Origin: Paludibacteraceae bacterium
Lineage (GTDB): Bacteria; Bacteroidota; Bacteroidia; Bacteroidales; Paludibacteraceae
DNA length: 64,000 nucleotides
Direction of reading: 5' to 3'
Assembly (NCBI GenBank): GCA_017461505.1
Contig: JAFTXV010000001.1
Location: forward strand, 1-64,000
The notes under the pieces were generated by a model. It worked only from the letters and a program-made list of their open reading frames with translations, ran no database searches and was not told the DNA's origin. Shown piece after piece: positions 1-64,000 of the stretch. Position numbers and translations under genes: made by a program. Position 1 is the stretch's first letter; each line of letters opens with the position of its first letter.

Positions 1-1
1 A

Positions 2-442
2 TATATGGGCGAAACACCAACTCGTCCTTCTACTGCACAATACAATTATGTATTTGATGGATGGAATCCAGAGATTGTGAGTGTAACTAAAGATGCAAAT
101 TATACGGCTACTTATGTAAGTTTCCTCCGTCAATACACAGTGACTTTCATGGATTGGGACGGAACAATACTCAGTGAACAAGTTGTTGATTTCGGTACTG
201 ATGCTATTGCACCTACTACTCCTGTGCGTGAGGGATATACCTTCAAAGGTTGGGACAAAGACTTTAGCAATGTGCAATCTGACCTAATTGTAATAGCGCA
301 ATATGAGAAGAATCCAGAATCGGCAGTAGAAGATATAGAGGCACAAGAGAACTCTGTTAGCAAAGTGATAGAGAATCAGCAGTTGTTTATCATCCTACCA
401 GATGGCAGCAAATACTCGGCTACAGGACAAAAAATACAATAG
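2..442 (+). CDS. C-terminal end of a surface/secreted protein with Listeria-Bacteroides (InlB B-type) repeats
   Basis: The reading frame is open at the left edge, so only the last ~146 residues are seen. It holds about two copies of the Flg_new / Listeria-Bacteroides repeat, recognisable from the alternating YTVTFMDWDGT...GYTFKGWDKDFSN...VIAQYEKN pattern. A linker follows, then a tail ending DGSKYSATGQKIQ. That tail resembles the short C-terminal signature on many secreted Bacteroidales proteins (aromatic-xx-x-GQ-basic). The repeats form small beta-grasp modules usually found on cell-surface adhesins or secreted proteins. The substrate or ligand cannot be told from this fragment. The gene is followed by a strong terminator. 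Confidence 0.75.
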   Translation, partial: YMGETPTRPSTAQYNYVFDGWNPEIVSVTKDANYTATYVSFLRQYTVTFMDWDGTILSEQVVDFGTDAIAPTTPVREGYTFKGWDKDFSNVQSDLIVIAQYEKNPESAVEDIEAQENSVSKVIENQQLFIILPDGSKYSATGQKIQ

Positions 443-519
443 TTCAAACATAGTTCAGCAACTTCCGTCCAATAGGCAGAACACTGTCCTATGACTAGTA
501 GGATATTATACTCTCTATA

Positions 520-553
520 CAAACAAAATCGCTCTTCGGGGCGATTTTGTTTG
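520..553. terminator. Rho-independent (bidirectional) terminator after the repeat protein
   Basis: A perfect 13-bp stem (CAAACAAAATCGC and its complement) closes an 8-nt loop, TCTTCGGG. A-rich and T-rich arms make it usable from either strand. It isolates the upstream surface-protein gene from the purT promoter. Confidence 0.85.
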
Positions 554-610
554 CACTTTGCAACACCTATTTATCAAAATAAATAAAATTATTTTTTTTT
601 CACACGATTC

Positions 611-641
611 TTGCATATATGCAAAAAAATAACTACCTTTG
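611..641 (+). promoter_or_regulatory. Bacteroidetes-type promoter of the pur/car operon
   Basis: TTG at 611-613 lies 20 nt before TACCTTTG at 634-641, matching the Bacteroidetes sigma-ABfr consensus. It lies about 40 nt before purT ATG. No purine riboswitch or long leader fits in the short 5' UTR. Confidence 0.8.
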
Positions 642-680
642 CACCCCGAAATAAAGATAACAATATAACACTATATTTTC

Positions 681-1874
681 ATGAATTTCGGAACTCCCCT
701 TACCTCTGTAGCCACAAAGGCACTCCTGCTCGGCAGTGGCGAATTGGGCAAAGAAGTTGCCTTAGAGCTCCAACGCTACGGCATAGAAGTGATTGCGTGC
801 GATAAGTACGCCAACGCTCCAGCCATGCAAGTGGCGCATCGCTGTCATGTGTTCAACATGTTGGACGGCACAAAACTCCGCCAAGTGATTGAGCAAGAGC
901 AACCATCGTTGATTATCCCTGAAGTAGAAGCTATTGCTACCCCTACTCTCGTCGAATTAGAAAAAGAAGGTTACCGCGTTATCCCTACGGCTAACGCGGC
1001 TTTTTTAACTATGAACCGTGAGGCCATCCGCCGCATGGCAGCCGAAGAGTTGGGTTTGCCTACTGCCAGATATAAGTTTGCAGACACGCACGAAGAATAC
1101 CTGCAAGCCATCAAGGAGATTGGTATCCCATGCGTAGTGAAACCCATCATGTCGTCATCGGGTCATGGTCAATCGACCGTAAAAACCGAAGCAGATGTAG
1201 AGCCAGCATGGACAGAATCGCAGATGGGTGGTCGCGCAGGTGCAGGCCGCGTGATTGTAGAGGGCTTTGTGCATTTTGATTATGAAATCACCTTGCTGAC
1301 CGTGCGTCACGCAGGTGGTACAACCTTCCTCAAGCCAATCGGACACCACCAAGTAGATGGCGACTACCGCGAGTCATGGCAACCACAAGCGATGACGGAC
1401 GCTGCATTGGCACAAGCAGAGGACATTGCAAAGAAGGTGACTGACGCCTTAGGCGGATATGGCATCTTCGGCGTGGAAATGTTCGTAGAGGGCGACCATG
1501 TGATCTTCTCTGAGGTGAGTCCTCGTCCACACGATACAGGTATGGTGACGATGATCTCGCAAGACTTGTCGGAGTTTGCGTTGCACGCACGTGCCGTATT
1601 GGGATTGCCAATCCCAGAGGTGCGTTTCTTTGGTGCGAGTGCATCCAAAGCTATCGTAGTAGAAGGCGATGCTACCGAAGTAATCTTCAGCGGTGTGGAA
1701 GAAGCATTGGCTATGCCAGGTGTACAAGTGCGTTTCTTTGGCAAACCAGAAGTACACGGACATCGTCGTTATGGCGTTATCCTCGCTACCGACGAAAACA
1801 CAGAGAAAGCCGTAGCGAAAGCCATTGAGGCCTTTAACAAAATCAAAGTTGCAGGCGATTTGAAGACAGTGTAA
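681..1874 (+). CDS. purT: Formate-dependent phosphoribosylglycinamide formyltransferase (GAR transformylase 2)
   Basis: PurT makes formyl-GAR from GAR, formate and ATP, the third step of de novo IMP synthesis, without folate. The 397-residue protein has the usual length. Visible motifs are the N-terminal GSGELGKEV nucleotide-fold loop, the ATP-grasp loop [12 protein letters not shown] near residue 155, and the metal/ATP motif [10 protein letters not shown] near residue 275. It is the first gene of a seven-gene same-strand run for purine and carbamoyl-phosphate synthesis, directly behind a clear promoter. The gap to purB is filled by a 169-bp modular repeat. Identity is secure. Confidence 0.95.
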
Positions 1875-2043
1875 GTGGTCGCCGTTGGCGACGAAAATGG
1901 CAGCAGAGCTGCGAAAGTGGCACCTATGGTGCGAAAGTGGCTAAAGCGTACGTGAGCGAAGCGAACCACTTTCATAAGCGAAGCGAATCATTTTCGTGAA
2001 GCGAAGCGAACCCAAAACATGAACAAAGTGAATTTATAAATAT
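1875..2043. repeat. Modular hairpin array plus 22-bp tandem repeats, copy 1 (purT-purB gap)
   Basis: The whole stop-to-start gap is repeat. The first part is three units of form GG-[hairpin]-CGAAARTG, each hairpin having a 3-nt loop: GTCGCC-GTT-GGCGAC, GCAGC-AGA-GCTGC and CACC-TAT-GGTG. A common block GGCTAAAGCGTAC follows. Then come about four imperfect tandem units of ~22 bp (GTGAGCGAAGCGAA plus CCACTTTC variants). The CCACTTTC blocks are complementary to the upstream GAAAGTGG blocks, so a large folded structure is possible. A second copy with the hairpin modules in another order lies at 4629-4822. Confidence 0.85.
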
Positions 2044-3336
2044 ATGATTGAACGTTACAGCCGCGCAGTTATGCGCAACATTTGGACAGAAGAGAATAAG
2101 TTTCGTGCTTATCTCGAAGTAGAGATTTTGGCAGCCGAAGCATGGAGCACCTTGGGCGTAGTGCCCGCAGAAGATGTGAAGTTGCTTCGTGAGAAAGCCA
2201 CTTTTGATGTAAACCGCATCCACGAAATCGAGGAGATTACCCGTCATGATGTGGTAGCCTTTACCCGCGCCGTGAGCGAGAGTTTGGGTGAGGAGCGCAA
2301 ATGGGTACACTATGGATTGACCTCTACCGACGTGGTAGATACTGCTAATGGTTATCTCTTGAAACAAGCCAACGAGATTCTGCGCAAGGACCTCAACTCT
2401 TTCCTCGAGGTATTGAAACGCCGTGCGAACGAGTTTAAGTACACCCCTGTGATTGGTCGTACCCACGGTATGCACGCCGATGTGAGCAGCTTCGGTTTGA
2501 AATGGGCATTGTGGTACGAGGAGATGCGCCGCAATATCGAGCGCTTTGAGATGGCAGCCAAAGGCGTAGAGGCAGGTAAACTCTCAGGCGCGGTAGGTAA
2601 CTACGCGAACATTCCACCAGCTATCCAAACCTACGTGTGCGAGCACCTTGGCATTGAGTCGGCAGCTATCGCAACACAAGTGTTGGGTCGTGACCGCCAT
2701 GCGTTCTACTTGGCTACCTTGGCAGTCATCGCAGGCACCTTGGAGCAAATGGCATTGGAGGTGCGCAATATGCAACGCCAAGAGGTGCGCGAAGTGGAAG
2801 AGGCATTCAAGAAAGGACAAAAAGGTTCGTCTGCGATGCCACACAAACGCAATCCTATTTCCTCTGAGAACATATGCGGATGCGCGCGTGTCATGCGTGG
2901 ATATATGTGCACCGCAAGCGAGAACATCGCATTGTGGCACGAGCGTGATATCAGCCACAGCTCTACCGAGCGTATCGTATTGCCAGATGCAACGATGCTC
3001 TTGGACTATATGTTGGCACGCTTTGAGGGTATCCTCGACAACCTTGTGGTTTATCCAGAAAACATGCTCCACAATATTGGTCTCACACACGGCGCAATCT
3101 TTGCGCAACGCGTGATGAATGCGCTCATCGAGAAGGGCTTTGTGCGTGAGCAAGCATACGACCTCGTGCAACCAGTAGCGATGAAAACCCTCATGGAAGG
3201 CGGCGAGATGCAAGAGAACCTCAAGCTCACCGAAGGCGTGACCGCACACCTGAGCAACGAGGAGATCGACGCATGCTTCAGCTTGGATTACTACATGAAG
3301 AATGTGGATTATATATTCCAACAAGTTGGGATTTAG
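2044..3336 (+). CDS. purB: Adenylosuccinate lyase
   Basis: PurB cleaves SAICAR to AICAR and adenylosuccinate to AMP, releasing fumarate in both. The 430-residue protein belongs to the fumarase/aspartase superfamily. Visible motifs are LTSTDVVDTA near residue 87, the catalytic-His region GRTHGMHADV near residue 139, and the superfamily signature SSAMPHKRNP near residue 262. It sits between purT and purA. The 13 nt before its ATG are almost the same as those before carA (TTTATAAAYAT), because both lie at the end of the same repeat family. Normal in every visible respect. Confidence 0.95.
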   Translation: MIERYSRAVMRNIWTEENKFRAYLEVEILAAEAWSTLGVVPAEDVKLLREKATFDVNRIHEIEEITRHDVVAFTRAVSESLGEERKWVHYGLTSTDVVDTANGYLLKQANEILRKDLNSFLEVLKRRANEFKYTPVIGRTHGMHADVSSFGLKWALWYEEMRRNIERFEMAAKGVEAGKLSGAVGNYANIPPAIQTYVCEHLGIESAAIATQVLGRDRHAFYLATLAVIAGTLEQMALEVRNMQRQEVREVEEAFKKGQKGSSAMPHKRNPISSENICGCARVMRGYMCTASENIALWHERDISHSSTERIVLPDATMLLDYMLARFEGILDNLVVYPENMLHNIGLTHGAIFAQRVMNALIEKGFVREQAYDLVQPVAMKTLMEGGEMQENLKLTEGVTAHLSNEEIDACFSLDYYMKNVDYIFQQVGI

Positions 3337-3369
3337 TTTAGAGTTTAAAGTTTAGAGTTTAAAGGCAAG
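3337..3369 (+). repeat. Heptamer array filling the purB-purA gap
   Basis: Directly after the purB TAG stop come four tandem 7-mers, alternating TTTAGAG and TTTAAAG, then GCAAG, then five bases and the purA ATG. The same terminal 19 nt occur on the minus strand between the nitroreductase gene and pdxA. Confidence 0.85.
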
Positions 3370-3374
3370 ATTAT

Positions 3375-4628
3375 ATGAAAAAAGTAGATGTCGTATTAGG
3401 CATGCAATGGGGCGATGAAGGCAAAGGTAAGATCGTCGATGTATTGACCCCTCGTTATGAAGCAGTAGCACGCTTCCAAGGTGGACCAAACGCTGGTCAT
3501 AGTTTGTATTTCGGTGATAAGAGTTTTGTGCTCCACACCGTACCATCAGGCATCTTCCGCGATGGCACTACCAACATCATTGGTAATGGTGTAGTGATTG
3601 ACCCAATCATCCTCATGGAGGAGATCCACGCGATTGAGGCGATGGAGGTGGATGTAAAGAGCCGCTTGCAAATCGCTAAGCGTGCGAACTTGATTCTCCC
3701 TACCCACCGTATGTTGGATGCCGCTTCTGAAAAGAAGAAAGGCGATAAGAAAGTAGGCACCACTGGCAAAGGTATCGGTCCTACCTATACCGACAAGATT
3801 GCTCGCAACGGCTTGCGCGTTGGTGATATCCTGCGCCCTGACTTCTTGGAGCGTTACAATGCTCTACGCACTGCTCACCAAGAGCAATTGGGCGGTATTG
3901 AGTTGCCAGACGACAGCGCATGGCTCAGCGCCATCGAGGAGATGAAGCAATTCCCTATCGTGGACAACGAGATCATCGTAAACAACATGCTCCGCGAGGA
4001 CAAAGGTATCTTGGCAGAAGGCGCACAAGGTTCGTTGCTCGATGTGGACTTCGGTACTTATCCATTCGTAACCTCTAGCAATACCCTCTGCGCTGGTGCT
4101 TGCACCGGTTTGGGTGTAGCTCCACAACATATTGGCGAGGTATATGGTATCTTCAAAGCATACTGCACACGCGTAGGCGAAGGTCCATTCCCAACCGAGT
4201 TGTTTGACGAGGTAGGCGAGGAGTTGCGTAAGATCGGTCATGAGTTTGGCGCTACTACTGGTCGTCCACGCCGTTGCGGATGGCTTGACCTTGTAGCACT
4301 CAAATACACCGTGATGATGAACGGCGCTACATCGCTCATCATGATGAAGAGCGACGTACTCAACGACTTCGATACTATCAAAGTATGCGTGGGCTATGAG
4401 CTGAATGGCGAGAAGATTGACTACTTCCCATTTGAGGCAGACGCAGATAATATTAAACCTATCTACAAGGAGTTCCCAGGATGGAAATGCGATGTATCAG
4501 TTTGCCGTACCTACGAGGAGTTGCCAAAAGAGCTCAAAGAGTATATCGCATATATCGAGCAAGAGACTGGCGTAAGCATTGATGTAGTGTCTGTAGGTCC
4601 AGATCGTAGCGAGACTATTTTGAGATAG
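3375..4628 (+). CDS. purA: Adenylosuccinate synthetase
   Basis: PurA joins IMP and aspartate using GTP, the first committed step to AMP. The 417-residue length is normal. The N-terminal GTP loop reads QWGDEGKGK and carries the catalytic Asp. The IMP-binding catalytic His is in GGPNAGHSL. The GATTGRPRRCGWLD motif lies near residue 290. The protein is complete and appears active. It follows purB after a heptamer array and precedes carA after a 194-bp modular repeat, so AMP branch genes and pyrimidine/arginine precursor genes share one transcription direction. Confidence 0.95.
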   Translation: MKKVDVVLGMQWGDEGKGKIVDVLTPRYEAVARFQGGPNAGHSLYFGDKSFVLHTVPSGIFRDGTTNIIGNGVVIDPIILMEEIHAIEAMEVDVKSRLQIAKRANLILPTHRMLDAASEKKKGDKKVGTTGKGIGPTYTDKIARNGLRVGDILRPDFLERYNALRTAHQEQLGGIELPDDSAWLSAIEEMKQFPIVDNEIIVNNMLREDKGILAEGAQGSLLDVDFGTYPFVTSSNTLCAGACTGLGVAPQHIGEVYGIFKAYCTRVGEGPFPTELFDEVGEELRKIGHEFGATTGRPRRCGWLDLVALKYTVMMNGATSLIMMKSDVLNDFDTIKVCVGYELNGEKIDYFPFEADADNIKPIYKEFPGWKCDVSVCRTYEELPKELKEYIAYIEQETGVSIDVVSVGPDRSETILR

Positions 4629-4822
4629 TCGTAGATGGCGGCATAGCCGCGAAAGTGGCACCTACGGTGCGAAAATGGTCGCCGATGGCGACGAAAATGG
4701 CTAAAGCGTACGTGAGCGAAGCGAACCACTTTCATGAGCAAAGCGAATCACTTTCGTGAACGCAGTGAACCACTTTCGTGAGCGAAGCGAACAATAAATG
4801 AACAAAGTGAATTTATAAACAT
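4629..4822. repeat. Modular hairpin array plus 22-bp tandem repeats, copy 2 (purA-carA gap)
   Basis: Fills the gap from the purA stop to the carA ATG. Hairpin modules are GCGGC-ATA-GCCGC, CACC-TAC-GGTG and GTCGCC-GAT-GGCGAC, each followed by CGAAAGTG or CGAAAATG. Then come the shared block GGCTAAAGCGTAC and about five ~22-bp units of GTGAGCGAAGCGAA / CCACTTTC type. Relative to copy 1 the modules are shuffled and the loops differ while pairing is kept. The terminal unit (ATGAACAAAGTGAA) and the bases up to the ATG nearly match copy 1. Confidence 0.85.
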
Positions 4823-5896
4823 ATGTCAAAAGTAACATTGAAACTCTCCGATGGCACTTGCTTCACAGGTACATCATTTGGCTACGAGAAGAATGTAGCT
4901 GGAGAGCTCGTATTCAATACCACCATGATTGGTTATCCAGAGGTGCTGACCGACGCGAACTTCGAAGGTCAACTCGTGGTGATGACCTATCCATTGATTG
5001 GTAACTACGGCGTGCCTGCATGCAGCAGTTTGGAGAATGGTTTGTCCGAGTTTATGGACAGCCACCATATCCACCCTGCGGCAGTGATCATGACCGAGTA
5101 CAGCCCTGAGTACAGCCACTGGAATGCCAACGAGGATTTGGCATCATGGCTCATTCGTGAGCAGATACCTGCTATCACTGGCGTAGATACCCGTGAACTC
5201 ACGAAGCATCTGCGTGAGAACGGCACCATGCAAGCCTCTCTCATCTTTGAAGGCGATGACACTACTCCTGTAGCAAACGAGGAGAACCTCGTACCACAAG
5301 TGTCCTGCAAAGAGGTAGTGACCTACAATGCCGGTGCGGGCAAGAAAGTGGTGCTTGTAGATTGCGGCGTGAAGGAAGGCATCATCCGCTACCTGCTCGC
5401 TCGCGGTGTGGAGATAACACGCGTGCCATGGGATTACGACTTCAACACCCTCGAGTTTGACGCCCTGATGCTCAGCAACGGTCCTGGCGATCCAGAGGAT
5501 TGCGCTGTGACAATCGAAAATATCAAGACCTTCCTCGAGAAAGGCGAAGACAAACCATTGTTAGGCCTTGGACTCGGCAATCAACTCCTTGCTCTCGCAG
5601 CAGGTGCTGAGGTACTCAAACATAAATATGGTCACCGTGGTGCTACCCAACCTGTACAAATAGTAGGTGGCGAGCGCTGCTATATCACCGCCCAAAACCA
5701 CGGTTATGTAGTGGATGGCACTACCCTACCTGCTGAGTGGAAAGAGTGGTTCGTGAACATGAACGACCGCACCAACGAGGGTATTCGCCACACAGAGAAA
5801 CCATGGATGGCCGTACAGTTTATTCCAGAGATGAACTGCGGACCAAAAGATTCTGAATTCGTATTCGATAACTTCTTCCAACTTCTTAACAAATAA
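4823..5896 (+). CDS. carA: Carbamoyl-phosphate synthase small subunit with a degenerate glutaminase site
   Basis: The N-terminal half (residues 1-~150) is a normal CarA interaction domain and the C-terminal half has the class I glutamine-amidotransferase fold. The catalytic machinery is altered. The conserved GICLGHQ/GICMGNQ motif reads GLGLGNQ (residues 248-254), so the nucleophilic Cys is Gly250 (codon GGA). The conserved QFHPE reads QFIPE, so the catalytic His is Ile334 (codon ATT); Glu336 remains. The rest of the pocket, such as ITAQNHGY, is well kept and the frame is intact, so this is not a decayed pseudogene. By analogy with vertebrate CPS1, whose glutaminase domain also lost its Cys, I infer a structural subunit of an ammonia-dependent enzyme. 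Overlaps carB by one base. Confidence 0.9.
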   Translation: MSKVTLKLSDGTCFTGTSFGYEKNVAGELVFNTTMIGYPEVLTDANFEGQLVVMTYPLIGNYGVPACSSLENGLSEFMDSHHIHPAAVIMTEYSPEYSHWNANEDLASWLIREQIPAITGVDTRELTKHLRENGTMQASLIFEGDDTTPVANEENLVPQVSCKEVVTYNAGAGKKVVLVDCGVKEGIIRYLLARGVEITRVPWDYDFNTLEFDALMLSNGPGDPEDCAVTIENIKTFLEKGEDKPLLGLGLGNQLLALAAGAEVLKHKYGHRGATQPVQIVGGERCYITAQNHGYVVDGTTLPAEWKEWFVNMNDRTNEGIRHTEKPWMAVQFIPEMNCGPKDSEFVFDNFFQLLNK

Positions 5897-8800
5897 TGGC
5901 CATGGAGAAAAAAGATATCAAGAAAGTATTGGTGCTCGGTTCTGGAGCACTCAAGATTGGTGAAGCAGGAGAGTTCGACTACTCTGGTTCACAAGCCCTC
6001 AAGGCCCTTCGTGAAGAAGGTATCTATACCGTACTCATCAACCCTAATATCGCTACCGTACAAACGAGCGAAGGTGTAGCAGACAAGATCTACTTCTTGC
6101 CTGTTAACCCATTCTTTGTGGAGAAAGTGATTGCCAAAGAGCGTCCAGATGGCGTACTCCTTGCCTTCGGCGGACAAACCGCCCTCAACTGCGGTGTGGA
6201 GCTCTACAAGAGCGGCGTATTAGAGAAATATAACGTACAAGTGCTCGGTACTCCAGTACAAGCGATTATGGACACTGAGGACCGCGAGCTCTTCGTGGAG
6301 AAACTCGACGAGATCAACGTCAAGACCATCCAAAGCGAGGCTTGCGAGACTATTGAAGCTGCTCGTGCAGCAGCCAAAGAACTTGGTTATCCTGTTATTC
6401 TCCGTGCAGCATACGCTCTCGGTGGATTGGGTTCTGGTTTCTGCGACAACGAGGAAGAGCTTAACATCATCGCTGAGAAAGCTTTCTCTTTCTCTCCACA
6501 AGTACTTGTAGAGAAATCACTCAAAGGTTGGAAAGAGATTGAGTATGAGGTAGTTCGTGATAAATACGACAACTGTATCACCGTCTGCAATATGGAGAAC
6601 CTCGACCCACTCGGTATTCACACGGGTGAAAGTATCGTGATTGCTCCTACCCAAACATTGACCAAATCAGAGGCCGCTAAACTCCGTGCGTTGGCTATCA
6701 AGATCGTGCGCCACGTGGGTATCGTAGGTGAGTGTAACGTGCAATACGCGCTCGACCCCTATTCAGAAGACTATCGCGTGATTGAGGTGAATGCTCGTCT
6801 CTCTCGCTCTTCTGCGTTGGCTTCTAAGGCAACTGGCTATCCACTCGCTTTCGTAGCAGCAAAGATCGCTTTGGGCTATGGTCTCTTCGAGCTCAAAAAC
6901 TCTGTTACCAAAGATACGCCTGCTTTCTTCGAGCCAACACTCGACTATATCGTGGCTAAACTCCCACGCTGGGATCTTGGTAAGTTCCGCGGTGTAAATC
7001 GTGAGATCGGCTCCAGCATGAAGTCTGTGGGCGAGGTGATGGCTATCGGTCGTACCTTTGAAGATACCATCCAAAAGGGTCTTCGTATGATTGGTCAAGG
7101 CATGCACGGTTTCACCGAGAACAAGCAACTGCATGTGGACGACCTCGACCACGCATTGGCTGCTCCAACCGACAAGCGTATCTTCTTCCTCTCGCAAGCA
7201 TTGCATGCGGGTTACAGCATCGACCGCTTGCACGAGCTGACGAAGATTGACCGTTGGTTCCTCGAGAAACTCCAAAATATCGTTAAGACCGACAACGAAC
7301 TCAAAGCAGCTGGCACCCTCCAAAACATTGACGAGGACTTGATGCGCAAAGCCAAGATACAAGGTTTCTCCGATTTCCAAATCGCAAAAGCCGTTGGATT
7401 GGGCAACCAAATGGACATGGACTTTGCCGTGCTCGTAGCGCGCAAGCATCGTCTATCTTTGGGCGTTAAACCAGTTGTAAAACAGATAGATACACTGGCA
7501 GCAGAGTTCCCTGCCCAAACCAACTACCTCTACCTCACCTACTCAGGTATAGCCAACGATGTGAAGTACCTCAACGACCGCAAGTCCGTCGTAGTACTCG
7601 GTTCGGGTGCTTACCGTATTGGTTCGTCTGTAGAGTTTGACTGGTGCGGCGTACAAGCCCTCAAGACCATCCGCGAGAACGGCTATCGCTCGGTAATGAT
7701 CAACTACAACCCTGAGACCGTTTCCACGGACTACGATATGTGCGACCGTCTCTATTTCGACGAGCTCACCTTCGAGCGCGTGATGGATATCCTCGAACTG
7801 GAGAACCCTCATGGCGTCATCGTATCTACTGGTGGTCAGATTCCTAATAACCTCGCACTCAAGCTTGACGCACAACATATGCCTATCCTCGGTACTACCG
7901 CTCGCAGTATCGACAACGCCGAGGACCGCGATAAGTTCTCTGCGATGCTCGACCGCATTGGAGTGGACCAACCAGAATGGAGTGCCCTCACATCTATGGA
8001 AGATGTGAAGACCTTCATCGACAAAGTGGGCTTCCCAGTGCTCGTTCGTCCATCGTATGTACTCTCTGGTGCTGCGATGAATGTGTGCTTCAACCAAGAG
8101 GAGCTCGAGCGCTTCCTCAAGATGGCAGCAACTGTGAGCAAGAAGCACCCAGTGGTAATCTCTAAGTTCATGCTCAACACCAAGGAGATTGAGATGGACG
8201 CTGTGGCTAAAGATGGCGAGATCATCGCATACGCTATCTCCGAGCACGTAGAGTTCGCAGGTGTACACTCTGGTGACGCGACTATTCAGTTCCCAGCACA
8301 AAAACTCTATGTAGAGACCGTGCGCCGAATCAAGAAGATCTCAGGTCAAATCGCACGCGAGCTCAATATCTCTGGTCCATTCAACATCCAGTACCTCGCT
8401 CGCGAGAACGAAATCAAGGTAATCGAATGTAACCTCCGTGCTTCACGCTCGTTCCCATTCGTATCTAAAGTATTGAAGATCAACTTCATCGACATAGCTA
8501 CTCGTATCATGCTCGGTCTCCCTGTAGAGAAACCAAGCAAGAACTTCTTCGACTTCGACTATGTAGGTGTCAAGGCATCGCAGTTCTCTTTCAACCGTCT
8601 GCAAAAGGCCGACCCAGTCATCGGTGTGGACATGACCTCTACGGGTGAGGTAGGTTGCCTCGGCGAGGACGCTAACGCAGCACTCTTGACCTCTATGCTT
8701 TCCGTAGGCATGCGCGTACCTAAGAAGAATGTACTCTTCTCTATCGGTTCGCCAAAGCAAAAAGCACAGATGCTCGATTCAGCTCGTCAACTCATCGCGA

Positions 8801-9129
8801 AGGGCTTCAATATCTACGCTACCCTTGGTACAAGCAAGTTCCTCACAGAGGCAGGTATTGCTAATACCACGGTATATCAACCATCGGAGGAAGGCACTCC
8901 ACAAGCTATCGACCTCATGCGTGAAGGCGTGATCGAGTTCGTAGTGAGCGTACCAAAGGATATCGTAACCGACCCACAAAATGATGTTTGCTACCACGTT
9001 CGTCGTGCGGCTATTGACCTCAACGTGCCATTGCTCACCAATGCACGCCTTGCAGCAGCGTTCATCAACGCTTTCTGCACCGTCGATGTCAACGACCTCG
9101 CTATCCAATCGTGGGATGAGTATAAGTAA
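5896..9129 (+). CDS. carB: Carbamoyl-phosphate synthase large subunit
   Basis: This full-length 1077-residue synthetase makes carbamoyl phosphate from bicarbonate, ammonia and two ATP for pyrimidines and arginine. Two ATP-grasp halves are visible: residues ~1-400 with ALGGLGSGF and EVNARLSRSSALASKATGYP, and ~560-940 with PSYVLSGAAMNV and ECNLRASRSFPFVSK. A C-terminal methylglyoxal-synthase-like regulatory domain follows from ~945. Several stretches (GSSMKSVGEVMAIGRTFE, WKEIEYEVVRD, VKQIDTLAAE) read like animal CPS1 rather than E. coli CarB; as I recall this is usual for Bacteroidetes. The start overlaps the carA stop (TAATG), so translation is probably coupled. A second possible start is the Met at 5902. 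Confidence 0.95.
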   Translation: MAMEKKDIKKVLVLGSGALKIGEAGEFDYSGSQALKALREEGIYTVLINPNIATVQTSEGVADKIYFLPVNPFFVEKVIAKERPDGVLLAFGGQTALNCGVELYKSGVLEKYNVQVLGTPVQAIMDTEDRELFVEKLDEINVKTIQSEACETIEAARAAAKELGYPVILRAAYALGGLGSGFCDNEEELNIIAEKAFSFSPQVLVEKSLKGWKEIEYEVVRDKYDNCITVCNMENLDPLGIHTGESIVIAPTQTLTKSEAAKLRALAIKIVRHVGIVGECNVQYALDPYSEDYRVIEVNARLSRSSALASKATGYPLAFVAAKIALGYGLFELKNSVTKDTPAFFEPTLDYIVAKLPRWDLGKFRGVNREIGSSMKSVGEVMAIGRTFEDTIQKGLRMIGQGMHGFTENKQLHVDDLDHALAAPTDKRIFFLSQALHAGYSIDRLHELTKIDRWFLEKLQNIVKTDNELKAAGTLQNIDEDLMRKAKIQGFSDFQIAKAVGLGNQMDMDFAVLVARKHRLSLGVKPVVKQIDTLAAEFPAQTNYLYLTYSGIANDVKYLNDRKSVVVLGSGAYRIGSSVEFDWCGVQALKTIRENGYRSVMINYNPETVSTDYDMCDRLYFDELTFERVMDILELENPHGVIVSTGGQIPNNLALKLDAQHMPILGTTARSIDNAEDRDKFSAMLDRIGVDQPEWSALTSMEDVKTFIDKVGFPVLVRPSYVLSGAAMNVCFNQEELERFLKMAATVSKKHPVVISKFMLNTKEIEMDAVAKDGEIIAYAISEHVEFAGVHSGDATIQFPAQKLYVETVRRIKKISGQIARELNISGPFNIQYLARENEIKVIECNLRASRSFPFVSKVLKINFIDIATRIMLGLPVEKPSKNFFDFDYVGVKASQFSFNRLQKADPVIGVDMTSTGEVGCLGEDANAALLTSMLSVGMRVPKKNVLFSIGSPKQKAQMLDSARQLIAKGFNIYATLGTSKFLTEAGIANTTVYQPSEEGTPQAIDLMREGVIEFVVSVPKDIVTDPQNDVCYHVRRAAIDLNVPLLTNARLAAAFINAFCTVDVNDLAIQSWDEYK

Positions 9130-9207
9130 TTTTGAATTAAGAATTAAGAATTTCGCTACCCTTGCGCTACCTTTGCGCTAGGGTTAGCGAACAAAAAACA
9201 TACAACA
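9130..9207. repeat. Short-repeat array filling the carB-purC gap
   Basis: After the carB TAA come repeats of GAATTAA, then an 11-mer-like repeat (CGCTACCCTTG, CGCTACCTTTG) ending in the partial inverted repeat CGCTA...TAGCG. TACCTTTG at 9168-9175 also matches the -7 promoter box, so an internal promoter for purC is possible, though no good TTG lies 20 nt upstream. Confidence 0.6.
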
Positions 9208-10158
9208 ATGCAAGCTTTAACAGCAACCAATTTTAACTTTCCTGGTCAAACCAATGTGTACCACGGCAAAGTGCGTGACGTATATTTTATCGGTGAGGAT
9301 TGCCTCGCTATGGTAGCCACCGACCGTATTTCTGCCTTTGATGTGATCCTGCCAAAGGGTATTCCATTCAAAGGCCAAATCCTCAACCAAATCGCAGCTA
9401 AGTTCCTCGATGCAACGGCTGACATCGTTCCTAACTGGAAGCAAGCCACTCCTGACCCTATGGTTACTGTAGGTGTACGTTGCGAGGGCTACCCTGTAGA
9501 GATGATCGTGCGCGGTTACCTCTGCGGCTCTGCATGGCGTGCTTACAAGAGCGGCGTGCGTGAGATCTGCGGTGTACAATTGCCTGAGGGTATGCGCGAG
9601 AACGAGAAGTTCCCTACCCCAATCATCACTCCTACCACCAAAGCCGAAATTGGTGCACACGACGAAGACATCTCTCGTGAAGAGATTATCGCTCAAGGAC
9701 TTATCCCAGAGGCAGAGTACGAGCAATTGGAGAAATACACCCTTGCTCTCTTTGCTCGCGGACAAGAGATTGCTGCTAAACAAGGACTTATCCTGGTGGA
9801 CACCAAATACGAGTTTGGTAAGCATGGCGATCAAATTCTTCTTATGGACGAGGTGCACACTCCAGACTCCAGCCGCTATTTCTATGCAGAGGGCTACGAG
9901 GAGCGCTTTGAGGCAGGTGAGCCACAAAAGCAACTCTCCAAAGAGTTTGTGCGTGAGTGGTTGATGGACAACGGCTTCCAAGGCAAAGAGGGTCAACAAG
10001 TACCAGAGATGACCGACGAAGTAGTAGCAGGCATCACCGCCCGCTATATCGAACTCTACGAAGGCATCACCGGCGAAAAACTCGTCCTCGACGCTGCCGC
10101 CGAAGACCTCACCGCCCGTATTGAAAATAATGTAAAACAATATTTAAACGCGAAATAA
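9208..10158 (+). CDS. purC: Phosphoribosylaminoimidazole-succinocarboxamide synthase (SAICAR synthetase)
   Basis: PurC condenses CAIR with aspartate using ATP. The 316-residue protein is the longer type common in Bacteroidetes and eukaryote-like SAICAR synthetases. Visible motifs are the N-terminal GKVRDVY nucleotide loop, DRISAFDV near residue 40, [13 protein letters not shown] near residue 98, and DTKYEFGKH...[13 protein letters not shown] near residues 193-225. Its product is the substrate of PurB upstream. Only one base separates it from the purF-like gene, implying coupled expression. Confidence 0.95.
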
Positions 10159-10159
10159 C

Positions 10160-11623
10160 GTGGCAGGTTTCTTCGGAACTATATCGCAAACAAGCTGCGT
10201 CACCGATGTCTTCTACGGCACCGACTACCACTCCCACCTCGGTACACGCCGAGCAGGTATGGCAACATTCGACGCAGAAAAGGGCTTCAAACGAAGCATT
10301 CACAACATACAAAACTCGCACTTCCGAACCAAGTTCGAAGATGAATTACACGAGTTTAGTGGCAACGCTGGCATTGGTATCATCTCCGACACCGATGCCC
10401 AACCTCTGCTCATCAACTCGCACCTTGGTCGCTTTGCTATCAGCACCATCGGCAAGATCAACAACCAAGACGATTTGGTAGCCCACCTATTGGAGCAAAA
10501 AGTGCACCTCTCCGAGTTCAGTAGCGGACGCGTAAATCCCACAGAATTAGTAGGTTTGCTCATCGTACAAGGCAAAGATTTCGTAGATGGCATCGAGAAT
10601 GTGTACAAGCAAATCAAAGGTTCATGCAGCATACTTATTCTCACCGAAGATGGTATCATCGCTGCCCGCGATTCATGGGGACGCACACCTATCGTATTAG
10701 GTAAGCGCGAAAGTGCGGGGTCCCCGACGAACCACGAGGGTTCGTGGGGTGCCAGTGCTTTTGCTATTGCCAGCGAATCATCCTCTTTCTTCAATCTCGG
10801 TTTTGAAACGGAGTATTTCATGGGCCCTGGTGAGATTGTTCGCGTATATGCTGACCACGTGGAGCAATTGCGCAAACCCAACGACAAAATGCAGATTTGC
10901 TCTTTCCTTTGGGTGTATTACGGTTTCCCCACCTCCGACTACGAAGGTCGCAATGTAGAACAAGTACGCTACGCATGCGGTCATGCGATGGGTAATAGCG
11001 ATGATATAAAAGCTGATATTGTCTGCGGTATTCCTGATTCAGGTATTGCTATGGCGATTGGTTATTCGCACACTTCGGGCGTGCCTTACCAACGTGCCAT
11101 CACCAAATATACCCCTACTTGGCCACGTTCTTTCACCCCATCGCAACAAGCCACACGCGACCTCGTTGCTAAGATGAAACTCATTCACAACTACTCTATC
11201 CTACGTGGTAAGAGTGTGCTCTTCTGCGACGATTCTATCGTGCGTGGCACACAACTCCGCGACAACACCCGTTGTCTGATCGAAGCAGGTGCCAAAGATG
11301 TGCATATGCGTATTGCGTGTCCACCCATCATGTATGGCTGTCCATTTACCAACTTCACCACCTCGAAGTCGGACATGGAACTCATCACACGCCGTATCAT
11401 TGCGGACTTGGAGGGCGAAGAAGCAGCTAACAATCCAGAGCGTATCAAGGCATATGCGACGTCGGACTCCTTGGAGTACCAACGCATGATCCGTGCTTTG
11501 CGTGATCGCTTCGCACTGAAGTCACTCAAATATACCAAGATAGAGGACCTCATCGCCGCCATCGGACTACCGAAATGCAAAGTCTGCACCTACTGCTTCG
11601 ACGGTCATAACCCAGAAGAATAA
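10160..11623 (+). CDS. PurF-like amidophosphoribosyltransferase lacking the N-terminal catalytic Cys
   Basis: The 487-residue protein has an N-terminal class II (Ntn) glutamine-amidotransferase-like domain and a C-terminal phosphoribosyltransferase domain with the PRPP motif LFCDDSIVRGT near residue 354. Classic PurF starts MCG, with Cys the nucleophile after Met removal. Here the GTG start is followed by Ala-Gly (MAGFFGTIS) and the frame is closed by a stop at 10145-10147, so no upstream start restores the Cys. From memory, Bacteroidetes carry a PurF paralogue starting MGGFFG plus a second homologue with an intact Cys; this is the former. Ammonia-dependent PRA synthesis or a regulatory role are both possible. 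A repeat-derived insertion lies at residues ~183-199. It ends the operon, before a 40-bp palindromic terminator. Confidence 0.8.
   Translation: MAGFFGTISQTSCVTDVFYGTDYHSHLGTRRAGMATFDAEKGFKRSIHNIQNSHFRTKFEDELHEFSGNAGIGIISDTDAQPLLINSHLGRFAISTIGKINNQDDLVAHLLEQKVHLSEFSSGRVNPTELVGLLIVQGKDFVDGIENVYKQIKGSCSILILTEDGIIAARDSWGRTPIVLGKRESAGSPTNHEGSWGASAFAIASESSSFFNLGFETEYFMGPGEIVRVYADHVEQLRKPNDKMQICSFLWVYYGFPTSDYEGRNVEQVRYACGHAMGNSDDIKADIVCGIPDSGIAMAIGYSHTSGVPYQRAITKYTPTWPRSFTPSQQATRDLVAKMKLIHNYSILRGKSVLFCDDSIVRGTQLRDNTRCLIEAGAKDVHMRIACPPIMYGCPFTNFTTSKSDMELITRRIIADLEGEEAANNPERIKAYATSDSLEYQRMIRALRDRFALKSLKYTKIEDLIAAIGLPKCKVCTYCFDGHNPEE
10708..10755. repeat. Hairpin repeat inserted in frame within the purF-like gene
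   Basis: CGAAAGT, the linker of the 1875 and 4629 arrays, is followed by two hairpins: CGGGG-T-CCCCG, and ACGAACC-ACGAG-GGTTCGT. The encoded stretch is about 14-15 residues longer than the Bacteroides homologue as I remember it, between GKRE and AIASES. Confidence 0.7.
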
Positions 11624-11681
11624 GACAAATTATATAAACTACCGCTATCAATTGAGATAGATACATGGTAGATTAGTATAA

Positions 11682-11721
11682 AACAGAGTGATGTGTACCC
11701 ATGGGTACACATCACTCTGTT
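11682..11721. terminator. 40-bp perfect palindrome, bidirectional terminator
   Basis: Both arms are exact complements over 20 bp (centre CCCATGGG) with A-rich and T-rich flanks. It lies between the convergent purF-like and DUF2238 genes and can end transcripts from both sides. Confidence 0.85.
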
Positions 11722-11735
11722 ATAATTTAGATTGC

Positions 11736-12449
11736 TCACCCACCCTCTATAGCCGATTGGTGCATAGCCATGAGTTTATCGTAGCGGAGAAAAACAAACA
11801 CTGACACCAATAGACTACCTAACAAGTTTAGTATCATATCACTCATCGTGTCACGCAATGCCTCATGACCACATAGCGGTATATCGTCCGCCGAAGTGAT
11901 AGATGCGGTAGTGGTTGCCATAAACTGCTGCGTATTCGTGCCACAAAACGCATCATATGCATACTCACAAACCTCCCAAACGGCTCCACAACTCAGCCCA
12001 AAGAGCAATACATAAAACGCAAGAAAAGTCTTGTTGCCCAATACAACCTGATTGCTATTTTCAAACATTATACTGATAATCCACAATCCCACAAACGCCA
12101 AGATGCACCCCGAAAATAAATGTAGCACGGAGTCCCACCAAGTAAAGCGACCATAGAAATTCAGCCCATCACCCATAATCATAGTCACAAAGCCAAATAG
12201 CGCACAGATTACAGTGATAATCAACGGAATCTGAATCATAAAGCGCCTGCGCAGCAGCACAGGAATAGTGAGAATAGCCAATATAACGACATACTGTATC
12301 GCGCAGAAAAACAAAGCATTAGCCGTAATATTAGGTTGATACAACAGATATACTATATTGCCCACGCCCATAGCAATGGTCAAAATAAATAGCACCACAT
12401 AAATGCGTTGCAAACTATCATGCAATGTGCGTTGTTTCTTGTCCTTCAT
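11736..12449 (-). CDS. DUF2238/YjdF-like integral membrane protein
   Basis: The 237-residue protein has about six hydrophobic segments. Its conserved polar motifs inside or beside membrane segments are WDSVLHLFSGCILAFVG (near 104), WEVCEYAYD (near 159) and DTMSDMILNLLGSLL (near 200). This pattern of H, E and D residues facing the membrane resembles the DUF2238 (YjdF) family, whose function is not established. It overlaps the glycosyltransferase gene by 32 bp, so the two are probably co-translated. A role in lipid or envelope metabolism is only a guess from that neighbour. Confidence 0.6.
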   Translation of the reverse strand: MKDKKQRTLHDSLQRIYVVLFILTIAMGVGNIVYLLYQPNITANALFFCAIQYVVILAILTIPVLLRRRFMIQIPLIITVICALFGFVTMIMGDGLNFYGRFTWWDSVLHLFSGCILAFVGLWIISIMFENSNQVVLGNKTFLAFYVLLFGLSCGAVWEVCEYAYDAFCGTNTQQFMATTTASITSADDIPLCGHEALRDTMSDMILNLLGSLLVSVFVFLRYDKLMAMHQSAIEGG

Positions 12450-13593
12450 ATGCTATATCTTGATGGTTTAGTATCCAGTCTATCACATCATCTGATGTGC
12501 GCGGATTGCCGTGTGTCCGTTGCTGCTGCAACATGCTCTTCTTGAATGCTTTATCCTCACACAATCGCATGGCTATCGCCACTTGTTGGCTGGTGTCGTT
12601 GGTATGGTAAGACAAACCATGATTATGGAAAAACCGCGCATTGTAATTCTCCAAACCAGGAATAGGAGCCGTGTGAATTATTGGGATATTCTTAACCATT
12701 GCTTCCGTGGAAGTGATACCACCAGGCTTGGTGAAGATTACATCCGAAGCATCCATCAATAACGACACTTGATTTGTGTAACCCAATAAACAGAGTCGCT
12801 CCTCGTTAGAAAAAGTCGTGGCGATATTGTCATACATTTGCTGATTACGCCCACAGACACACACCACTTTATCATCCTCTCGAATACGCGACAACAATTG
12901 ATGTATCAGTGCATCCACATTGCCATATCCCATTGATCCTGACATGATTAAGTACCAATGCCCACGATTTGTATTCCAATCCTTCTTCCCCCAACTCTCC
13001 GTCAACTGCTGGCGTGCTTGGCTTTTGGGAACTCGCGTGGTAAACTTCTGCTCATCCACAGGAATACCTATCGGCACAATCTTCTCACGAGGCACACCTT
13101 TCTCCACAAACTCCTCTATGAGGTGCTCATGCGGAATAATATAGTAGTCCAAATCTGTCTCAGGCAAAAAAGGAATACAGGTGTAGTCAGTCATCACAAA
13201 ATAGGTAGGGATCCGTAGCATCTCATTGCGCCGCAAAGCAGTCATCGCCTCAGCAGGAAACAGATGCACACATACTACTGCATCATACGCGTTGTCACGA
13301 ATATACTCATACAAGGTATTGGCATACAATCGATTAACACCATAGATGATTGACTGATGAAAGTCGATATTGTCGCTCACAAAACCACCAATCTTATATA
13401 CCGTTTCAAACAACGATCCTTGTGTAGAAGAAACGTAAGCATTTGCCACGCGTAGCGATAATTCATCGCTCACCAATGCCAGTGTATCCTGAATATCGCA
13501 TGCTATGCCACGCCGATCCATGGCTATCTTCAGGGCTTTAGCACAAGAGTTATGCCCTTCGCCTGTGTTGCAAGAAAGAATTAAAATTTTCAT
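12418..13593 (-). CDS. MGDG-synthase/UgtP-like GT28-family glycosyltransferase
   Basis: This GT-B glycosyltransferase probably transfers a sugar from a nucleotide sugar to a membrane lipid such as diacylglycerol. The start is taken at the Met of MKILILSCNTGEGHNS, eight codons inside the longest frame, because the GEGH motif normally lies about 10 residues from the N-terminus. That gives 391 residues. The C-terminal donor-binding half shows MSGSMGYGNVDAL near 225 and FTKPGGITSTEAM near 297, typical of MurG/MGDG synthases. No transmembrane segment is evident, fitting a peripheral membrane enzyme. Donor and acceptor are unknown. Confidence 0.8.
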   Translation of the reverse strand: MKILILSCNTGEGHNSCAKALKIAMDRRGIACDIQDTLALVSDELSLRVANAYVSSTQGSLFETVYKIGGFVSDNIDFHQSIIYGVNRLYANTLYEYIRDNAYDAVVCVHLFPAEAMTALRRNEMLRIPTYFVMTDYTCIPFLPETDLDYYIIPHEHLIEEFVEKGVPREKIVPIGIPVDEQKFTTRVPKSQARQQLTESWGKKDWNTNRGHWYLIMSGSMGYGNVDALIHQLLSRIREDDKVVCVCGRNQQMYDNIATTFSNEERLCLLGYTNQVSLLMDASDVIFTKPGGITSTEAMVKNIPIIHTAPIPGLENYNARFFHNHGLSYHTNDTSQQVAIAMRLCEDKAFKKSMLQQQRTHGNPRTSDDVIDWILNHQDIAYEGQETTHIA

Positions 13594-13808
13594 AGTTAAG
13601 TTCACATGGTTATACATATATTAACAAAATCCGTGCCATATTATAACTTAATATAATCCGTATAAAAGTACTTTTATTTAGATTGCCGTCCTTTTTCCCT
13701 CTCTTATACCTTGCCTAATTTTACCGACCGACGACCGAGAGAACTCCGACTCAACTCCAAGTGACTAAAAAGTGCTATTTGTTAAGATAGCCCTAGAAAA
13801 GTATACTC

Positions 13809-13871
13809 GATTCCTAAAAAAATTGTCTTCCTTCCTGAAAAGATTGACTCATTTCCTGAAAATGTTTCTTG
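13809..13871. repeat. Three ~21-bp direct repeats upstream of the GHKL gene
   Basis: Three in-phase copies (13809-13830, 13831-13850, 13851-13871) share TTCCTRAAAA followed by a TTG-containing tail. Equal spacing of about two helical turns suggests an operator or a decayed tandem repeat. Confidence 0.45.
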
Positions 13872-13886
13872 TCTTTGTCTATTAAT

Positions 13887-13903
13887 CCCGAATTATATTC
13901 GGG
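13887..13903. repeat. Small perfect hairpin
   Basis: CCCGAAT-TAT-ATTCGGG forms a 7-bp stem with a 3-nt loop, just before the heptamer/hairpin mosaic in this divergent intergenic region. Confidence 0.6.
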
Positions 13904-13910
13904 TATTCTT

Positions 13911-13996
13911 CAGCTCTCACCTCTAAACTGTAGCTCGCCCCACGAGCGTCCTCTAAACTGGCACTCTGTGCCCCTACACTTCACACCCTACACCAG
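13911..13996 (-). repeat. Heptamer/hairpin mosaic repeat (intergenic)
   Basis: Read on the minus strand: three 7-mers of GGTGTAG type, a hairpin GGCAC-AGA-GTGCC, AGTTTAG, then AGGACGCTCG-loop-CGAGCTAC, another AGTTTAG and AGGTGAG. The AGGACGCTCG...CGAGCTAC unit with its flanking AGTTTAG recurs inside the ABC-F gene at 35096-35142 and, as a variant, at 43797-43864. The GGTGTAG part recurs inside the PPTase gene. Confidence 0.8.
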
Positions 13997-14022
13997 AAAA
14001 ATCGCGCTAAAATACGATTTTT
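13997..14022 (+). terminator. Short A/T-armed hairpin before the promoter
   Basis: AAAAATCG pairs with CGATTTTT across a 10-nt loop. It may stop upstream transcription ahead of the 14024-14054 promoter; the stem is short. Confidence 0.4.
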
Positions 14023-14023
14023 C

Positions 14024-14054
14024 TTGCATATCTCGAAAAAAAAGTGTATCTTTG
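14024..14054 (+). promoter_or_regulatory. Bacteroidetes-type promoter of the GHKL/STAS pair
   Basis: TTG at 14024-14026, 20 nt, TATCTTTG at 14047-14054. It fixes the start of the next gene downstream at 14083 rather than at the GTG at 14044. Confidence 0.75.
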
Positions 14055-14082
14055 CGCCCAAATAAGCATTTATATCAGATCA

Positions 14083-14808
14083 ATGCCTAGCACCACACCT
14101 AAAATAGTATCATTTGAGGACACATTATCTGCGTTCTTTGCAGCCATTACCACGGTTGTTGCATCGTCGATTGTGTCATTGCCTCTTCAACAAGCACTGA
14201 TTTCACTTTATAATCAAAATCCCTTACCAGATATCTGCCAGTTTGCCTTAGACGATGAGTCCGCATCTGTGGCAATCAACCAACTAAAAAAGAACCTGCG
14301 CACTTGTCCTCCCGAACAGGTAAAACTTCTCAATAGTCCACTAACCTACTTGTTAGATGAACTGATTTGCAATATCCAACAGCACGCACAAACGGACAAA
14401 GGCTATGCCTACCTGCACCACGACGCAGCGCAACATTGCATCGATATTGCCATTGCAGATTTAGGCATAACTATATATGGAAGCTACGTGGCAGCGCAAA
14501 AGCATTTGGATAAATTGGGCGATAGCGATGCAGAGGCACTCAACCTTGCTCAAAATGGTTATTCGGTTAAGAATCTGCCAGATACAGAGAATAGAGGTTA
14601 TGGCATTTCATCCAACATGCGTATGGTAGTTAAGGGATTAGGCGGAGAATTTGCAGTTTTATCAGGCAACGCCCTCTTGCTTTATTCGCAAGATACCAAA
14701 AAGATTCTCTCATTGCCTTCTGAGATTGATTTCAAAGGAACTATGATTATCGTGCGCATTCCTGACCAAGTACCTAATAACTTTAATTTATACACATATA
14801 CAAGTTGA
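14083..14808 (+). CDS. GHKL (HATPase_c)-type ATP-binding protein, anti-sigma/regulator kinase-like
   Basis: The 241-residue soluble protein carries a Bergerat ATP fold in its second half: N box LLDELICNIQQHA near 101, G1 box IADLGITI near 126, and G2-like RGYGISSNMRMVVKGLGG near 173. No histidine-kinase dimerisation domain, receiver or membrane segment is visible, so it resembles stand-alone anti-sigma-factor-type kinases. The next gene, two bases downstream, is a small STAS-like protein, the usual kind of partner for such ATPases. I infer a partner-switching pair. What it controls is unknown; the AT-rich island with the PARIS-like pair begins right after it. Confidence 0.65.
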   Translation: MPSTTPKIVSFEDTLSAFFAAITTVVASSIVSLPLQQALISLYNQNPLPDICQFALDDESASVAINQLKKNLRTCPPEQVKLLNSPLTYLLDELICNIQQHAQTDKGYAYLHHDAAQHCIDIAIADLGITIYGSYVAAQKHLDKLGDSDAEALNLAQNGYSVKNLPDTENRGYGISSNMRMVVKGLGGEFAVLSGNALLLYSQDTKKILSLPSEIDFKGTMIIVRIPDQVPNNFNLYTYTS

Positions 14809-14810
14809 CT

Positions 14811-15146
14811 ATGAAACAGATTATTAACATACAAGAGAAGTTTGGAGCCGAACTCCACACCCGCCAAATGGTAGAACGATTGGCTGCATCATTAAATGCT
14901 GCTGATTCTTATTTGTTGGATATGAGTGGTGTAATGCAAATCTCTCGCTCTGCTGCCGATGAGTTATACAACCTCACTCATGGCGATATGAATGTGGACT
15001 TGATTAATGTAGAGCCTTTTGTGGAGAAGATGCTTTCAGCAGTCAAGTTAGGACGCTTCTTGCCCCGCCAACGATCCACAACCGATACCCCAATCATTCA
15101 TTGCGAAACGATTGGCAATGTGTTGCAGCAACTGAGTGCGAGATAA
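14811..15146 (+). CDS. STAS-like (DUF4325) protein
   Basis: This 111-residue protein starts at the ATG two bases after the preceding TGA; an in-frame TTG at 14805 would overlap it and is less likely. The central region DMSGVMQISRSAADEL has the hydrophobic-strand/SR(S/A)xADE pattern of DUF4325 STAS-like proteins, which often lie beside GHKL ATPases. In classical partner switching the STAS Ser/Thr is phosphorylated by the kinase; several Ser residues (SRSAA) lie in the matching loop. Functional partner and output are not known. Confidence 0.6.
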   Translation: MKQIINIQEKFGAELHTRQMVERLAASLNAADSYLLDMSGVMQISRSAADELYNLTHGDMNVDLINVEPFVEKMLSAVKLGRFLPRQRSTTDTPIIHCETIGNVLQQLSAR

Positions 15147-15264
15147 CGATGTTGTCCCGAAATATACATATTAATCTTGCAATGAATATTGCTAATTCAG
15201 TAATTTGTTTTTACACTTATATGGCAAAGATATTTTAAAGATAACCATAGGACTACACAAGAAT

Positions 15265-16608
15265 ATGAAATTAAAACATTTTATAGGAACGAATATTCGT
15301 GGATATTTAAATTACAACATTTCTTTCAGAGAAAATGTCACATTTCTTATAGGAATGAATGGGTCTGGTAAAACTACTGTATTAAAATTAATAACAGGTT
15401 TATTAACGCCTTCATATTGGCTTTTAACACAAATAAGTTTTACTAAAATAGTTCTTAAGTGTGACAATGGAATTATTTTGGAAGCAACTCAAGAGAATAA
15501 AAAACTACATCTTAAAGTTATTTTACCTAACCAAATTATAGACAATGAAATTGATATCGTTGAATATGGTATAGAATCGGATATTCCACGTCAATTTGAA
15601 GAATTGAGTGTTTGCAAGACCATAAAGGAACTTAAATCACCATTATTCTTAGAACTCAATAGACATATACATCATAACTACATTGGAGATAATGATGATC
15701 GAGATATGATGTTCTTTAGAAGCCGAAGAATTCATAAGCAACATATGCTATTGAATAATAATGATACTATAAATCATGTATTATTTGAAATTCAAGAAAT
15801 ATTGAATAGACTTATTCGTGAAACCACGAAAATTCAATATGAATCATCCGAAACTTTTAAGCGTAAGGTATTTATAGAATCTTTCAAAATAAACAAAGAT
15901 TATGGTGGCATTGTTAATAAACGAAAGAATCATAAAGAAGAGTTAAAGAACTTGCCTACACGAAAAGATAATTTGATAGCGGCAGTCAAGAAACTTGGTT
16001 TTGGTGATTTACAGAAAGAATATTCCGAGTTTTTTACAAATGCGGAAAAAACTCTTGGTATACTTGTTAGTGCGTCTTCTAAAATGCAAGAAAGTAGTAA
16101 AAATAATATGCAAGAATTAGTTAGTGCAGTAGCAAATTGGATGTTTGTATCAGCACAATTAGACATGGTTGATAAAGTAATTCAATATGCAAATGAATAC
16201 TATCAAGAAATTCAGAAAATTAAGGAACCGATTGTGCATTTTCAAGATAGCGTAAACTCATTTTTTGCAGAAACAGGAAAAGAAATCAAAATAGAAGAAT
16301 CGGGTGATATTAAGGTGTATATCAAGAATGCATTAAAAGAAAATTCGATATATGACTTATCTTCAGGAGAAAAGCAAATTGTAATTATGTTAGCTCATCT
16401 TGCGCTCTATAAACAATTTGATAATGCTCCCATCTTTATTATTGATGAACCTGAAGTTTCATTACATATTGCATGGCAAGAAATATTTGTTGATGCCCTA
16501 CTGCAAGCAGCACCAGATATGCAATTTATACTAGCGACTCATGCTCCTGCAATAATATCAAAAACAGAGCGTAAAGGATGGTGTGAAGATTTATCAAAAA
16601 TGAATTAG
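15265..16608 (+). CDS. AAA-family (ABC/OLD-like) ATPase, probable PARIS component AriA
   Basis: The start is taken at the Met of MKLKHFIGTNIRGY; the longer frame begins with a TTG. The 447-residue protein has a Walker A loop GMNGSGKTT near 29, a long helical middle (residues ~150-340), an ABC-like signature YDLSSGEKQI near 373 and a Walker B FIIDEPEVSLH near 400. This is the architecture of SMC/OLD-type defence ATPases. The next gene, two bases downstream, is a DUF4435 protein. AAA ATPase plus DUF4435 in this order and size is the PARIS anti-phage system, where AriA cages AriB until a phage anti-restriction protein triggers release. The region is distinctly AT-rich compared with the pur operon, suggesting transfer. 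Confidence 0.7.
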   Translation: MKLKHFIGTNIRGYLNYNISFRENVTFLIGMNGSGKTTVLKLITGLLTPSYWLLTQISFTKIVLKCDNGIILEATQENKKLHLKVILPNQIIDNEIDIVEYGIESDIPRQFEELSVCKTIKELKSPLFLELNRHIHHNYIGDNDDRDMMFFRSRRIHKQHMLLNNNDTINHVLFEIQEILNRLIRETTKIQYESSETFKRKVFIESFKINKDYGGIVNKRKNHKEELKNLPTRKDNLIAAVKKLGFGDLQKEYSEFFTNAEKTLGILVSASSKMQESSKNNMQELVSAVANWMFVSAQLDMVDKVIQYANEYYQEIQKIKEPIVHFQDSVNSFFAETGKEIKIEESGDIKVYIKNALKENSIYDLSSGEKQIVIMLAHLALYKQFDNAPIFIIDEPEVSLHIAWQEIFVDALLQAAPDMQFILATHAPAIISKTERKGWCEDLSKMN

Positions 16609-16610
16609 TT

Positions 16611-17486
16611 ATGGGGCTTGATTTTACTCCTGAGCAGAAGCAAATCTCTGCTGTGTTTTTTGAAGCAAATAACGATATTGATATCTATACTGAAGATAAT
16701 CAAAAGGATCACAAGTTTTATATAACGCTTTTTCATAGATTATTAGACGGAAGTGGAATAAAACTTAATAAAACATATCAATTAGGAAGCAAAGATGATG
16801 TAATAGAATGTTGTAAAAAAGATAATTCTTCTCGTAAACACATATATATAGTAGATGGAGATTATGGATTACAATGTGAAAAATATCCCAATGACTTACA
16901 AAGTATACCCCACTTATACATCTTAGATTTTTATTGCATAGAAAATGGATTAATTTGTCCAACCGGTTTTATAAAAGCGATAGATAATTTTACAGGTGGA
17001 GTTTATTCTAATGATGAAGTCCTATCTTTTTTAGATTATGACAATACACTGGGAAATATAACTCCTAAATTTATTGAATTGTTTTTTTATTTTTCTGCCT
17101 ATCAAGAATTAGGAGAGCGCATTGATTATGGATGCTTAGCACGCTATATTATATCTAAGACTAATAAACTTAACATTAATGCTATACAGAAAAAGATAGA
17201 TGACATTATCGCATTGTCAAAAAGAAAAGGAATTGATAAAGAATTAACCTTACTTGTACAAAAGCGAGAACAAATATTTAAGAAAGATGTAAAAACTTTG
17301 TTGAAATTAGTATCGGGAAAGGACTTTATTATTCCGTATATCGTACTTACTATAGACCTTCAAATAAAAAAAATGAAGAAAAAAACATATGCAGGGCAAA
17401 CAATGGAATGGTGGAAATACAATATGGTTCAGTTTTGTAATTTGGATAAATTTGAGAATTTAAAACATGCAATCATCAATGCGTAG
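16611..17486 (+). CDS. DUF4435 protein, probable PARIS effector AriB
   Basis: The 291-residue protein shows the DUF4435 pattern: an N-terminal strand ending IYTEDNQKDHKFY (acidic pair near residues 28-29), an acidic strand IYIVDGDYG near 79, and LYILDFYCIEN near 105, matching the (Y/D)xIEN motif. These form a TOPRIM-like nuclease core in AriB. Two bases separate it from the ATPase gene. In characterised PARIS, AriB is a nuclease that attacks tRNA when activated. I infer the same kind of abortive defence here; the alternative is another OLD-like two-gene system. Confidence 0.65.
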   Translation: MGLDFTPEQKQISAVFFEANNDIDIYTEDNQKDHKFYITLFHRLLDGSGIKLNKTYQLGSKDDVIECCKKDNSSRKHIYIVDGDYGLQCEKYPNDLQSIPHLYILDFYCIENGLICPTGFIKAIDNFTGGVYSNDEVLSFLDYDNTLGNITPKFIELFFYFSAYQELGERIDYGCLARYIISKTNKLNINAIQKKIDDIIALSKRKGIDKELTLLVQKREQIFKKDVKTLLKLVSGKDFIIPYIVLTIDLQIKKMKKKTYAGQTMEWWKYNMVQFCNLDKFENLKHAIINA

Positions 17487-17694
17487 AAAAGTAAATAAAA
17501 TTAGATAAACATTTATATATTGTAATACATAACTAAAATTTACTATTCAATAAACGAATCTTTTGGGAAATACAGATAATAAGAAAATACTAACGATATA
17601 ACAATCAATAGACTATAATTATCAAAAATAACTTGTAAAAACTCCTGCAACACACCGTTGCCCGACATATTTAATATAGCGTTATAAGCCAAAC

Positions 17695-17829
17695 TTGATT
17701 TGTTGAAACTTCGACCCTTTCAAATAATCGTTAGATATTCAAGCCAAGCCTATGAACGCTCACGCTTTTGGCGTGGGCTTTTGGTGCAAATTTGAATATC
17801 TAAGGTAGTCGAAGACCTCAACAAATCAA
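17695..17829. repeat. 135-bp nested inverted repeat, possible structured RNA or mobile-element remnant
   Basis: Four nested stems pair in order: 17695-17706 with 17818-17829 (12 bp), 17709-17715 with 17808-17814 (7 bp), 17731-17742 with 17792-17803 (12 bp), and 17758-17765 with 17771-17778 (8 pairs, one G-T). The rest of the 17487-17955 gap is AT-rich and holds no convincing ORF. No recombinase or reverse transcriptase is nearby. Confidence 0.75.
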
Positions 17830-17833
17830 ATGA

Positions 17834-17857
17834 AGCGAACGAAAGTTCACGCTTTTT
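17834..17857 (+). terminator. Hairpin and T-run after the large inverted repeat
   Basis: GCGAAC-GAAA-GTTC(A)CGC has a GNRA-type tetraloop and one bulge, followed by TTTTTG. It fits a rho-independent terminator for a small RNA covering the inverted repeat. Confidence 0.5.
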
Positions 17858-17955
17858 GTATGTATATACGAAATCATTTTAACAAACAATACATCTAAAT
17901 AATTAACCAACGGAGTGTGCCGAAATTTGTTTAATAAAAAAAATCAATATCTATT

Positions 17956-18870
17956 ATGAATGTATATTTTATTGATCCTTCCTATGTCAAACCAGAAGCA
18001 TGGAAACCAATGCTTGAATACTTAAAGGTGAAGTATGTGTATAGTTTTATCCCCAGAGAACAACTATCTCCAATTCTGTATTCTCTTGTCAAGCATTCAA
18101 TAACAGGAATGTATTCGAACCAAAATATTGAAAACTTTTCTAACATCTGCGTTTATTGGCTAAGAGCTTATTTTGAGACAAATATTCGATTAGTAAATAC
18201 AGACTATCCAGACTTAAAATTACTAACAAATGATGTGTTAATGAAATACGGTTCTCAATCTCCATACAACAACATACTACATCTTGATTCTATAAATTGC
18301 TTAATTCTATTGAATCTTACATCGGATTATGGTGAGGATGGTAGTATCTTGCCGCCAGTGTGTTGTATAAATGAGTTTCAAGATCGAAATTTACCTTCGC
18401 ATATTGCATCGTACTGCTTAAATATCCTTCGTAAAAAATACAAGCATAATCTATATACTATTCAAACAGCGTTTGTGCTATTTGATAAATATTTCAAACG
18501 AACTTATCGTTATGTTCATAAAACATACAAATGGAATAGATATACTATTTGCTTTAAGGATAAGAAAAAGTACGAGTTGACCTCTGCGATAACACGAGCC
18601 GTCCACAAGGCATCCCCTGATGCATTTCCACCCATTTGTAAAGATGAGAAGCGCTTCTTTTCTCCAATAATCACTGAGGATGGTCAAAATGAGTATAGAA
18701 TATTTATAGAAAAGGCGAAGAAAGCGGCTGAATATTATAGCAGTTGGAATGATGATGGTTCGTGGCAAGGAGAATCGTGGCAAGAAGAACTTGCAGATAT
18801 GGTTCGCGGATTTTGGCAAGAATGTGGCGAAGCGGGTTCTAATTGTGAATCATGGCCCGGCTGGGAATAA
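17956..18870 (+). CDS. Hypothetical protein (304 aa), accessory region
   Basis: I do not recognise a family. The protein is soluble with no signal peptide or membrane segment. It is rich in Tyr, Lys and Asn in its first two thirds (for example RKKYKHNLYTIQ). Its C-terminal 40 residues are acidic and Trp-rich, with WNDDGSWQGESWQEE and a final CESWPGWE. Codon use is AT-rich like the PARIS-like genes before it. It lies 470 bp downstream of them, behind the large inverted repeat, and 36 bp before another unknown gene. No clear TAnnTTTG box precedes it. Confidence 0.6.
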   Translation: MNVYFIDPSYVKPEAWKPMLEYLKVKYVYSFIPREQLSPILYSLVKHSITGMYSNQNIENFSNICVYWLRAYFETNIRLVNTDYPDLKLLTNDVLMKYGSQSPYNNILHLDSINCLILLNLTSDYGEDGSILPPVCCINEFQDRNLPSHIASYCLNILRKKYKHNLYTIQTAFVLFDKYFKRTYRYVHKTYKWNRYTICFKDKKKYELTSAITRAVHKASPDAFPPICKDEKRFFSPIITEDGQNEYRIFIEKAKKAAEYYSSWNDDGSWQGESWQEELADMVRGFWQECGEAGSNCESWPGWE

Positions 18871-18906
18871 TAACATCCTTTGTTACTACAAAATAATTGT
18901 AAAACT

Positions 18907-19452
18907 ATGGGACGCTATTACTACCCAGATGCGAAAGATGCTTTAAGTGCAAAAATACAATTTCTAAAAGAGCATCATTACAAAATTAACCATTGTTTCC
19001 AAAACCATTGGGGGACAGGTTATGTATTATTCGACACCAAAGCAGAAGTCAATGAATGGTGGAAAGAACACACTGGACATTATTTCTATACAGAAGAATA
19101 CGAACCAGGAACAACATTTACCGAAAGTGATGCAATAAAAGAAATCGAGAATTGGTATGGTGATTTGATAGACAAAACATTATCTTCAAGGGACTATACA
19201 ATGCCTATATTAGCCATCGGTATGCCTTTTGCAACACAATTTGGTAATAGAATGGTCTTAAAGTTTGTTAAATCAACGGATGAAGATGACATTGAATGGC
19301 GTTTCTACTATCATTATAGCGGTAGGTGCTTGGATGTGACATCTGTGGATAATGCAACTATCAGGAAAACAATCATCAGGATGATGTATCATCACTTCTA
19401 TGATAGTAGATTTAAGAAACGAATTGAGGGTTCTAAAATAGCAAGACTATAA
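18907..19452 (+). CDS. Hypothetical protein (181 aa), accessory region
   Basis: No family recognised. The start is taken at MGRYYYPD; the longer frame begins inside the previous intergenic space. It is a soluble, aromatic-rich protein with WGTGYVLFDT and EWRFYYHYSGRC segments, ending in a basic tail. It lies 36 bp after the previous unknown gene and 23 bp before the DUF805 gene, so the three probably form one transcript. AT-rich codon use marks it as part of the accessory region. Confidence 0.55.
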   Translation: MGRYYYPDAKDALSAKIQFLKEHHYKINHCFQNHWGTGYVLFDTKAEVNEWWKEHTGHYFYTEEYEPGTTFTESDAIKEIENWYGDLIDKTLSSRDYTMPILAIGMPFATQFGNRMVLKFVKSTDEDDIEWRFYYHYSGRCLDVTSVDNATIRKTIIRMMYHHFYDSRFKKRIEGSKIARL

Positions 19453-19475
19453 GTAAAATATTATAACTACCTTTT

Positions 19476-19892
19476 ATGTCTAACGAAAAAGATTATAATG
19501 ATTCTGACGAAAAAACTCTTGTAAAAAAATCAGAGTGCACAACGCAAGCAGAGCATAGAACGGAGCCAAAGCGCAAAAACAATATATTTTCATTCAAAGG
19601 ACGAGCCACCCGAACGGAGTATTGGCTTGTAACCTTTATTTGCAACTTTGTAGCTATTCCTGCCAATAAAGATATTGAAATGAGTGCCCTTGTTACAATA
19701 CTTTATTGCATAGTAATGCTCGCTACGCTTTGGGTGTACATTGCTACAATGGTTAGAAGATGTCACGATAGAGGTAAATCATGGTGGTTCATATTAATCC
19801 CATTGTATTTCTTGCTCCTCTATGTTTTGCCAGCGCAACAAGAGGGGAACGAGTTCGGACCTAATCCAAGAGATAAAAAGACAGATGACTAA
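19476..19892 (+). CDS. DUF805 family membrane protein
   Basis: This 138-residue protein has a charged N-terminal ~35 residues, then the DUF805 opening FSFKGRATRTEYWL, three or four membrane segments, the loop MVRRCHDRGKSWWFI, and the closing GNEFGPNPRD. All three blocks are diagnostic of DUF805, a small inner-membrane family often found in phage-derived or accessory DNA. The function of the family is unknown. It is the last gene before an independent promoter at 19919-19949. Confidence 0.8.
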   Translation: MSNEKDYNDSDEKTLVKKSECTTQAEHRTEPKRKNNIFSFKGRATRTEYWLVTFICNFVAIPANKDIEMSALVTILYCIVMLATLWVYIATMVRRCHDRGKSWWFILIPLYFLLLYVLPAQQEGNEFGPNPRDKKTDD

Positions 19893-19918
19893 TACTTTGC
19901 CTAAAATGCCTTGAAGAT

Positions 19919-19949
19919 TTGGTTATGTCATAAAAAAGTATTATCTTTG
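19919..19949 (+). promoter_or_regulatory. Bacteroidetes-type promoter
   Basis: TTG at 19919-19921, 20 nt, TATCTTTG at 19942-19949. This places the next start at the ATG at 19989 instead of the longer frame start at 19911. Confidence 0.75.
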
Positions 19950-19988
19950 CAACAAATTTTAATAAATAAACATAAACTAATTACAACT

Positions 19989-21800
19989 ATGAAACTATCT
20001 CTCAAAACTTCATCTCTTTTCGCTGCGGTGGCAATGTCCATCTATTGTTTGTTTGCTATTTTAGCACAAACAGAGTTCTATTCTAATGTCATCTTGGCTA
20101 TAGATAGCTACTTTGTGCTTTCGTATGTTTGCAGTACATTGTTATTTTTAAGCATTGCTATATTTGGGCTAACTCTATTCGTTAATCGCCAACAATTACC
20201 TATATTGTCTAAATCACTATTGTGGCAAGCATGGATTATTGTTGGAATCTTACTCTTTGCTCTAATATTTAATATATTGGGGAATACCATTGTAATCCAT
20301 GGTTTACCTTACTTTGCGTGGTATCGTTTTGCGTGGCTGCGTTACATAATGCTGTTACTTGTTACTGCATGGTTATGGCAATATGCATATATCAAGCCCC
20401 AAATGTATATTTCTACCAAATATATCGGAAAGATAGGTTTAGCAATTGCTATTATCATTGGTCTAATGTTTTTGCTTTGGCTAATTTCTTTAGCGCATGT
20501 GTTCACAACTGGACATGTGTTTGGCTTTAACACCAATGTACTTGCTAGTTGGATAATACCTATTTCAACAATATTATTGTTTGCTGCATATTTGTTAGAG
20601 TATCGTATAAAAGCTAGATTTATGAAACGACTCATTCCATTAGCACTGATTGCCTTTTCTTTTTTCTCCTGCCAGAAAACAGAGCAGCCCAAGTCTTCTG
20701 TATTGGACCTATTTACTAATGCTTATTACGGAGATATGCATTCGTTTTCCGAATGGGATAACCGTTTTTGGGAAATCTTCTCCAATCACGGAAAAGTGGA
20801 AATCTCTGCATTGACATTCAATGTTTCTATTGCCTATTTTGATTCGTTAAGGCAAGTTATTGAAAACGAATTTGGTGCTTATGAGAACTGCAAGGCTACT
20901 GTGCCCAAAGAATTGATTGCTGACACTGGCACTTATTGGCACCTTAGTAAAGCATGCTATGATGCATATTATTGGTCGAACGACACGCTTGCTATCGCAT
21001 GGGCTTTGCATGATTTAACTGATAGTGTCGGTTATGCTTATTTAGATATTAAACGGCTCTCGTTGAATTGGGTATTAGATTTAGAAGAAAAGAATCCGCT
21101 CAAAAATGACTGGAAGACTATTAGTGTTTATTTCAAATTCGATACAATCATCAATGACTTTGAAGTGAGTGGTATTCTATATCCTAACTATTCAAAGGAA
21201 TATGGATGGAGTGCATCTAAAAACGGAGTTCGATTATTTTTCTATAACCGGAAAACGGGGAAAGAATATATTTGGACTGATTGGTCAGAAAAAGCCAAAT
21301 GTTTTAAAAATATCTTTATGAGCAAGAATGTATCTGATATTGTTTATTCTAAAGATTTCAATGGATTCAAGACCTGCGATTACTATATTTTCAAATATGA
21401 TACCACTCGAAACAATTATTCTCACAATTCACTTCTGCCCAATGCAGAATATCAATTCTACGATATTGATTTCGATGGGGAAGATGAATTACTTCTGAAT
21501 TACTATCACGGCGGAGCAAAGGGTGGTTCTGCACATGAAATATATGAAATGACTGATTCTGGACTGGTTCGAAAAGAAGTCATCGGTGAGAAAAGGTATT
21601 TTGCTTTAGATGGAAACACGATTATCAATCCCGAAGATAAAACTATCACATCATTCCTGTGGAGTAGCGTGTCTGAGTGCGGAATTTACGGATACCAAGT
21701 CCATGATAATGGTGACATATATTCAGCATATCATATCCATAATTATGTAAATCCTGCTAACGATTCTCTCATTTCAGATACAACATTCTTTATTCACTAA
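19989..21800 (+). CDS. Hypothetical polytopic membrane protein fused to a lipoprotein-like domain
   Basis: The 603-residue product has two unlike halves. Residues ~10-205 hold about six hydrophobic segments. At residue 212 an internal Met opens MKRLIPLALIAFSFFSCQK, which looks exactly like a lipoprotein signal peptide with lipobox FFSC. The remaining ~370 residues are a soluble domain with VDGDE-like acidic motifs (DIDFDGEDEL) and no recognised family. So either two genes have fused, or the lipoprotein is translated from the ATG at 20622 as a nested gene. If one chain, the SFFSC segment would act as a seventh helix. AT-rich accessory DNA. Confidence 0.55.
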   Translation: MKLSLKTSSLFAAVAMSIYCLFAILAQTEFYSNVILAIDSYFVLSYVCSTLLFLSIAIFGLTLFVNRQQLPILSKSLLWQAWIIVGILLFALIFNILGNTIVIHGLPYFAWYRFAWLRYIMLLLVTAWLWQYAYIKPQMYISTKYIGKIGLAIAIIIGLMFLLWLISLAHVFTTGHVFGFNTNVLASWIIPISTILLFAAYLLEYRIKARFMKRLIPLALIAFSFFSCQKTEQPKSSVLDLFTNAYYGDMHSFSEWDNRFWEIFSNHGKVEISALTFNVSIAYFDSLRQVIENEFGAYENCKATVPKELIADTGTYWHLSKACYDAYYWSNDTLAIAWALHDLTDSVGYAYLDIKRLSLNWVLDLEEKNPLKNDWKTISVYFKFDTIINDFEVSGILYPNYSKEYGWSASKNGVRLFFYNRKTGKEYIWTDWSEKAKCFKNIFMSKNVSDIVYSKDFNGFKTCDYYIFKYDTTRNNYSHNSLLPNAEYQFYDIDFDGEDELLLNYYHGGAKGGSAHEIYEMTDSGLVRKEVIGEKRYFALDGNTIINPEDKTITSFLWSSVSECGIYGYQVHDNGDIYSAYHIHNYVNPANDSLISDTTFFIH

Positions 21801-21820
21801 TGCTGCATAACTATTGCAAA

Positions 21821-22000
21821 CCTTCGGCACAATCTTCGCGCGAAGAAAACTTTTTTCAAAAAAATACACTCATGCGGGAAGCCCTGTAAATACTACACTT
21901 CCCGCGGGTTGTATATACCATTTTACCCTCCACATTATCCAACCTTCGGCACAAAACCCCTTCCACGCCGAAGATTTTTGCAGCATTATTATAGAGACAC
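21821..22000. repeat. Dispersed ~175-bp non-coding repeat, copy A
   Basis: Shares order and sequence with 28422-28593. Both have TTCGGCACAATC, then an A-rich spacer and AAATACACT, then a hairpin (here GCGGGAAG at 21874-21881 with CTTCCCGC at 21898-21905), then CTTCGGCACAAAAC, GCCGAAGAT, a CATTA block and TAGAG. CTTCGGC and GCCGAAG at the end also pair. No ORF is present; it looks like a miniature element or small RNA family. Confidence 0.75.
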
Positions 22001-22019
22001 AAATATTTGAAACATAAGA

Positions 22020-22043
22020 GCCACAGAAAGCCCATAGAAGTCC
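22020..22043. repeat. 24-bp exact direct repeat, copy 1
   Basis: The sequence beginning GCCACAGAAAGCCC and ending AGAAGTCC is identical at 28148-28171. The two copies bracket the EFR1/AraC/activase block. Confidence 0.8.
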
Positions 22044-22090
22044 CACAGATCTCCTATCGTGGTCCCCTAACTTGCAGGGAACTTGTGGGA
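22041..22090. repeat. Inverted repeat overlapping the 3' end of the EFR1 gene
   Basis: TCCCACA (22041-22047) pairs with TGTGGGA (22084-22090), with an inner TCCC/GGGA pair. The stop codon of the minus-strand EFR1 gene lies inside it, so the last ~10 residues are encoded by the repeat. May double as terminator. Confidence 0.6.
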
Positions 22091-22848
22091 GTCTCGCTAA
22101 CGTAGCTACTTATCCGATATTGCTTCTTCCCTTTCGTGAACTTACCATACTGAATAGCATTCACAGGGCAGATATGGAAACATGCCAAGCACTGCGTACA
22201 GTGGTCGCTCCACTCTGGACGACCATCTACCAGCGAGATATTATGTACTGGACATGTCTGTGCGCAACGCCCACAGGAGGTGCAAGCGTCTGTTGTGAAG
22301 AATGGCTCTGCGGTGAGTTGGCACTTATTGAAACTACTACCTATCACATAACTCTTGAATCGTGCCAATGGTCCTTCGTGACAGTCAAAAACATGTTGCT
22401 GCGCCTTCAGTTGCTCCACAATCTGCGGCAATCGCTCTTTGGCAGCAGCAATCTTGCGAGCAGCCACCTCGTCGGCATCAGTGCCAAAGCCAGGGAAGGA
22501 CACATAGGTGTTAGGCATCACCACCGAATAACCCGCATGGCATTGCCATCCGCGTGCAGTCACCGCCTCACAGAAGATATCCGCCGTCTTGCCTGCCTCT
22601 GCTCCGCAAGTGCACACGAAATACAGATAATTGGGCGCACTCATCTTCACACGTCCAATAAAATCCATCACCAATTTAGGCGGAGCCCACGAATAGACGG
22701 GAAACACAAAGCCCACCTTTTCATCGGCCTGAATATCCAACTGCTCATCCGCATAATCAGCCATCTTAACGAGCCGTTCGCCCAACTGCTCTGCCAACAC
22801 TTGCGCCACCCATGCCGAGTTGCCCACTCCAGAAAAATAGAAAATCAT
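22054..22848 (-). CDS. EFR1-type flavodoxin-ferredoxin protein
   Basis: The N-terminal ~150 residues form a flavodoxin-like domain, opening MIFYFSGVGNSAWVA; this Met is chosen as start because the FMN loop should lie about 10 residues in. The C-terminal part has two [4Fe-4S] motifs, CTSCGRCAQTCP and CTQCLACFHICP. The family (EFR1) couples flavin and iron-sulfur redox chemistry, but partners are generally unknown. Downstream on the same strand it follows the AraC regulator by 13 bp, suggesting AraC controls it. Its final residues (SETPTSSLQVRGPR) fall in an inverted repeat and look acquired. The divergent activase genes also need low-potential electrons, so a functional link is plausible but unproven. 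Confidence 0.8.
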   Translation of the reverse strand: MIFYFSGVGNSAWVAQVLAEQLGERLVKMADYADEQLDIQADEKVGFVFPVYSWAPPKLVMDFIGRVKMSAPNYLYFVCTCGAEAGKTADIFCEAVTARGWQCHAGYSVVMPNTYVSFPGFGTDADEVAARKIAAAKERLPQIVEQLKAQQHVFDCHEGPLARFKSYVIGSSFNKCQLTAEPFFTTDACTSCGRCAQTCPVHNISLVDGRPEWSDHCTQCLACFHICPVNAIQYGKFTKGKKQYRISSYVSETPTSSLQVRGPR

Positions 22849-22861
22849 ATCGTTTATCTTA

Positions 22862-23632
22862 TTATTGCACACTCTGTTGATACGCCCGAGGTGACATTCC
22901 CGTATGCGTTTTGAAGTACTTGCGGAAAGTAAACTGCTCTGGAAAACCTAGTTGCTCTGCTACCTGCTTGACCTGCACGCCTTTCTCGTGCAAAAGACGC
23001 TTGGCATTATTGATAGTCACAAGAGTGATAATCTCAATAGGCGTCATGCCCAGTCGCTCAGACACAATCGAGGAGAAATATCGCTGCGACAACCCAGCTT
23101 GATCAGCATAGAAAGCCACCTGTCGCTCTGTAGTATGGTTCTTCACGAGTGACTGAAGAAACTGCATGACAATTTGCTCCTTGTGCGTGAAAGGTTGGGG
23201 AGTTGTAGCGGTAGGTTGTGATAGTAGATGCGTAAATAGTTCTAACACCAATGTCTGTTTACGTAGAAGAATCAGTTTTTCATTCGCTTGGCGCAAGATA
23301 CCTTGTGGCATAACACTTACCTCAGCTTGCTGAGAAAGAATATCACGGATATTACTCTCATAGTAGCAGCACCGTTCTTGTGGCAATTCAATAGCAGAGA
23401 AGAGGGGCATATTCCGCTCTGCCAGATGCGATAGATAAGGATACATCACATCTATCAATTGGTCAGGCGCATCCGTGAGCGACAAAGCAGCATAATCCTC
23501 CGACTGGGTGAGTTCCACGCAAGTAATCAACGGACTGACGATATGCAGCGTACCGCGTTGCATGGTGAGGCGACGACCGTTCAATATCTTTTCGGCAGTG
23601 CCGCAGGTGCATATAGTTATTCCAACTTTCAT
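22862..23632 (-). CDS. AraC-family transcriptional regulator
   Basis: The 256-residue protein starts at MKVGITICTCG, 4 nt beyond the -7 box, giving an extremely short leader. The C-terminal ~100 residues carry two helix-turn-helix motifs with the family signature: AKRLLHEKGVQVKQVAEQLG, then FPEQFTFRKYFKTHTGMSP. The N-terminal half is a variable sensory domain with a cluster of Cys residues (CTCGTAE near residue 9, ERCCYYE near 93), which could sense metal or redox state; that is inference. It is divergent from the activase gene and upstream of the EFR1 gene, and so may regulate both. Confidence 0.85.
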   Translation of the reverse strand: MKVGITICTCGTAEKILNGRRLTMQRGTLHIVSPLITCVELTQSEDYAALSLTDAPDQLIDVMYPYLSHLAERNMPLFSAIELPQERCCYYESNIRDILSQQAEVSVMPQGILRQANEKLILLRKQTLVLELFTHLLSQPTATTPQPFTHKEQIVMQFLQSLVKNHTTERQVAFYADQAGLSQRYFSSIVSERLGMTPIEIITLVTINNAKRLLHEKGVQVKQVAEQLGFPEQFTFRKYFKTHTGMSPRAYQQSVQ

Positions 23633-23636
23633 GGCA

Positions 23637-23644
23637 CAAAGGTA
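23637..23644 (-). promoter_or_regulatory. -7 box for the AraC-EFR1 transcript
   Basis: TACCTTTG on the minus strand, ending only 4 nt before the AraC ATG; transcript would be near-leaderless. Confidence 0.6.
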
Positions 23645-23752
23645 CACATTTTTCCTAATATCCGCAAGAAAAATATAATATTTCTACACAAAATCATACA
23701 TATTGCTCAATTATTCGCTTATTTTACTCTTTCGGGAGGCAAGAAAAAGCAG

Positions 23753-23760
23753 TACCTTTG
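23753..23760 (+). promoter_or_regulatory. -7 box for the activase genes
   Basis: TACCTTTG about 30 nt before the ATG at 23790. It argues against the longer frame that starts at 23703. The -33 element is weak (TTTCG). Confidence 0.65.
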
Positions 23761-23789
23761 CAGCCAGAATTGCAATAGTGTGTATTAGT

Positions 23790-25544
23790 ATGATATATTA
23801 CTTAGGTATAGATATAGGTTCAACAACGATAAAGATGGCATTGATAGATGAGCAGCAGAATGTGCTGCGACACGACTATCAACGTCATAATGCGTCTCCC
23901 AAAATAGTAGGAAGCCAAATGCTGAAAGCGATAGCACAGTCACTCCCCGATGGTGCAATGGTGCGCGTAGGAATGACTGGCTCGGTGGGCATGGGGTATG
24001 CAGATCGTATGGGTATAGAATTTGAGCAAGAGGTGATTGCCGCAGCGGAAGTGGTAGAACGATTGTACCCTGATACACATACTCTAGTGGATATTGGAGG
24101 TGAGGATTCGAAGATTATCTTCTTTGAGCAGGGGCGTATCCCAGACATGCGTATGAATGGTAATTGCGCAGGAGGTACGGGGGCTTTCATTGACCAGACC
24201 GCCACACTATTGGGTGTAGCAGTAGAAGACTTGAATGACTTGGCTGCCCAATCTACAACTATCTATCCTATTGCTTCGCGCTGCGGAGTATTCTCAAAGA
24301 CGGATATTCAGAACCTTATCAGCCGTAGCGTAGCAAAAGCGGATATTGCAGCATCTATGTTGCATGCGTTGTCGGTACAAGTGGTGAGTGCATTAGCGCG
24401 TGGAACGGAAATAAAGGAGAAGGTGTTTTTGTGTGGAGGTCCGTTGGCACATATCCCCGAACTGCGCAAACATTTGGCAGACGTGATGGAATTAACAGAA
24501 GAAGCGTGTATTATACCTGCTAATTCGCAATGTATTCCAGCCATAGGCACAGCCTTGCGGGTGATGAAGCAGAACAATACACAGACGTTTCATGCGGATA
24601 AATTAACCAAACTCTTCAACCAAGAGGACGAACCAATAACTATGGCACATACGCTCCCCCCACTATTCAACAGCCGCGAGGAATATACCCAATGGTTGCA
24701 GCAAAAACAAGGCAGAATGTGTATCAACCATAATCATGTGCAAAACGAAGAAAAATATTTCCTAGGCGTGGATTCGGGTAGCACGACAACGAAGATAGTG
24801 CTCATCAATAGCAAGCAGGAGATAGTCTACAGCGATTATCAATACAACAACGGCAATGCCTTTCAAACTTTTGCAAATGCTATGGAGCATATGTATCAGC
24901 AAATTGGCGATGTGGATATTGCAGGTAGTTGTTCGACTGGTTATGGCGAGCAGTTGCTAAAGACTGCTTTTGATTTAGATGGAGGTATCGTAGAGACAAT
25001 GGCACATTTCCGTGCGGCACAACATCTATGCCCTGAGGTATCTTTTGTGTTAGATATTGGCGGACAAGATATGAAAGCCATCTTTGTAGCTAATCGGTCG
25101 ATACGACGTATTGAGGTAAATGAAGCATGTTCTTCTGGATGCGGGTCGTTTATCATGACGTTTGCCAAACAACTGGGGTATGAGATAGCGGATTTTGCCG
25201 AACAGGCACTCTACGCGACTCATCCATACGACTTGGGAACACGCTGCACGGTGTTTATGAATAGTAAAGTAAAACAAGCCATGCGTGAAGGAGCACAAGT
25301 GGAAGATATAGCTGCGGGATTCAGTTATTCTGTCATCAAGAACTGCCTATATAAAGTGCTGAAGTTGCAGAGTGTAAGTGAATTGGGGACACATATCGTG
25401 GTGCAAGGTGGTACTTTCCGCAATCATTCAGTCGCGCGTGCATTGGAATTACTAACAGGTTGCGAAGTGATTATCTCGTTTTGCCCAGAGTTGATGGGTG
25501 CTTTTGGAGCAGCATTGCAGGCTGCAAAAGGAAAAATTGAGTGA
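23790..25544 (+). CDS. 2-hydroxyacyl-CoA dehydratase activase-like ATPase (two BcrA/BadF/BzdD domains)
   Basis: The 584-residue protein is a tandem of two ASKHA-fold ATPase domains. The first opens [18 protein letters not shown], the second (near residue 323) opens [16 protein letters not shown]. Each has a cluster-binding Cys in the expected place: NCAGGTGAF and, further on, [11 protein letters not shown] in the first; [10 protein letters not shown] and [11 protein letters not shown] in the second. Such activases use ATP to inject an electron into a partner dehydratase or reductase. In Bacteroides I recall a single ~1400-residue fusion of this region with the next protein; here they are two genes 13 bp apart in different frames. 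Substrate unknown. Confidence 0.8.
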
Positions 25545-25557
25545 TGAATAATGTGAT

Positions 25558-28020
25558 ATGAAGTTATCTACTATCTTACATACCAATCAGTTCTCCGAGA
25601 GCAATGAGGTGTGCCCTGGATGCACCAATCATTGCCAGGTACGTGGGTATCATTTTCAAAATGGCAAAGCGTATTATTCAGGAAACAACTGCGAGAAAGT
25701 TTATCACAATCAGCGTGATGTACAACAGCGCGGTGTAAATATGTTTGAAGAGAAATACAAGTTGCTCTTTGCGCATACTACATTGCCTAACTCACAAGGA
25801 ATCGCTATCGGTATTCCGCGCGGATTGGGTATATACGAGAACTATCCCTTTTGGTCCACACTATTCCAGCAATGTGGTTTTCGAGTCGTTTTGTCTGCCA
25901 CATCCAATAACACTCTCTACGAAAAAGGGGTGCGCACAGTAGTAGCAGATAATATCTGTTTCCCTGCCAAACTGATGCATGGGCATGTGATGAACTTGAT
26001 AGAACGTGGAGTAGATAGAATATTCTATCCGTGGGTAGTCTTTGAGAGAAAAGAAGATAAGCAAGCAAAAAACTCCTTTAACTGCCCTATTGTAAGTGGC
26101 TATGCAGATGTCATCAAAAGCAGCATCGACCCCGCGGGTAAATATGGCATTCCATTGGATTCACCTATTGTGAGTTTCAAAGATGAGGAGTTGCTACGCG
26201 AGAGTTTACAGGCATACTTGCAGGGATTGGGCGTAGCAGACAAACAGATACAAACGGCAATTACACATGCTTTGCATGCACAGCAATCATATTTGGACGC
26301 GCTGGAGAGACGAGGATTGCAGGTGCTGGCAGATGCACAAGCAACCAATCGGATGGTGATTATGTTAGCGGCTCGCCCCTATCATATCGACCCTCTGATT
26401 CAGCACAAAATAGCCGATGCCATTGCAGCTATGGGAATAGATGTGATTACAGAGAATGCGGCTACCCATCAGGGCAGTGAAGTGTATGGACAAGTGAATG
26501 CACTCTGCCAGTGGGCATATCCAAATAGAATCTTCAAAGCAGCATACTGGGTGGGCAAGCACACTTATCCACACTTGCACATGGTACAACTTACTTCATT
26601 TGGTTGCGGTCCTGACGCCTTTATCTTGGATGAAGTGAGAATGTTGCTGCAACGCTATGAAAAGAATCTAACGGTATTAAAAATAGATGATGTAAACAAT
26701 ATCGGTAGTCTGCAACTGCGTGTAAGGTCGCTGGTAGAGAGTGTGAAACAAGAACAAAAGATCAGACTCCAACAGCCAAAACAGCAGGAGAAATGGACTA
26801 CCTCGATATTTGAGAAAGAAGATAAGCAACAACGCACGATATTGATACCATATTTTGCTGAGGGTTACAACGAATTTATTGCCACTCTGGTGGGCATGGC
26901 AGGCTATCAATACGAATGTCTTCCTATGGGTTGCCAAGCCGATGCCGAAGAAGGATTGCAGGCAGCTAATAACGATGTCTGCTATCCCGCCACAATCGTA
27001 ATAGGTAGTATCTTGCGTGCGTTAAAATCGGGGAGATATGATCTACAACGCACCGCTGTAGCTATCACACAAACAGGCGGACAATGTCGTGCTTCGAACT
27101 ATTATGCACTTATCAAAAATACCATGGTAAAAGCGGGTTTTGCCGATGTGCCAGTAATCTCTGTAGCCACTGGTACAAGTCTGGGCAATCAACAACCTGG
27201 CTTTGAGATTCCTTGGCGGACATTGGCACGTCCTGCATTGGAAGCCATATTCTTTGCCGATGCCCTCGCCAAACTATATTATCCTTCTGCACCACGAACC
27301 AGTAATCCACAAATAGCCCGCGAACTATACAACCACTATATCCAAGAAGCGCAATCATACATTCAGCAACGGCAGTATAAGGGCCTGCATCGTCTGTTGC
27401 AATCTGCTGTTAGGGAGTTTTCTCACATCGTAGATAGACAGAAAGTAGTGCCCATTGTAGGATTGGTCGGCGAGATTTATGTGAAATATAATTCGTTTAG
27501 CAACAAGTCTGTCGTACAATGGCTGATTGAGCATGGTGTAGAGGTAGTGCCACCTGCATTAACAGGATTCTTCTCTACCTCTATGCCTAATGCACATATC
27601 AATCGCGAGTTTCATATCAAGCAGATGTCCACTCCGCAATGGATAATGGATGTAGGACATAGTTTGGTGCAACGAACAGCACATAAATACGATACACTGT
27701 GTCAGGATTTTCCGTACTACCGTCCTTTCGATGATATTTTCGATATTTACCGCTTGTCACGACAAGTGATAAGTCCTGCTGCTGATTTTGGTGAAGGATG
27801 GTTCCTGCCAGGAGAGATTTGCGCTTTAGCAGAATCGGGCGTGGAAAAAGTAGTATCTGTACAACCCTTTGGTTGTATTGCCAATCACATCATCTCGAAA
27901 GGTATTGAAAAACGCCTCAAACAGCATTATCCTCACCTATCGTTGCTATTTCTAGACTTTGATTCTGGAACCTCGGAAGCGAATGTGTATAATCGATTAT
28001 TTTTCCTCTTGAATAGGTAG
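25558..28020 (+). CDS. DUF2229 / 2-hydroxyglutaryl-CoA dehydratase-like partner of the activase
   Basis: The 820-residue protein begins with a Cys-rich segment (CPGCTNHCQVRGY near 20), then a DUF2229-type domain (GIPRGLGIYENYPFWSTLF near 80, VADNICFPAK near 121). A second Cys-containing dehydratase-D-like domain follows from ~430 (CLPMGCQADAEEGLQAANND, VCYPATIVIG, ITQTGGQCRASNYYALIK). Conserved Cys in these positions would hold iron-sulfur clusters. Together with the preceding ATPase it forms the 'acyl-CoA dehydratase activase-related' assembly common in anaerobes and of unknown substrate. The ATG lies 13 bp after the preceding stop, so translation is probably coupled. Confidence 0.75.
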   Translation: MKLSTILHTNQFSESNEVCPGCTNHCQVRGYHFQNGKAYYSGNNCEKVYHNQRDVQQRGVNMFEEKYKLLFAHTTLPNSQGIAIGIPRGLGIYENYPFWSTLFQQCGFRVVLSATSNNTLYEKGVRTVVADNICFPAKLMHGHVMNLIERGVDRIFYPWVVFERKEDKQAKNSFNCPIVSGYADVIKSSIDPAGKYGIPLDSPIVSFKDEELLRESLQAYLQGLGVADKQIQTAITHALHAQQSYLDALERRGLQVLADAQATNRMVIMLAARPYHIDPLIQHKIADAIAAMGIDVITENAATHQGSEVYGQVNALCQWAYPNRIFKAAYWVGKHTYPHLHMVQLTSFGCGPDAFILDEVRMLLQRYEKNLTVLKIDDVNNIGSLQLRVRSLVESVKQEQKIRLQQPKQQEKWTTSIFEKEDKQQRTILIPYFAEGYNEFIATLVGMAGYQYECLPMGCQADAEEGLQAANNDVCYPATIVIGSILRALKSGRYDLQRTAVAITQTGGQCRASNYYALIKNTMVKAGFADVPVISVATGTSLGNQQPGFEIPWRTLARPALEAIFFADALAKLYYPSAPRTSNPQIARELYNHYIQEAQSYIQQRQYKGLHRLLQSAVREFSHIVDRQKVVPIVGLVGEIYVKYNSFSNKSVVQWLIEHGVEVVPPALTGFFSTSMPNAHINREFHIKQMSTPQWIMDVGHSLVQRTAHKYDTLCQDFPYYRPFDDIFDIYRLSRQVISPAADFGEGWFLPGEICALAESGVEKVVSVQPFGCIANHIISKGIEKRLKQHYPHLSLLFLDFDSGTSEANVYNRLFFLLNR

Positions 28021-28147
28021 AAAAATAAAAATAGGATGAATTTTCGCTGTTAAAGATAGGCCGATTTCGTGGTGCGCTACAGTGGTCGCGAAGTGATCGC
28101 GTAGCCCGCAGTCAACTTGAGAGTGATTAAAAGAGCGACCTAATACA

Positions 28148-28171
28148 GCCACAGAAAGCCCATAGAAGTCC
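28148..28171. repeat. 24-bp exact direct repeat, copy 2
   Basis: Identical to 22020-22043. Lies 127 bp after the end of the 820-residue gene. Confidence 0.8.
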
Positions 28172-28234
28172 TAGTTATCTGTTCTATGTATTGCTCTACT
28201 TCCTCACTATGGGGATAGTTCGGGAGCAATACTC

Positions 28235-28397
28235 GAAGTGCCATTCAAGGCACTTCTTCATCTATGCTTGCGCTGATTCCTCAAAGTGGGGACTCTTCTC
28301 TTTGTCTCGGTCGGCTTGGTCTCCCCGACCGCCTTCCCTTTTCGAAGCCAAAAGTCAATTGGCTTCTCCACGCTCGGAGTGCGTTCCGTCGCACTCC
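28235..28397. repeat. Cluster of four perfect hairpins in non-coding DNA
   Basis: Four stems follow in 163 bp: GAAGTGCC/GGCACTTC (28235-28256), CGGTCGG/CCGACCG (28308-28331), GAAGCCAA/TTGGCTTC (28344-28366) and GGAGTGCG/CGCACTCC (28376-28397). The 85-codon frame across them looks accidental. Base composition is more GC-rich than the surroundings. Confidence 0.7.
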
Positions 28398-28421
28398 TTC
28401 AGGTCGCGTAGCACAGAGGAA

Positions 28422-28593
28422 ACTTTCGGCACAATCAACTTTTTTTAAAAAAAATACACTTATGCGGAAGTTCTTATAATACAGCAACTTCCGCATATTA
28501 TTCACACCTATTCTTCTTTCAAAATCATAAATCTTCGGCACAAAACTACTAAAATGCCGAAGATACGGCATTACTATATTAATAGAGGTACAC
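28422..28593. repeat. Dispersed ~175-bp non-coding repeat, copy B
   Basis: Homologous to 21821-22000 (TTCGGCACAATC, A-rich spacer, AATACACT, hairpin, CTTCGGCACAAAAC, GCCGAAGAT, CATTA, TAGAG). The central hairpin here has a perfect 12-bp stem, TATGCGGAAGTT (28461-28472) with AACTTCCGCATA (28486-28497). Stem changes relative to copy A keep the pairing. Confidence 0.75.
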
Positions 28594-28609
28594 AAAAAAT
28601 AGCGGCAGA

Positions 28610-28710
28610 AGTAGCGGCAAACTTAAAAAACATTTTATGCAGTAACCATCGCACTTCATAAGCCCTAAATCCCAAATCAGCGGCACCTTTATCCACCATT
28701 GCCGCTACTT
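28610..28710. repeat. Long-range inverted repeat ending in a T-run
   Basis: AGTAGCGGCAA (28610-28620) is an exact inverse of TTGCCGCTACT (28699-28709), followed by TTTTT. It could terminate transcription entering from the left before the RhuM-Fic promoter. Nothing else was recognised in 28711-28824. Confidence 0.5.
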
Positions 28711-28824
28711 TTTGCAGCATTTTTATAGAACAGATCTTCGCAATACAAACTAAACCTTACAAAAAAAATACACATTTTATTTATTTTTCTTGAGATACTG
28801 ACAACTTTTAGCAGTTTGTTGTAG

Positions 28825-28832
28825 TAATTTTG
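28825..28832 (+). promoter_or_regulatory. -7 box of the RhuM-Fic gene
   Basis: TAATTTTG, 28 nt before the ATG; a TTTG-like -33 (within TTTGTTG) is close to the expected place but the spacing is short. Confidence 0.55.
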
Positions 28833-28860
28833 CAGCGAAATTAAAAAATCAAGCAAAATT

Positions 28861-29859
28861 ATGGACAACAACAATCAAATCATTATCTATCAAACTGCCG
28901 ACAATCAAACGCAGATTGATGTTCGCATGGAGCACGACACCGTGTGGCTAACCCAAGCACAGATGGCGGACCTTTTCCAAAAAGACAGGACAGTTATTTC
29001 AAGGCATATCCGCAATGTGTTTAAGGAAGGAGAATTGGATGAGTCCTTGGTATGTGCAAAATTTGCACTACCCAAGAAATATGGTCGTAGAGAGGGGTAT
29101 ATGCAAGAGACAGAAGCAACAATTTACAACCTTGACGTCATCATTTCCGTAGGCTATCGTGTGAAGAGCCAACGCGGTGTACAATTCCGCCAATGGGCAA
29201 ACCGTGTATTGAAGCAGTATCTTATCAAGGGATATGCTATCAACGAACGCTTGCGCCATGAGCAGATTAGCGAGTTACGTCAATTGGTTCAAGTAGTTAG
29301 TCGCACGCTACAACACCGAGAACAGGAAAACACTATCGAGACACAAGACCTGTTGGATGTAGTAGTGGATTACACCTATGCCCTTGATACGCTTGACAAC
29401 TATGACTACGAACGCTTGACCATTGACCAAACTACAAAAGTAGCCTCGTTTCATGCCACTTATGAAAATGCCATAGAGCAAATTCAGCGCTTACGCGATA
29501 AGTTTGGTGCATCAGTATTGTTTGGCAATGAGAAAGATGATTCTTTCAAAAGCAGTATAGGTCAGATTTACCAAACTTTTGGTGGCGAAGAACTATATCC
29601 CAGTGTAGAGGAAAAAGCCGCCATGCTGCTATATCTGGTAACGAAAAACCACTCATTCAGCGATGGAAACAAACGAATTGCTGCCACATTGTTCTTGTGG
29701 TTCTTAAATAACAACAAAATACTTTACGACTCCGATGGTAGCAAACGCATTGCAGATAGTACACTTGTTGCCTTAACGCTGATGATTGCTGAAAGCAAAA
29801 CCGAAGAAAAAGACGTAATGGTAAAAGTAGTTGTAAACCTAATCAATCAAAGAAACTAA
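28861..29859 (+). CDS. RhuM-family protein with C-terminal Fic/Doc domain
   Basis: The N-terminal ~190 residues match the RhuM/virulence-protein family (QIDVRMEHDTVWLTQAQMADLF, RTVISRHIRNVF, EGELDESLVCAKF), including a helix-turn-helix-like start. The C-terminal third carries a Doc/Fic active-site loop HSFSDGNKRIAATLFLWF near residue 262; catalytic His and the DGNKR anion loop are intact. Fic/Doc proteins transfer AMP or phosphate to protein targets. These fusions are common in gut bacterial accessory DNA. Its gene is behind a hairpin-rich 840-bp non-coding stretch and directly before an unknown protein that might be a partner or antitoxin; that is a guess. Confidence 0.8.
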   Translation: MDNNNQIIIYQTADNQTQIDVRMEHDTVWLTQAQMADLFQKDRTVISRHIRNVFKEGELDESLVCAKFALPKKYGRREGYMQETEATIYNLDVIISVGYRVKSQRGVQFRQWANRVLKQYLIKGYAINERLRHEQISELRQLVQVVSRTLQHREQENTIETQDLLDVVVDYTYALDTLDNYDYERLTIDQTTKVASFHATYENAIEQIQRLRDKFGASVLFGNEKDDSFKSSIGQIYQTFGGEELYPSVEEKAAMLLYLVTKNHSFSDGNKRIAATLFLWFLNNNKILYDSDGSKRIADSTLVALTLMIAESKTEEKDVMVKVVVNLINQRN

Positions 29860-29885
29860 AATACCTATTTCAAAAAATACAGCAT

Positions 29886-30698
29886 ATGAGTACAATTTTA
29901 TCAAGACACCCACTATATGTGGATAAAAATATTCCAAGCAAATATTATTTGGAATCAGAGCAAAACGAACTATCATCGCAAATTAGACAAGCGACAGAGA
30001 AATTGAAGATGTTAGCGATTGCCTCGCCTTCAGAAATTGTTCCCAAAGACGAAGATCCAGTCTGCTCGCTGAGTACAACAGTTGATGATTGGGTGGACCT
30101 AATTTGTGAATACCAGCGGGAATATACCGAATATCAAAACATCCTTGATGTCTTATATGTATGGGAATACGAGTCAAAGCCAAACGTTTTAGGAATAGAT
30201 ATTCGCAACAAAGAGGACTTAAACAATATTGTTCTCGGTAATCGTGATTATGCTGATGCTACAAGAGACGAAAAGAATCCATTTCGGACAAAAGCGTATG
30301 CTAACATAGCAGATTACATTACCGATCTGGAGAAGAATCTACAAGCCAGAACGATACAAACAAAACGTGATTTATTCATTGCGTATTATAAAGATGAATT
30401 AGTTATTGATGAAGAAATGAACATACTATACAATAGCGAAGAAGAAGCATATGAAGCGATATATAAGATGATGGAATATTCTGCTGGCACTTTGTTTTTT
30501 GATAAATATCTGCAACAAAATTCGCAGTTGTATGATTACTTCCTATCTGTGTTAACTGATGATGCCAAGACTATGCTCACTACTTTTTATAATGCCGAAG
30601 GATTTGATTATAAACTGCTAACGGAACTTAGTAAACATATTGATACTCACATACACTCCCTCATATCTAAAAACATACGGATTGTAAAAATTGCGTAG
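29886..30698 (+). CDS. Hypothetical protein (270 aa) downstream of RhuM-Fic
   Basis: No family recognised. It is a soluble, mostly helical-looking, acidic protein (EIVPKDEDPVC, EEMNILYNSEEEAYEAIYKMM) without signal peptide or membrane segment. It begins 26 bp after the RhuM-Fic stop, so the two are likely co-transcribed. AT-rich base composition matches the accessory character of the pair. Following DNA (30699-30942) holds a short doubtful frame and the promoter of the next gene. Confidence 0.6.
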   Translation: MSTILSRHPLYVDKNIPSKYYLESEQNELSSQIRQATEKLKMLAIASPSEIVPKDEDPVCSLSTTVDDWVDLICEYQREYTEYQNILDVLYVWEYESKPNVLGIDIRNKEDLNNIVLGNRDYADATRDEKNPFRTKAYANIADYITDLEKNLQARTIQTKRDLFIAYYKDELVIDEEMNILYNSEEEAYEAIYKMMEYSAGTLFFDKYLQQNSQLYDYFLSVLTDDAKTMLTTFYNAEGFDYKLLTELSKHIDTHIHSLISKNIRIVKIA

Positions 30699-30869
30699 GA
30701 GATTAAAAAAATGCAAACTAGTAAGCGAAATATCCATTTTATCACCACATTACCAATTCATCCTCTATTTATAAATGAAGATGCTCCAAAAAATGCACCC
30801 CAAAATGAGCCCCAAAAACTCATAGCGCAATCAAAACCAAGACAGCAGCAAATAAATAAAAACAAAAAC

Positions 30870-30900
30870 TTGCATAAGTCATCATATTTTTGTACCTTTG
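30870..30900 (+). promoter_or_regulatory. Bacteroidetes-type promoter of the DUF1846 gene
   Basis: TTG at 30870-30872, 20 nt, TACCTTTG at 30893-30900. It decides the start of the DUF1846 gene at 30943. Confidence 0.8.
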
Positions 30901-30942
30901 CAGGCGAATTTGGATACTACTATAATTTTCGGAGATAGCAAC

Positions 30943-32403
30943 ATGACTCCTTTTAACAACGAGAAATACATCCGCATACAGTCGGAGCATATCAAAGAGC
31001 GTATTGCACAGTTTGGTAATAAGCTTTACCTTGAACTCGGTGGCAAACTCTTTGATGACTATCATGCCAGTCGTGTACTTCCTGGTTTTCAGCCAGATAG
31101 CAAACTCACGATGCTCACCCAACTCCGTGATACCATGGAGATTGTCATTGTCATTTCTGCTGCCGATATTGAGAAGAACAAAGTGCGTCAAGACTTGGGT
31201 ATCACCTACGATGTAGATGTACTGCGCCTTAGAGAGGAGTTTATGAATCGGGGCTTCCTCGTTAACTCGGTAGTAATCACCCATTACAGCGGTCAAGTAT
31301 CGGCACAGAACTACAGCCAACGCCTTGAACGCCTTGGTATCAAGACCTACTTCCACTACACTATCGAGGGCTATCCACATAATGTAGCACTCATTGACTC
31401 TGCAGACGGTTTTGGTAAGAATGATTATATCGAGACAACTCGTCCATTGGTGGTAGTCACCGCTCCTGGTCCAGGTAGCGGCAAGATGGCAGTCTGTCTG
31501 AGCCAACTTTACAACGAGCACCAACGCGGTAATCAAGCGGGATATGCCAAGTTTGAGACTTTCCCCGTGTGGAATCTCCCACTCAAGCACCCAGTCAATA
31601 AAGCGTACGAAGCAGCCACAGCCGACCTCAACGATGTGAATATGATTGACCCATACCACTTAGAGGCATACGGCAAGACGGCGGTTAGTTACAATCGTGA
31701 TTCTGAGATATTTCCTGTATTAGATGCTTTATTTACAGGCATTTACGGACACAACCCATACAAATCACCAACCGACATGGGTGTGAATATGGTGGGCTTC
31801 TGTATCGAAGATGATGCGGTATGCCAAGAGGCGAGCAAGCAGGAAATTATCCGTCGCTATTACCATGCGCTGAATGATTTTGCTAATGGCGATATCAGCG
31901 AAGCAGTAGTCAATCGTATTGGTCGCTTGTTCCAACAAGTAGGCATATCCACAGCAGACCGCCGTACTACCGTAGCTGCTAACGAGCGCAAAGAACGCGA
32001 CAACAGTATGGCAGTGGGCGCCATTGAATTGCACGATGGTACCATCATTACCGCAGAGGCCTCTCCCCTACTCGGTTCGAGCGCAGCACTCTTGCTCAAT
32101 GCCACTAAGTACCTCGCGGGTATTGACCACGATGTGAAACTCATCCCACAAGAAATGATTGAACCTATCCAACACACCAAAATAAACTACCTGCGTGGTC
32201 GTAACCCACGCTTACATACGGATGAGGTGTTGGTGGCATTGTCCGTCCTCTCCTTGCACGATGAGAACTGCCGCAAAACACTCGAAGCCCTACCCCAGTT
32301 GGCTGGTTGTCAAGTACATTCTACGGTCATGCTTTCAGAAGTGGACCGCAAGATTTTCCGCAAGTTAGGCATTGACCTTACCTGCGATCCTATTCGCAAA
32401 TAA
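30943..32403 (+). CDS. DUF1846 family protein
   Basis: This 486-residue cytosolic protein belongs to DUF1846. Typical stretches are YLELGGKLFDDYHASRVLPG near 29, VVVTAPGPGSGKMAVCLSQ near 170 (a P-loop-like GSGK), TDMGVNMVGFCI near 270 and GRNPRLHTDEVL near 425. The family has been crystallised from streptococci and is widespread in anaerobes, but its biochemical role is not established; the GSGK motif suggests nucleotide binding. The start follows the promoter at 30893-30900. Core-genome codon use resumes here after the accessory genes. Confidence 0.85.
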   Translation: MTPFNNEKYIRIQSEHIKERIAQFGNKLYLELGGKLFDDYHASRVLPGFQPDSKLTMLTQLRDTMEIVIVISAADIEKNKVRQDLGITYDVDVLRLREEFMNRGFLVNSVVITHYSGQVSAQNYSQRLERLGIKTYFHYTIEGYPHNVALIDSADGFGKNDYIETTRPLVVVTAPGPGSGKMAVCLSQLYNEHQRGNQAGYAKFETFPVWNLPLKHPVNKAYEAATADLNDVNMIDPYHLEAYGKTAVSYNRDSEIFPVLDALFTGIYGHNPYKSPTDMGVNMVGFCIEDDAVCQEASKQEIIRRYYHALNDFANGDISEAVVNRIGRLFQQVGISTADRRTTVAANERKERDNSMAVGAIELHDGTIITAEASPLLGSSAALLLNATKYLAGIDHDVKLIPQEMIEPIQHTKINYLRGRNPRLHTDEVLVALSVLSLHDENCRKTLEALPQLAGCQVHSTVMLSEVDRKIFRKLGIDLTCDPIRK

Positions 32404-32426
32404 TTTGTTATATATTAATTTATACT

Positions 32427-33572
32427 ATGAAAAAGATTATATTATCCGTTCAAACTATTGCTATAGTATTGATACTTACTGCCTTTGTAGGTTGCAAAAA
32501 GAGCACAAGTCGCACACTTACCTCTGCTACTGGATCTATCTATGAATGTCTGGTGGTAATGAACGATGCACCATTGACTCAAGAACAACGCAATGAGATT
32601 GCTAAACTTAATCTAGTAAACGAAGCATCGGGCTATACCAAACCTATAGCCAACCTATACGATTTAGTAGAGGCTGTAATGGCAGCAGATATGCCTTGTA
32701 TGCCACAAGTAGAACCCTATTTCCGTCTCACTCAAGTACCTACTGCGCAGTTTGATGATATGTTCAAACCTACCCGCAATATCCTCTTCGTAGATATCAA
32801 TCCACAGATGTACACACAAGTGAAAGCCAAGGTATCTAACGACCACTGGTCCACCCCACAGGCATTATGCCGCATCCAGTCGCCTTCTGAAGAAGAGTTT
32901 GTAGCCTACTGGTTAGAGCACGGAGAGGAGATACGCGAATGGTTTGTCAATCAGGAGATTAAGCGCCAAATGAAGTTCTATCGTGCTGGCACCAACAAGC
33001 AAGCCCGAACCATCCTACAAGAGCAAGGATACGATATGCTTATTCCGGAAGACTATATGGTCATCATGGATACAACACTAGAAGGAGCATCTACTTTTAG
33101 TTTGCGCAATCCTATCACAGTTGCTCCAGAGGTAAAACTTCTATGGTGCTGCAACAACAAAGGCAGTATGCGCCGCGACCTAGTGATATACTCCTATCCT
33201 TATACCGACGAGCAGACATTTACCTTGGACTATCTCAATGCTAAACGTGATGAGGTTCTAAGCCGCGTCGTTACTGCAAGCGTAGAGGGATCGTATATGG
33301 GCACGGAGTACAAAGTATTCCCTCCTCAAATGCGTGCTATCACTGTACAAGGAGATGAACATGCCACTGAGATACGCGGTCTATGGAAGATTAAGAATGG
33401 CGAAGCTATGGGTGGACCATACGTGAGCCACACCCGTCTGGATCAAGTGAACGGACGCGTAGTAACTGCTGAGACTTTCCTTTACGCCGCAGGACAGAAG
33501 AAACGCACCGCATTGCGCCAAGCAGAGGCAATCCTCTATACATTGCAATTGCCACAAGATACAATCAAATAG
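32427..33572 (+). CDS. DUF4837 family lipoprotein
   Basis: The 381-residue protein has a lipoprotein signal peptide, lipobox FVGC near residue 23, then a soluble domain characteristic of the Bacteroidetes-restricted DUF4837 family (repeated short blocks with MRAITVQGDEHATEIRGLWK near 294). It is presumably anchored to the outer membrane and faces the periplasm. Function unknown. It follows DUF1846 by 23 bp. The space to the ABC-F gene is entirely a heptamer array that begins at its TAG stop. Confidence 0.75.
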   Translation: MKKIILSVQTIAIVLILTAFVGCKKSTSRTLTSATGSIYECLVVMNDAPLTQEQRNEIAKLNLVNEASGYTKPIANLYDLVEAVMAADMPCMPQVEPYFRLTQVPTAQFDDMFKPTRNILFVDINPQMYTQVKAKVSNDHWSTPQALCRIQSPSEEEFVAYWLEHGEEIREWFVNQEIKRQMKFYRAGTNKQARTILQEQGYDMLIPEDYMVIMDTTLEGASTFSLRNPITVAPEVKLLWCCNNKGSMRRDLVIYSYPYTDEQTFTLDYLNAKRDEVLSRVVTASVEGSYMGTEYKVFPPQMRAITVQGDEHATEIRGLWKIKNGEAMGGPYVSHTRLDQVNGRVVTAETFLYAAGQKKRTALRQAEAILYTLQLPQDTIK

Positions 33573-33617
33573 GCTATAGGACACCCTATGGGCTATAGGT
33601 GATAGGTTATAGGCAAG
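33573..33617 (+). repeat. Heptamer array filling the DUF4837-ABC-F gap
   Basis: Directly after the TAG: GCTATAG, then a degenerate part with CCC-TAT-GGG, then GCTATAG, GTGATAG, GTTATAG and a terminal GCAAG. The ABC-F ATG lies 5 bp later. The ending GCAAG is the same as at 3365 and in the array before pdxA. Confidence 0.85.
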
Positions 33618-33622
33618 GGGAG

Positions 33623-35383
33623 ATGGCGGTGGTAACTCCATATCTATTGGTAGAGGATCTCACGAAATCGGTGGGGTCAAAAGTATTGTTTAGCAATATC
33701 AGTTTCTCGGTCAACAAAGGACAACGCATTGCCCTCATCGCACGCAATGGCATTGGTAAGAGTACATTGCTAGATATTCTTATGGGCAAAACGGACTACG
33801 ACGAGGGTAAGATAACATGGCGCAAAGACCTGAAGGTAAAATATTTGCCTCAAAAATTGCAAGGAGAAGAGGCGATAAGGCTATTAGGCGATGAAGCGAT
33901 AAGCCTTGAGCAGTTCAACAAACTCAGCGGTGGACAGCAGAAGAAGCTTCTATTGGAACATGTCTTGAACGATGAACCCGATATGCTGCTATTGGACGAA
34001 CCTACTAACCACCTTGATCTGGAGAATGTGGTATGGCTGGAAGATTATTTGGGCGATAAGCGCACCGCACGTGGAGAACGCCCACTCACCATCTTGATGG
34101 TTACGCACGATCGCTATTTCTTGGATAATGTTTGCACCGATATCTTCGAACTCGACGAACATAACCTCTACGCCTATCATGGTAATTATGCCTACTATGT
34201 AGAAAAGCGCAACGAGCGTATCGAAGCCCAAAATGCCGAAGTAGAAAAAGCACGCAATCTCTATCGTACCGAACTAGAATGGATGCGACGCATGCCACAA
34301 GCACGTGCACACAAAGCCCAATACCGCATTGATAACTTCTATGAACTAGAGAAGAAAGCCAAACAACAGCGTAACGAAGCAGAAGTTCGTTTGGCTGTCA
34401 AATCGGGCTATATCGGCAATAAGATATTCGAAGCAAAGGACGTCTGCAAAACGTACATCTCACCCTCTACAGGCGAAGAAAAGGTCATATTACGCCACTT
34501 CAACTACGTTTTTTCACGCTACGAGAAACTTGGTATCATCGGTAATAATGGTACGGGCAAGAGCACTTTCATCAAACTCCTTCTTGGAGAAGTACCTGCC
34601 GATAGCGGAACATGGGATATAGGTACAACGGTGCGGTTTGGCTATTATGCTCAAACGGGCTTGCAATTTGAAGCAGGCAAGAAGGTGATTGATATTGTGC
34701 GCAATATAGCCGAAGTAGTGGATTTAGGCAACGGGCAGAAGATGACAGCTAGTCAATTCTTGCAAATGTTCCTCTTTTCTCCCAGTCAACAATACGATTT
34801 CGTGGAAAAGCTATCTGGAGGTGAACGCCAGCGTTTACACCTATGTTCTGTGTTGATGCGCAGTCCAAACTTCCTTATTCTTGACGAGCCAACCAATGAC
34901 CTGGATATCCCTACCCTCAATGTGCTAGAGGATTACTTAAAAAACTTCCAAGGGTGCTTGATAGTAGTGAGCCACGACCGCTATTTTATGGATCGCGTGG
35001 TAGATCACTTGTTTGTTTTCCACGGCAATGGCAATGTGCAGGATTTTCCAGGCAACTACACGCAGTATCGCCTAGAGGCGAAAGGCGCAAGCACCAATTT
35101 AGAGGACGCTCGCAAAGCGAGCTACAGTTTAGAGGTTAAAGGCACTAAAGTTAAGACCGAACAAAAACGCCGCCTCAGCTTCAAAGAGAAACGTGAACTT
35201 GAGGAACTGGAAAAGCAGATGCCGCTATTGGAAGAAGAGAAAGCCCAATTGGAAGCCCTACTCTCTGGTGGTGCAACCTTACCCGACGAGATAGCAAAAG
35301 CCTCCGCACGCTACAAGGAGGTGCAAGAGGCTTTAGACGAAGCAGAGATGCGTTGGCTGGAAATAATCGTTCTTGTTGAATAA
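33623..35383 (+). CDS. ABC-F family ATPase (Uup/EttA-type) with a shortened first domain
   Basis: ABC-F proteins bind ribosomes and relieve stalls or antibiotic block; they have two ABC domains and no membrane part. The start is the ATG of MAVVTPYLLVEDL; the eight codons before it lie in the heptamer array. Domain 1 has Walker A ARNGIGKST (near 36), SGGQQKK and LLLDEPTNHLD. Domain 2 has GNNGTGKST (near 308), LSGGERQR and LILDEPTNDLD, with a charged linker and coiled-coil C-terminus. Between the Q-loop (LPQ) and signature (LSGGQ) of domain 1 only ~23 residues remain, where I expect ~80; the residue includes four repeat-encoded 8-mers. A second repeat unit sits in the C-terminal linker. Both ATP sites look usable. 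Confidence 0.85.
   Translation: MAVVTPYLLVEDLTKSVGSKVLFSNISFSVNKGQRIALIARNGIGKSTLLDILMGKTDYDEGKITWRKDLKVKYLPQKLQGEEAIRLLGDEAISLEQFNKLSGGQQKKLLLEHVLNDEPDMLLLDEPTNHLDLENVVWLEDYLGDKRTARGERPLTILMVTHDRYFLDNVCTDIFELDEHNLYAYHGNYAYYVEKRNERIEAQNAEVEKARNLYRTELEWMRRMPQARAHKAQYRIDNFYELEKKAKQQRNEAEVRLAVKSGYIGNKIFEAKDVCKTYISPSTGEEKVILRHFNYVFSRYEKLGIIGNNGTGKSTFIKLLLGEVPADSGTWDIGTTVRFGYYAQTGLQFEAGKKVIDIVRNIAEVVDLGNGQKMTASQFLQMFLFSPSQQYDFVEKLSGGERQRLHLCSVLMRSPNFLILDEPTNDLDIPTLNVLEDYLKNFQGCLIVVSHDRYFMDRVVDHLFVFHGNGNVQDFPGNYTQYRLEAKGASTNLEDARKASYSLEVKGTKVKTEQKRRLSFKEKRELEELEKQMPLLEEEKAQLEALLSGGATLPDEIAKASARYKEVQEALDEAEMRWLEIIVLVE
33871..33902 (+). repeat. Four tandem 8-mers in frame inside ABC-F domain 1
   Basis: GGCGATAA, GGCTATTA, GGCGATGA, AGCGATAA. 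The stretch AGGCTATTAGGCGAT recurs exactly inside mutY at 49366-49380. Confidence 0.8.
35070..35142 (+). repeat. Heptamer/hairpin mosaic in frame inside the ABC-F C-terminal linker
   Basis: After 7-mer-like units (TAGAGGC, GAAAGGC) comes TTTAGAGGACGCTCG, hairpin loop CAAAG-type centre, then CGAGCTACAGTTTAGAGGT and TTAAAGGC. The two arms are identical to the intergenic unit at 13911-13996 on the other strand; only the 5-nt loop differs. Confidence 0.85.
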
Positions 35384-35395
35384 CAAGATAAGAAC

Positions 35396-36145
35396 TCAGC
35401 GAGATTGAATAAAAGTTGGATCAAGATATTCTTGTTCGATTTTATCTATTTCGAGCAAGTCATTTTCCGTTGGTATATACGTTTGATTACACCAAAATTC
35501 TTCTATTTTACATGCTAACGCCTGAGTAGATTCCAAATGAACCCTATTCGCAATGCTTTTCAGATTCATCACACGCTGACGTACCGATTGTACACCGTGC
35601 TTAGCTAGCTTCTCTTGCGAGGGAGTAATAGCCTGTTGCAAGACCTCAAAGTCCACATTATAGAGCAGCGTACCGTGCACAATAGTAGCATTGGTTAGCG
35701 CAAAACAAGCATTTCCAGATACCTTATGCTCACCCACCATAATGTCGTTATGAGTCGATTTCACGGCATCATATCCCATTGTGCGCAAGCAATCCGACAT
35801 CCTGTCTAAATAGCTTTGAAATACCTGTTCGCTATGTGGAGAAGTGGATATATAACTCACCATCAGATTGCCCTCATCGGCATAGACACATCCTCCCCCA
35901 CTCTTGCGGCGATACATGGCGATATGATGCTGTTCGCAGTAGGCCATATTCACCTCGTTCTGCATCACCTGATGACGTCCGAAGATAACAGTGGGAGGTA
36001 CTATCCACGTGAATAGCACCTCTCCCGAATCGTTATCAAACCCTTGCAAAAGGGCATGGATACGCTGTGCAAAGTATTCCTCTGCCGCCAAGTACCACAC
36101 AAGGCGTTTACCAGCAGGCAGATGAATATATATTGCTTTTTCCAT
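35396..36145 (-). CDS. Lipoate-protein ligase A family protein
   Basis: The protein transfers lipoate or a related acyl group to 2-oxoacid dehydrogenase or glycine-cleavage subunits. Motifs are RRKSGGGCVYADEGNL near 78 and STHNDIMVGEHKVSGNACF near 128, which carries the catalytic Lys. It has 249 residues, lacking the C-terminal accessory domain of E. coli LplA, so it could need a separate activation step or act as an octanoyl/lipoyl transferase. It is 10 bp downstream of nrdJ on the same strand and convergent with the ABC-F gene, with only 12 bp between and no visible terminator. Confidence 0.8.
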   Translation of the reverse strand: MEKAIYIHLPAGKRLVWYLAAEEYFAQRIHALLQGFDNDSGEVLFTWIVPPTVIFGRHQVMQNEVNMAYCEQHHIAMYRRKSGGGCVYADEGNLMVSYISTSPHSEQVFQSYLDRMSDCLRTMGYDAVKSTHNDIMVGEHKVSGNACFALTNATIVHGTLLYNVDFEVLQQAITPSQEKLAKHGVQSVRQRVMNLKSIANRVHLESTQALACKIEEFWCNQTYIPTENDLLEIDKIEQEYLDPTFIQSR

Positions 36146-36155
36146 TTATCAAGAA

Positions 36156-38711
36156 TTATCCGCCACAGCGGCTGTAGCCACACTCACGGCAATGCATACA
36201 TCCCTCTTCGAAGATCAATGCGTTACCGCAGTTAGGACAACTTTGTCCTTGCACCACTGTACCATCTTGGATATACTTCTTGAGCGCACGCTCCACACCC
36301 ACTTTCCATGAATTGATAGACTCAGAATCCATCTGGAGGGTGCTGATCATCTTGATGACTTGATCAATAGGCATACCATAACGCAAGACACCAGAAATGA
36401 GTTTCGCATAGTTCCAGAACTCCTTGTCAAACTTGTAGCTCAAGCCCTCCATCGTGGTCTTGAAGCCGCGAGAGTTAACAAATTGGAAGTCATAGCGCTT
36501 GGTTCCATCCTCTTGTACCACGCGGATGATCTTACCTTTAGTCACAGATTTTGGAAGTAAAATACCCTCCTCATCATCTGCAAGACCAGTAAAGATCTCG
36601 TAAGGCACACCGTCTTTGAGACCTACGAACGCAATCCATTTATCTTTGTTGTTTTGGAAGCGAACCACATCGCACTCCAACTCCGCAGGACGCACGCGTA
36701 CCTTATTATCGAAGCAAACGCAGTTTTTCTCTTCCTTCTTTTCCTCTTTTTTCTTCTCCTTGATGCCCTCGAGTACGCCTGTGCGTGAGCCATCGCGATA
36801 TACGGTACATCCCTTACAGCCACAGCGCCATGCCTCTTCGTAGAGTTTACCTACGAGTTCTTCGCTCACATCATTTGGCAGGTTGATGGTCACTGAGATA
36901 GAGTGATCCACCCATTTTTGGATAGCACCTTGCATTTGCACCTTCTCCATCCAATCCACATCGTTGGCAGTGGCCTTGTAGTATGGAGATTTTTGTACCA
37001 ACTCATCAATCTCAGCTGGAGTATAGCGATGAGCAGGATCATACTCATAACCATTAGCTTGCATCCAAGTGATGAACTTATGGTGGAATACTACATACTC
37101 CTCAAAGCTATCGCCTACCTCATCCACGAGATCCACGTGTACGTTCTTATCATTTGGATTCACCTTGCGACGACGGCGATATACAGGTTGGAACACTGGC
37201 TCAATACCGCTAGTGGTTTGGGTCATGATGCTGGTAGTACCTGTAGGCGCGATAGTCAAGCAGGCGATGTTACGGCGACCGTGTTTAACCATCAATTCAT
37301 ACAACTCTGCGTCTGCCTCTTTGATACGTTGGATATATGGGTTGTTCTCCTCACGCTTCGCATCATATACCTTGAAGGCGCCACGCTCCTTAGCCATCAT
37401 CACACTACTGCGGTATGCTGCCAACGCGAGGGTCTTGTGTACCTCCACAGAGAATGCAGTTGCCTCTGGAGTACCATAACGCAATCCCAAAGCAGCCAAC
37501 ATATCACCCTCAGCAGTGGTACCAACACCAGTACGACGACCTTGAGTCGTCTTTGCCAGGATCTTCTCCCAGAGTTCACGCTCGGTACGTTTGATGCTCT
37601 CTGCCTCAGGATCAGAACCTACTTTCGCGAGAATTTTCTCGATCTTCTCCACCTCGAGGTCAATGATATCGTCCATCATACGTTGAGCTACAGCCACATG
37701 CTTCTTGAAGAGTTCGAAGTCAAACTCAGCTTGAGCTGTAAACGGATTCTTCACATAGCTATAGAGGTTGATTGCCAACAGACGGCAACTGTCGTATGGA
37801 CACAATGGAATCTCACCGCATGGGTTGGTACTTACGGTCTTGTAGCCGAGGTCAGCATAGCAATCAGGCACACTCTCTTTGGTGATGGTATCCCAGAACA
37901 ATACGCCAGGTTCAGCTGACTTCCACGCATTATGAATCACTTTCTTCCATAGTTTGGCAGCATCTACCTCCTTGGTATATACAGGCGCGTCTGAGTCAAT
38001 AGGATATTGTTGGGTGTACATCTTACCCTCAATAGCCGCTTGCATAAAGTCATCGTGCATCTTCACCGATACGTTAGCACCCGTCACCTTACCTTGCTCC
38101 ATCTTTGCATCGATAAACGCTTCACTATCAGGGTGCTTCACACTCACGCTCAACATCAATGCACCACGGCGACCATCTTGCGCCACCTCACGGGTAGAGT
38201 TGCTATAGCGCTCCATGAATGGCACCAAACCAGTAGATGTCAACGCTGAGTTCTTCACGGGGCTACCATGAGGACGGATATGGCTCAGGTCATGACCTAC
38301 ACCACCACGACGCTTCATCAGCTGTACTTGCTCCTCGTCGATCTGAATAATTGCTCCATAGCTATCCGCACTTCCATCCTGACCGATCACAAAGCAGTTG
38401 CTCAAACTAGCCACCTGAAAATCATTACCAATACCTGTCATTGGGCTACCAGCAGGTACGATATACTTAAAATCGCGCAACAACTCAAACAACTCTGCCT
38501 CCGACATAGGGTTAGCATACTTGTTCTCTATTCGCGCAATCTCATTGGCCAAACGATGATGCATATCGTCTGGGGTCAATTCGTAGAGATTACCAAATGA
38601 ATCTTTCAATGCATACTTGGTACTCCAAACGCGTGCAGCCAATTCATCTCCGCCAAAATAACCAACGGATGCTTGTTCTGCTTCTTTTTGGGTGTAAATC
38701 TTTTTCTCCAT
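36156..38711 (-). CDS. nrdJ: Adenosylcobalamin-dependent (class II) ribonucleotide reductase
   Basis: The enzyme reduces ribonucleotides to deoxyribonucleotides with a B12 radical and so works with or without oxygen. The 851-residue protein shows the active-site NPCGEIPL motif near 293, the finger-loop-side SLSNCFVIGQDG near 108, and PTGTTSIMTQTTSGIEPVF near 460. The C-terminal end has a zinc ribbon CPNCG...CRECG, typical of NrdJ. A Lys/Glu-rich stretch (KEKKKEEKKEEK) links catalytic and C-terminal parts. No cobalamin riboswitch was found upstream; instead a standard promoter and DnaA-box-like sites occur. Confidence 0.93.
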   Translation of the reverse strand: MEKKIYTQKEAEQASVGYFGGDELAARVWSTKYALKDSFGNLYELTPDDMHHRLANEIARIENKYANPMSEAELFELLRDFKYIVPAGSPMTGIGNDFQVASLSNCFVIGQDGSADSYGAIIQIDEEQVQLMKRRGGVGHDLSHIRPHGSPVKNSALTSTGLVPFMERYSNSTREVAQDGRRGALMLSVSVKHPDSEAFIDAKMEQGKVTGANVSVKMHDDFMQAAIEGKMYTQQYPIDSDAPVYTKEVDAAKLWKKVIHNAWKSAEPGVLFWDTITKESVPDCYADLGYKTVSTNPCGEIPLCPYDSCRLLAINLYSYVKNPFTAQAEFDFELFKKHVAVAQRMMDDIIDLEVEKIEKILAKVGSDPEAESIKRTERELWEKILAKTTQGRRTGVGTTAEGDMLAALGLRYGTPEATAFSVEVHKTLALAAYRSSVMMAKERGAFKVYDAKREENNPYIQRIKEADAELYELMVKHGRRNIACLTIAPTGTTSIMTQTTSGIEPVFQPVYRRRRKVNPNDKNVHVDLVDEVGDSFEEYVVFHHKFITWMQANGYEYDPAHRYTPAEIDELVQKSPYYKATANDVDWMEKVQMQGAIQKWVDHSISVTINLPNDVSEELVGKLYEEAWRCGCKGCTVYRDGSRTGVLEGIKEKKKEEKKEEKNCVCFDNKVRVRPAELECDVVRFQNNKDKWIAFVGLKDGVPYEIFTGLADDEEGILLPKSVTKGKIIRVVQEDGTKRYDFQFVNSRGFKTTMEGLSYKFDKEFWNYAKLISGVLRYGMPIDQVIKMISTLQMDSESINSWKVGVERALKKYIQDGTVVQGQSCPNCGNALIFEEGCMHCRECGYSRCGG

Positions 38712-38774
38712 GATATTTAATAAGTTATAATTTTCTATAATAGCATTTCCATTTTATACGGCGGAAATTCGGTG

Positions 38775-38782
38775 CAAAGGTA
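38775..38782 (-). promoter_or_regulatory. -7 box of nrdJ
   Basis: TACCTTTG on the minus strand about 63 bp upstream of the nrdJ ATG, with a TTGC about 20 nt further upstream (in the sequence complementary to 38796-38806). Confidence 0.7.
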
Positions 38783-38823
38783 CTACATATTTATGAATTG
38801 TGCAAGTTTTTTGAAAGAAAAAG

Positions 38824-38936
38824 TTTTCAACAGGTATACAAAGTTGTCCAAAACAAAAATGCAAACTGCTCATTATAAGCAATTTGCAATTTTTATCAAC
38901 ACCCAAAAGTTGTCCAAAAAGAAAAAGTTATCAACA
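38824..38936 (+). promoter_or_regulatory. DnaA-box-like cluster upstream of nrdJ
   Basis: Three sites in the same direction: TTTTCAACA (38824-38832), TTATCAACA (38893-38901) and TTATCAACA (38928-38936). Each is one or two bases from TTATCCACA. Two copies of AAGTTGTCCAAAA alternate with them. The last site overlaps the end of the thioesterase gene. Confidence 0.45.
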
Positions 38937-39704
38937 GGTCAGACTTTCTATTTGTGCTATTCGCGCATTACAGCAACTTATCCCATTATCATCCACTTGC
39001 TGGTATTGCACGCCATCCAAAGTTTTCACGAAGCGTGTCCACATCTTGTCGCCTTGGTACAACTCTTTCACATAGTTGATATCCAATCTAAATGGCTTTT
39101 GATTATCAAATGCTTGCACGGCATTCACCATCCACTCGAGGTATTTGCAGGAGTTGCAGTGGCGGTTATAATCCACGTCTGAGTATTGTATTTCGTGCAA
39201 GATTTCGCCTGCTTCTAGCGCACTAGCATCATCTTCCAAGTTATCTAGGAGAATTGGTTTCAATCGTGGAGCACGCGCCATATTCAATACTTCGCCATCC
39301 ACCGAACCATCAAACATAGGCTTGTCGAAGATATTCACTATCTCTCGTGATGTAAGGTCTAGCACTGCCCACACGGACTTGGCGCAACCGATCAGACGTT
39401 CGATGCCATCCTCTTGTGCTTGGTAGATACGAAAATCACGCACCGAGAGCATATGCGCATTGCGCTCGATCCATGTTTCAACGATCATCTCTTCGCCGTG
39501 CTTAGGCAGATAGAGCATCTCCATATTCATATGGGTGATGATCCATGTGTAGTTCATTGGCAACAAGTCGGGGATGCCAAATCCCATTGCATCTGCCACT
39601 TTACCTGCGATATTGAGCAGGTAGTTCTCCATTGTATATAAACGCACGCGTCGCGTAGCGTCCACATCTTGATACGGAACAATAACACTGTGTCTATACT
39701 TCAT
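38931..39704 (-). CDS. Acyl-ACP thioesterase (FatA/FatB-like)
   Basis: The 257-residue protein is a double-hotdog thioesterase that releases fatty acids from acyl carrier protein. The opening YQDVDATRRVRLYTMENYL and ITHMNMEMLYLPKHGE belong to the first hotdog. The catalytic signature of the second half, IQYSDVDYNRHCNSCKYLEWM near 190, contains the expected Asp/Asn/His arrangement. Plant-like acyl-ACP thioesterases of this type are common in Bacteroidetes. No TAnnTTTG box is seen in the 144 bp to the lptC-like gene, so it may be the end of that transcript. Confidence 0.88.
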   Translation of the reverse strand: MKYRHSVIVPYQDVDATRRVRLYTMENYLLNIAGKVADAMGFGIPDLLPMNYTWIITHMNMEMLYLPKHGEEMIVETWIERNAHMLSVRDFRIYQAQEDGIERLIGCAKSVWAVLDLTSREIVNIFDKPMFDGSVDGEVLNMARAPRLKPILLDNLEDDASALEAGEILHEIQYSDVDYNRHCNSCKYLEWMVNAVQAFDNQKPFRLDINYVKELYQGDKMWTRFVKTLDGVQYQQVDDNGISCCNARIAQIESLTC

Positions 39705-39848
39705 ATTTATTCTATAAATCGTTAACCTTTAGTTTAGGTTTACTTAATGCTTAAGAAGTCGTACTCGTTGCGTTATCTACAAGCTACAGAATGCTATCCT
39801 ATTAACAACGAGATAATAATGGAATATACGCATAGTAAGCGTAGTATT

Positions 39849-40418
39849 TTACTCCTCAATGGGGAAGACGCCAGATGGGCGCAAGATGGTATATTGGGTC
39901 ATCTCTTGATTAGAGCGGAAGCCCACACCTTTGATGATAGATGATTCGCGGGTGATGACAATACTAGAATCAGAATAGACAGACTCGGATTTCTGCTCCC
40001 AAAAGAGCAAAGGCGTCTCAAACTGTTCACCCTCCAAGTTGATAGCCTTGACATTGCCTTGCAGTGTCCAACGTTGAGCAGGCTCGTCGTAATGCGCATA
40101 ATCCGCCTCAATCGTAGCATCTGCTTCAAGATTCAAATTAAATTTCTCCAAATAAATGCCATCAGGAAACTCCCAGTAGGGTGTATCCGCTTTGTCATAC
40201 ACTTTCCACATAGGTGCTTTGATTCGATAGCGAATAATGCCCGAATCGGAAATAATAGTATTTACATCGTGTGCCTCCAACACTGCAATGGCAGCACGAT
40301 CCACAATAGCATCCGCACGCAGACGCACGTCACGGCGGCGACAACCTACAACAACCAACACCAAGAGAACCATCAAAATGATTCTCTTGGTGTAGTATTG
40401 TGTAGCATTGTGTAGCAT
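39849..40418 (-). CDS. lptC: LptC-like lipopolysaccharide export periplasmic lipoprotein
   Basis: The 189-residue protein has a short N-terminal hydrophobic segment with lipobox VVVGC and an OstA/LptC-type beta-jellyroll (ISDSGIIRYRIKAPMWKVY, WTLQGNVKAINLEGEQFET). LptC bridges the inner-membrane ABC exporter and LptA in LPS transport. The first residues (MLHNATQYYT) are encoded by a tandem 10-mer repeat that also fills the intercistronic space; the functional start may be the Met at residue 16 (MVLLVLVVVGC). It lies 20 bp after the TPR gene. Confidence 0.75.
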   Translation of the reverse strand: MLHNATQYYTKRIILMVLLVLVVVGCRRRDVRLRADAIVDRAAIAVLEAHDVNTIISDSGIIRYRIKAPMWKVYDKADTPYWEFPDGIYLEKFNLNLEADATIEADYAHYDEPAQRWTLQGNVKAINLEGEQFETPLLFWEQKSESVYSDSSIVITRESSIIKGVGFRSNQEMTQYTILRPSGVFPIEE

Positions 40419-40430
40419 TGTATAGCGTAG
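40391..40430 (-). repeat. Tandem 10-mer array at the TPR-lptC junction
   Basis: Plus-strand units are TGTAGTATTG, TGTAGCATTG (twice) and TATAGCGTAG. On the coding strand they run from just after the TPR stop through the first ~9 codons of lptC; two of the units supply ATG triplets. Confidence 0.85.
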
Positions 40431-40438
40431 TAATTCGA

Positions 40439-41803
40439 TTACTCAGCTTTAGAACGGCAAACGGTAGTCTTACCAACCCAACCTCCTACGCGGAAAGGAG
40501 TACCTTCGTTAAGATCACGGTGGAAGAATACGTCCTCTTTGCTTGGGAAGTATTGGCTATAGGTAGCAATGAGTTTGTTGGCATCACTGGTGCAAGAAGC
40601 ATCTACAGTCTTTGCTTTGCGGAACATATCGCAAGCTACCCAGAACACAGAACGTTGCAGGATAGGATCTTCATAGATCTTCGCACTAGCGTAGCAAATA
40701 CCCAAGAGGAGATAGCAACGACCGTCTTCAGCGTTGATATCCAATGCTTGTTGTGCATACGCAGCACCTTGTTGGTAGTTCTTCATAGCCACATATACGT
40801 TCGCCATGCGGTAGAGGTAATCTGCTTTATCCTCCTCGTTTGCAACGAGTGAGAGGGCTTGCTTGTAGTACTCAACAGCACCTGCGTAATCCTCTTTCTT
40901 GATGCACATTTGTGCGCAACCCGCAGCAGACTCGTCGGTAGGTTGGAGTTTGTGTGCATGCTCAGCTGCCGCAAAATACACATCGCTCTCGGTGCAACCC
41001 AAACGGCGATAGAGCTTCATGATAGAGCCCAACTTGTCAATGTCGTTAGCACTCTCAGCCACTACACTAGCATACATCTGATCCATTTGACCGCAGTCAG
41101 CTGCACCAGAAGTTGCATACAAACGATCCACATACGCCTTTTGGCTCACAGCGTGACCCGCATTCTTGCCACCCTCTGCAGCAATTTGATCCAATGCAGC
41201 AGCAGCTTGTTGGTAGTCTGCCAAGAATTGGTTAGCATATTGATCTGTATTGGATTTATAGATATTGTAGCTCACCTCTACCAACTTACGAAGTACAGTA
41301 ATTTGTGACTTAGCACCCATCGCGTTTACAGACTCCTTCAACCAGCCATAAGCAGGCAAAGCCAACTCGTCCTCGGTAAAGTAGGTAAGGTAATCCATAG
41401 CCTTTACACCCAATACGTAAGCATCTGGGTACTTTGCCTCGTCAAAATATTTGATACGGTCATCATGCAATTGCATAATAGAGTCACGCAATGCCTTGCG
41501 CACATTCTCGTCAGTAGCTTGTTGATAGCGATAGTCCAAAATTTTGGCACCATCGGTGTAGATAGCCTTGTTGAGATCAGGACGACTCTGATACACTGGT
41601 AACCAGAAACCATAAGCCTCTTCAAATTGATCATTCTTCACGGACTCATGGAAGAGGGAAAGGTTAACCATGCACTCCTCATCGGACAATGTTTCTACTA
41701 CAGGTGCAACTACTTCTGGCTCAGCACCTTTCTTTTTCTTCTTTTGTGCAAAACCTGCCATTGGAATAGCAAAGCACAAAGCAATTAATAGTACTTTTTT
41801 CAT
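40439..41803 (-). CDS. Secreted TPR-repeat protein
   Basis: The 454-residue protein begins with a signal peptide (MKKVLLIALCFAIPMAGFAQ) followed by five Lys, so it is exported to the periplasm or surface. The C-terminal half has tetratricopeptide repeats, for example DYAGAVEYYKQALSLV and NYQQGAAYAQQALDIN. It is flanked by an outer-membrane barrel gene and lptC, so an envelope assembly or protein-interaction role is likely. The exact partner is unknown. It ends in KTTVCRSKAE directly before the 10-mer array. Confidence 0.75.
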   Translation of the reverse strand: MKKVLLIALCFAIPMAGFAQKKKKKGAEPEVVAPVVETLSDEECMVNLSLFHESVKNDQFEEAYGFWLPVYQSRPDLNKAIYTDGAKILDYRYQQATDENVRKALRDSIMQLHDDRIKYFDEAKYPDAYVLGVKAMDYLTYFTEDELALPAYGWLKESVNAMGAKSQITVLRKLVEVSYNIYKSNTDQYANQFLADYQQAAAALDQIAAEGGKNAGHAVSQKAYVDRLYATSGAADCGQMDQMYASVVAESANDIDKLGSIMKLYRRLGCTESDVYFAAAEHAHKLQPTDESAAGCAQMCIKKEDYAGAVEYYKQALSLVANEEDKADYLYRMANVYVAMKNYQQGAAYAQQALDINAEDGRCYLLLGICYASAKIYEDPILQRSVFWVACDMFRKAKTVDASCTSDANKLIATYSQYFPSKEDVFFHRDLNEGTPFRVGGWVGKTTVCRSKAE

Positions 41804-41823
41804 TGTATTTATTGTTTTTTAGT

Positions 41824-43062
41824 TTATAATTTGCGTTTAAAGAACCAATGCTCTGCGATAGAGGCATTTATCACCAATCGAAGGTAATTCTCGTTGAGCA
41901 CTCCCTCAGCCAATCCTCTACGTCCGTATTCAACGGTGGTATTGATCACCGTGCCAACCGTACGGAGTGGGAATCCGACACCTATGGTAACACCCAATTC
42001 TGCTTGATTATACTGATTGGTGTAAGAGGTCGTATAATTAGCACCCACTCGCCAATAGATTTGATCCACGTATTTTCTGCTAGTTGGATCATTACGATAC
42101 TCCGCTCCTATAGCATAGCGATGGCGTGTCTTCAGGGATGTTTTTTCACCGAAATAATAGGCATTCGCCCAATCTTGACACATATAATCCAAACCTATCA
42201 AGATTCTATTGTTGTATGCATAACTCAAACCTGCTCCATACATCATCGGCATCTCAAAACCGCTATTGAGAGTCATAACTGTGTCATTGGTAGTGGTCTC
42301 AATCTGCTCGTAGTTCATTCGTGAGAATGGCTGCTTATTCTCAAACACGCCACCTAAAGTGATAGAATGTTTACCAAAAGTATGGAAGAACTGAATACCA
42401 TAGCGCAAACGCAAGCTATTGGCTTTCAGGGTTTCCACCTGTCTCACAGAGTCCAACGAAGCATTAGTAAAGTTGAGGCTTCTCGTTTGCTCAATGTCGC
42501 CAAACATATAGTAGGCGTTCACACCCAAAGCAACCCAATCACAGATGTTAAAACTCAAACCACCATATACTTGTGTGAAGCCACCCTCGCCACGATACCC
42601 CTTAGAGAAATAGTAATCAGAGTTGATAGAGTCAACCAATGCAAAATCATATCCCACGGCCGAATATGGGTTCACGCCCAATGACATGGCAATATATCTA
42701 CGCCAGAGAGGGAACTGCATGGTGATCTGCTCCAAGTTGCCATTGACCTTGTTGCGCTGACCACTGGCATCGCCATAATTGGTATAGAGGAATGATCCAG
42801 CAATATCAAACATAAAGGTAAGCGAGTCGCAAGCTGTATAAGAAGCAGGTTGCGCTGGGTTGATGACCTTGTTGGAGCGCATACCAACCCCTACTCCACC
42901 CATTGCACGGTAGGCGTTAGGCAAATTACTATTCAATTCACCATAGCCAAAACGGGAAGAAGGCGATGATGTGGCGTTTTGTGCCCATGCTCCAACCGAA
43001 AGCATGCCCGCAAGTAATATCAGTAAATATCTTTTCAAAACAGTGTTAATTTTATGAATCAA
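41824..43062 (-). CDS. Outer-membrane beta-barrel protein
   Basis: The 412-residue protein has a signal peptide (cleavage near AWAQ), then SSRFGYGELNS and AYRAMGGVGVGMR, the opening seen in FadL/PorV-like Bacteroidetes barrel proteins. Regular alternating aromatic strands (YGGLSFNICDWVALGVNAYYMF) continue to the C-terminus ending WFFKRKL. It is probably an outer-membrane channel or assembly protein. It overlaps coaX by 4 bp and sits with TPR and LptC genes, so I infer an envelope operon driven from upstream. Confidence 0.75.
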   Translation of the reverse strand: MIHKINTVLKRYLLILLAGMLSVGAWAQNATSSPSSRFGYGELNSNLPNAYRAMGGVGVGMRSNKVINPAQPASYTACDSLTFMFDIAGSFLYTNYGDASGQRNKVNGNLEQITMQFPLWRRYIAMSLGVNPYSAVGYDFALVDSINSDYYFSKGYRGEGGFTQVYGGLSFNICDWVALGVNAYYMFGDIEQTRSLNFTNASLDSVRQVETLKANSLRLRYGIQFFHTFGKHSITLGGVFENKQPFSRMNYEQIETTTNDTVMTLNSGFEMPMMYGAGLSYAYNNRILIGLDYMCQDWANAYYFGEKTSLKTRHRYAIGAEYRNDPTSRKYVDQIYWRVGANYTTSYTNQYNQAELGVTIGVGFPLRTVGTVINTTVEYGRRGLAEGVLNENYLRLVINASIAEHWFFKRKL

Positions 43063-43796
43063 TTATTTGTGTTGTACTCTAATATACGATTTAGTCCAAT
43101 CAATACCAAATGTGGCTCTCCTATCACCTCTTGTCGCTTCATAGCATCTAATATATAAGGTGCGTGACCTCCCGTGATATATGTGGTAAATAATGTCTTT
43201 TGATCTTTCAACGAACGCATATACCCCTTTACTTCAAATACTATGCCACGAACAACTCCCACAGCGATAGCTTCGCGGGTATTCTTGCCAAACAGCGGAC
43301 GGAAAGCATTCTCCTCCACCTCTACGAGTGGCAGTTTTTTTGTCATTTGGTTCAATGCAGTCAAACGCATCTTCATACCAGGAGCTATATTGCCCCCCAA
43401 GAATCCTTGCTCTGCCGACACGAAATCGTAGGTTATTGCTGAGCCCGCATCCACAATCAAGAGGTTGGTATTCGGACTAAGGTAGGAAGCTCCTACCGCC
43501 GAAGCAATACGGTCATGACCTAGCGTTTCAGGCGTCTGATAGCGATTAGCTATAGGCAATGGCGTGAGGTGGTCAAACAAAATAAAGTGTTTTGACAATC
43601 TGTGCAACGCATTCACCACAGCTGGCTCAATGTTCGCCACCGAAGAGACGATGCTATTTTTGATGGGATACAACGAGAACAATCGCTCTACATCCACACT
43701 CGTAAACGAGCGGTACAGCAAGTTCTTCACGATCACGCCGTCCTTAAACAGCGCCACCTTCGTCCTCGAATTTCCCTGATCAATACACAAATTCAT
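43059..43796 (-). CDS. coaX: Type III pantothenate kinase
   Basis: CoaX phosphorylates pantothenate, the first step to CoA, and is insensitive to CoA feedback. The 245-residue ASKHA-fold protein has DQGNSRTKVALF at the N-terminus, ETLGHDRIASAVGA near 91, VDAGSAITYDFV near 115 and GGNIAPGMKMR near 133. It lies between an acyl-CoA ligase gene and an outer-membrane protein gene. The whole 68-bp gap on its 5' side is a heptamer/hairpin mosaic that ends directly at its ATG. Confidence 0.92.
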   Translation of the reverse strand: MNLCIDQGNSRTKVALFKDGVIVKNLLYRSFTSVDVERLFSLYPIKNSIVSSVANIEPAVVNALHRLSKHFILFDHLTPLPIANRYQTPETLGHDRIASAVGASYLSPNTNLLIVDAGSAITYDFVSAEQGFLGGNIAPGMKMRLTALNQMTKKLPLVEVEENAFRPLFGKNTREAIAVGVVRGIVFEVKGYMRSLKDQKTLFTTYITGGHAPYILDAMKRQEVIGEPHLVLIGLNRILEYNTNN

Positions 43797-43864
43797 GCCT
43801 CTAATCTCTCGCCTTTAACCTATAAACTGTAGCGAAGCGTCCTCTAAACTCAAGCGCTCCGCGC
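43797..43864 (-). repeat. Heptamer/hairpin mosaic filling the acyl-CoA ligase-coaX gap
   Basis: Minus-strand order: hairpin-like GCGC...GCGC part, GTTTAGA, GGACGCTTCGCTACA, GTTTATA, GGTTAAA, GGCGAGA, GATTAGA, GGC, then ATG of coaX. The GGACGCT...CTACAGTTT core is a variant of those at 13911 and 35070. Confidence 0.85.
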
Positions 43865-45535
43865 TTACGCTTCATACAAGAAGCGCTTAATACTCTTCTT
43901 AGGTGTCTTCTCAAACTCGTGGGTGTATAGCTTAACGATGCTAATCTGCTCGTATGCAGCCAACTCAGCATTCACCAACTTGCGGTTCTCTTCCATCACA
44001 GCCTCCAATTGCTCTTGTGTCAGCTTATCTGCATCCACTGCCTCAAAGTCAGGACAAACCAATGCCACCAATCGTGTATCCTCTTTCTGCAATACCAATG
44101 ACTCCAACACGTATGGCATATTGTTGATCTTAGCCTCAATCTCTTCAGGATAAATATTCTGTCCACTAGGACCAAGCAACATCGTCTTGCAACGACCTTT
44201 GATATAGATAAAGCCATCCTCGTCAATTGTTCCCAAGTCGCCAGTACGCAACCAACCATCCTCCGTAAACGACTGAGCAGTAGCCTCTTCGTTCTTGTAG
44301 TAGCCTGCCATCACATTCTCGCCACGCACTTGAATCTCACCCACGCCCTCGGCATTCGCATCTGCAATACGAGCCTCCATATAGCCCCCTAGCACTTGTC
44401 CGCAAGACTGCGAGCGAAAGTTCTGCCATGGAGTAAAACTGATGAGCGGAGCTGTCTCGGTCATACCATAACCAATGGTCAATGGGAACTTGATGCGGCG
44501 CAAAAAAGCCTCCACCTCTGCGTTTAATGGCGCACCACCAATAATGATTTGCGAGAACTCCCCACCAAAAGCATCCATCAATTTCTCGCGAATCTTACCC
44601 AATACCACTTGATCCAACAATGGCACTTTCAGCACCCAACTAACAGGAGTCTTCGATATCTGTGGCTGAATCATCTTCTTATAGATTTTCTCTAGGATCA
44701 ATGGCACACTCAAGATCACCGTTGGCTTCACCTCTGCAAACGCCTTCAACAAGATCTTAGCCGAAGGAGTACGACCAATCAAATAGGTATGTCCACCGGC
44801 TGCCAAACAAGCCAAGAAGTCAAACGCACATCCATACGCGTGTGCCAATGGCAAGAAAGCCACGTGGCGGCAACCTGGGAACACCAAGTTGGTAGTCAAG
44901 CCAAACAATATGTTGCCCGCCAACGCATTCATTGGAGTCATCACACCCTTGCTAAAGCCAGTGGTACCTGAGGTATAGTTAATCGAAGCCAACTCTGCAT
45001 TGCTGCGCTCAGCATACTTCAAATCATCTTGGGTATAACCATTAGGATATTTCTCTGCAAACAACTGCTCAATAGTCATCTTATCTACCGCTTGCTCCAT
45101 TGGCAAACGACTGATAATCATGTCCATATTATTGAGCGACAGAACTGCCTTCAAGTCAGGTACTTGCTCCGCATCGATATTCTCCCAAATCAAGTCCGTG
45201 ATAAAGAGCAACTTACTCTCCGAGTGGTTCACAATATGAATGGCATCATTGGCCTTAAAGTCTTGCAGTATGGGCACGATGATTGCACCATAGGTCACAG
45301 TTGCCAGGAAAGTGGTCACCCAGTTCGCATTATTCTTGCCCATCACGGCCACTTTGTCGCCTTGCTTGATGCCAGCTTGCTTAAATAGCAAATGCACCTT
45401 AGCAATATTCTCCGCCAATTGTGCATAGGTCAAAGTATTGGTAGTTCCATAATCGGTTACAGCTTCCAAAGCCCAATTCTCGCGAAACGACTTCTCGTAA
45501 ATCTTAATTAGATTTTGTTCTGGTTTGCTTAGCAT
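43865..45535 (-). CDS. AMP-forming acyl-CoA synthetase (long-chain fatty acid-CoA ligase type)
   Basis: The 556-residue ANL-superfamily enzyme activates a carboxylic acid with ATP and CoA. The P-loop-like motif is INYTSGTTGFSKGVM near 185. Other motifs are YGMTETAPLIS near 352, WLRTGDLG near 430 and the C-terminal catalytic Lys region KTPKKSIKRFLYEA at the very end. All blocks are complete. The acyl-ACP thioesterase and PPTase genes close by suggest a fatty-acid or acyl-carrier theme, but exact chain length is not readable. No own promoter was found; transcription likely starts at 46035. Confidence 0.85.
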   Translation of the reverse strand: MLSKPEQNLIKIYEKSFRENWALEAVTDYGTTNTLTYAQLAENIAKVHLLFKQAGIKQGDKVAVMGKNNANWVTTFLATVTYGAIIVPILQDFKANDAIHIVNHSESKLLFITDLIWENIDAEQVPDLKAVLSLNNMDMIISRLPMEQAVDKMTIEQLFAEKYPNGYTQDDLKYAERSNAELASINYTSGTTGFSKGVMTPMNALAGNILFGLTTNLVFPGCRHVAFLPLAHAYGCAFDFLACLAAGGHTYLIGRTPSAKILLKAFAEVKPTVILSVPLILEKIYKKMIQPQISKTPVSWVLKVPLLDQVVLGKIREKLMDAFGGEFSQIIIGGAPLNAEVEAFLRRIKFPLTIGYGMTETAPLISFTPWQNFRSQSCGQVLGGYMEARIADANAEGVGEIQVRGENVMAGYYKNEEATAQSFTEDGWLRTGDLGTIDEDGFIYIKGRCKTMLLGPSGQNIYPEEIEAKINNMPYVLESLVLQKEDTRLVALVCPDFEAVDADKLTQEQLEAVMEENRKLVNAELAAYEQISIVKLYTHEFEKTPKKSIKRFLYEA

Positions 45536-45563
45536 ATCTTGATATATTTTATTCTATTAATAA

Positions 45564-45995
45564 TTAAAACACTTCTGGTACATCCCACGAATCATCATTC
45601 ACATTAGGAAGACCCAATGGCTGAATTGACACCACCGAATCCACCACATACTGACTATTACCACGCCATGGCAACACCCCCAAGTAACGCTTCCAATGCA
45701 ACTTAATTTGGCGACTCGAACTATTCTCAATTTGACGTGCTACTCGCTCATCTTCAACCGAGAATTTAAACTCATTCGACTGAATCGTCGCACTCGTATT
45801 GCGCGAATTATAACCAGTCTGAATCATCTTGCCTTCATAAGTTTTGAAGATAAATCCCTCATTCTGAAAGTAATTAATATCACCCTCGTTTACCCCCTGA
45901 CTATAGATAAAGAAGAACTTGAAGAACACAAAGATCCCCAATCCTAAAACAAGCACACTTGACAAAATGGCCACCACTTTAGCAGATGTTTTCAT
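45564..45995 (-). CDS. Small single-span membrane protein, Bacteroidetes-conserved
   Basis: The 143-residue product starts at MKTSAKVVAILSS, behind an unusually good Shine-Dalgarno (AAGGAGG, 5 bp spacing) and a promoter; the longer frame runs through the promoter and is rejected. One N-terminal membrane helix (residues ~6-28) is followed by YSQGVNEGDINYF, FIFKTYEGKMIQTG, FKFSVEDERVARQIE and HWKRYLGVLPWRG. I recall similar small proteins in Bacteroides, sometimes mislabelled as 6-phosphogluconate dehydrogenase. Function unknown; probably faces the periplasm. Confidence 0.7.
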   Translation of the reverse strand: MKTSAKVVAILSSVLVLGLGIFVFFKFFFIYSQGVNEGDINYFQNEGFIFKTYEGKMIQTGYNSRNTSATIQSNEFKFSVEDERVARQIENSSSRQIKLHWKRYLGVLPWRGNSQYVVDSVVSIQPLGLPNVNDDSWDVPEVF

Positions 45996-46034
45996 AATTA
46001 CCTCCTTTTTCTTAATTAAGCGCCATAGGCGCTG

Positions 46035-46042
46035 CAAAGGTA
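46035..46042 (-). promoter_or_regulatory. -7 box upstream of the small membrane protein; leader hairpin
   Basis: TACCTTTG on the minus strand, followed in the leader by the palindrome GCGCC-TAT-GGCGC and then the AAGGAGG ribosome site. This hairpin-plus-strong-SD leader is unusual in the window. Confidence 0.65.
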
Positions 46043-46111
46043 CAAAAAAAAAACGGAATGTACAAATATTTTGTACAATATCCAATATTTTTAATGATTA
46101 TTTAACCTCGT

Positions 46112-46690
46112 TTATGCTTTTTGCGATACGATACAGCAAGTATAGTTGTGCGAAGTATTGTCTATTTGCATGAATTTAGCGCCATTCGAATCGGCTAATG
46201 CAGCATGGAGATCGTTAATGATTCCCGTACCTTTCATCTTCAGGAATGCCTCTTTTCGTGTCCAAAGGCGTGTGAATGCCCAATCTGGTTGTGAAGCAGA
46301 GAGAATAGCCTCCTGCTCGAGTGAGTCCATCGTCTTCTTCACAAGATTCACTTTCAACGAACGGACGACCTCAATATCAATACCTATCGGCTGATTACTA
46401 ACCGCTACAGCAATACCCGATTTGCAGTGCGAGATGGAGAAATAAGGGCCATTCTTGATAGATGGTGCACCATATTCGTTGTAGTCGAAGGTGGGTGTAG
46501 AGTGTAGGGTGTAGGGGGCAGAGGCGAGTAGTTGCTGCAACATCTCATAGGATTTGAGGCAGCAATACTGACCAAACAGATGGGTAAACCGCAGGGCTTG
46601 TTCGCGCCTTTGAGCAGATACCAATGGCAGTAAGCGAGCCACCTCTTGCTCGCTACATTGTGTCATATCGTCAAAGATTTGATACAGCAT
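46112..46690 (-). CDS. 4'-phosphopantetheinyl transferase family protein
   Basis: The 192-residue enzyme attaches phosphopantetheine from CoA to a carrier-protein Ser. The Sfp-type motifs are FSISHCKSGIAVAVS near 84, IGIDIEVVR near 102 with metal-binding acidic residues, and FTRLWTRKEAFLK near 138. It is a compact one-domain length. Residues ~55-66 (LASAPYTLHSTPTF region) are encoded by five tandem heptamers, an in-frame repeat insertion just ahead of the DYNEYGAP block. It has its own promoter at 46720-46727. Confidence 0.85.
   Translation of the reverse strand: MLYQIFDDMTQCSEQEVARLLPLVSAQRREQALRFTHLFGQYCCLKSYEMLQQLLASAPYTLHSTPTFDYNEYGAPSIKNGPYFSISHCKSGIAVAVSNQPIGIDIEVVRSLKVNLVKKTMDSLEQEAILSASQPDWAFTRLWTRKEAFLKMKGTGIINDLHAALADSNGAKFMQIDNTSHNYTCCIVSQKA
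46494..46528 (+). repeat. Five heptamers in frame inside the PPTase gene
   Basis: Plus-strand units in strict register: GGTGTAG, AGTGTAG, GGTGTAG, GGGGCAG, AGGCGAG. The GGTGTAG/AGTGTAG type is shared with the intergenic array at 13911-13996. Confidence 0.85.
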
Positions 46691-46719
46691 TTCTTGTTTA
46701 TACTACACAAATTTCTTGG

Positions 46720-46727
46720 CAAAGGTA
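46720..46727 (-). promoter_or_regulatory. -7 box of the PPTase gene
   Basis: TACCTTTG on the minus strand, 29 bp before the ATG, preceded by an A/T-rich tract. Confidence 0.65.
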
Positions 46728-46751
46728 AACATTTTTTGGCAAATGTGCAAA

Positions 46752-46788
46752 AAAAAGCCACCCAATCCTACAAATCAGGTGACTTTTT
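46752..46788 (-). terminator. Terminator downstream of rng
   Basis: AAAAAG(C)CACC pairs with GGTG(A)CTTTTT around a 15-nt loop with one mismatch. Two bases after the rng stop; T-run on the minus strand. Confidence 0.65.
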
Positions 46789-46790
46789 AA

Positions 46791-48374
46791 TTAATTTTGC
46801 TTTTCTGACGCCTTGTTTTCCTCGTCTGTAGCAGGAATAGTCAATGCTTCGCCTTTTCTATTGTAGAAATGAGTTTCGAGCATTCCTAAACTTTGGTTTT
46901 CAATGGTATGGACTCCATATTTGCAACGCCATTGCTTCTTCATGCTCCACATGCCTTTTGATAAATAGGCATATATGTATGGATGCACATGCAGGCGCAA
47001 ACCTCTGCCATACAGTTGCTTCATTGTTTCTATCTGCTCTTTAAGTTGATCCGTAAAGAGGATAGAGGGCTGAACTTTTCCCTTTCCTAAGCATGTTGGA
47101 CAGGTCTCCATCACTTGCATTTCCACCGCTGGGCGCACGCGTTGACGCGTGATTTGCATGAGTCCAAACTTACTGAGAGGCAATATGTTATGTTTTGCCC
47201 GGTCGTTATCCATCAACTCGCGCATACGGTCATAGAGCGCTTGTTGATTAGCTTTGTCATCCATATCAATGAAATCCACGACAATGATTCCACCAATATC
47301 CCTTAGACGAAGTTGATGCACGATTTCATCTGCTGCGAGCATATTGAAATGAAATGCATTTTGTTCTTGGTCTTCGAAGAGTTTCTTACTTCCAGAATTG
47401 ACGTCAATGGAGAAGAGCGCCTCGGTTTTATCCATGATGAGGTATCCGCCTTTTTTGAATCCTACTGTACGTCCCAGCCCCGTTTTCATCTGACGTGTGA
47501 TGTCAAACTTATCAAAGATAGGTTGGTCACCCGTATGCAGTTTTACCACTTTGGAGGACTCCGGTGCAATGAGATCAAGGTATTGCTTGATTTCTTCGTA
47601 CACCTCTTTGTCGTTCACGTGAATACTCTGAAAATTAGGTGAGAATATATCACGAATGATACCGATTGTTCGCCCTAATTCTTCGCTAATGAGGCTAACT
47701 GGTTCTTTGCGTTGGAGCGTGCGCACACTATCTTCCCAACGCTTCACGAGGACACGCAGTTCATTGTCTAGCTCGGCTACTCGTTTGTCTTTTGCCACAG
47801 TGCGTACAATCACACCAAATCCCTGAGGCTTAATGGATTGTACGAGTTGTTTAAGACGTCCTTTCTCGGCATTGCTACTGATTTTGCTGCTAACCATCAC
47901 CTTATCTATAAAAGGTATCAACACAAAATTGCGTCCCGTAATAGATATTTCGGCACTCAATCTTGGTCCTTTTGAGTTGATAGGTTCTTTGGTTACTTGC
48001 ACCAAAATCGTATCCCCCACTTTCAGGTAGTCGGCTATCTGTCCTTCTTTTCCACAGGCTGGTTGTCGCTCTATTTTATGGATTTCAGGTATTCTCCTTC
48101 GGTCCGAAACCAGTTTTGTAACGTACTTCTGCTGTGTGAGAAACTCAGTTCCTAAATCAAGGTAGTGCAGAAAAGCTTCTTTCTCATGTCCTACATCCAC
48201 AAAGGCTGCATTCAACGCCGGCATAATCTTTTTGACCCGACCATAGTAGATATTTCCTACTGCAAAGGTGTCCACACCGCGTTTCTCGCGATTAACCTCC
48301 ATCAGGCGATCATCTTCTGTCAGCGCTATTGCAATCTCTTGTGGGCTTACATCCACAATCAATTCGCTTTTCAT
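46791..48374 (-). CDS. rng: Ribonuclease G/E family endoribonuclease
   Basis: The enzyme processes rRNA 5' ends and decays mRNA. The 527-residue length fits RNase G, without the long RNase E C-terminal scaffold. An S1 RNA-binding region spans residues ~38-130 (GNIYYGRVKKIMPALNAAFVDVG). The catalytic Asp pair is in LFSIDVNSG near 313 and IIVVDFIDM near 356. The zinc-link motif CPTCLGKG near 429 allows tetramer formation. It lies beside the COX24-like peptide and HU genes, a translation/nucleoid neighbourhood. Confidence 0.92.
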   Translation of the reverse strand: MKSELIVDVSPQEIAIALTEDDRLMEVNREKRGVDTFAVGNIYYGRVKKIMPALNAAFVDVGHEKEAFLHYLDLGTEFLTQQKYVTKLVSDRRRIPEIHKIERQPACGKEGQIADYLKVGDTILVQVTKEPINSKGPRLSAEISITGRNFVLIPFIDKVMVSSKISSNAEKGRLKQLVQSIKPQGFGVIVRTVAKDKRVAELDNELRVLVKRWEDSVRTLQRKEPVSLISEELGRTIGIIRDIFSPNFQSIHVNDKEVYEEIKQYLDLIAPESSKVVKLHTGDQPIFDKFDITRQMKTGLGRTVGFKKGGYLIMDKTEALFSIDVNSGSKKLFEDQEQNAFHFNMLAADEIVHQLRLRDIGGIIVVDFIDMDDKANQQALYDRMRELMDNDRAKHNILPLSKFGLMQITRQRVRPAVEMQVMETCPTCLGKGKVQPSILFTDQLKEQIETMKQLYGRGLRLHVHPYIYAYLSKGMWSMKKQWRCKYGVHTIENQSLGMLETHFYNRKGEALTIPATDEENKASEKQN

Positions 48375-48463
48375 ATGTCAATAAATTAAAAAAAATGCCT
48401 TGTGGCAACCTATTTGCGCCCAAATAGGAATGAACCACAAAGCTGTTAACAGAGCGTCAAAGC

Positions 48464-48553
48464 TTACTTATGCTTATGACGATTCTTGCGCAAACGTTTT
48501 TTACGTTTGTGGGTAGACATCTTATGTCTTTTGTGCTTCTTACCGTTTGGCAT
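48464..48553 (-). CDS. AURKAIP1/COX24-domain small basic protein
   Basis: This 29-residue protein (starts MPNGKKHKRHKMSTHK, ends NRHKHK) is almost wholly Lys, Arg and His. It matches the tiny Bacteroidetes proteins assigned to the AURKAIP1/COX24 domain, related to the mitochondrial ribosomal protein mS38. A ribosome-associated role is likely from its composition and from its position between RNase G and HU genes. It begins 21 bp after the HU stop, so it shares that transcript. Too short for most gene callers. Confidence 0.85.
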   Translation of the reverse strand: MPNGKKHKRHKMSTHKRKKRLRKNRHKHK

Positions 48554-48574
48554 AATTGTAAATTTATTAATAGA

Positions 48575-48847
48575 TTATTTTAAAATTTCTGTAAAGCTAT
48601 CAGCTGGTTTGAACGATGGAATCTTGTGCTCTGGAACAAGGATTGATTCGTTCTTAGTGATATTGCGTGCTACCTTAGCAGCGCGAGTCTTTGTAGCGAA
48701 GCTACCGAAGCCACGTAGATAAACTGCCTCACCTTCAGCTACAGTCTTTTTGATGTTGCTCATTGCAGACTCTACCACATTCATGATGGTAGTTTTGTCA
48801 TAACCAGTTTGGATTGCAATAGCGTTAACGAGTTCTGCTTTTGTCAT
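48575..48847 (-). CDS. HU-family DNA-binding protein
   Basis: The 90-residue histone-like protein bends and packs DNA as a dimer. The N-terminal helices (MTKAELVNAIAIQTGYDKTT) and the RGFGSF turn before the DNA-binding arm are typical. The arm carries RNITKN where standard HU has RNP, so the intercalating Pro is displaced; a specialised HU/IHF paralogue is possible. Promoter at 48927-48957. The COX24-like peptide gene follows. Confidence 0.9.
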   Translation of the reverse strand: MTKAELVNAIAIQTGYDKTTIMNVVESAMSNIKKTVAEGEAVYLRGFGSFATKTRAAKVARNITKNESILVPEHKIPSFKPADSFTEILK

Positions 48848-48926
48848 AATAATTTTATATTTAATAAGTTATACTTTTTTCTCTCTAAAAAAGCGAATTT
48901 GCCCACGTAAAATCGCAAATCGGGTG

Positions 48927-48957
48927 CAAAGGTACTATAAATAAATGAATTATGCAA
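48927..48957 (-). promoter_or_regulatory. Promoter of the HU gene
   Basis: Minus strand: TTG (complement of 48955-48957), 20 nt, TACCTTTG (complement of 48927-48934). The upstream sequence closely resembles that before nrdJ. Confidence 0.8.
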
Positions 48958-49017
48958 GAAATTTGATAAAAAAAGTTATTTTTTTTTATTTCTGTAGATT
49001 TTTATGAAAAAAAGTAG

Positions 49018-49025
49018 TATCTTTG
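49018..49025 (+). promoter_or_regulatory. -7 box of mutY
   Basis: TATCTTTG, 25 bp before the ATG at 49051; the GTG at 49030 is too near the transcription start to be the initiation codon. Confidence 0.7.
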
Positions 49026-49050
49026 CAGAGTGAAGCATAATGCACTGATT

Positions 49051-50127
49051 ATGAACAAGGAGCTGCTGCATAATAAATTGATTGAGTGGTACGAACAAAA
49101 TCATCGTATCCTGCCTTGGCGTGAGACGGATGATCCATACAAGATTTGGATTTCAGAGATTATTCTTCAACAAACTCGTGTGGCTCAAGGTATGGAATAC
49201 TACCATCGCCTCATCACACGATTCCCTGATATTCAGTCGCTTGCTCAGGCTCATGAGGACGAAGTCTTGCTCTACTGGCAAGGTCTCGGCTACTACTCGC
49301 GTGCTCGCAATCTGCATAAGGCGGCGCAGTTGATGAAAAACCACGCGATTTTTCATCAGGAGATGAGGCTATTAGGCGATAAGGCGAGAGGCGAGGAGAT
49401 ATTCGCTGCGCTCAAGAGTATGCCAGGTGTTGGCGATTATACCGCAGGAGCGATTGCTTCCTTTGCTTTCAATCTCCCCTACCCTGCCTTGGACGGCAAT
49501 GTCTATCGCGTTCTCTCGCGACTCTACGACTGTGAAATAGCCTTTGACACCACCCAAGGCAAAAAACATTTTCGCCAATTGGCAGAAGAGTTGTTAGATA
49601 AAGAGCGTCCTCGTCTCTTTAATTCAGCTATTATGGAGTTGGGTGCCTTGCACTGCGTACCTACCGCACCGGATTGCTCTACTTGTCCGCTCAACACTTG
49701 GTGCAAAGCATTGACTAACAATACGGTAGAACTATTGCCGGTACGCAAGCCTCGTCCAAAAGTGCGAGATAGATACTTGGAGTACACCATATATATCGCG
49801 CGCGATAAGACAACCCTCATCCACCAACGCAAAGAAAACGACATATGGAAACATTTGTGGGAGTTTGTGTGCGCAGAGCGCACAGGCGAAGAGGCGATAA
49901 GGCGAAAGGTTAAAGGCGAGAAAATATTGGAGCTGACGCATGTGCTTTCGCACCAGAAGTTGCACGCTCGGTTCGTAATAAAAAACGTGTCAGAACTCCC
50001 TGAGATTCCTGACACGGTAGTGGTTAGTTTGTCTGATTTAGATAATTATGCTTTCTCTCGTTTAACGCTGAAAGCGATAGAGAAACTACTCATCCCTCAT
50101 CGTTTATTTCTGCCCCCTAAACAGTAG
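49051..50127 (+). CDS. mutY: A/G-specific adenine DNA glycosylase
   Basis: MutY removes adenine mispaired with 8-oxoguanine. The 358-residue protein (start at MNKELLHNK) has PWRETDDPYKIWISEIILQQT with the catalytic Glu, the HhH motif MPGVGDYTAGAIASF and LDGNVYRVLSR near 150. The cluster ligands are in CVPTAPDCSTCPLNTWC. The C-terminal NUDIX-like domain reads 8-oxoG. Two repeat-derived stretches lie in frame: residues ~94-115, lengthening the loop before the HhH, and ~273-290 in the NUDIX-like domain. All catalytic residues are kept. Confidence 0.93.
   Translation: MNKELLHNKLIEWYEQNHRILPWRETDDPYKIWISEIILQQTRVAQGMEYYHRLITRFPDIQSLAQAHEDEVLLYWQGLGYYSRARNLHKAAQLMKNHAIFHQEMRLLGDKARGEEIFAALKSMPGVGDYTAGAIASFAFNLPYPALDGNVYRVLSRLYDCEIAFDTTQGKKHFRQLAEELLDKERPRLFNSAIMELGALHCVPTAPDCSTCPLNTWCKALTNNTVELLPVRKPRPKVRDRYLEYTIYIARDKTTLIHQRKENDIWKHLWEFVCAERTGEEAIRRKVKGEKILELTHVLSHQKLHARFVIKNVSELPEIPDTVVVSLSDLDNYAFSRLTLKAIEKLLIPHRLFLPPKQ
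49331..49395 (+). repeat. Hairpin plus heptamer/octamer array in frame inside mutY (first site)
   Basis: TGATGAAAAA (49331-49340) pairs exactly with TTTTTCATCA (49349-49358). Then at 49366-49395 come AGGCTATT, AGGCGATA, AGGCGAG, AGGCGAG. Shares AGGCTATTAGGCGAT with the ABC-F insertion. Confidence 0.8.
49867..49920 (+). repeat. Hairpin plus heptamer array in frame inside mutY (second site)
   Basis: TGTGCGC-AGA-GCGCACA hairpin (49867-49883), then at 49892-49920 AGGCGATA, AGGCGAA, AGGTTAA, AGGCGAG. The same ending (AGGTTAA, AGGCGAG) is found in the intergenic array upstream of coaX. Confidence 0.85.
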
Positions 50128-50218
50128 CCCGCAGAACATTCACTAGTTAGTTCGGTGGACGACATAACAAAAGGGGACTGATCATCATACAATCCCACAC
50201 AAATTAATGTTTAGCGAT

Positions 50219-51046
50219 TTACTTTTGAAACTTACCGACTAGTTTAATTGCCCAGAACACGAGCCAGTCAGGAGTGTGCTTGAGCAATGGCGTTGCCAGC
50301 CAATTGAGGAAACCCGGAGTGTCGGCTTTCTTACCGCGGAACAGTTTCTTCAGGGCGCGCTTCACCAGTTTCTCTGGTGGAATAGATACCGTCAGGTTGA
50401 CTGCCAAACGACGCAGATGAGGTGCCAAGCCAAACAAAGCTGTATCTACAGCCCCTGGAGCCATCACGGTGATATTCACGCCTTTAGGTTTGAATTCATA
50501 CCAGAGTGATTTAGAGAAATTGTAGATAAATGCCTTGGTAGCATTGTAGGTCTGAATACCTGGCATAGCCATCCATGCGGACATGGAAGACATATTGAGG
50601 ATATATCCTTTTTGGCGTGGTTTGCGGCAGAGTTTTTGCGCTTTTTCCTCCTCGGTGAGTTGACGGTTGATCATCTCCTCGCCAAAGAGACGAGTGAGTT
50701 TAGCTACCGTGATCATATGCAGGTTGAGCATAAGCTCAATGCGCTTCATACTGGTCTCGCAATAAGGGTTGAAGAAGAACACACCTGCATTGTTGATGAG
50801 GATATCCACGACGAGGTTGTTGTCCTTGCAGTATTGGAGCAATTGCTCCGCTGCATCTTGCTTGGAGAGGTCGGCATAAAGAGCAGTAGTCTTTACGCCA
50901 TATTGAGCTGCGAGGTCAGCAGCTACTTTCTTTTGTTCCTCCTCTTGGTTGCTAACCAACAGAAGATCAATATGATAATCGCGCGCCAATTGGGTGGCAT
51001 ATTGGAGTCCAATACCCGATGATGCGCCTGTAACGAGTGCAAGCAT
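50219..51046 (-). CDS. Short-chain dehydrogenase/reductase (candidate 3-beta-hydroxysteroid dehydrogenase)
   Basis: The 275-residue Rossmann enzyme has the cofactor loop TGASSGIGLQY at the N-terminus, NNAGVFF near 85 and the catalytic Ser/Tyr/Lys set in ILNMSSMSAW and TYNATKAF. It is the last gene of a three-gene run with an OYE-family reductase and a 5-alpha-reductase-like protein. By that company I infer a hydroxysteroid dehydrogenase acting on the 3-position of bile acids or steroids. On sequence alone it is simply an SDR. The 117-bp gap to the OYE gene is all repeat array. Confidence 0.75.
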   Translation of the reverse strand: MLALVTGASSGIGLQYATQLARDYHIDLLLVSNQEEEQKKVAADLAAQYGVKTTALYADLSKQDAAEQLLQYCKDNNLVVDILINNAGVFFFNPYCETSMKRIELMLNLHMITVAKLTRLFGEEMINRQLTEEEKAQKLCRKPRQKGYILNMSSMSAWMAMPGIQTYNATKAFIYNFSKSLWYEFKPKGVNITVMAPGAVDTALFGLAPHLRRLAVNLTVSIPPEKLVKRALKKLFRGKKADTPGFLNWLATPLLKHTPDWLVFWAIKLVGKFQK

Positions 51047-51163
51047 ATTTCTTTAAGTTGAAAGTTTATAGTTGAAAGTTTAAAGGCAAGGCGGCTATGT
51101 CGCAGTACCTCGCCTATAACCTATAGCGTAGCGTCCTATAGCCTCAAAGAGGCGTCCTATAAC
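51047..51163 (-). repeat. Two opposed heptamer arrays filling the OYE-SDR gap
   Basis: Minus strand from the OYE TAG: GTTATAG, GACGCC hairpin part, GCTATAG, GACGCTAC, GCTATAG, GTTATAG, GCGAG. A short GC-rich centre follows. On the plus strand AAGTTGA and AAGTTTA units run at 51056-51090 and end in AAGGCAAG. The arrays face each other and span the entire gap from stop to start. Confidence 0.85.
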
Positions 51164-52402
51164 CTACTTTTCAGGATACCACATTTGTTCGTACTTGAGT
51201 GCTTCTTTCTTGAGGTACTTAGGGATATCCTTGTCGCACTCGTGGCACTTCATATCAAGGGTGTACATACGCGCTACACAGTAGTTAGAGCGTTTGCACT
51301 CAGAGTGGTATTGTTCCTCACGCATCTTATTCACGAAGTCGGTGTCGCGCACGAGTGCGTGTCCAATCTGCACAAAATCAAAGCCAGCAGCGAGGGCTGT
51401 CTCTGCATTCTCGCGTCCCATCACACCACCTACATAGATGAGTGGCATCTTGAGCGCCTTGCGGAATTGCTTAGCTGTATCGAGGAAGAAGAGCTCTTTG
51501 AAAGGTACAGTAGGAATCATCAAGTGACCAACAAAGCGCAATGCAAGGCGTAGCCACCAGAAGGTCCAAGGGTTCATGTAGTGAGCGAGTGTCTTGATAG
51601 GCATCGCACCACCCATGACAGTGAAAGGTGCTTTGCTCACGAAGCCCGCAGTGAGAACGAGTGCGTGAACGCCATGTTTCTCAATCTCTTGTGCGATACG
51701 GATGCACTCCTCTACTTTCAGTCCCGACTTAAAGCCGTCGTACATATTGGTCTTGACTACCACCGCCATATCGTCGCCTGCGTGCTCCATCACCTCTGCC
51801 ATCACTTCGTTCATGAAGCGCATACGATTCTCAAGCGAACCTCCGTACTCATCGTGACGATGGTTGGTATATGGCGAAAGGAATTGCGAAATCAAATAAC
51901 CATGACCTGCATGAATCTCTACGCAGTCGAAACCGCACTCACGGCAGAAGTCCACCGCATGACCAAACGCCTTGACAATATCCTTGATTTCTTCTTTCTT
52001 CAGTGCGCGATGCAAAGTTGGCGAATAGAGGTTGAAACCTGTACTAGCACCAACTGGCATACATTTGCAAGTATAGAAGTGAGTCATATTACCGCAGTGC
52101 CCAAGCTGAATACTTGCTTTTGCTCCCTCAGCATGAATGCCATCGGTGAGTTTTTTGAGGTCTTCCTTGATTTCGTCGTGGATATAGAGTTGACCGTCGA
52201 AAGAGACACCCGAACGAGTGACAGAGCAGTATGCCACCGTGGTCATCGCTGCACCACCGCGTGCTACGGCAGTATGATAATTGTAGAGATCTTGACTAGG
52301 TTTGTTGCCGTATGCCATATTTTCAAAAGCGGCAGAACGGATAGCGCGGTTGCGCAAAGTGATAGGACCGAGTTTGTGCTCAGTGAAGAGGAGGTTGCTC
52401 AT
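51164..52402 (-). CDS. Old-yellow-enzyme family NADH:flavin oxidoreductase (candidate bile-acid/steroid enoate reductase)
   Basis: The 412-residue protein is an FMN-binding TIM barrel: SAAFENMAYGNKPS near 23, IQLGHCGNMTHF near 98, the substrate/FMN motif CVEIHAGHGYLISQFLSP near 161, NHRHDEYGGSLENR near 180, and the phosphate-binding VGGVMGRENAETAL near 331. The C-terminal Cys cluster (SNYCVARMYTLDMKCHECDK) suggests a [4Fe-4S] centre. It lacks the extra C-terminal NAD(P)H domain of 2,4-dienoyl-CoA reductases. Next to a 5-alpha-reductase-like gene it fits the 5-beta-reductase (5BR/BaiCD-like) role reported in gut Bacteroidales; general enoate reduction is the alternative. Confidence 0.8.
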   Translation of the reverse strand: MSNLLFTEHKLGPITLRNRAIRSAAFENMAYGNKPSQDLYNYHTAVARGGAAMTTVAYCSVTRSGVSFDGQLYIHDEIKEDLKKLTDGIHAEGAKASIQLGHCGNMTHFYTCKCMPVGASTGFNLYSPTLHRALKKEEIKDIVKAFGHAVDFCRECGFDCVEIHAGHGYLISQFLSPYTNHRHDEYGGSLENRMRFMNEVMAEVMEHAGDDMAVVVKTNMYDGFKSGLKVEECIRIAQEIEKHGVHALVLTAGFVSKAPFTVMGGAMPIKTLAHYMNPWTFWWLRLALRFVGHLMIPTVPFKELFFLDTAKQFRKALKMPLIYVGGVMGRENAETALAAGFDFVQIGHALVRDTDFVNKMREEQYHSECKRSNYCVARMYTLDMKCHECDKDIPKYLKKEALKYEQMWYPEK

Positions 52403-52452
52403 CGTAGTATAATCTAGTATCGGGAGTCACGAATCGAGAGTCGTGAGTCCAG
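52403..52452 (-). repeat. Heptamer array filling the 5AR-OYE gap
   Basis: After the TAA of the upstream gene come CTGGACT, CACGACT, CTCGATT, CGTGACT, CCCGATA and CTAGATT on the minus strand, then 8 bp and ATG. Six 7-mers in exact register, with a consensus unlike the other arrays. Confidence 0.85.
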
Positions 52453-53235
52453 TTAATATATAAACGGAATGATTCGTTTGAGTTTCTTCTCGTCAAATTC
52501 GTCTGCGAATTCTTGTTTGTAGCGATGATAGATAGAATTCGCACGTGGAACGAGGTTGCAGCATGAGAACCAGAAGAAGCTCAAGCCAGCCCAAGACCAT
52601 GTCAAGATAGCAAAGCCCAACCACTCGGTAATCTCGCCCAAATAGTTAGCACTAGTGACATACTTATACATGCCCTTCTTAGGTAAATAGTGATTGGTAT
52701 CACCTGGTTTGCGTAAATGGCGAATCACATGGTCAGAATGCATATTAATCGCCCAACCACAGATGAAGACAAGTACACCAAGAATAAAACGCCAATCTGT
52801 TAACCAGGAAGTAGCATATGGCGCAAACTGTGGAGCTAAATGGAAGAGCCAATAGCCTTGTATATAACCATTTACGAGATTCCATATAACTGAAAATGCC
52901 ATGATAATGATAGGCATCTTGCTATTACCTTTCAGCAGGAATGGGAAAATAAATGAGCGTTGGAAATAGTGGAATTGGAATATCAAAAAGAAAATCAGAT
53001 ATGGCAGTTGAAACTTGACTTCTGACATAGCCCAAAGGTACAACATGACCACAAAGACAGGCATCTCCATCAAGCACCACCCTACCTTATTATTGATTGC
53101 TGGTCCCCACTTCTCAGTACGCATCTTACCATAGCCCGCATCTACGAAATAGAGCGCAACAAACACCACTAATCCTACAAGGAAAAGTATAAAAAGGAAA
53201 TTATGAAATGATTCCAAAGCAGTAGATATTTCCAT
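52453..53235 (-). CDS. Steroid 5-alpha-reductase-like / DUF1295 membrane protein
   Basis: The 260-residue integral membrane protein has about seven hydrophobic segments. The C-terminal half carries the 5-alpha-reductase signature: HSDHVIRHLRKPGDTNHY near 183, then ANYLGEITEWLGFAILTWS near 213, and the NADPH-side RANSIYHRYKQEF near the end. The start is the ATG at 53235 rather than the GTG two codons upstream. First gene of the three-gene run behind its own promoter. The family reduces delta-4 double bonds of 3-oxo steroids to the 5-alpha form; bile-acid or steroid hormone substrates fit a gut commensal. Confidence 0.82.
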   Translation of the reverse strand: MEISTALESFHNFLFILFLVGLVVFVALYFVDAGYGKMRTEKWGPAINNKVGWCLMEMPVFVVMLYLWAMSEVKFQLPYLIFFLIFQFHYFQRSFIFPFLLKGNSKMPIIIMAFSVIWNLVNGYIQGYWLFHLAPQFAPYATSWLTDWRFILGVLVFICGWAINMHSDHVIRHLRKPGDTNHYLPKKGMYKYVTSANYLGEITEWLGFAILTWSWAGLSFFWFSCCNLVPRANSIYHRYKQEFADEFDEKKLKRIIPFIY

Positions 53236-53300
53236 AAGCACTATTTTTTAGGCGGCTAGGCTATGGCGACATGGCAATAGACTAGAAGCAAATTAGGGCA

Positions 53301-53308
53301 CAAAGATA
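53301..53308 (-). promoter_or_regulatory. -7 box of the steroid-reductase operon
   Basis: TATCTTTG on the minus strand with an A/T-rich upstream region; about 65 bp of leader precede the ATG. Confidence 0.65.
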
Positions 53309-53348
53309 CTAAGATTTTTCGAGATAACCAAATAAATATTAATTATTG

Positions 53349-54251
53349 TTATATTTTTCGTGTTTTTTGACTGATAAATAAGCCAATAATGATAATAATT
53401 ATACCTACTATTTTCCAAATAGGCAGTATTTCATCAAACAGCATCCACATGAGCAATGCCGTAAAAATAGGGCGCACATTATTGAATACGTTCGCGCGCG
53501 TGACACCTATCTTTCTCACCGTATAGCAAAACAAGATAAACGCTACCACCGACGCAAAGATAGCTAGATAGAGAACGGCTAGCCATGGAGTAGTATGCTG
53601 TAGCCATGGTGTAGCATGGTGTAGAAGTTGATTGCCCTCGGTAAAGCCCCACAATGGATAGAAGAGACATAGCGAAAACAACTGTACATAGAAGACTATC
53701 GTCAATGGCGAATAATGAGTGGGGATACGGCGCAAAACGATAGAATAACTCACTGACATACTAACCGTTATAATGGCAAGTAATATTCCCCAACGACTAC
53801 CCAATGCAAAATCATCCGACCCTATAAGCAATAGCATCAGCATACCTATCGTGGAGAGCAAAATACCGATAATATTGTTTCGCGTAATATGTTCGCGCAA
53901 TAAGACGAACGCAAAGATGGGAGCCAGCACAGGCTGCGTACTCAACAGCGCTTCTGCAATTGTAGGAGAAGCAAAGCTCTGGTAGGTATATGTCTCAAAG
54001 ATAAAATACAGAAATGGTTGAAACAATCCACCCAGCATAAAGAGCGGTATATCCCGCTTATCCACTCGCTGTAATCCTACTATATCACTCTTGCGAAACA
54101 CTAATCCCACTAGCAACATCAAGAGAACAGCCAACGTGAATCGTATTACAATCAAGGTCAGCGGTGTGAAGACCAACAATGCCTCTTTCACTGCTATTCC
54201 TGCACCTGCCCAGATGAGCATCGCAATGATAATGGTAAGGTATGGAAGCAT
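53349..54251 (-). CDS. DMT-superfamily (EamA) transporter
   Basis: The 300-residue protein has ten predicted membrane helices arranged as two EamA repeats (first FTPLTLIVIRFTLAVLLML, ALLSTQPVLAPIFAFVLLRE; second ending NVFNNVRPIFTALLMWMLFDE). Such proteins export metabolites or amino acids. The start is the ATG one base after the gtrA stop. Residues ~210-224 are a tandem heptapeptide (ATPWLQH, TTPWLAV) encoded by a 21-bp repeat between helices, an insertion relative to relatives. Substrate unknown. Confidence 0.85.
   Translation of the reverse strand: MLPYLTIIIAMLIWAGAGIAVKEALLVFTPLTLIVIRFTLAVLLMLLVGLVFRKSDIVGLQRVDKRDIPLFMLGGLFQPFLYFIFETYTYQSFASPTIAEALLSTQPVLAPIFAFVLLREHITRNNIIGILLSTIGMLMLLLIGSDDFALGSRWGILLAIITVSMSVSYSIVLRRIPTHYSPLTIVFYVQLFSLCLFYPLWGFTEGNQLLHHATPWLQHTTPWLAVLYLAIFASVVAFILFCYTVRKIGVTRANVFNNVRPIFTALLMWMLFDEILPIWKIVGIIIIIIGLFISQKTRKI
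53581..53622 (+). repeat. 21-bp tandem repeat in frame inside the DMT transporter gene
   Basis: Two copies of a 21-bp unit (AGCCATGGWGTAGYATGSTGT), each built of ~10-mers resembling those at 40391-40430. A unit length of 21 keeps the frame. Confidence 0.8.
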
Positions 54252-54252
54252 A

Positions 54253-54678
54253 CTACTCTCGCTTTTTATCCTTATAGAAAGGTAGCAACACAAAATAATT
54301 GATCACCCCAGCCAAAGCTATAGCCGCTATTCCAGCCCACTCTTCCGACATATGCAACCAAATCAGTACATTCAAGAATATCAATTGAATAACATAATTC
54401 AACGCACGTCCAAACAAAAATCCTCCTGCATTCTTCAACGTTGGACGTACACGAAATGTATAAAAACTGGTCATCAGATAGTTATACACCATCTCTATCA
54501 CGAATCCCACAGTGAAAGCAACAGATGTGAGCCACGTATCTTCTGCCCACTTCGTTTGAAAAATCCCCAACAACACGTAATAGATACCATACTGCAAGCC
54601 CGTTCCCAATGCTCCCACGAGCACGAAACGAACGGCAGAACGATATTTCAAAGGCAATCGCCCAGTGAGGGTTTTCAT
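54253..54678 (-). CDS. GtrA-family membrane protein
   Basis: The 141-residue protein has four membrane helices. GtrA hallmarks are RFVLVGALGTGLQYGIYY near 18 and NYLMTSFYTFR near 66. Family members are thought to flip or transfer undecaprenyl-linked sugars for surface polysaccharide modification. It sits between a guanine deaminase gene and the DMT transporter, with 8-bp and 1-bp gaps, so it is in an operon whose logic is not obvious. Confidence 0.85.
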   Translation of the reverse strand: MKTLTGRLPLKYRSAVRFVLVGALGTGLQYGIYYVLLGIFQTKWAEDTWLTSVAFTVGFVIEMVYNYLMTSFYTFRVRPTLKNAGGFLFGRALNYVIQLIFLNVLIWLHMSEEWAGIAAIALAGVINYFVLLPFYKDKKRE

Positions 54679-54686
54679 GTTGATAA

Positions 54687-55958
54687 TTATACTTGTTTTA
54701 TTTCTTTACCTTGACAGAAACGGTGTTGAATATGGCGGTCATCGCCCAGATAAACAAAACGCTCTAATCGCTCTATAGGCGATGAGGCGATGAGATGATG
54801 AGGTGAGAGGCAAAGGTCATCAATGACGAGTGCATCGAATGCATATCCTTTTTCAAAACTGCCCACCTTTCCAAAAAGCGAACCTCCAACCTTTGTTGCC
54901 ATATAAAAGACCTCTGAAAGTGTCAAGAAAGGATACTTGCCATCAGAAGCTGTATATTGCAACTTGCTCATCTGCACCGCATACTGCATCACACGGAACA
55001 TACTGAGATGATGCCCCCCTGCAATATCCGAACCCAAAGCCACATTCACTCCCTGCTGCAATAACTTGCGCACAGGTGCTATACCAGAAGCCAAATTACA
55101 ATTGGATGTTGGACAATGCACCGCATATACATTCTGCTCACGCATCAACTGGAGTTCTTCGCCATCCGTATAACAACAATGTGCCATCAACGTAGGCGTC
55201 TGACCAAACAATCCATAGCGATAATAGGCATCCCCATAGCATGATGACTCTGGTTCTAACTCTTTGACCCAAGCAATCTCCTGCTTATTTTCGCTTAAAT
55301 GCGATTGAACAGGCAATAACGTCTGCTTTGCCACTTCTCCCATGCATCGCAACATCTCTGGCGTACATGATGGAATGAAACGAGGCGTGATAATCGGCTT
55401 CACCAAAGGCATCGAAGCGAGTGAGTCTATCAAGGTTTGTATGCCAGCCGCCCATTCAGCAGATGTATTGCACAAGTTGGCTGGAGCATGTCGATCCATA
55501 CCCACTAACCCTATCCATGCGCCCATACCTGCCTCATCAAACGTGCGAGCAAGAATATGAGTTGCCAGAGTATGGACAGTGGCAAACACTGCAGCACGCA
55601 TAGTACCTTGACGCCACAGTTCCGAAACAAAAGAATGGTAGATTGTTTCGGCATACGCTTCATCTGCAAACTTTGCCTCCTCTGGAAATACATAGGTATT
55701 GAGCCAAGGTAGCAGTTGCATATCCATAGCCACACCCATATTCGCAAACTGAGGTGCATGCACATGCATATCGTTCATAGCAGGGATCAGAAGCTTATCC
55801 CCAAAATCCACCAATTGGTCATAGGCAAAATCTTCAGGAAGTGTATGATACACCCCCTGAATGATTCCGCAGTCATCCACTGCTATATATCCTCGCTCGT
55901 ACACATCAAAATGTGTAGGTGAGGAGGTAAACAATATGTTTGCTTGATATACTATCAC
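54687..55958 (-). CDS. guaD: Guanine deaminase / amidohydrolase
   Basis: The 423-residue metal-dependent hydrolase probably converts guanine to xanthine and ammonia. Motifs are NDMHVHAPQ near 62 (metal His pair), QSHLSENKQEI near 218, MAHCCYTDGEE near 257 and LGSDIAGGHHLSMF near 310, with LPWLNTYVFPEEAKF typical of GuaD. The last ~40 residues contain a repeat-derived stretch (PHHLIASSPIER, residues ~381-394) between conserved VIDD and the closing ERFVYLGDDRHI. 3 bp downstream of alaS. Confidence 0.82.
   Translation of the reverse strand: MIVYQANILFTSSPTHFDVYERGYIAVDDCGIIQGVYHTLPEDFAYDQLVDFGDKLLIPAMNDMHVHAPQFANMGVAMDMQLLPWLNTYVFPEEAKFADEAYAETIYHSFVSELWRQGTMRAAVFATVHTLATHILARTFDEAGMGAWIGLVGMDRHAPANLCNTSAEWAAGIQTLIDSLASMPLVKPIITPRFIPSCTPEMLRCMGEVAKQTLLPVQSHLSENKQEIAWVKELEPESSCYGDAYYRYGLFGQTPTLMAHCCYTDGEELQLMREQNVYAVHCPTSNCNLASGIAPVRKLLQQGVNVALGSDIAGGHHLSMFRVMQYAVQMSKLQYTASDGKYPFLTLSEVFYMATKVGGSLFGKVGSFEKGYAFDALVIDDLCLSPHHLIASSPIERLERFVYLGDDRHIQHRFCQGKEIKQV
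54777..54816 (+). repeat. 7/8-mer array in frame inside guaD
   Basis: Units of AGGCGATG type repeat twice, then degenerate AGATGATG, AGGTGAG and AGGCAAAGG. Resembles the ABC-F and mutY insertions and ends in the common AGGCAA motif. Confidence 0.7.
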
Positions 55959-55961
55959 TAA

Positions 55962-58556
55962 TTACATGATTGCATTGAGCATCTCATCCATGGCAGCAGC
56001 AAGACCTTCTACGTTGCGCCCGCCAGCAGTAGCCATCCATGGTTGACCGCCGCCACCGCCTTGGATATGCTTAGCAGCCGACTTGATGATCTGACCTGCG
56101 TTCTTTCCCGCATCTACCAATGGTTGCGATAGAACCACAGTAATCATGGGTTTGCCTTCCCACTCGGTAGCACCAACGACTGCGAACTTCACATCCGTAA
56201 ACTTGCCTTTCAGCAACATGGGCACGTTACGCAGCAAGTTTGCATCTACAGTACCTTCCACGCGCACCAGTTTAATACCATTGTAGTCCTCTGCCTTTGC
56301 AATCAGTTCATCGCGGAAACGCTCTACTTTCTCAGCCATGAAGGCCTCAATCTGCTTCTTCAAGCCCGCGTTCTCATCAATGGCTTTGCGGATAGCGCCT
56401 GCCAAGTCTGGAGCGTTGTTGAACAGCGCACGCAGACCGCCAATCATATCCACTTGTTTGTAGTAGAGTTCATCGGCCTTGGCTGCTGTCACTGCCTCAA
56501 TACGGCGAATACCCGCAGCCACACTGGTTTCCATCACAATGCGCACCGCACCAATCTTACCCGTGCTTGCCACGTGGCAACCACCGCACAACTCTGCCGA
56601 TGGACCGTACTTGATGACACGTACCTCATCGCCATATTTCTCGCCGAAGAGTGCCATAGCACCCATTTCTTTGGCTTTCTCTATTGGAGTGTTACGACAT
56701 TCCTCAAGAGGCAAGTCTTGGCGAATCATCTCGTTGGCAAGCATCTCCACTTGGCGAAGCTCCTCCGCACTCACTTTCTGGAAGTGTGAGAAGTCAAAGC
56801 GCAAGCTGTCTGCCGATACGAAGCTACCCTTCTGCTCCACATGCTCGCCCAATACCTGACGCAGAGCGTAGTGTATGATATGCGTAGCAGTGTGGTTGCA
56901 AGCAATGGCTTGACGACGAGCGACATCTACCTCAGCCATCATCTTGCTCTTGATATTCTCAGGCAATTCTGCACAAAGGTGTACTGCCAGATTGTTCTCA
57001 CGTTTGGTATCTAACACGCGCACATTACCCAATGTACCCGAATCGCCTACCTCACCACCCATCTCAGCGTAGAATGGGGTTTGGCTGAGCACAACTTGAT
57101 AGAGTTCTTTGCCTTTTTGGTTCACCTTGCGGTAGCGCAGCACTTGTGTCTCGCATTGCAGCACGTCGTATCCATCAAACTCTGTCTCACCTTCGCTAAT
57201 CACTACCCAGTCGCCCAGTTCTTGTTTGTTGGCTTGACGTCCCATCTCTTTTTGGTGCTCCAATGCCTTGTTGTACTCTTCCTCATTGGTTGTAAAGCCG
57301 TTCTCGCTGAGAATCAATTGAGTAAGGTCGAGAGGGAAACCGTATGTATCTTTCAATGTGAACACATCCACACCCGAGATCTCTTTGCCCTTGGCCTCTT
57401 TCATGAGTTTGTCGAGCAAAGAGATACCCTTGTCCAAGGTACGGAGGAAGCCATCCTCCTCGCTCTTGATAACAGGAGTGATTTGTCCTTCTTGTTTCAC
57501 GAGTTCTGGATAAGCTACACCCATGTCGGCAATGAGTTGTGGCACCAGTTTGTACATAAACGCCTCGCGTTGGCCGAGGAAGGTATAGCCATAGCGCACA
57601 GCACGGCGAAGGATTCGGCGAATCACATAACCTGCCTTCTCGTTGCTTGGCAACTGACCGTCTGCAATAGCAAAAGCGATAGTACGGATATGATCGGCAA
57701 TCACGCGCATAGCCACATCCACTTTCTCCTCTTTGCCATATTCAGCACCGCAAATCTCGCCAATCTTCTTCAACATTGGTTGGAATACATCGGTGTCGTA
57801 GTTGGACTGTTTGCCTTGCATGGTGCGCACGAGACGCTCAAAGCCCATACCGGTGTCAATCACGTTGTATGGAAGTGAGTCGAGTGAGCCATCGGCTTTG
57901 CGATTGTATTGCATGAACACGAGGTTCCAAATCTCAATCACTTGTGGGTGATCTTTGTTCACAAGTTCACGACCAGAGATAGCTGCTTTCTCCTCTTCGC
58001 TACGGCTATCCACGTGAATCTCTGAGCAAGGACCACAAGGACCTGTATCGCCCATCTCCCAGAAGTTGTCGTGCTTATTGCCATTGAGGATATGGTCAGC
58101 AGGCAAGTGCTTTGCCCAGATGCTAGCAGCCTCATTATCACGCTCGATGCCTTCCTCTGGCGAACCTTCGAAGACGGTCACATAGAGGTTCTTTGGGTCA
58201 AGTTTGAGCACATCCACAAGGTACTCCCATGCCATGTCGATGGCACCCTGCTTGAAGTAGTCACCAAATGACCAGTTGCCAAGCATCTCGAACATGGTGT
58301 GGTGGTAGGTATCGTGACCTACTTCCTCGAGGTCATTATGCTTACCACTCACGCGGAGGCACTTCTGCGAGTCCGCTACGCGAGGATATTGAATAGGGTC
58401 GTTGCCAAGGATGATACCCTTCCAAGGGTTCATACCTGCATTGGTAAACATCAGTGTTGGGTCATCCTTGATGACCATAGGTGCTGAAGGTACAATCTTG
58501 TGTCCTTTCTTCTCAAAATAATCCAAAAAGGATTGTCTAATCTCTTGACTTGTCAT
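55962..58556 (-). CDS. alaS: Alanyl-tRNA synthetase
   Basis: The 864-residue class II synthetase charges tRNA-Ala. N-terminal motif 2/3 blocks are [16 protein letters not shown] near 33 and [10 protein letters not shown] near 205. The editing domain carries [11 protein letters not shown] near 557 and the zinc site [10 protein letters not shown] near 659. The C-terminal C-Ala domain ends with a Gly-rich [17 protein letters not shown]. Complete and standard. It shares an apparent operon with pdxA upstream and guaD downstream. Confidence 0.96.
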
Positions 58557-58569
58557 ATATTTTATTATA

Positions 58570-59694
58570 TTAATCTACTGGTACAAATTTCTCAACGTGA
58601 TACTCACGCTTCACTTCTTTCACTTCCACTACTAATTGGTTAGCAGTCAGTTCGGTATTTTGTTTGCGTGTCTTCAGCACATCTATTGCGGTATAGATTG
58701 CGTGCAGCATACTCGTCTCCGATGCCTCGTTCTTGCCAGCGATCGCATAGGCAGTTCCATGGTCTGGGGAGGTGCGAACTACACGCAAACCAGCCGTAAA
58801 GTTCACGCCGCTCATATCCAACGCTTTGAAGGGTGCCAAACCCTGATCATGATACATGGCCAACACCGCATCAAAATGGTTGTATTCACCTGCGCCAAAG
58901 AAGCCATCTGCTGAATAGGGGCCAAATGCCCAGATGCCGGCCTCTTGTGCTTGAGCAAGAGCAGGACGTATCACCTCTTGTTCCTCTTTGCCTATTAAAC
59001 CATTGTCGCCAGCATGTGGATTCAATGCCAACACAGCAATACGAGGTTTGCGACAAGAGAAATCCGTTTGCAAGGTTTTATTCAACACTTGCAATTTGGC
59101 CATGATATTCTCCACAGTCACCTTTTCGCTCACTTGTGCAATAGGGGTATGGTTGCATAGCAATGCAACGCGCATACGGTCGCTAAGCATCATCATTAGA
59201 GAGTCAGTAGATGGTAGATCGCTGCGCTGTAGATCGGCTGCGCCTGTAGATGGTAGGAACAGATGAGTGAGGTACTCGGTATGACCCGAATAGCGGAATT
59301 GGTCGCATTGGATATTATCCTTATTGATTGGCGCTGTCACCAGGGCGTCCACCAATCCTTGTTGCAAGTCTGCTGTCGCGCGTTGCAAACTCTTCAACGC
59401 AGCCTGTCCTGCCTCTGGAGTAGCGATACCCAACTGCAATGGCGTATCATCGCTATAACAGGTAATCATATTCAAACGACCATCTTTCGCTTGCTTAGGG
59501 GAGTCTATAATATTCCATTGGATATTATGCAACTCCTCACCGAGGGTCTTTGCATGCAGGCGTGCCACTTTGGCATTGCCGTATACGATAGGGCGACATA
59601 TCTCGCAGATATGAGGATTAATCAAACTCTTGAGGATAATCTCATACCCTACTCCATTGATATCACCCGCTGTAATTGCTATAATCGGTTTCAT
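58570..59694 (-). CDS. pdxA: 4-hydroxythreonine-4-phosphate dehydrogenase
   Basis: PdxA oxidises 4-phosphohydroxy-threonine in the DXP-dependent pyridoxal-phosphate pathway; SerC nearby acts one step earlier. The 374-residue protein shows [12 protein letters not shown] near 8, the metal-binding HTEYLTHLF near 137, [11 protein letters not shown] near 226 and [19 protein letters not shown] near 281. Residues ~147-163 ([17 protein letters not shown]) are encoded by a heptamer/hairpin repeat and absent from PdxA as I know it. The insertion comes just after the HTEYL metal motif, so it probably forms a surface loop. Confidence 0.92.
59207..59256 (+). repeat. Heptamer/hairpin mosaic in frame inside pdxA
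   Basis: GTAGATG, GTAGATC, then GCTGCGCT, GTAGATC, hairpin GGC-TGC-GCC, GTAGATG. Seven-base units alternate with small GC palindromes, the same architecture as the intergenic mosaics but with another 7-mer consensus. Confidence 0.8.
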
Positions 59695-59719
59695 ATGCCT
59701 TGCCTTTAAACTCTAAACT
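59695..59719 (-). repeat. Heptamer array filling the nitroreductase-pdxA gap
   Basis: From the nitroreductase TAG: AGTTTAG, AGTTTAA, AGGCAAG, GCAT, then pdxA ATG. The last 19 bases before GCAT are identical to the purB-purA array. Confidence 0.85.
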
Positions 59720-60229
59720 CTAATCTATCTGCGTAACTTTATCGTATTGCAGTTTTTCGAAATCAAATGGCTTACGCTCTTCATTCTTGTAGCCTAGCGA
59801 CATCACGCACAGCACAGTGAGGTCCTCTGGCAGATTAGTCAACTTGCGTACCAAGTCCTCAGCGCCTTCTCTTTGATACACATGGCACCAACATGCACCC
59901 AGTCCTTGGTCTGCAGCAGCGAGCCAGATATTTTGCGCAGCAATAGCCGCATCGCATTGCCATGTGTCAATCACGCTCGTGTCCGCAGCTACTACGATAC
60001 CCGCCATAGCGGTATCAAACATACCACTGCCATACGTACGGCAACCGGCTAACTGACGCAATATCTCTTGATTGGTTATCACTACAAAACGCCAAGGGTT
60101 CATACGTTTGCCCGCTGGCGACATCAGCGCACAACGAACTATATAATCCAATTTCTCTTGCTCTACAGGTTGGTCTGTATATTTCCTATACGAACGACGT
60201 TCTTGGCATAAACTTTGAAAATCACGCAT
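59720..60229 (-). CDS. Nitroreductase-family flavoprotein
   Basis: The 169-residue FMN enzyme has CQERRSYRKYTDQPVE near 8 (FMN phosphate Arg pair), ALMSPAGKRMNPWRFVVIT near 34 and GLGACWCHVYQREGAEDL near 113. Compact size fits the small nitroreductases of anaerobes that reduce nitro groups or quinones with NAD(P)H. Its real substrate cannot be told. It has its own promoter and reads into pdxA across a heptamer array. Confidence 0.85.
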   Translation of the reverse strand: MRDFQSLCQERRSYRKYTDQPVEQEKLDYIVRCALMSPAGKRMNPWRFVVITNQEILRQLAGCRTYGSGMFDTAMAGIVVAADTSVIDTWQCDAAIAAQNIWLAAADQGLGACWCHVYQREGAEDLVRKLTNLPEDLTVLCVMSLGYKNEERKPFDFEKLQYDKVTQID

Positions 60230-60255
60230 AATTAGTCAATTTAACATTTGGGCGA

Positions 60256-60263
60256 CAAAGGTA
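60256..60263 (-). promoter_or_regulatory. -7 box of the nitroreductase-pdxA-alaS transcript
   Basis: TACCTTTG on the minus strand, 27 bp before the nitroreductase ATG. Confidence 0.7.
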
Positions 60264-60396
60264 CTAATTTTTTCTCAAATACACAAATAAAATCGAAGAT
60301 TTTGGCAAAATCTGACAACAAAGTTTTAGCAGTCGTAAAGCATACAACCATTTTTCCAAGAAGGCAGCATTTTCTAGGAGAAGCTTGAAAACAAAA

Positions 60397-60421
60397 AAGG
60401 CAGCTCGTAACGAGCTGCCTT
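60397..60421 (-). terminator. Rho-independent terminator of serC
   Basis: Perfect 11-bp stem AAGGCAGCTCG with loop TTA on the minus strand, followed by six T. Located 21 bp beyond the serC stop. Confidence 0.92.
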
Positions 60422-60442
60422 AAACTTAATCTTGTGTACTAT

Positions 60443-61534
60443 TTAAAGCACCGATTGTTCATACTCCTTCATGCAGTCTACAAGAGCTTGTACTCCTTCT
60501 AAAGTCATTGCATTATAGGTACTTGCGCGGAAGCCACCTACCAATCGGTGCCCCTTGATACCCACCATACCTTTGGCTGTAGCAAACTTGAAGAAGTCAT
60601 CTTGCAAATGTGCATACTCAGGCTTCAACACAAAGCAGATATTCATCATTGAGCGGTCCTCCGCCTTAGCTGTACCCTCAAAGATCTTGCTCTCATCAAT
60701 AGCCTTGTAGAGCAATTCTGCTTTAGCCACATTACGCTCCAATGCAGCCTCCAATCCACCATTAGCCTTCAACCAACGAAGAGTCAACATAGCGGTATAG
60801 ATTGGCAATACAGGAGGGGTATTGAACATACTGCCATTCTCTACGTGAGTGCGGTAATCCAACATTGTTGGGATATAGCGACTCACCTTACCAAGGAACT
60901 CCTCTTTTACTATCACGAAAGTCACACCAGCAGGTGCCAAGTTCTTTTGTGCACCACCGTAGATGATGTCATATTTGCTTACATCAATTGGGCGAGAGAG
61001 GATATCCGAAGACATATCTGCAATCAAAGGCACATTGCCTTTTTTCTCGTAGATAGCTTGGAGTTTCTCGTCAGAGATCTCAGTACCATAGATAGTATTA
61101 TTAGTAGTAATATGCAAATAATCAGCATCTTGTGGCACTTCGAAGTCCATAGGGATATTATTGAAATTATCGGCAGCTGAGGTTGCCACCTCTACCACTT
61201 CGCCAAAAGCTTTTGCCTCTTTGATGGCTTTCTTGGACCACACACCCGTATTGAGGTAAGCAGCTTTCTTCTCAAGGCAGTTGAATGGCACCATGCAGAA
61301 TTGCAAACTAGCACCACCACCCACGAAAATCACGCGGTAGCCCTCTGGAATATTCAATAGTTCCTTCATCAAAGCTTCTGCCTCATCCACAACAGGTTGG
61401 AAATACTTAGCACGGTGAGAAATCTCAAGGATACTCAACCCTTCGCCTTGGAAATCAATAACAGCCTCTGCTGTTTGTTTAATCACTTCTGCTGGCAGGA
61501 TACTTGGTCCCGCATTAAAATTGTATTTTTTCAT
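60443..61534 (-). CDS. serC: Phosphoserine aminotransferase
   Basis: SerC makes phosphoserine from 3-phosphohydroxypyruvate and glutamate with PLP, and also supplies the PdxA substrate for vitamin B6. The 363-residue protein has FNAGPSILP at the start, the phosphate loop VGGGASLQF near 76, and the PLP Lys in [12 protein letters not shown] near 196; [14 protein letters not shown] lies near the end. It follows the carboxyltransferase gene by 4 bp and is closed by a strong terminator. Confidence 0.95.
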
Positions 61535-61538
61535 GGTT

Positions 61539-63455
61539 TTATTTATGATTTTTCGTCATTTTCCAATTACTTTTTGTGCCTTCAATGATCTCGCTGTCAG
61601 CTTTCTTTACTGCCTCTTTGATTGCAGCTTTTACTTTCTTAGCAGCACCTTTGACATCGGTAATAAATTCCTCTACGAGGTCGGCTTTCTCTACCCAGCA
61701 GAGTGCATCTCCCTTCACAGCGGTAGCACCTTGTTCCTTCTCAATAGAAACGACACGGCAATGCTCAAACGCACGAATTGGCTCGATGCCATGAGGTGTT
61801 TGCAGGTAGCATACTACATCGCCTTGTTTGTAGAAAGTACCCAAAGCAGGTGCTTTGCTGTCCTCGTTGAAGTCCAACTCCCACATTACTTTACCAGAGA
61901 GAGTTGCCTCCAATGGCTCAGCATTAGGATGAAGGATGGCACGTTTGTCAGCCGCGGTTAGCACCTTCACGGGTTGACCACTAGCTGCCGCTTTCTCTAT
62001 GCGCTCAAAGAGATCCTTATTGAATTGCTCTTTGGCTTGACCTGACTTATACTCGCGATATTGTTTCTCGTGCATAGCGAACTCAAAGAGTTCCTCATCA
62101 TCTTGACCGCGATCCCAACCATTCTTCTCCATCTCTGCGATGAATTGTGGGAGGACATCAGGATAGAGGGCTTGTGGATCATCGGTATAGAACTCCATAT
62201 TCTTCTCTTTGGCGAGTTCGATAATCTCTGGTGCCAATGTACCAGGGAGTTTACCTGACTTACCAAGAATCATGCCCCACATAGCAGGGTCCATACGAGT
62301 GAATGGTTTCTCACCCATAGACTTGCTATAGAGGTTCATCAGGGCAGCGTTCTTCACATATTGTGAGAATGGAGTTACGAGACATGGTGTACCGAGCATA
62401 GGCCAGATACGTTGTACCTCGTCGAAGAGCTCTACGAGGAGTTCATCTTCGCTGAGGGCCGCTTGTCCGCGCTTCACAAGATTGGCGTTGATAGCCGCAT
62501 GCATACCTTTCAAGTCTGCCATGAGCGAACCCATCATACCGCCAGGAAGGCCGCAACCTACCAGCAGAGAAGTCATCTTGGAGTTACGAGGGTCAATCCA
62601 ATAGCCGAGGAAGTCGTCAATAAACTCTTGGGTTAATGAGCGTGCTTCCATATATGCTTTCATATTGATATCCTTCACTAGGAAGCCCGCATCCTTGAGC
62701 ATGGATTGGATGGTGATCACGTCTGGGTGCACCATACCCCAACTGAGTGGCTCCATGGCTACGTCCAACACGTCACCACCTGCTTTTGCTACCTCTAGCA
62801 TACTAGCTACAGAGAAACCAGGTCCCGAGTGACCGTGGTATTGGATGATGATATCAGGATGTTTCTCTTTGATAGCAGCAACAATAGTACCTAGCATCGC
62901 TGGACGACCAATACCTGCCATATCCTTCAGACAGATTTCTTGTGCGCCATTGGCGATAAGTTCCTCTGCAAGGTTGATATAATATTCAGCATTGTGTACC
63001 TCAGAATAGGTGATACACATGGTAGCTTGGGCGGTCATGCCCGCCTCTTTTGCCCATTTGATAGAAGGGATAATATTGCGAGGGTCGTTCAAGCCGCAGA
63101 AGATACGGGTGATATCTACACCTTGTGCGTGCTTTACCTTATACATCAACTTGCGCACATCAGCAGGCACAGGGTTCATACGCAGTGCGTTGAGACCACG
63201 GTCGAGCATGTGGGTTTTGATACCTGCCTCGTTGAAGGGCTTGGTAAAGGTGCGTACTGCTATATTGGGATTCTCGCCGTAGAGTAGATTCACTTGTTCG
63301 CTAGCACCGCCATTGGTCTCAACGCGGTCGAAACAGCCCATGTCAATAATCACAGGCGCAATCTTAGCCAACTGATCTTTGCGTGGTACATACTTACCAC
63401 TACTCTGCCACATGTCGCGATAGACAAGGGAGAATTGAATTTCTTTTTTTGCCAT
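61539..63455 (-). CDS. Pyruvate/oxaloacetate carboxyltransferase (OadA/PycB-type) with a biotin-site-less C-terminal domain
   Basis: Residues ~1-300 form the carboxyltransferase TIM barrel: [13 protein letters not shown] near 13, [12 protein letters not shown] near 39, and [13 protein letters not shown] near 173 with the catalytic Lys; QYHGHSGPG carries metal His residues. A conserved post-barrel domain follows to ~490. The C-terminal ~80 residues look like a biotinyl domain, but the EAMKM site reads QTPHGIEPI, so the biotin Lys is replaced by His. Either a separate carrier supplies carboxybiotin or this is a specialised paralogue. Ends in a Lys-rich tail ([15 protein letters not shown]). Directly precedes serC. 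Confidence 0.83.
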
Positions 63456-63527
63456 AATGGTTCTTCGTTTGTATGGTATTTTTAATTAATTTAATTCTTG
63501 ATTAAGCGTTGCCATTGAACGCGACTG

Positions 63528-63535
63528 CAAAGTTA
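63528..63535 (-). promoter_or_regulatory. -7 box of the carboxyltransferase-serC transcript
   Basis: TAACTTTG on the minus strand, 72 bp upstream of the ATG. Confidence 0.6.
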
Positions 63536-63595
63536 CGCTTTATTTCGCACATACGCAAGCAAAAGACGAAAAATAATAAGAAAATTTCAAAATCG

Positions 63596-63626
63596 TTGTA
63601 TATATGGAATATTTTTTGTAATTTTG
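63596..63626 (+). promoter_or_regulatory. Promoter of the AI-2E family gene
   Basis: TTG at 63596-63598, 20 nt, TAATTTTG at 63619-63626. In the leader, TCATTAT-AGCC-ATAATGA (63640-63657) forms a small hairpin. Confidence 0.75.
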
Positions 63627-63677
63627 CACCAAATTTGGCTCATTATAGCCATAATGACCTCTCATTTGCATTGAAAT

Positions 63678-64000
63678 ATGGCAAAGCAAGAAGTAAACGA
63701 GAATCAAACCATGAAGAATCGTCAGACGATTGTTCGTAGTGTTGTTACTGTGGTAGTACTAGTAGCATTATACCTACTAATACGCCGCTTAAGCGGAGTA
63801 TTACTACCTTTCCTTATTAGTTTCGTAATAGCCTATATATTGGCTCCTATCGTCAATTTCTTTCAGCATAAATGCCGATTGAAGAATCGCGTATTATCGG
63901 TGATTGTCACCATATTATTGGTATTGGGCGTACTGACAGGTCTTGTTGCAGCATTGGTGCCTGCCATCAGTAAGCAGGCTACATCGCTCTCCAATAGTGT
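63678..64000 (+). CDS. AI-2E/PerM-family membrane protein (partial, N-terminus)
   Basis: The gene runs off the right edge; 107 codons are visible. After a short polar start (MAKQEVNENQTMKNRQT) come hydrophobic segments VVTVVVLVALYLL, then the family block GVLLPFLISFVIAYILAPIVNFFQ, and VLSVIVTILLVLGVLTGLVAALVP. This is the usual opening of AI-2E family (PerM/TqsA) transporters, eight-helix inner-membrane proteins that export small molecules or ions. Substrate unknown. Confidence 0.8.
   Translation, partial: MAKQEVNENQTMKNRQTIVRSVVTVVVLVALYLLIRRLSGVLLPFLISFVIAYILAPIVNFFQHKCRLKNRVLSVIVTILLVLGVLTGLVAALVPAISKQATSLSNS

Follow-up and report, generated by a model that had tools for sequence, protein, structure and literature searches.

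Arrays of degenerate heptamers are a real component of the window (the whole 64,000-nucleotide stretch of Paludibacteraceae DNA that was analysed) and of all eight genomes sampled in its genus, where their wording differs by lineage and orthologous sites either carry or lack them as entire blocks; the arms of small hairpins set among them covary, and copies lie in frame within genes. These repeats are probably dispersed small elements acting at the level of DNA, in which slippage lengthens the heptamers and arrays and hairpins are copied into further sites, rather than a means of regulation.

The sequence-only reading had proposed 7-mer arrays in six stretches, and all six show 7-bp periodicity above dinucleotide shuffles (lag-7 matches, 2000 shuffles per stretch). 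The matches are 19/26 at 3337-3369 (p 0.0005; lag 14 beats lag 7), 21/38 at 33573-33617 (p 0.0005), 26/61 at 43797-43864 (p 0.0065), 41/110 at 51047-51163 (p 0.005), 23/43 at 52403-52452 (p 0.001) and 9/18 at 59695-59719 (p 0.034; lag 5 is equally good). These p-values are uncorrected because the stretches were chosen by eye, and the genome-wide count is the stronger test. It was made in the window's genome (G000), a draft assembly of 22 contigs and 1.74 Mb that is 81.85% complete, using 464 kb (400 kb of contig C4 plus the window, approximately 27% of the 1.74 Mb), gene calls from a home-made codon-usage caller and a criterion of at least 17 of 21 lag-7 matches. Gaps between genes in this sample hold 34 arrays against a mean of 0.0 in five shuffles, and a second genome gives 41 against 0.2; tandem 7-bp units in non-coding DNA are thus more frequent than in shuffled sequence. 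Periods of 11 and 22 are also present beside 7.

Unrelated loci within one genome have wording in common: the whole G000 draft contains 28 copies of the 13-mer AGTTTAGAGTTTA and 0 of its letters in reverse order. The (A)GGC(A/G)AG end, said to be common to several arrays that otherwise each have their own wording, is likewise real, with 21 copies of GTTWWAGGCRAG against 3 for the backward control. An artefact of assembly, or of the by-eye choice of stretches, might be suspected from a fragmented draft and six hand-picked examples, but it is refuted by the excess over shuffles and by congeners whose independently assembled genomes have the same array, or a related one, at the orthologous site; these congeners also show that the arrays are not confined to this assembly.

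The strict register that had been described holds for three of the six arrays. The first (3335..3364, + strand) consists of four TTTAGAG/TTTAAAG units followed by GGCAAG and overlaps a stop codon; it lies between purB (2044-3336) and purA (3375-4628), two genes of one pathway, so that at this site the gap does not separate unrelated operon members as had been proposed. The array at 52403..52452 (- strand; CTGGACT CACGACT CTCGATT CGTGACT CCCGATA CTAGATT) has wording of another kind, and no hairpin is seen in it. The short array AGTTTAG AGTTTAA AGGCAAG (59695..59719, - strand) stands directly 3' of a TAG stop, upstream of pdxA.

Small hairpins break up the other three arrays. The composite array at 33573..33617 (+), flanked by a DUF4837 gene and the gene of an ABC-F-type ATPase, combines TATAGG-type heptamers, a GGCAAG end and the hairpin GGAC-ACCC-TAT-GGGC-TATAGG (33579-33599, +), whose bottom pair sets A against C and is G-C in the congener G014. 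The array at 43797..43864 (-), between genes for an AMP-binding enzyme and a type III pantothenate kinase, is composed of heptamers, GGCGAG and hairpins, among them GCGC-GGA-GCGC (43854-43864, -) and the unit GGAC-GC-TTC-GC-TAC (within 43819-43842, -). At 51108..51163 (-), two unlike hairpins are joined by the linker TATAGGAC in the string GTTATAGGAC-GCCTC-TTT-GAGGC-TATAGGAC-GC-TAC-GC-TATAGGTTATAGGCGAGG, and the same gap holds a second array in the opposite orientation (AAGTTGAAAGTTTATAGTTGAAAGTTTAAAGGCAAG; 51047..51107, +; repeat part approximately 51052-51085). Elsewhere in the window, the hairpins GGAC-GCTCG-TGGGG-CGAGC-TACAG and GGCAC-AGA-GTGCC lie in a TTTAGAG context in a divergent gap (13920..13972, -). 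Additionally, a string with 7-nt GAAA(A/G)TG linkers (1878..1940, +; GTCGCC-GTT-GGCGAC, GCAGC-AGA-GCTGC and GCACC-TAT-GGTGC) precedes 22-bp repeats at 1951-2012, and a second string with such linkers (4637..4700, +) precedes 22-bp repeats at 4711-4792.

Neither the variable-stem hairpins nor the in-frame copies appear in the sequence-only reading. The hairpin unit has constant edges, GGAC-G...C-TAC/TAT, around interchangeable but complementary arms, and measures about 14-25 nt. When copies are retrieved by their flanks only, eight genomes of the genus yield 105 distinct interiors. Of these, 75 contain an anchored stem of 4 bp or longer, compared with a mean of 8.5 and a maximum of 18 in 500 arm swaps, and the stems of folding copies are 4-6 bp long. 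In the 59 ungapped copies, 92.9% of cells are paired (63.9% when shuffled) and the covariation score is 0.637 (0.184 when shuffled), values reached in none of 500 shuffles; stem pair 1 is G-C in 52 of them. Small hairpins with compensatory stem changes are therefore embedded in the tandem heptamers. The edge pattern GGAC...TAC surrounds different stems 21 times in G000 against 1 reversed and 50 times in G014 against 2 reversed, as counted from 150 matches listed, in which G054 is represented in part; G014 has the most hairpin matches among the matches listed.

In strings with an 8-nt linker, all 20 neighbouring pairs found differ. This is a feature that would be explained, although both neighbours fold, if the units were replicators selected for shape, spreading with neither a reverse transcriptase nor a transposase, through template switches during replication that are guided by structure and rewrite both arms together. 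Such a scheme, which we consider speculative and rather doubtful, would also account for the constant linker between variable palindromes, a layout that is the reverse of CRISPR. One orthologous locus carries a different perfect stem in each of two genomes, GGGC-AGA-GCCC in G014 and GGTGC-TGAA-GCACC in G074; different stems at one locus could equally be separate insertions.

Repeat copies are also present in frame within genes. The ABC-F-type ATPase gene contains a hairpin element (NLEDARKASYSLEVKG; 35096..35143, +), in whose stem G014 has C-G for T-A, a double change, and which has one C against A mismatch in G014, and an octamer array of AGGCGATA (33870..33904, +), at the place of which G074 has TTTAG and a hairpin element. 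In mutY, a AGGCGATA-type repeat (EMRLLGDKARGEE; 49360..49398, +) lies near 8 residues that are extra relative to a solved MutY, and a second repeat encodes EEAIRRKVKGE (49888..49920, +). Two further copies are antisense to their genes: a AGGCGATG/AGGTGAG repeat (54778..54816, +) in an Amidohydro_1 gene (54687-55958, minus strand), and TGTAGATC-linked hairpins, GC-TGC-GC and GGC-TGC-GCC, inside pdxA (59207..59262, +), where the protein has 14 extra residues compared with a solved homologue. Because the repeats rewrite linkers of conserved enzymes, they may mislead gene calling and protein comparison.

The genus comprises 178 genomes in the searched set, and in the eight sampled for arrays the density is 0.44-5.5 per 10 kb of gap (36% of the G090 sample is masked); none are found in 100 kb from each of two other families or in 50 kb of E. 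coli. Comparison of orthologous sites finds the repeats in some genomes, missing from others and differently worded in yet others. Among 80 orthologous gaps of G000 and G014, an array with a period of 7, 8 or 11 bp is confined to one of the two genomes in 16 (13 in G000, 3 in G014, by a rule that misses hairpin-only gaps), and in 5 of these the partner gap is at most 6 bp. For the purB-purA gap, with 30 of 80 loci used, the genes overlap by 4 bp in 12 of 17 near loci and are separated by 39 bp in two and by 38 bp in G014; at the 33573 site, stop and start overlap in 4 of 12 genomes.

One sister-genome pair shows recent gains or losses of repeats. In a congener pair at approximately 95% identity, aligned over a small 51.6 kb, three of the ten indels of at least 7 nt are multiples of 7 (7, 21 and 42 nt) and all three fall in array sequence, which lends modest direct support to the slippage-driven growth that had been suggested; a block of about 67 nt also differs. 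A young 42-nt array in G111 has no exact donor in its own genome, where the best other place matches at 34 of 36 positions, and the sister genome G124 has a 28-nt exact match elsewhere in its genome.

These data bear on whether slippage at each site made every array in place, with no copying between loci and with common wording due to base composition. The unit-sized indels, the young array lacking an exact donor and the occurrence of arrays in all eight genomes while their wording differs by lineage are in keeping with such local origin. Against it stand the 13-mer repeated in one orientation of its letters, the constant GGAC...TAC edges that border unlike stems at numerous loci, and 20 further matches at E<=0.01 (29 at E<=10) to the 42-nt array in the same genome, which together make purely local origin unlikely.

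The location of the arrays only partly follows the stop-to-start pattern first described: 28 arrays in the G000 sample lie in 217 co-directional gaps, but 4 occur in 34 divergent gaps, 2 in 26 convergent gaps, and 7 lag-7 stretches in 204 well-scoring genes (282 kb). Many arrays abut a start codon, and heptamers of four wordings in co-directional gaps are in the sense orientation 32 times and antisense 18 times. These two properties, and the covariation of the hairpins, would fit post-transcriptional control through binding sites or hairpins in mRNA leaders, a role of the kind proposed for TAACTGA repeats in MacGregor 2015 (PMC4679880). The hairpins, however, are sense 16 times and antisense 10 times in co-directional gaps, arrays are found within genes as well as in gaps between divergent or convergent ones, and arrays are missing from the same gap in congeners. 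Among 19 stems with a single mismatch, 6 have G.T, 8 have A.C and 5 another mismatch; with G.U not in excess of A.C, the hairpins carry no strand signature of RNA selection. Post-transcriptional control is accordingly improbable, and the roles in translation initiation or RNA processing that had been suggested are not borne out, given both orientations and the arrays outside stop-to-start gaps.

Several other candidates were rejected. A known structured RNA is not indicated, as no Rfam family matches the window at gathering scores. Seeding by stop codons was dismissed, with a lean to TAG before arrays in G014 only (10/31 vs 60/370; G000, 4/23 vs 30/199). Loss of the hairpin nuclease SbcCD has no clean link to the arrays because the pattern of the TIGR00619 cut-off does not track them: 13 of 15 genomes have some match, the equivalog cut-off is reached only by the hairpin-bearing G070 and by G027, which is without a lag-7 array in its sample, and G039 has no array in its sample and does not reach the cut-off. 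Reverse transcriptase as the mover was also set aside, as RVT_1 (PF00078) matches in 5 of 15 genomes, with none in G000 or G014.

The remaining candidate mover is a RAYT-like Y1 transposase acting on REP-type miniature transposons. Read on the reverse strand, the unit is GTAG-hairpin-CGTCC, resembling the GTAG and CGTC tags of certain REPs, and Di Nocera 2013 (PMC3733652) describes these as short palindromes with alternative complementary stems and intragenic copies. Additionally, the hairpin-bearing G072 has a clear Y1_Tnp (PF01797) match. Of 14 congeners, however, only G072, G117 and G041 match, the last below the cut-off and two above it; the other 11, including G014 (98% complete and richest in hairpins among the matches listed), have none, nor does G000 (82% complete). 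The stems also vary more than would be expected of sites bound by a sequence-specific DNA-binding protein. Movement of this type is therefore very improbable here. These units differ from the tagged REPs in that the G and C of the tag form a pair at the base of the stem, folding copies have stems of 4-6 bp, the setting is one of heptamers, and no RAYT was found in G000 or G014.

Under the favoured reading of dispersed DNA-level repeats, slipped-strand replication would make heptamer runs longer or shorter by 7 nt at a time, and existing arrays would seed new sites by some copying route. Of the two families of mobilising enzyme searched, Y1_Tnp and RVT_1, neither was found in G000 or G014, which leaves this step without an agent and counts against the reading. 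The arms may stay matched because one templates the other, as in quasi-palindrome template switching; alternatively, only foldable copies may be copied. For the host, the repeats would amount to intergenic spacing, or to filling in those protein linkers that tolerate it. Some observations sit less well with this account: a purely neutral reading does not predict the sense lean of the heptamers, no more than 3 of the 10 larger indels have a length divisible by 7, the young array has no clear donor, 30 of the 105 interiors fall short of a 4-bp stem, and some orthologous sites have a stem with a broken pair (33573 in G000 and one pair in the G014 ABC-F-type gene).

The repeats resemble cyanobacterial STRR plus SDR repeats, or REP and Rickettsia palindromic elements (RPEs). 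SDR elements (Elhai 2008) are reportedly 21-27 nt long, show compensatory stem changes and are embedded in tandem STRR heptamers; they have no known agent. The likeness lies in a small hairpin with compensatory changes set in heptamers, and the differences in the phylum, the GGAC/TAC edges, the strings of unlike hairpins with an 8-nt linker and the in-frame gene copies. The resemblance to STRR heptamers that had been noted is fair as regards tandem heptamers, but such repeats are not unprecedented in Bacteroidales: MacGregor 2015 (PMC4679880) reports TAACTGA sets in five Bacteroidetes, with two sets in Paludibacter (Bacteroidales), and other heptamers in some Bacteroidetes. According to that paper, TAACTGA repeats are mostly forward and just before start codons in the BOGUAY genome, and indels between two Cyanothece strains are mostly in 7-nt increments. 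The arrays here are similarly intergenic, tandem and often just upstream of start codons; they differ in varying in wording within and between genomes, embedding hairpins and entering genes, and a search of 464 kb of G000 and 800 kb from G014 gave 0 copies of TAACTGATAACTGA. In long simple sequence repeats built of 5-11-nt units, seven is a favoured length and slippage is held responsible (Mrazek 2007, as described in PMC4679880); the present repeats depart from these in that their wording is degenerate, hairpins are embedded in them, and whole blocks are present at some sites and absent at others. Rickettsia palindromic elements, noted in PMC3733652 as in-frame palindromes within unrelated genes, share the insertion into genes; the present unit is distinguished by its size of about 14-25 nt, hypervariable arms, heptamer arrays and many gap copies. 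No description of the hairpin family in Bacteroidales was found in literature under CC0, CC BY and CC BY-SA licences.

REP and SDR elements raise the question of how repeats of such small size can spread when they have no enzyme of their own. This genus offers repeats that are abundant, lineage-differing and in frame, with arms that change yet stay matched, so that tiny-repeat spread becomes studiable in uncultured gut bacteria without an obvious mobile-element enzyme; a comparison of closed genomes from sister strains could directly reveal a new copy arising. As a minor observation, the backward control of one heptamer-wording count is itself frequent in some congeners (12 in G015, 17 in G021 and 14 in G006) and may be a candidate for another heptamer wording.

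Reading of the DNA bears out the runs of 7-mers that the sequence-only reading placed in six stop-to-start gaps of the window, beginning at 3337, 33573, 43797, 51047, 52403 and 59695, and the lag-7 matches of these stretches give p-values of 0.0005 to 0.034 against 2000 dinucleotide shuffles each. The six were chosen by eye, so a genome-wide test carries more weight than their p-values. In a 464-kb sample of the 1.74-Mb draft genome (G000; 400 kb of its contig C4 plus the window), the gaps contain 34 stretches with at least 17 of 21 lag-7 matches (28 co-directional, 4 divergent and 2 convergent), whereas five shuffles give a mean of 0.0; the arrays are real and commoner than in shuffled DNA. 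Genes hold 7 such stretches in 282 kb. An 800-kb sample of the congener G014 has 41 in gaps, compared with 0.2 in shuffles, and 14 in 520 kb of genes. Per kilobase of gap, co-directional gaps lead in G000 (28 in 64.6 kb, versus 4 in 15.2 kb of divergent and 2 in 9.4 kb of convergent gaps) and are level with divergent gaps in G014 (32 in 108.7 kb versus 7 in 24.5 kb, with 2 in 15.9 kb of convergent gaps). The densities therefore single out non-coding DNA, and the special enrichment at stop-to-start gaps that had been put forward for checking is not seen. A second periodicity peak lies at 11 and 22.

The arrays are widespread in the genus, which counts 178 genomes in the searched set and in which G014 is the nearest relative found for the 33573 region (80% DNA identity). 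Six further congeners, sampled at 100 kb each, have 0.44 to 5.5 lag-7 stretches per 10 kb of gap, from G016 (one stretch) to G089; the G090 sample is partly masked. No such stretch occurs in 100-kb samples of two other families of the same order or in 50 kb of E. coli. The wording differs, with TTTAGAG and AGGTTAG in G000 and CACCTTT and TCAATTC in G089; together with the densities, this indicates that the sampled genomes share the 7-bp period and that its wording depends on the lineage. The pattern AGTTTAGAGTTTA has 0-2 copies in 16 genomes of other families, as has its backward control (the same letters in reverse), and in some congeners the control is more frequent than the pattern itself.

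Comparison of orthologous sites reveals that arrays are present or absent as blocks. A purB search gave 80 loci; of the 30 that were covered, 17 have a purB identity of at least 86%. At 12 of these, purB and purA share a 4-bp overlap; at two they are separated by 39 bp with related heptamers and at two by 36 bp that hold no array, and one locus stops short of purA. The corresponding G014 gap is 38 bp long, with one base different from the window. At the 33573 site, four of 12 genomes show a stop/start overlap, five have arrays in three wordings, and three contain short spacers of another kind (one is TTTAG-like). Across 80 orthologous co-directional gaps of G000 and G014, an array of 7-, 8- or 11-bp period is present, by the rule used, in both genomes in 6, in one only in 16 (13 in G000, 3 in G014) and in neither in 58; the partner gap is at most 6 bp in 5 of the 16. 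The arrays are thus not confined to one assembly. Array lengths also vary between relatives, as had been proposed for checking: G124 and G111, which are ~95% identical over 51.6 kb aligned, differ by ten indels of at least 7 nt (7, 11, 12, 18, 21, 24, 25, 27, 42 and 43 nt), some of which are unit-sized. Three of the ten are multiples of 7, and the 43- and 24-nt indels together make up one array block.

Comparison of G000 and G014 gaps reveals that many arrays contain a small hairpin with constant edges, which reads AGGAC, an arm that has G as its first base, a loop usually 2-5 bases long, a matching arm ending in C, TAC or TAT, and the heptamer again. A pattern made of the edges only (GGAC, 11-18 free bases, TA(C/T)NGTTTAG) matches in 23 of 61 genomes of the genus. 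Eight of these stand out against the backward control: G000 (21 versus 1), G014 (50 versus 2), G074 (22 versus 2), G054 (19 versus 0), G070 (13 versus 3), G041 (10 versus 1), G055 (8 versus 2) and G072 (6 versus 3); the remaining 53 have 0-2 matches, like their controls (0-3). Among the 150 matches listed, the 140 from the eight genomes have 105 distinct interiors, 75 of which form an edge-anchored stem of at least 4 bp, compared with a mean of 8.5 and a maximum of 18 when arms are swapped between copies (500 trials); only one of the 10 listed matches from other genomes folds.

The arms covary. In a gapless alignment of 59 distinct hairpin copies of equal length, 92.9% of cells are paired (63.9% shuffled), both partners are changed in 72 cells (24.4 shuffled) and the covariation score is 0.637 (0.184 shuffled), none of which is reached in 500 shuffles. 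Pairing falls to 21-48% when partner columns are slid by 1-3. Two further measures, the counts of pairs and of pair types, do not decide the matter, since 48 and 142 of 500 shuffles reach them. One orthologous locus carries two different perfect stems, GGGC-AGA-GCCC in G014 and GGTGC-TGAA-GCACC in G074, another has the opposite orientation in G014, and a third has a 69-nt element in G074 and none in G124 and G177. At further orthologous sites the hairpins are the same or vary only in the loop.

Conserved genes carry in-frame copies of the array and hairpin repeats. The hairpin element NLEDARKASYSLEVKG (35096-35143) lies in the C-terminal linker of the ABC-F-type ATPase gene adjoining the 33573 array; its G014 counterpart shows a double change from T-A to C-G and a C-A mismatch at another pair, and in other congeners this linker holds either repeats of another kind or sequence without repeats. 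The window's mutY and pdxA have extra residues at repeat positions relative to solved homologues. In the two samples, genes scoring well for codon usage contain 19 hairpins, 8 of them antisense; of the 11 in sense orientation, 9 share one frame, one of the 9 probably being a chance match, and peptides such as SLEDA and YSLEV recur as a result. The 42-nt array by which G111 and G124 differ also lies within a gene, 42 being a multiple of 3. Additionally, two genes of equal length (681 aa; C4a:170144-172186 in G000 and C18:1510-3552 in G014) match before a linker that reads KGERLKVKG, heptamer-coded, in G000 and KGDKAIRRKAK, octamer-type, in G014; the repeat wording seems to have switched at this one site.

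Arrays may grow by slippage and spread by copying, and the arms would be kept matched either because each serves as template for the other or because foldable copies are selected. A regulatory role, in RNA processing or translation initiation as the sequence-only reading offered, would be in keeping with the heptamers of co-directional gaps, which lean mildly to sense (32 versus 18 antisense over four wordings). However, hairpins in these gaps are 16 sense and 10 antisense, and stems with a single mismatch have G.T in 6 cases and A.C in 8, while selection on RNA from one strand should favour one of them; the mixed orientations and mismatch counts therefore disfavour such a role. SbcD, whose loss was considered as a cause, shows no correspondence with array presence. 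Its equivalog cut-off is reached in only 2 of 15 genomes (G070 and G027, among G000 and 14 others).

Hairpins also occur in strings joined by an 8-nt linker such as TATAGGAC, TATTGGAC or TACAGGAC; the one such string in the window lies at 51108-51163. Strings with a GAAA(A/G)TG linker occur at 1878-1940 and 4637-4700, and a third linker is TGTAGATC. String growth by copying of whole units predicts that neighbours are often alike, which is not borne out, since they differ in all 20 adjacent pairs found in the two samples (4 in G000, 16 in G014; a pair counts if both hairpins fold and one or both stems reach 4 bp). Tandem 22-bp repeats (CGTGAGCGAAGCGAACCACTTT) are present at 1951-2012 and 4711-4792. 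Their unit seems to consist of a 7-nt linker and a degenerate 15-nt hairpin, which may link the 22-bp period to the 7-bp one. In the G000 sample the most frequent 12-mers (loci L001-L020 of C4) come from the 11-bp repeat TTAGTTAGTGA and its relatives, with up to 35 copies; the 45 top 12-mers of G014 include none of them. Words of the TGCAAAGGTAC type rank among the top 12-mers of both samples, and we take them to fit the Bacteroidetes promoter box TAnnTTTG on the opposite strand.

The cyanobacterial SDR elements of Elhai 2008 are reportedly small, compensated and nested in heptamers, and would resemble the hairpin units most closely in build. The likeness to cyanobacterial STRR heptamers noticed earlier is fair. 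The sequence-only reading did not know such heptamers to be described in Bacteroidales; MacGregor 2015 (PMC4679880) describes TAACTGA heptamers, two sets of them in Paludibacter, a member of that order, and reports that some Bacteroidetes have other heptamers. Tandem copies of TAACTGA number zero in the G000 (464 kb) and G014 (800 kb) samples. REPs, according to Di Nocera 2013 (PMC3733652), are sorted by GTAG or CGTC tags; their complementary stems come in alternative versions, and some copies lie inside genes. Read on the reverse strand, the hairpin unit has GTAG...CGTCC like these tags, but its end bases pair. As to a RAYT, no Y1 transposase was found in G000 or G014, nor was a reverse transcriptase, the other of the two enzyme families searched. 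By build, the arrays and hairpins would work like STRR plus SDR or like REPs, and they are assigned to neither.

The first array is preceded by purB (2044-3336). Its matches in named genomes are from MAGs that bear labels such as Bacteroidales and Paludibacteraceae; many are of ruminant origin, and the nearest has 99% protein identity. Strong matches occur in at least 21 of 61 genomes of the genus, its own included, and two more are weak. Four congeners reach 99-100% protein identity and the next at most 92%, in contrast to the ~80% DNA identity of G014 elsewhere, which points to a possible transfer or replacement of purB. Several genes at ~14000-24000 score low for the genome's codon usage, and this part of the window is perhaps an acquired segment.
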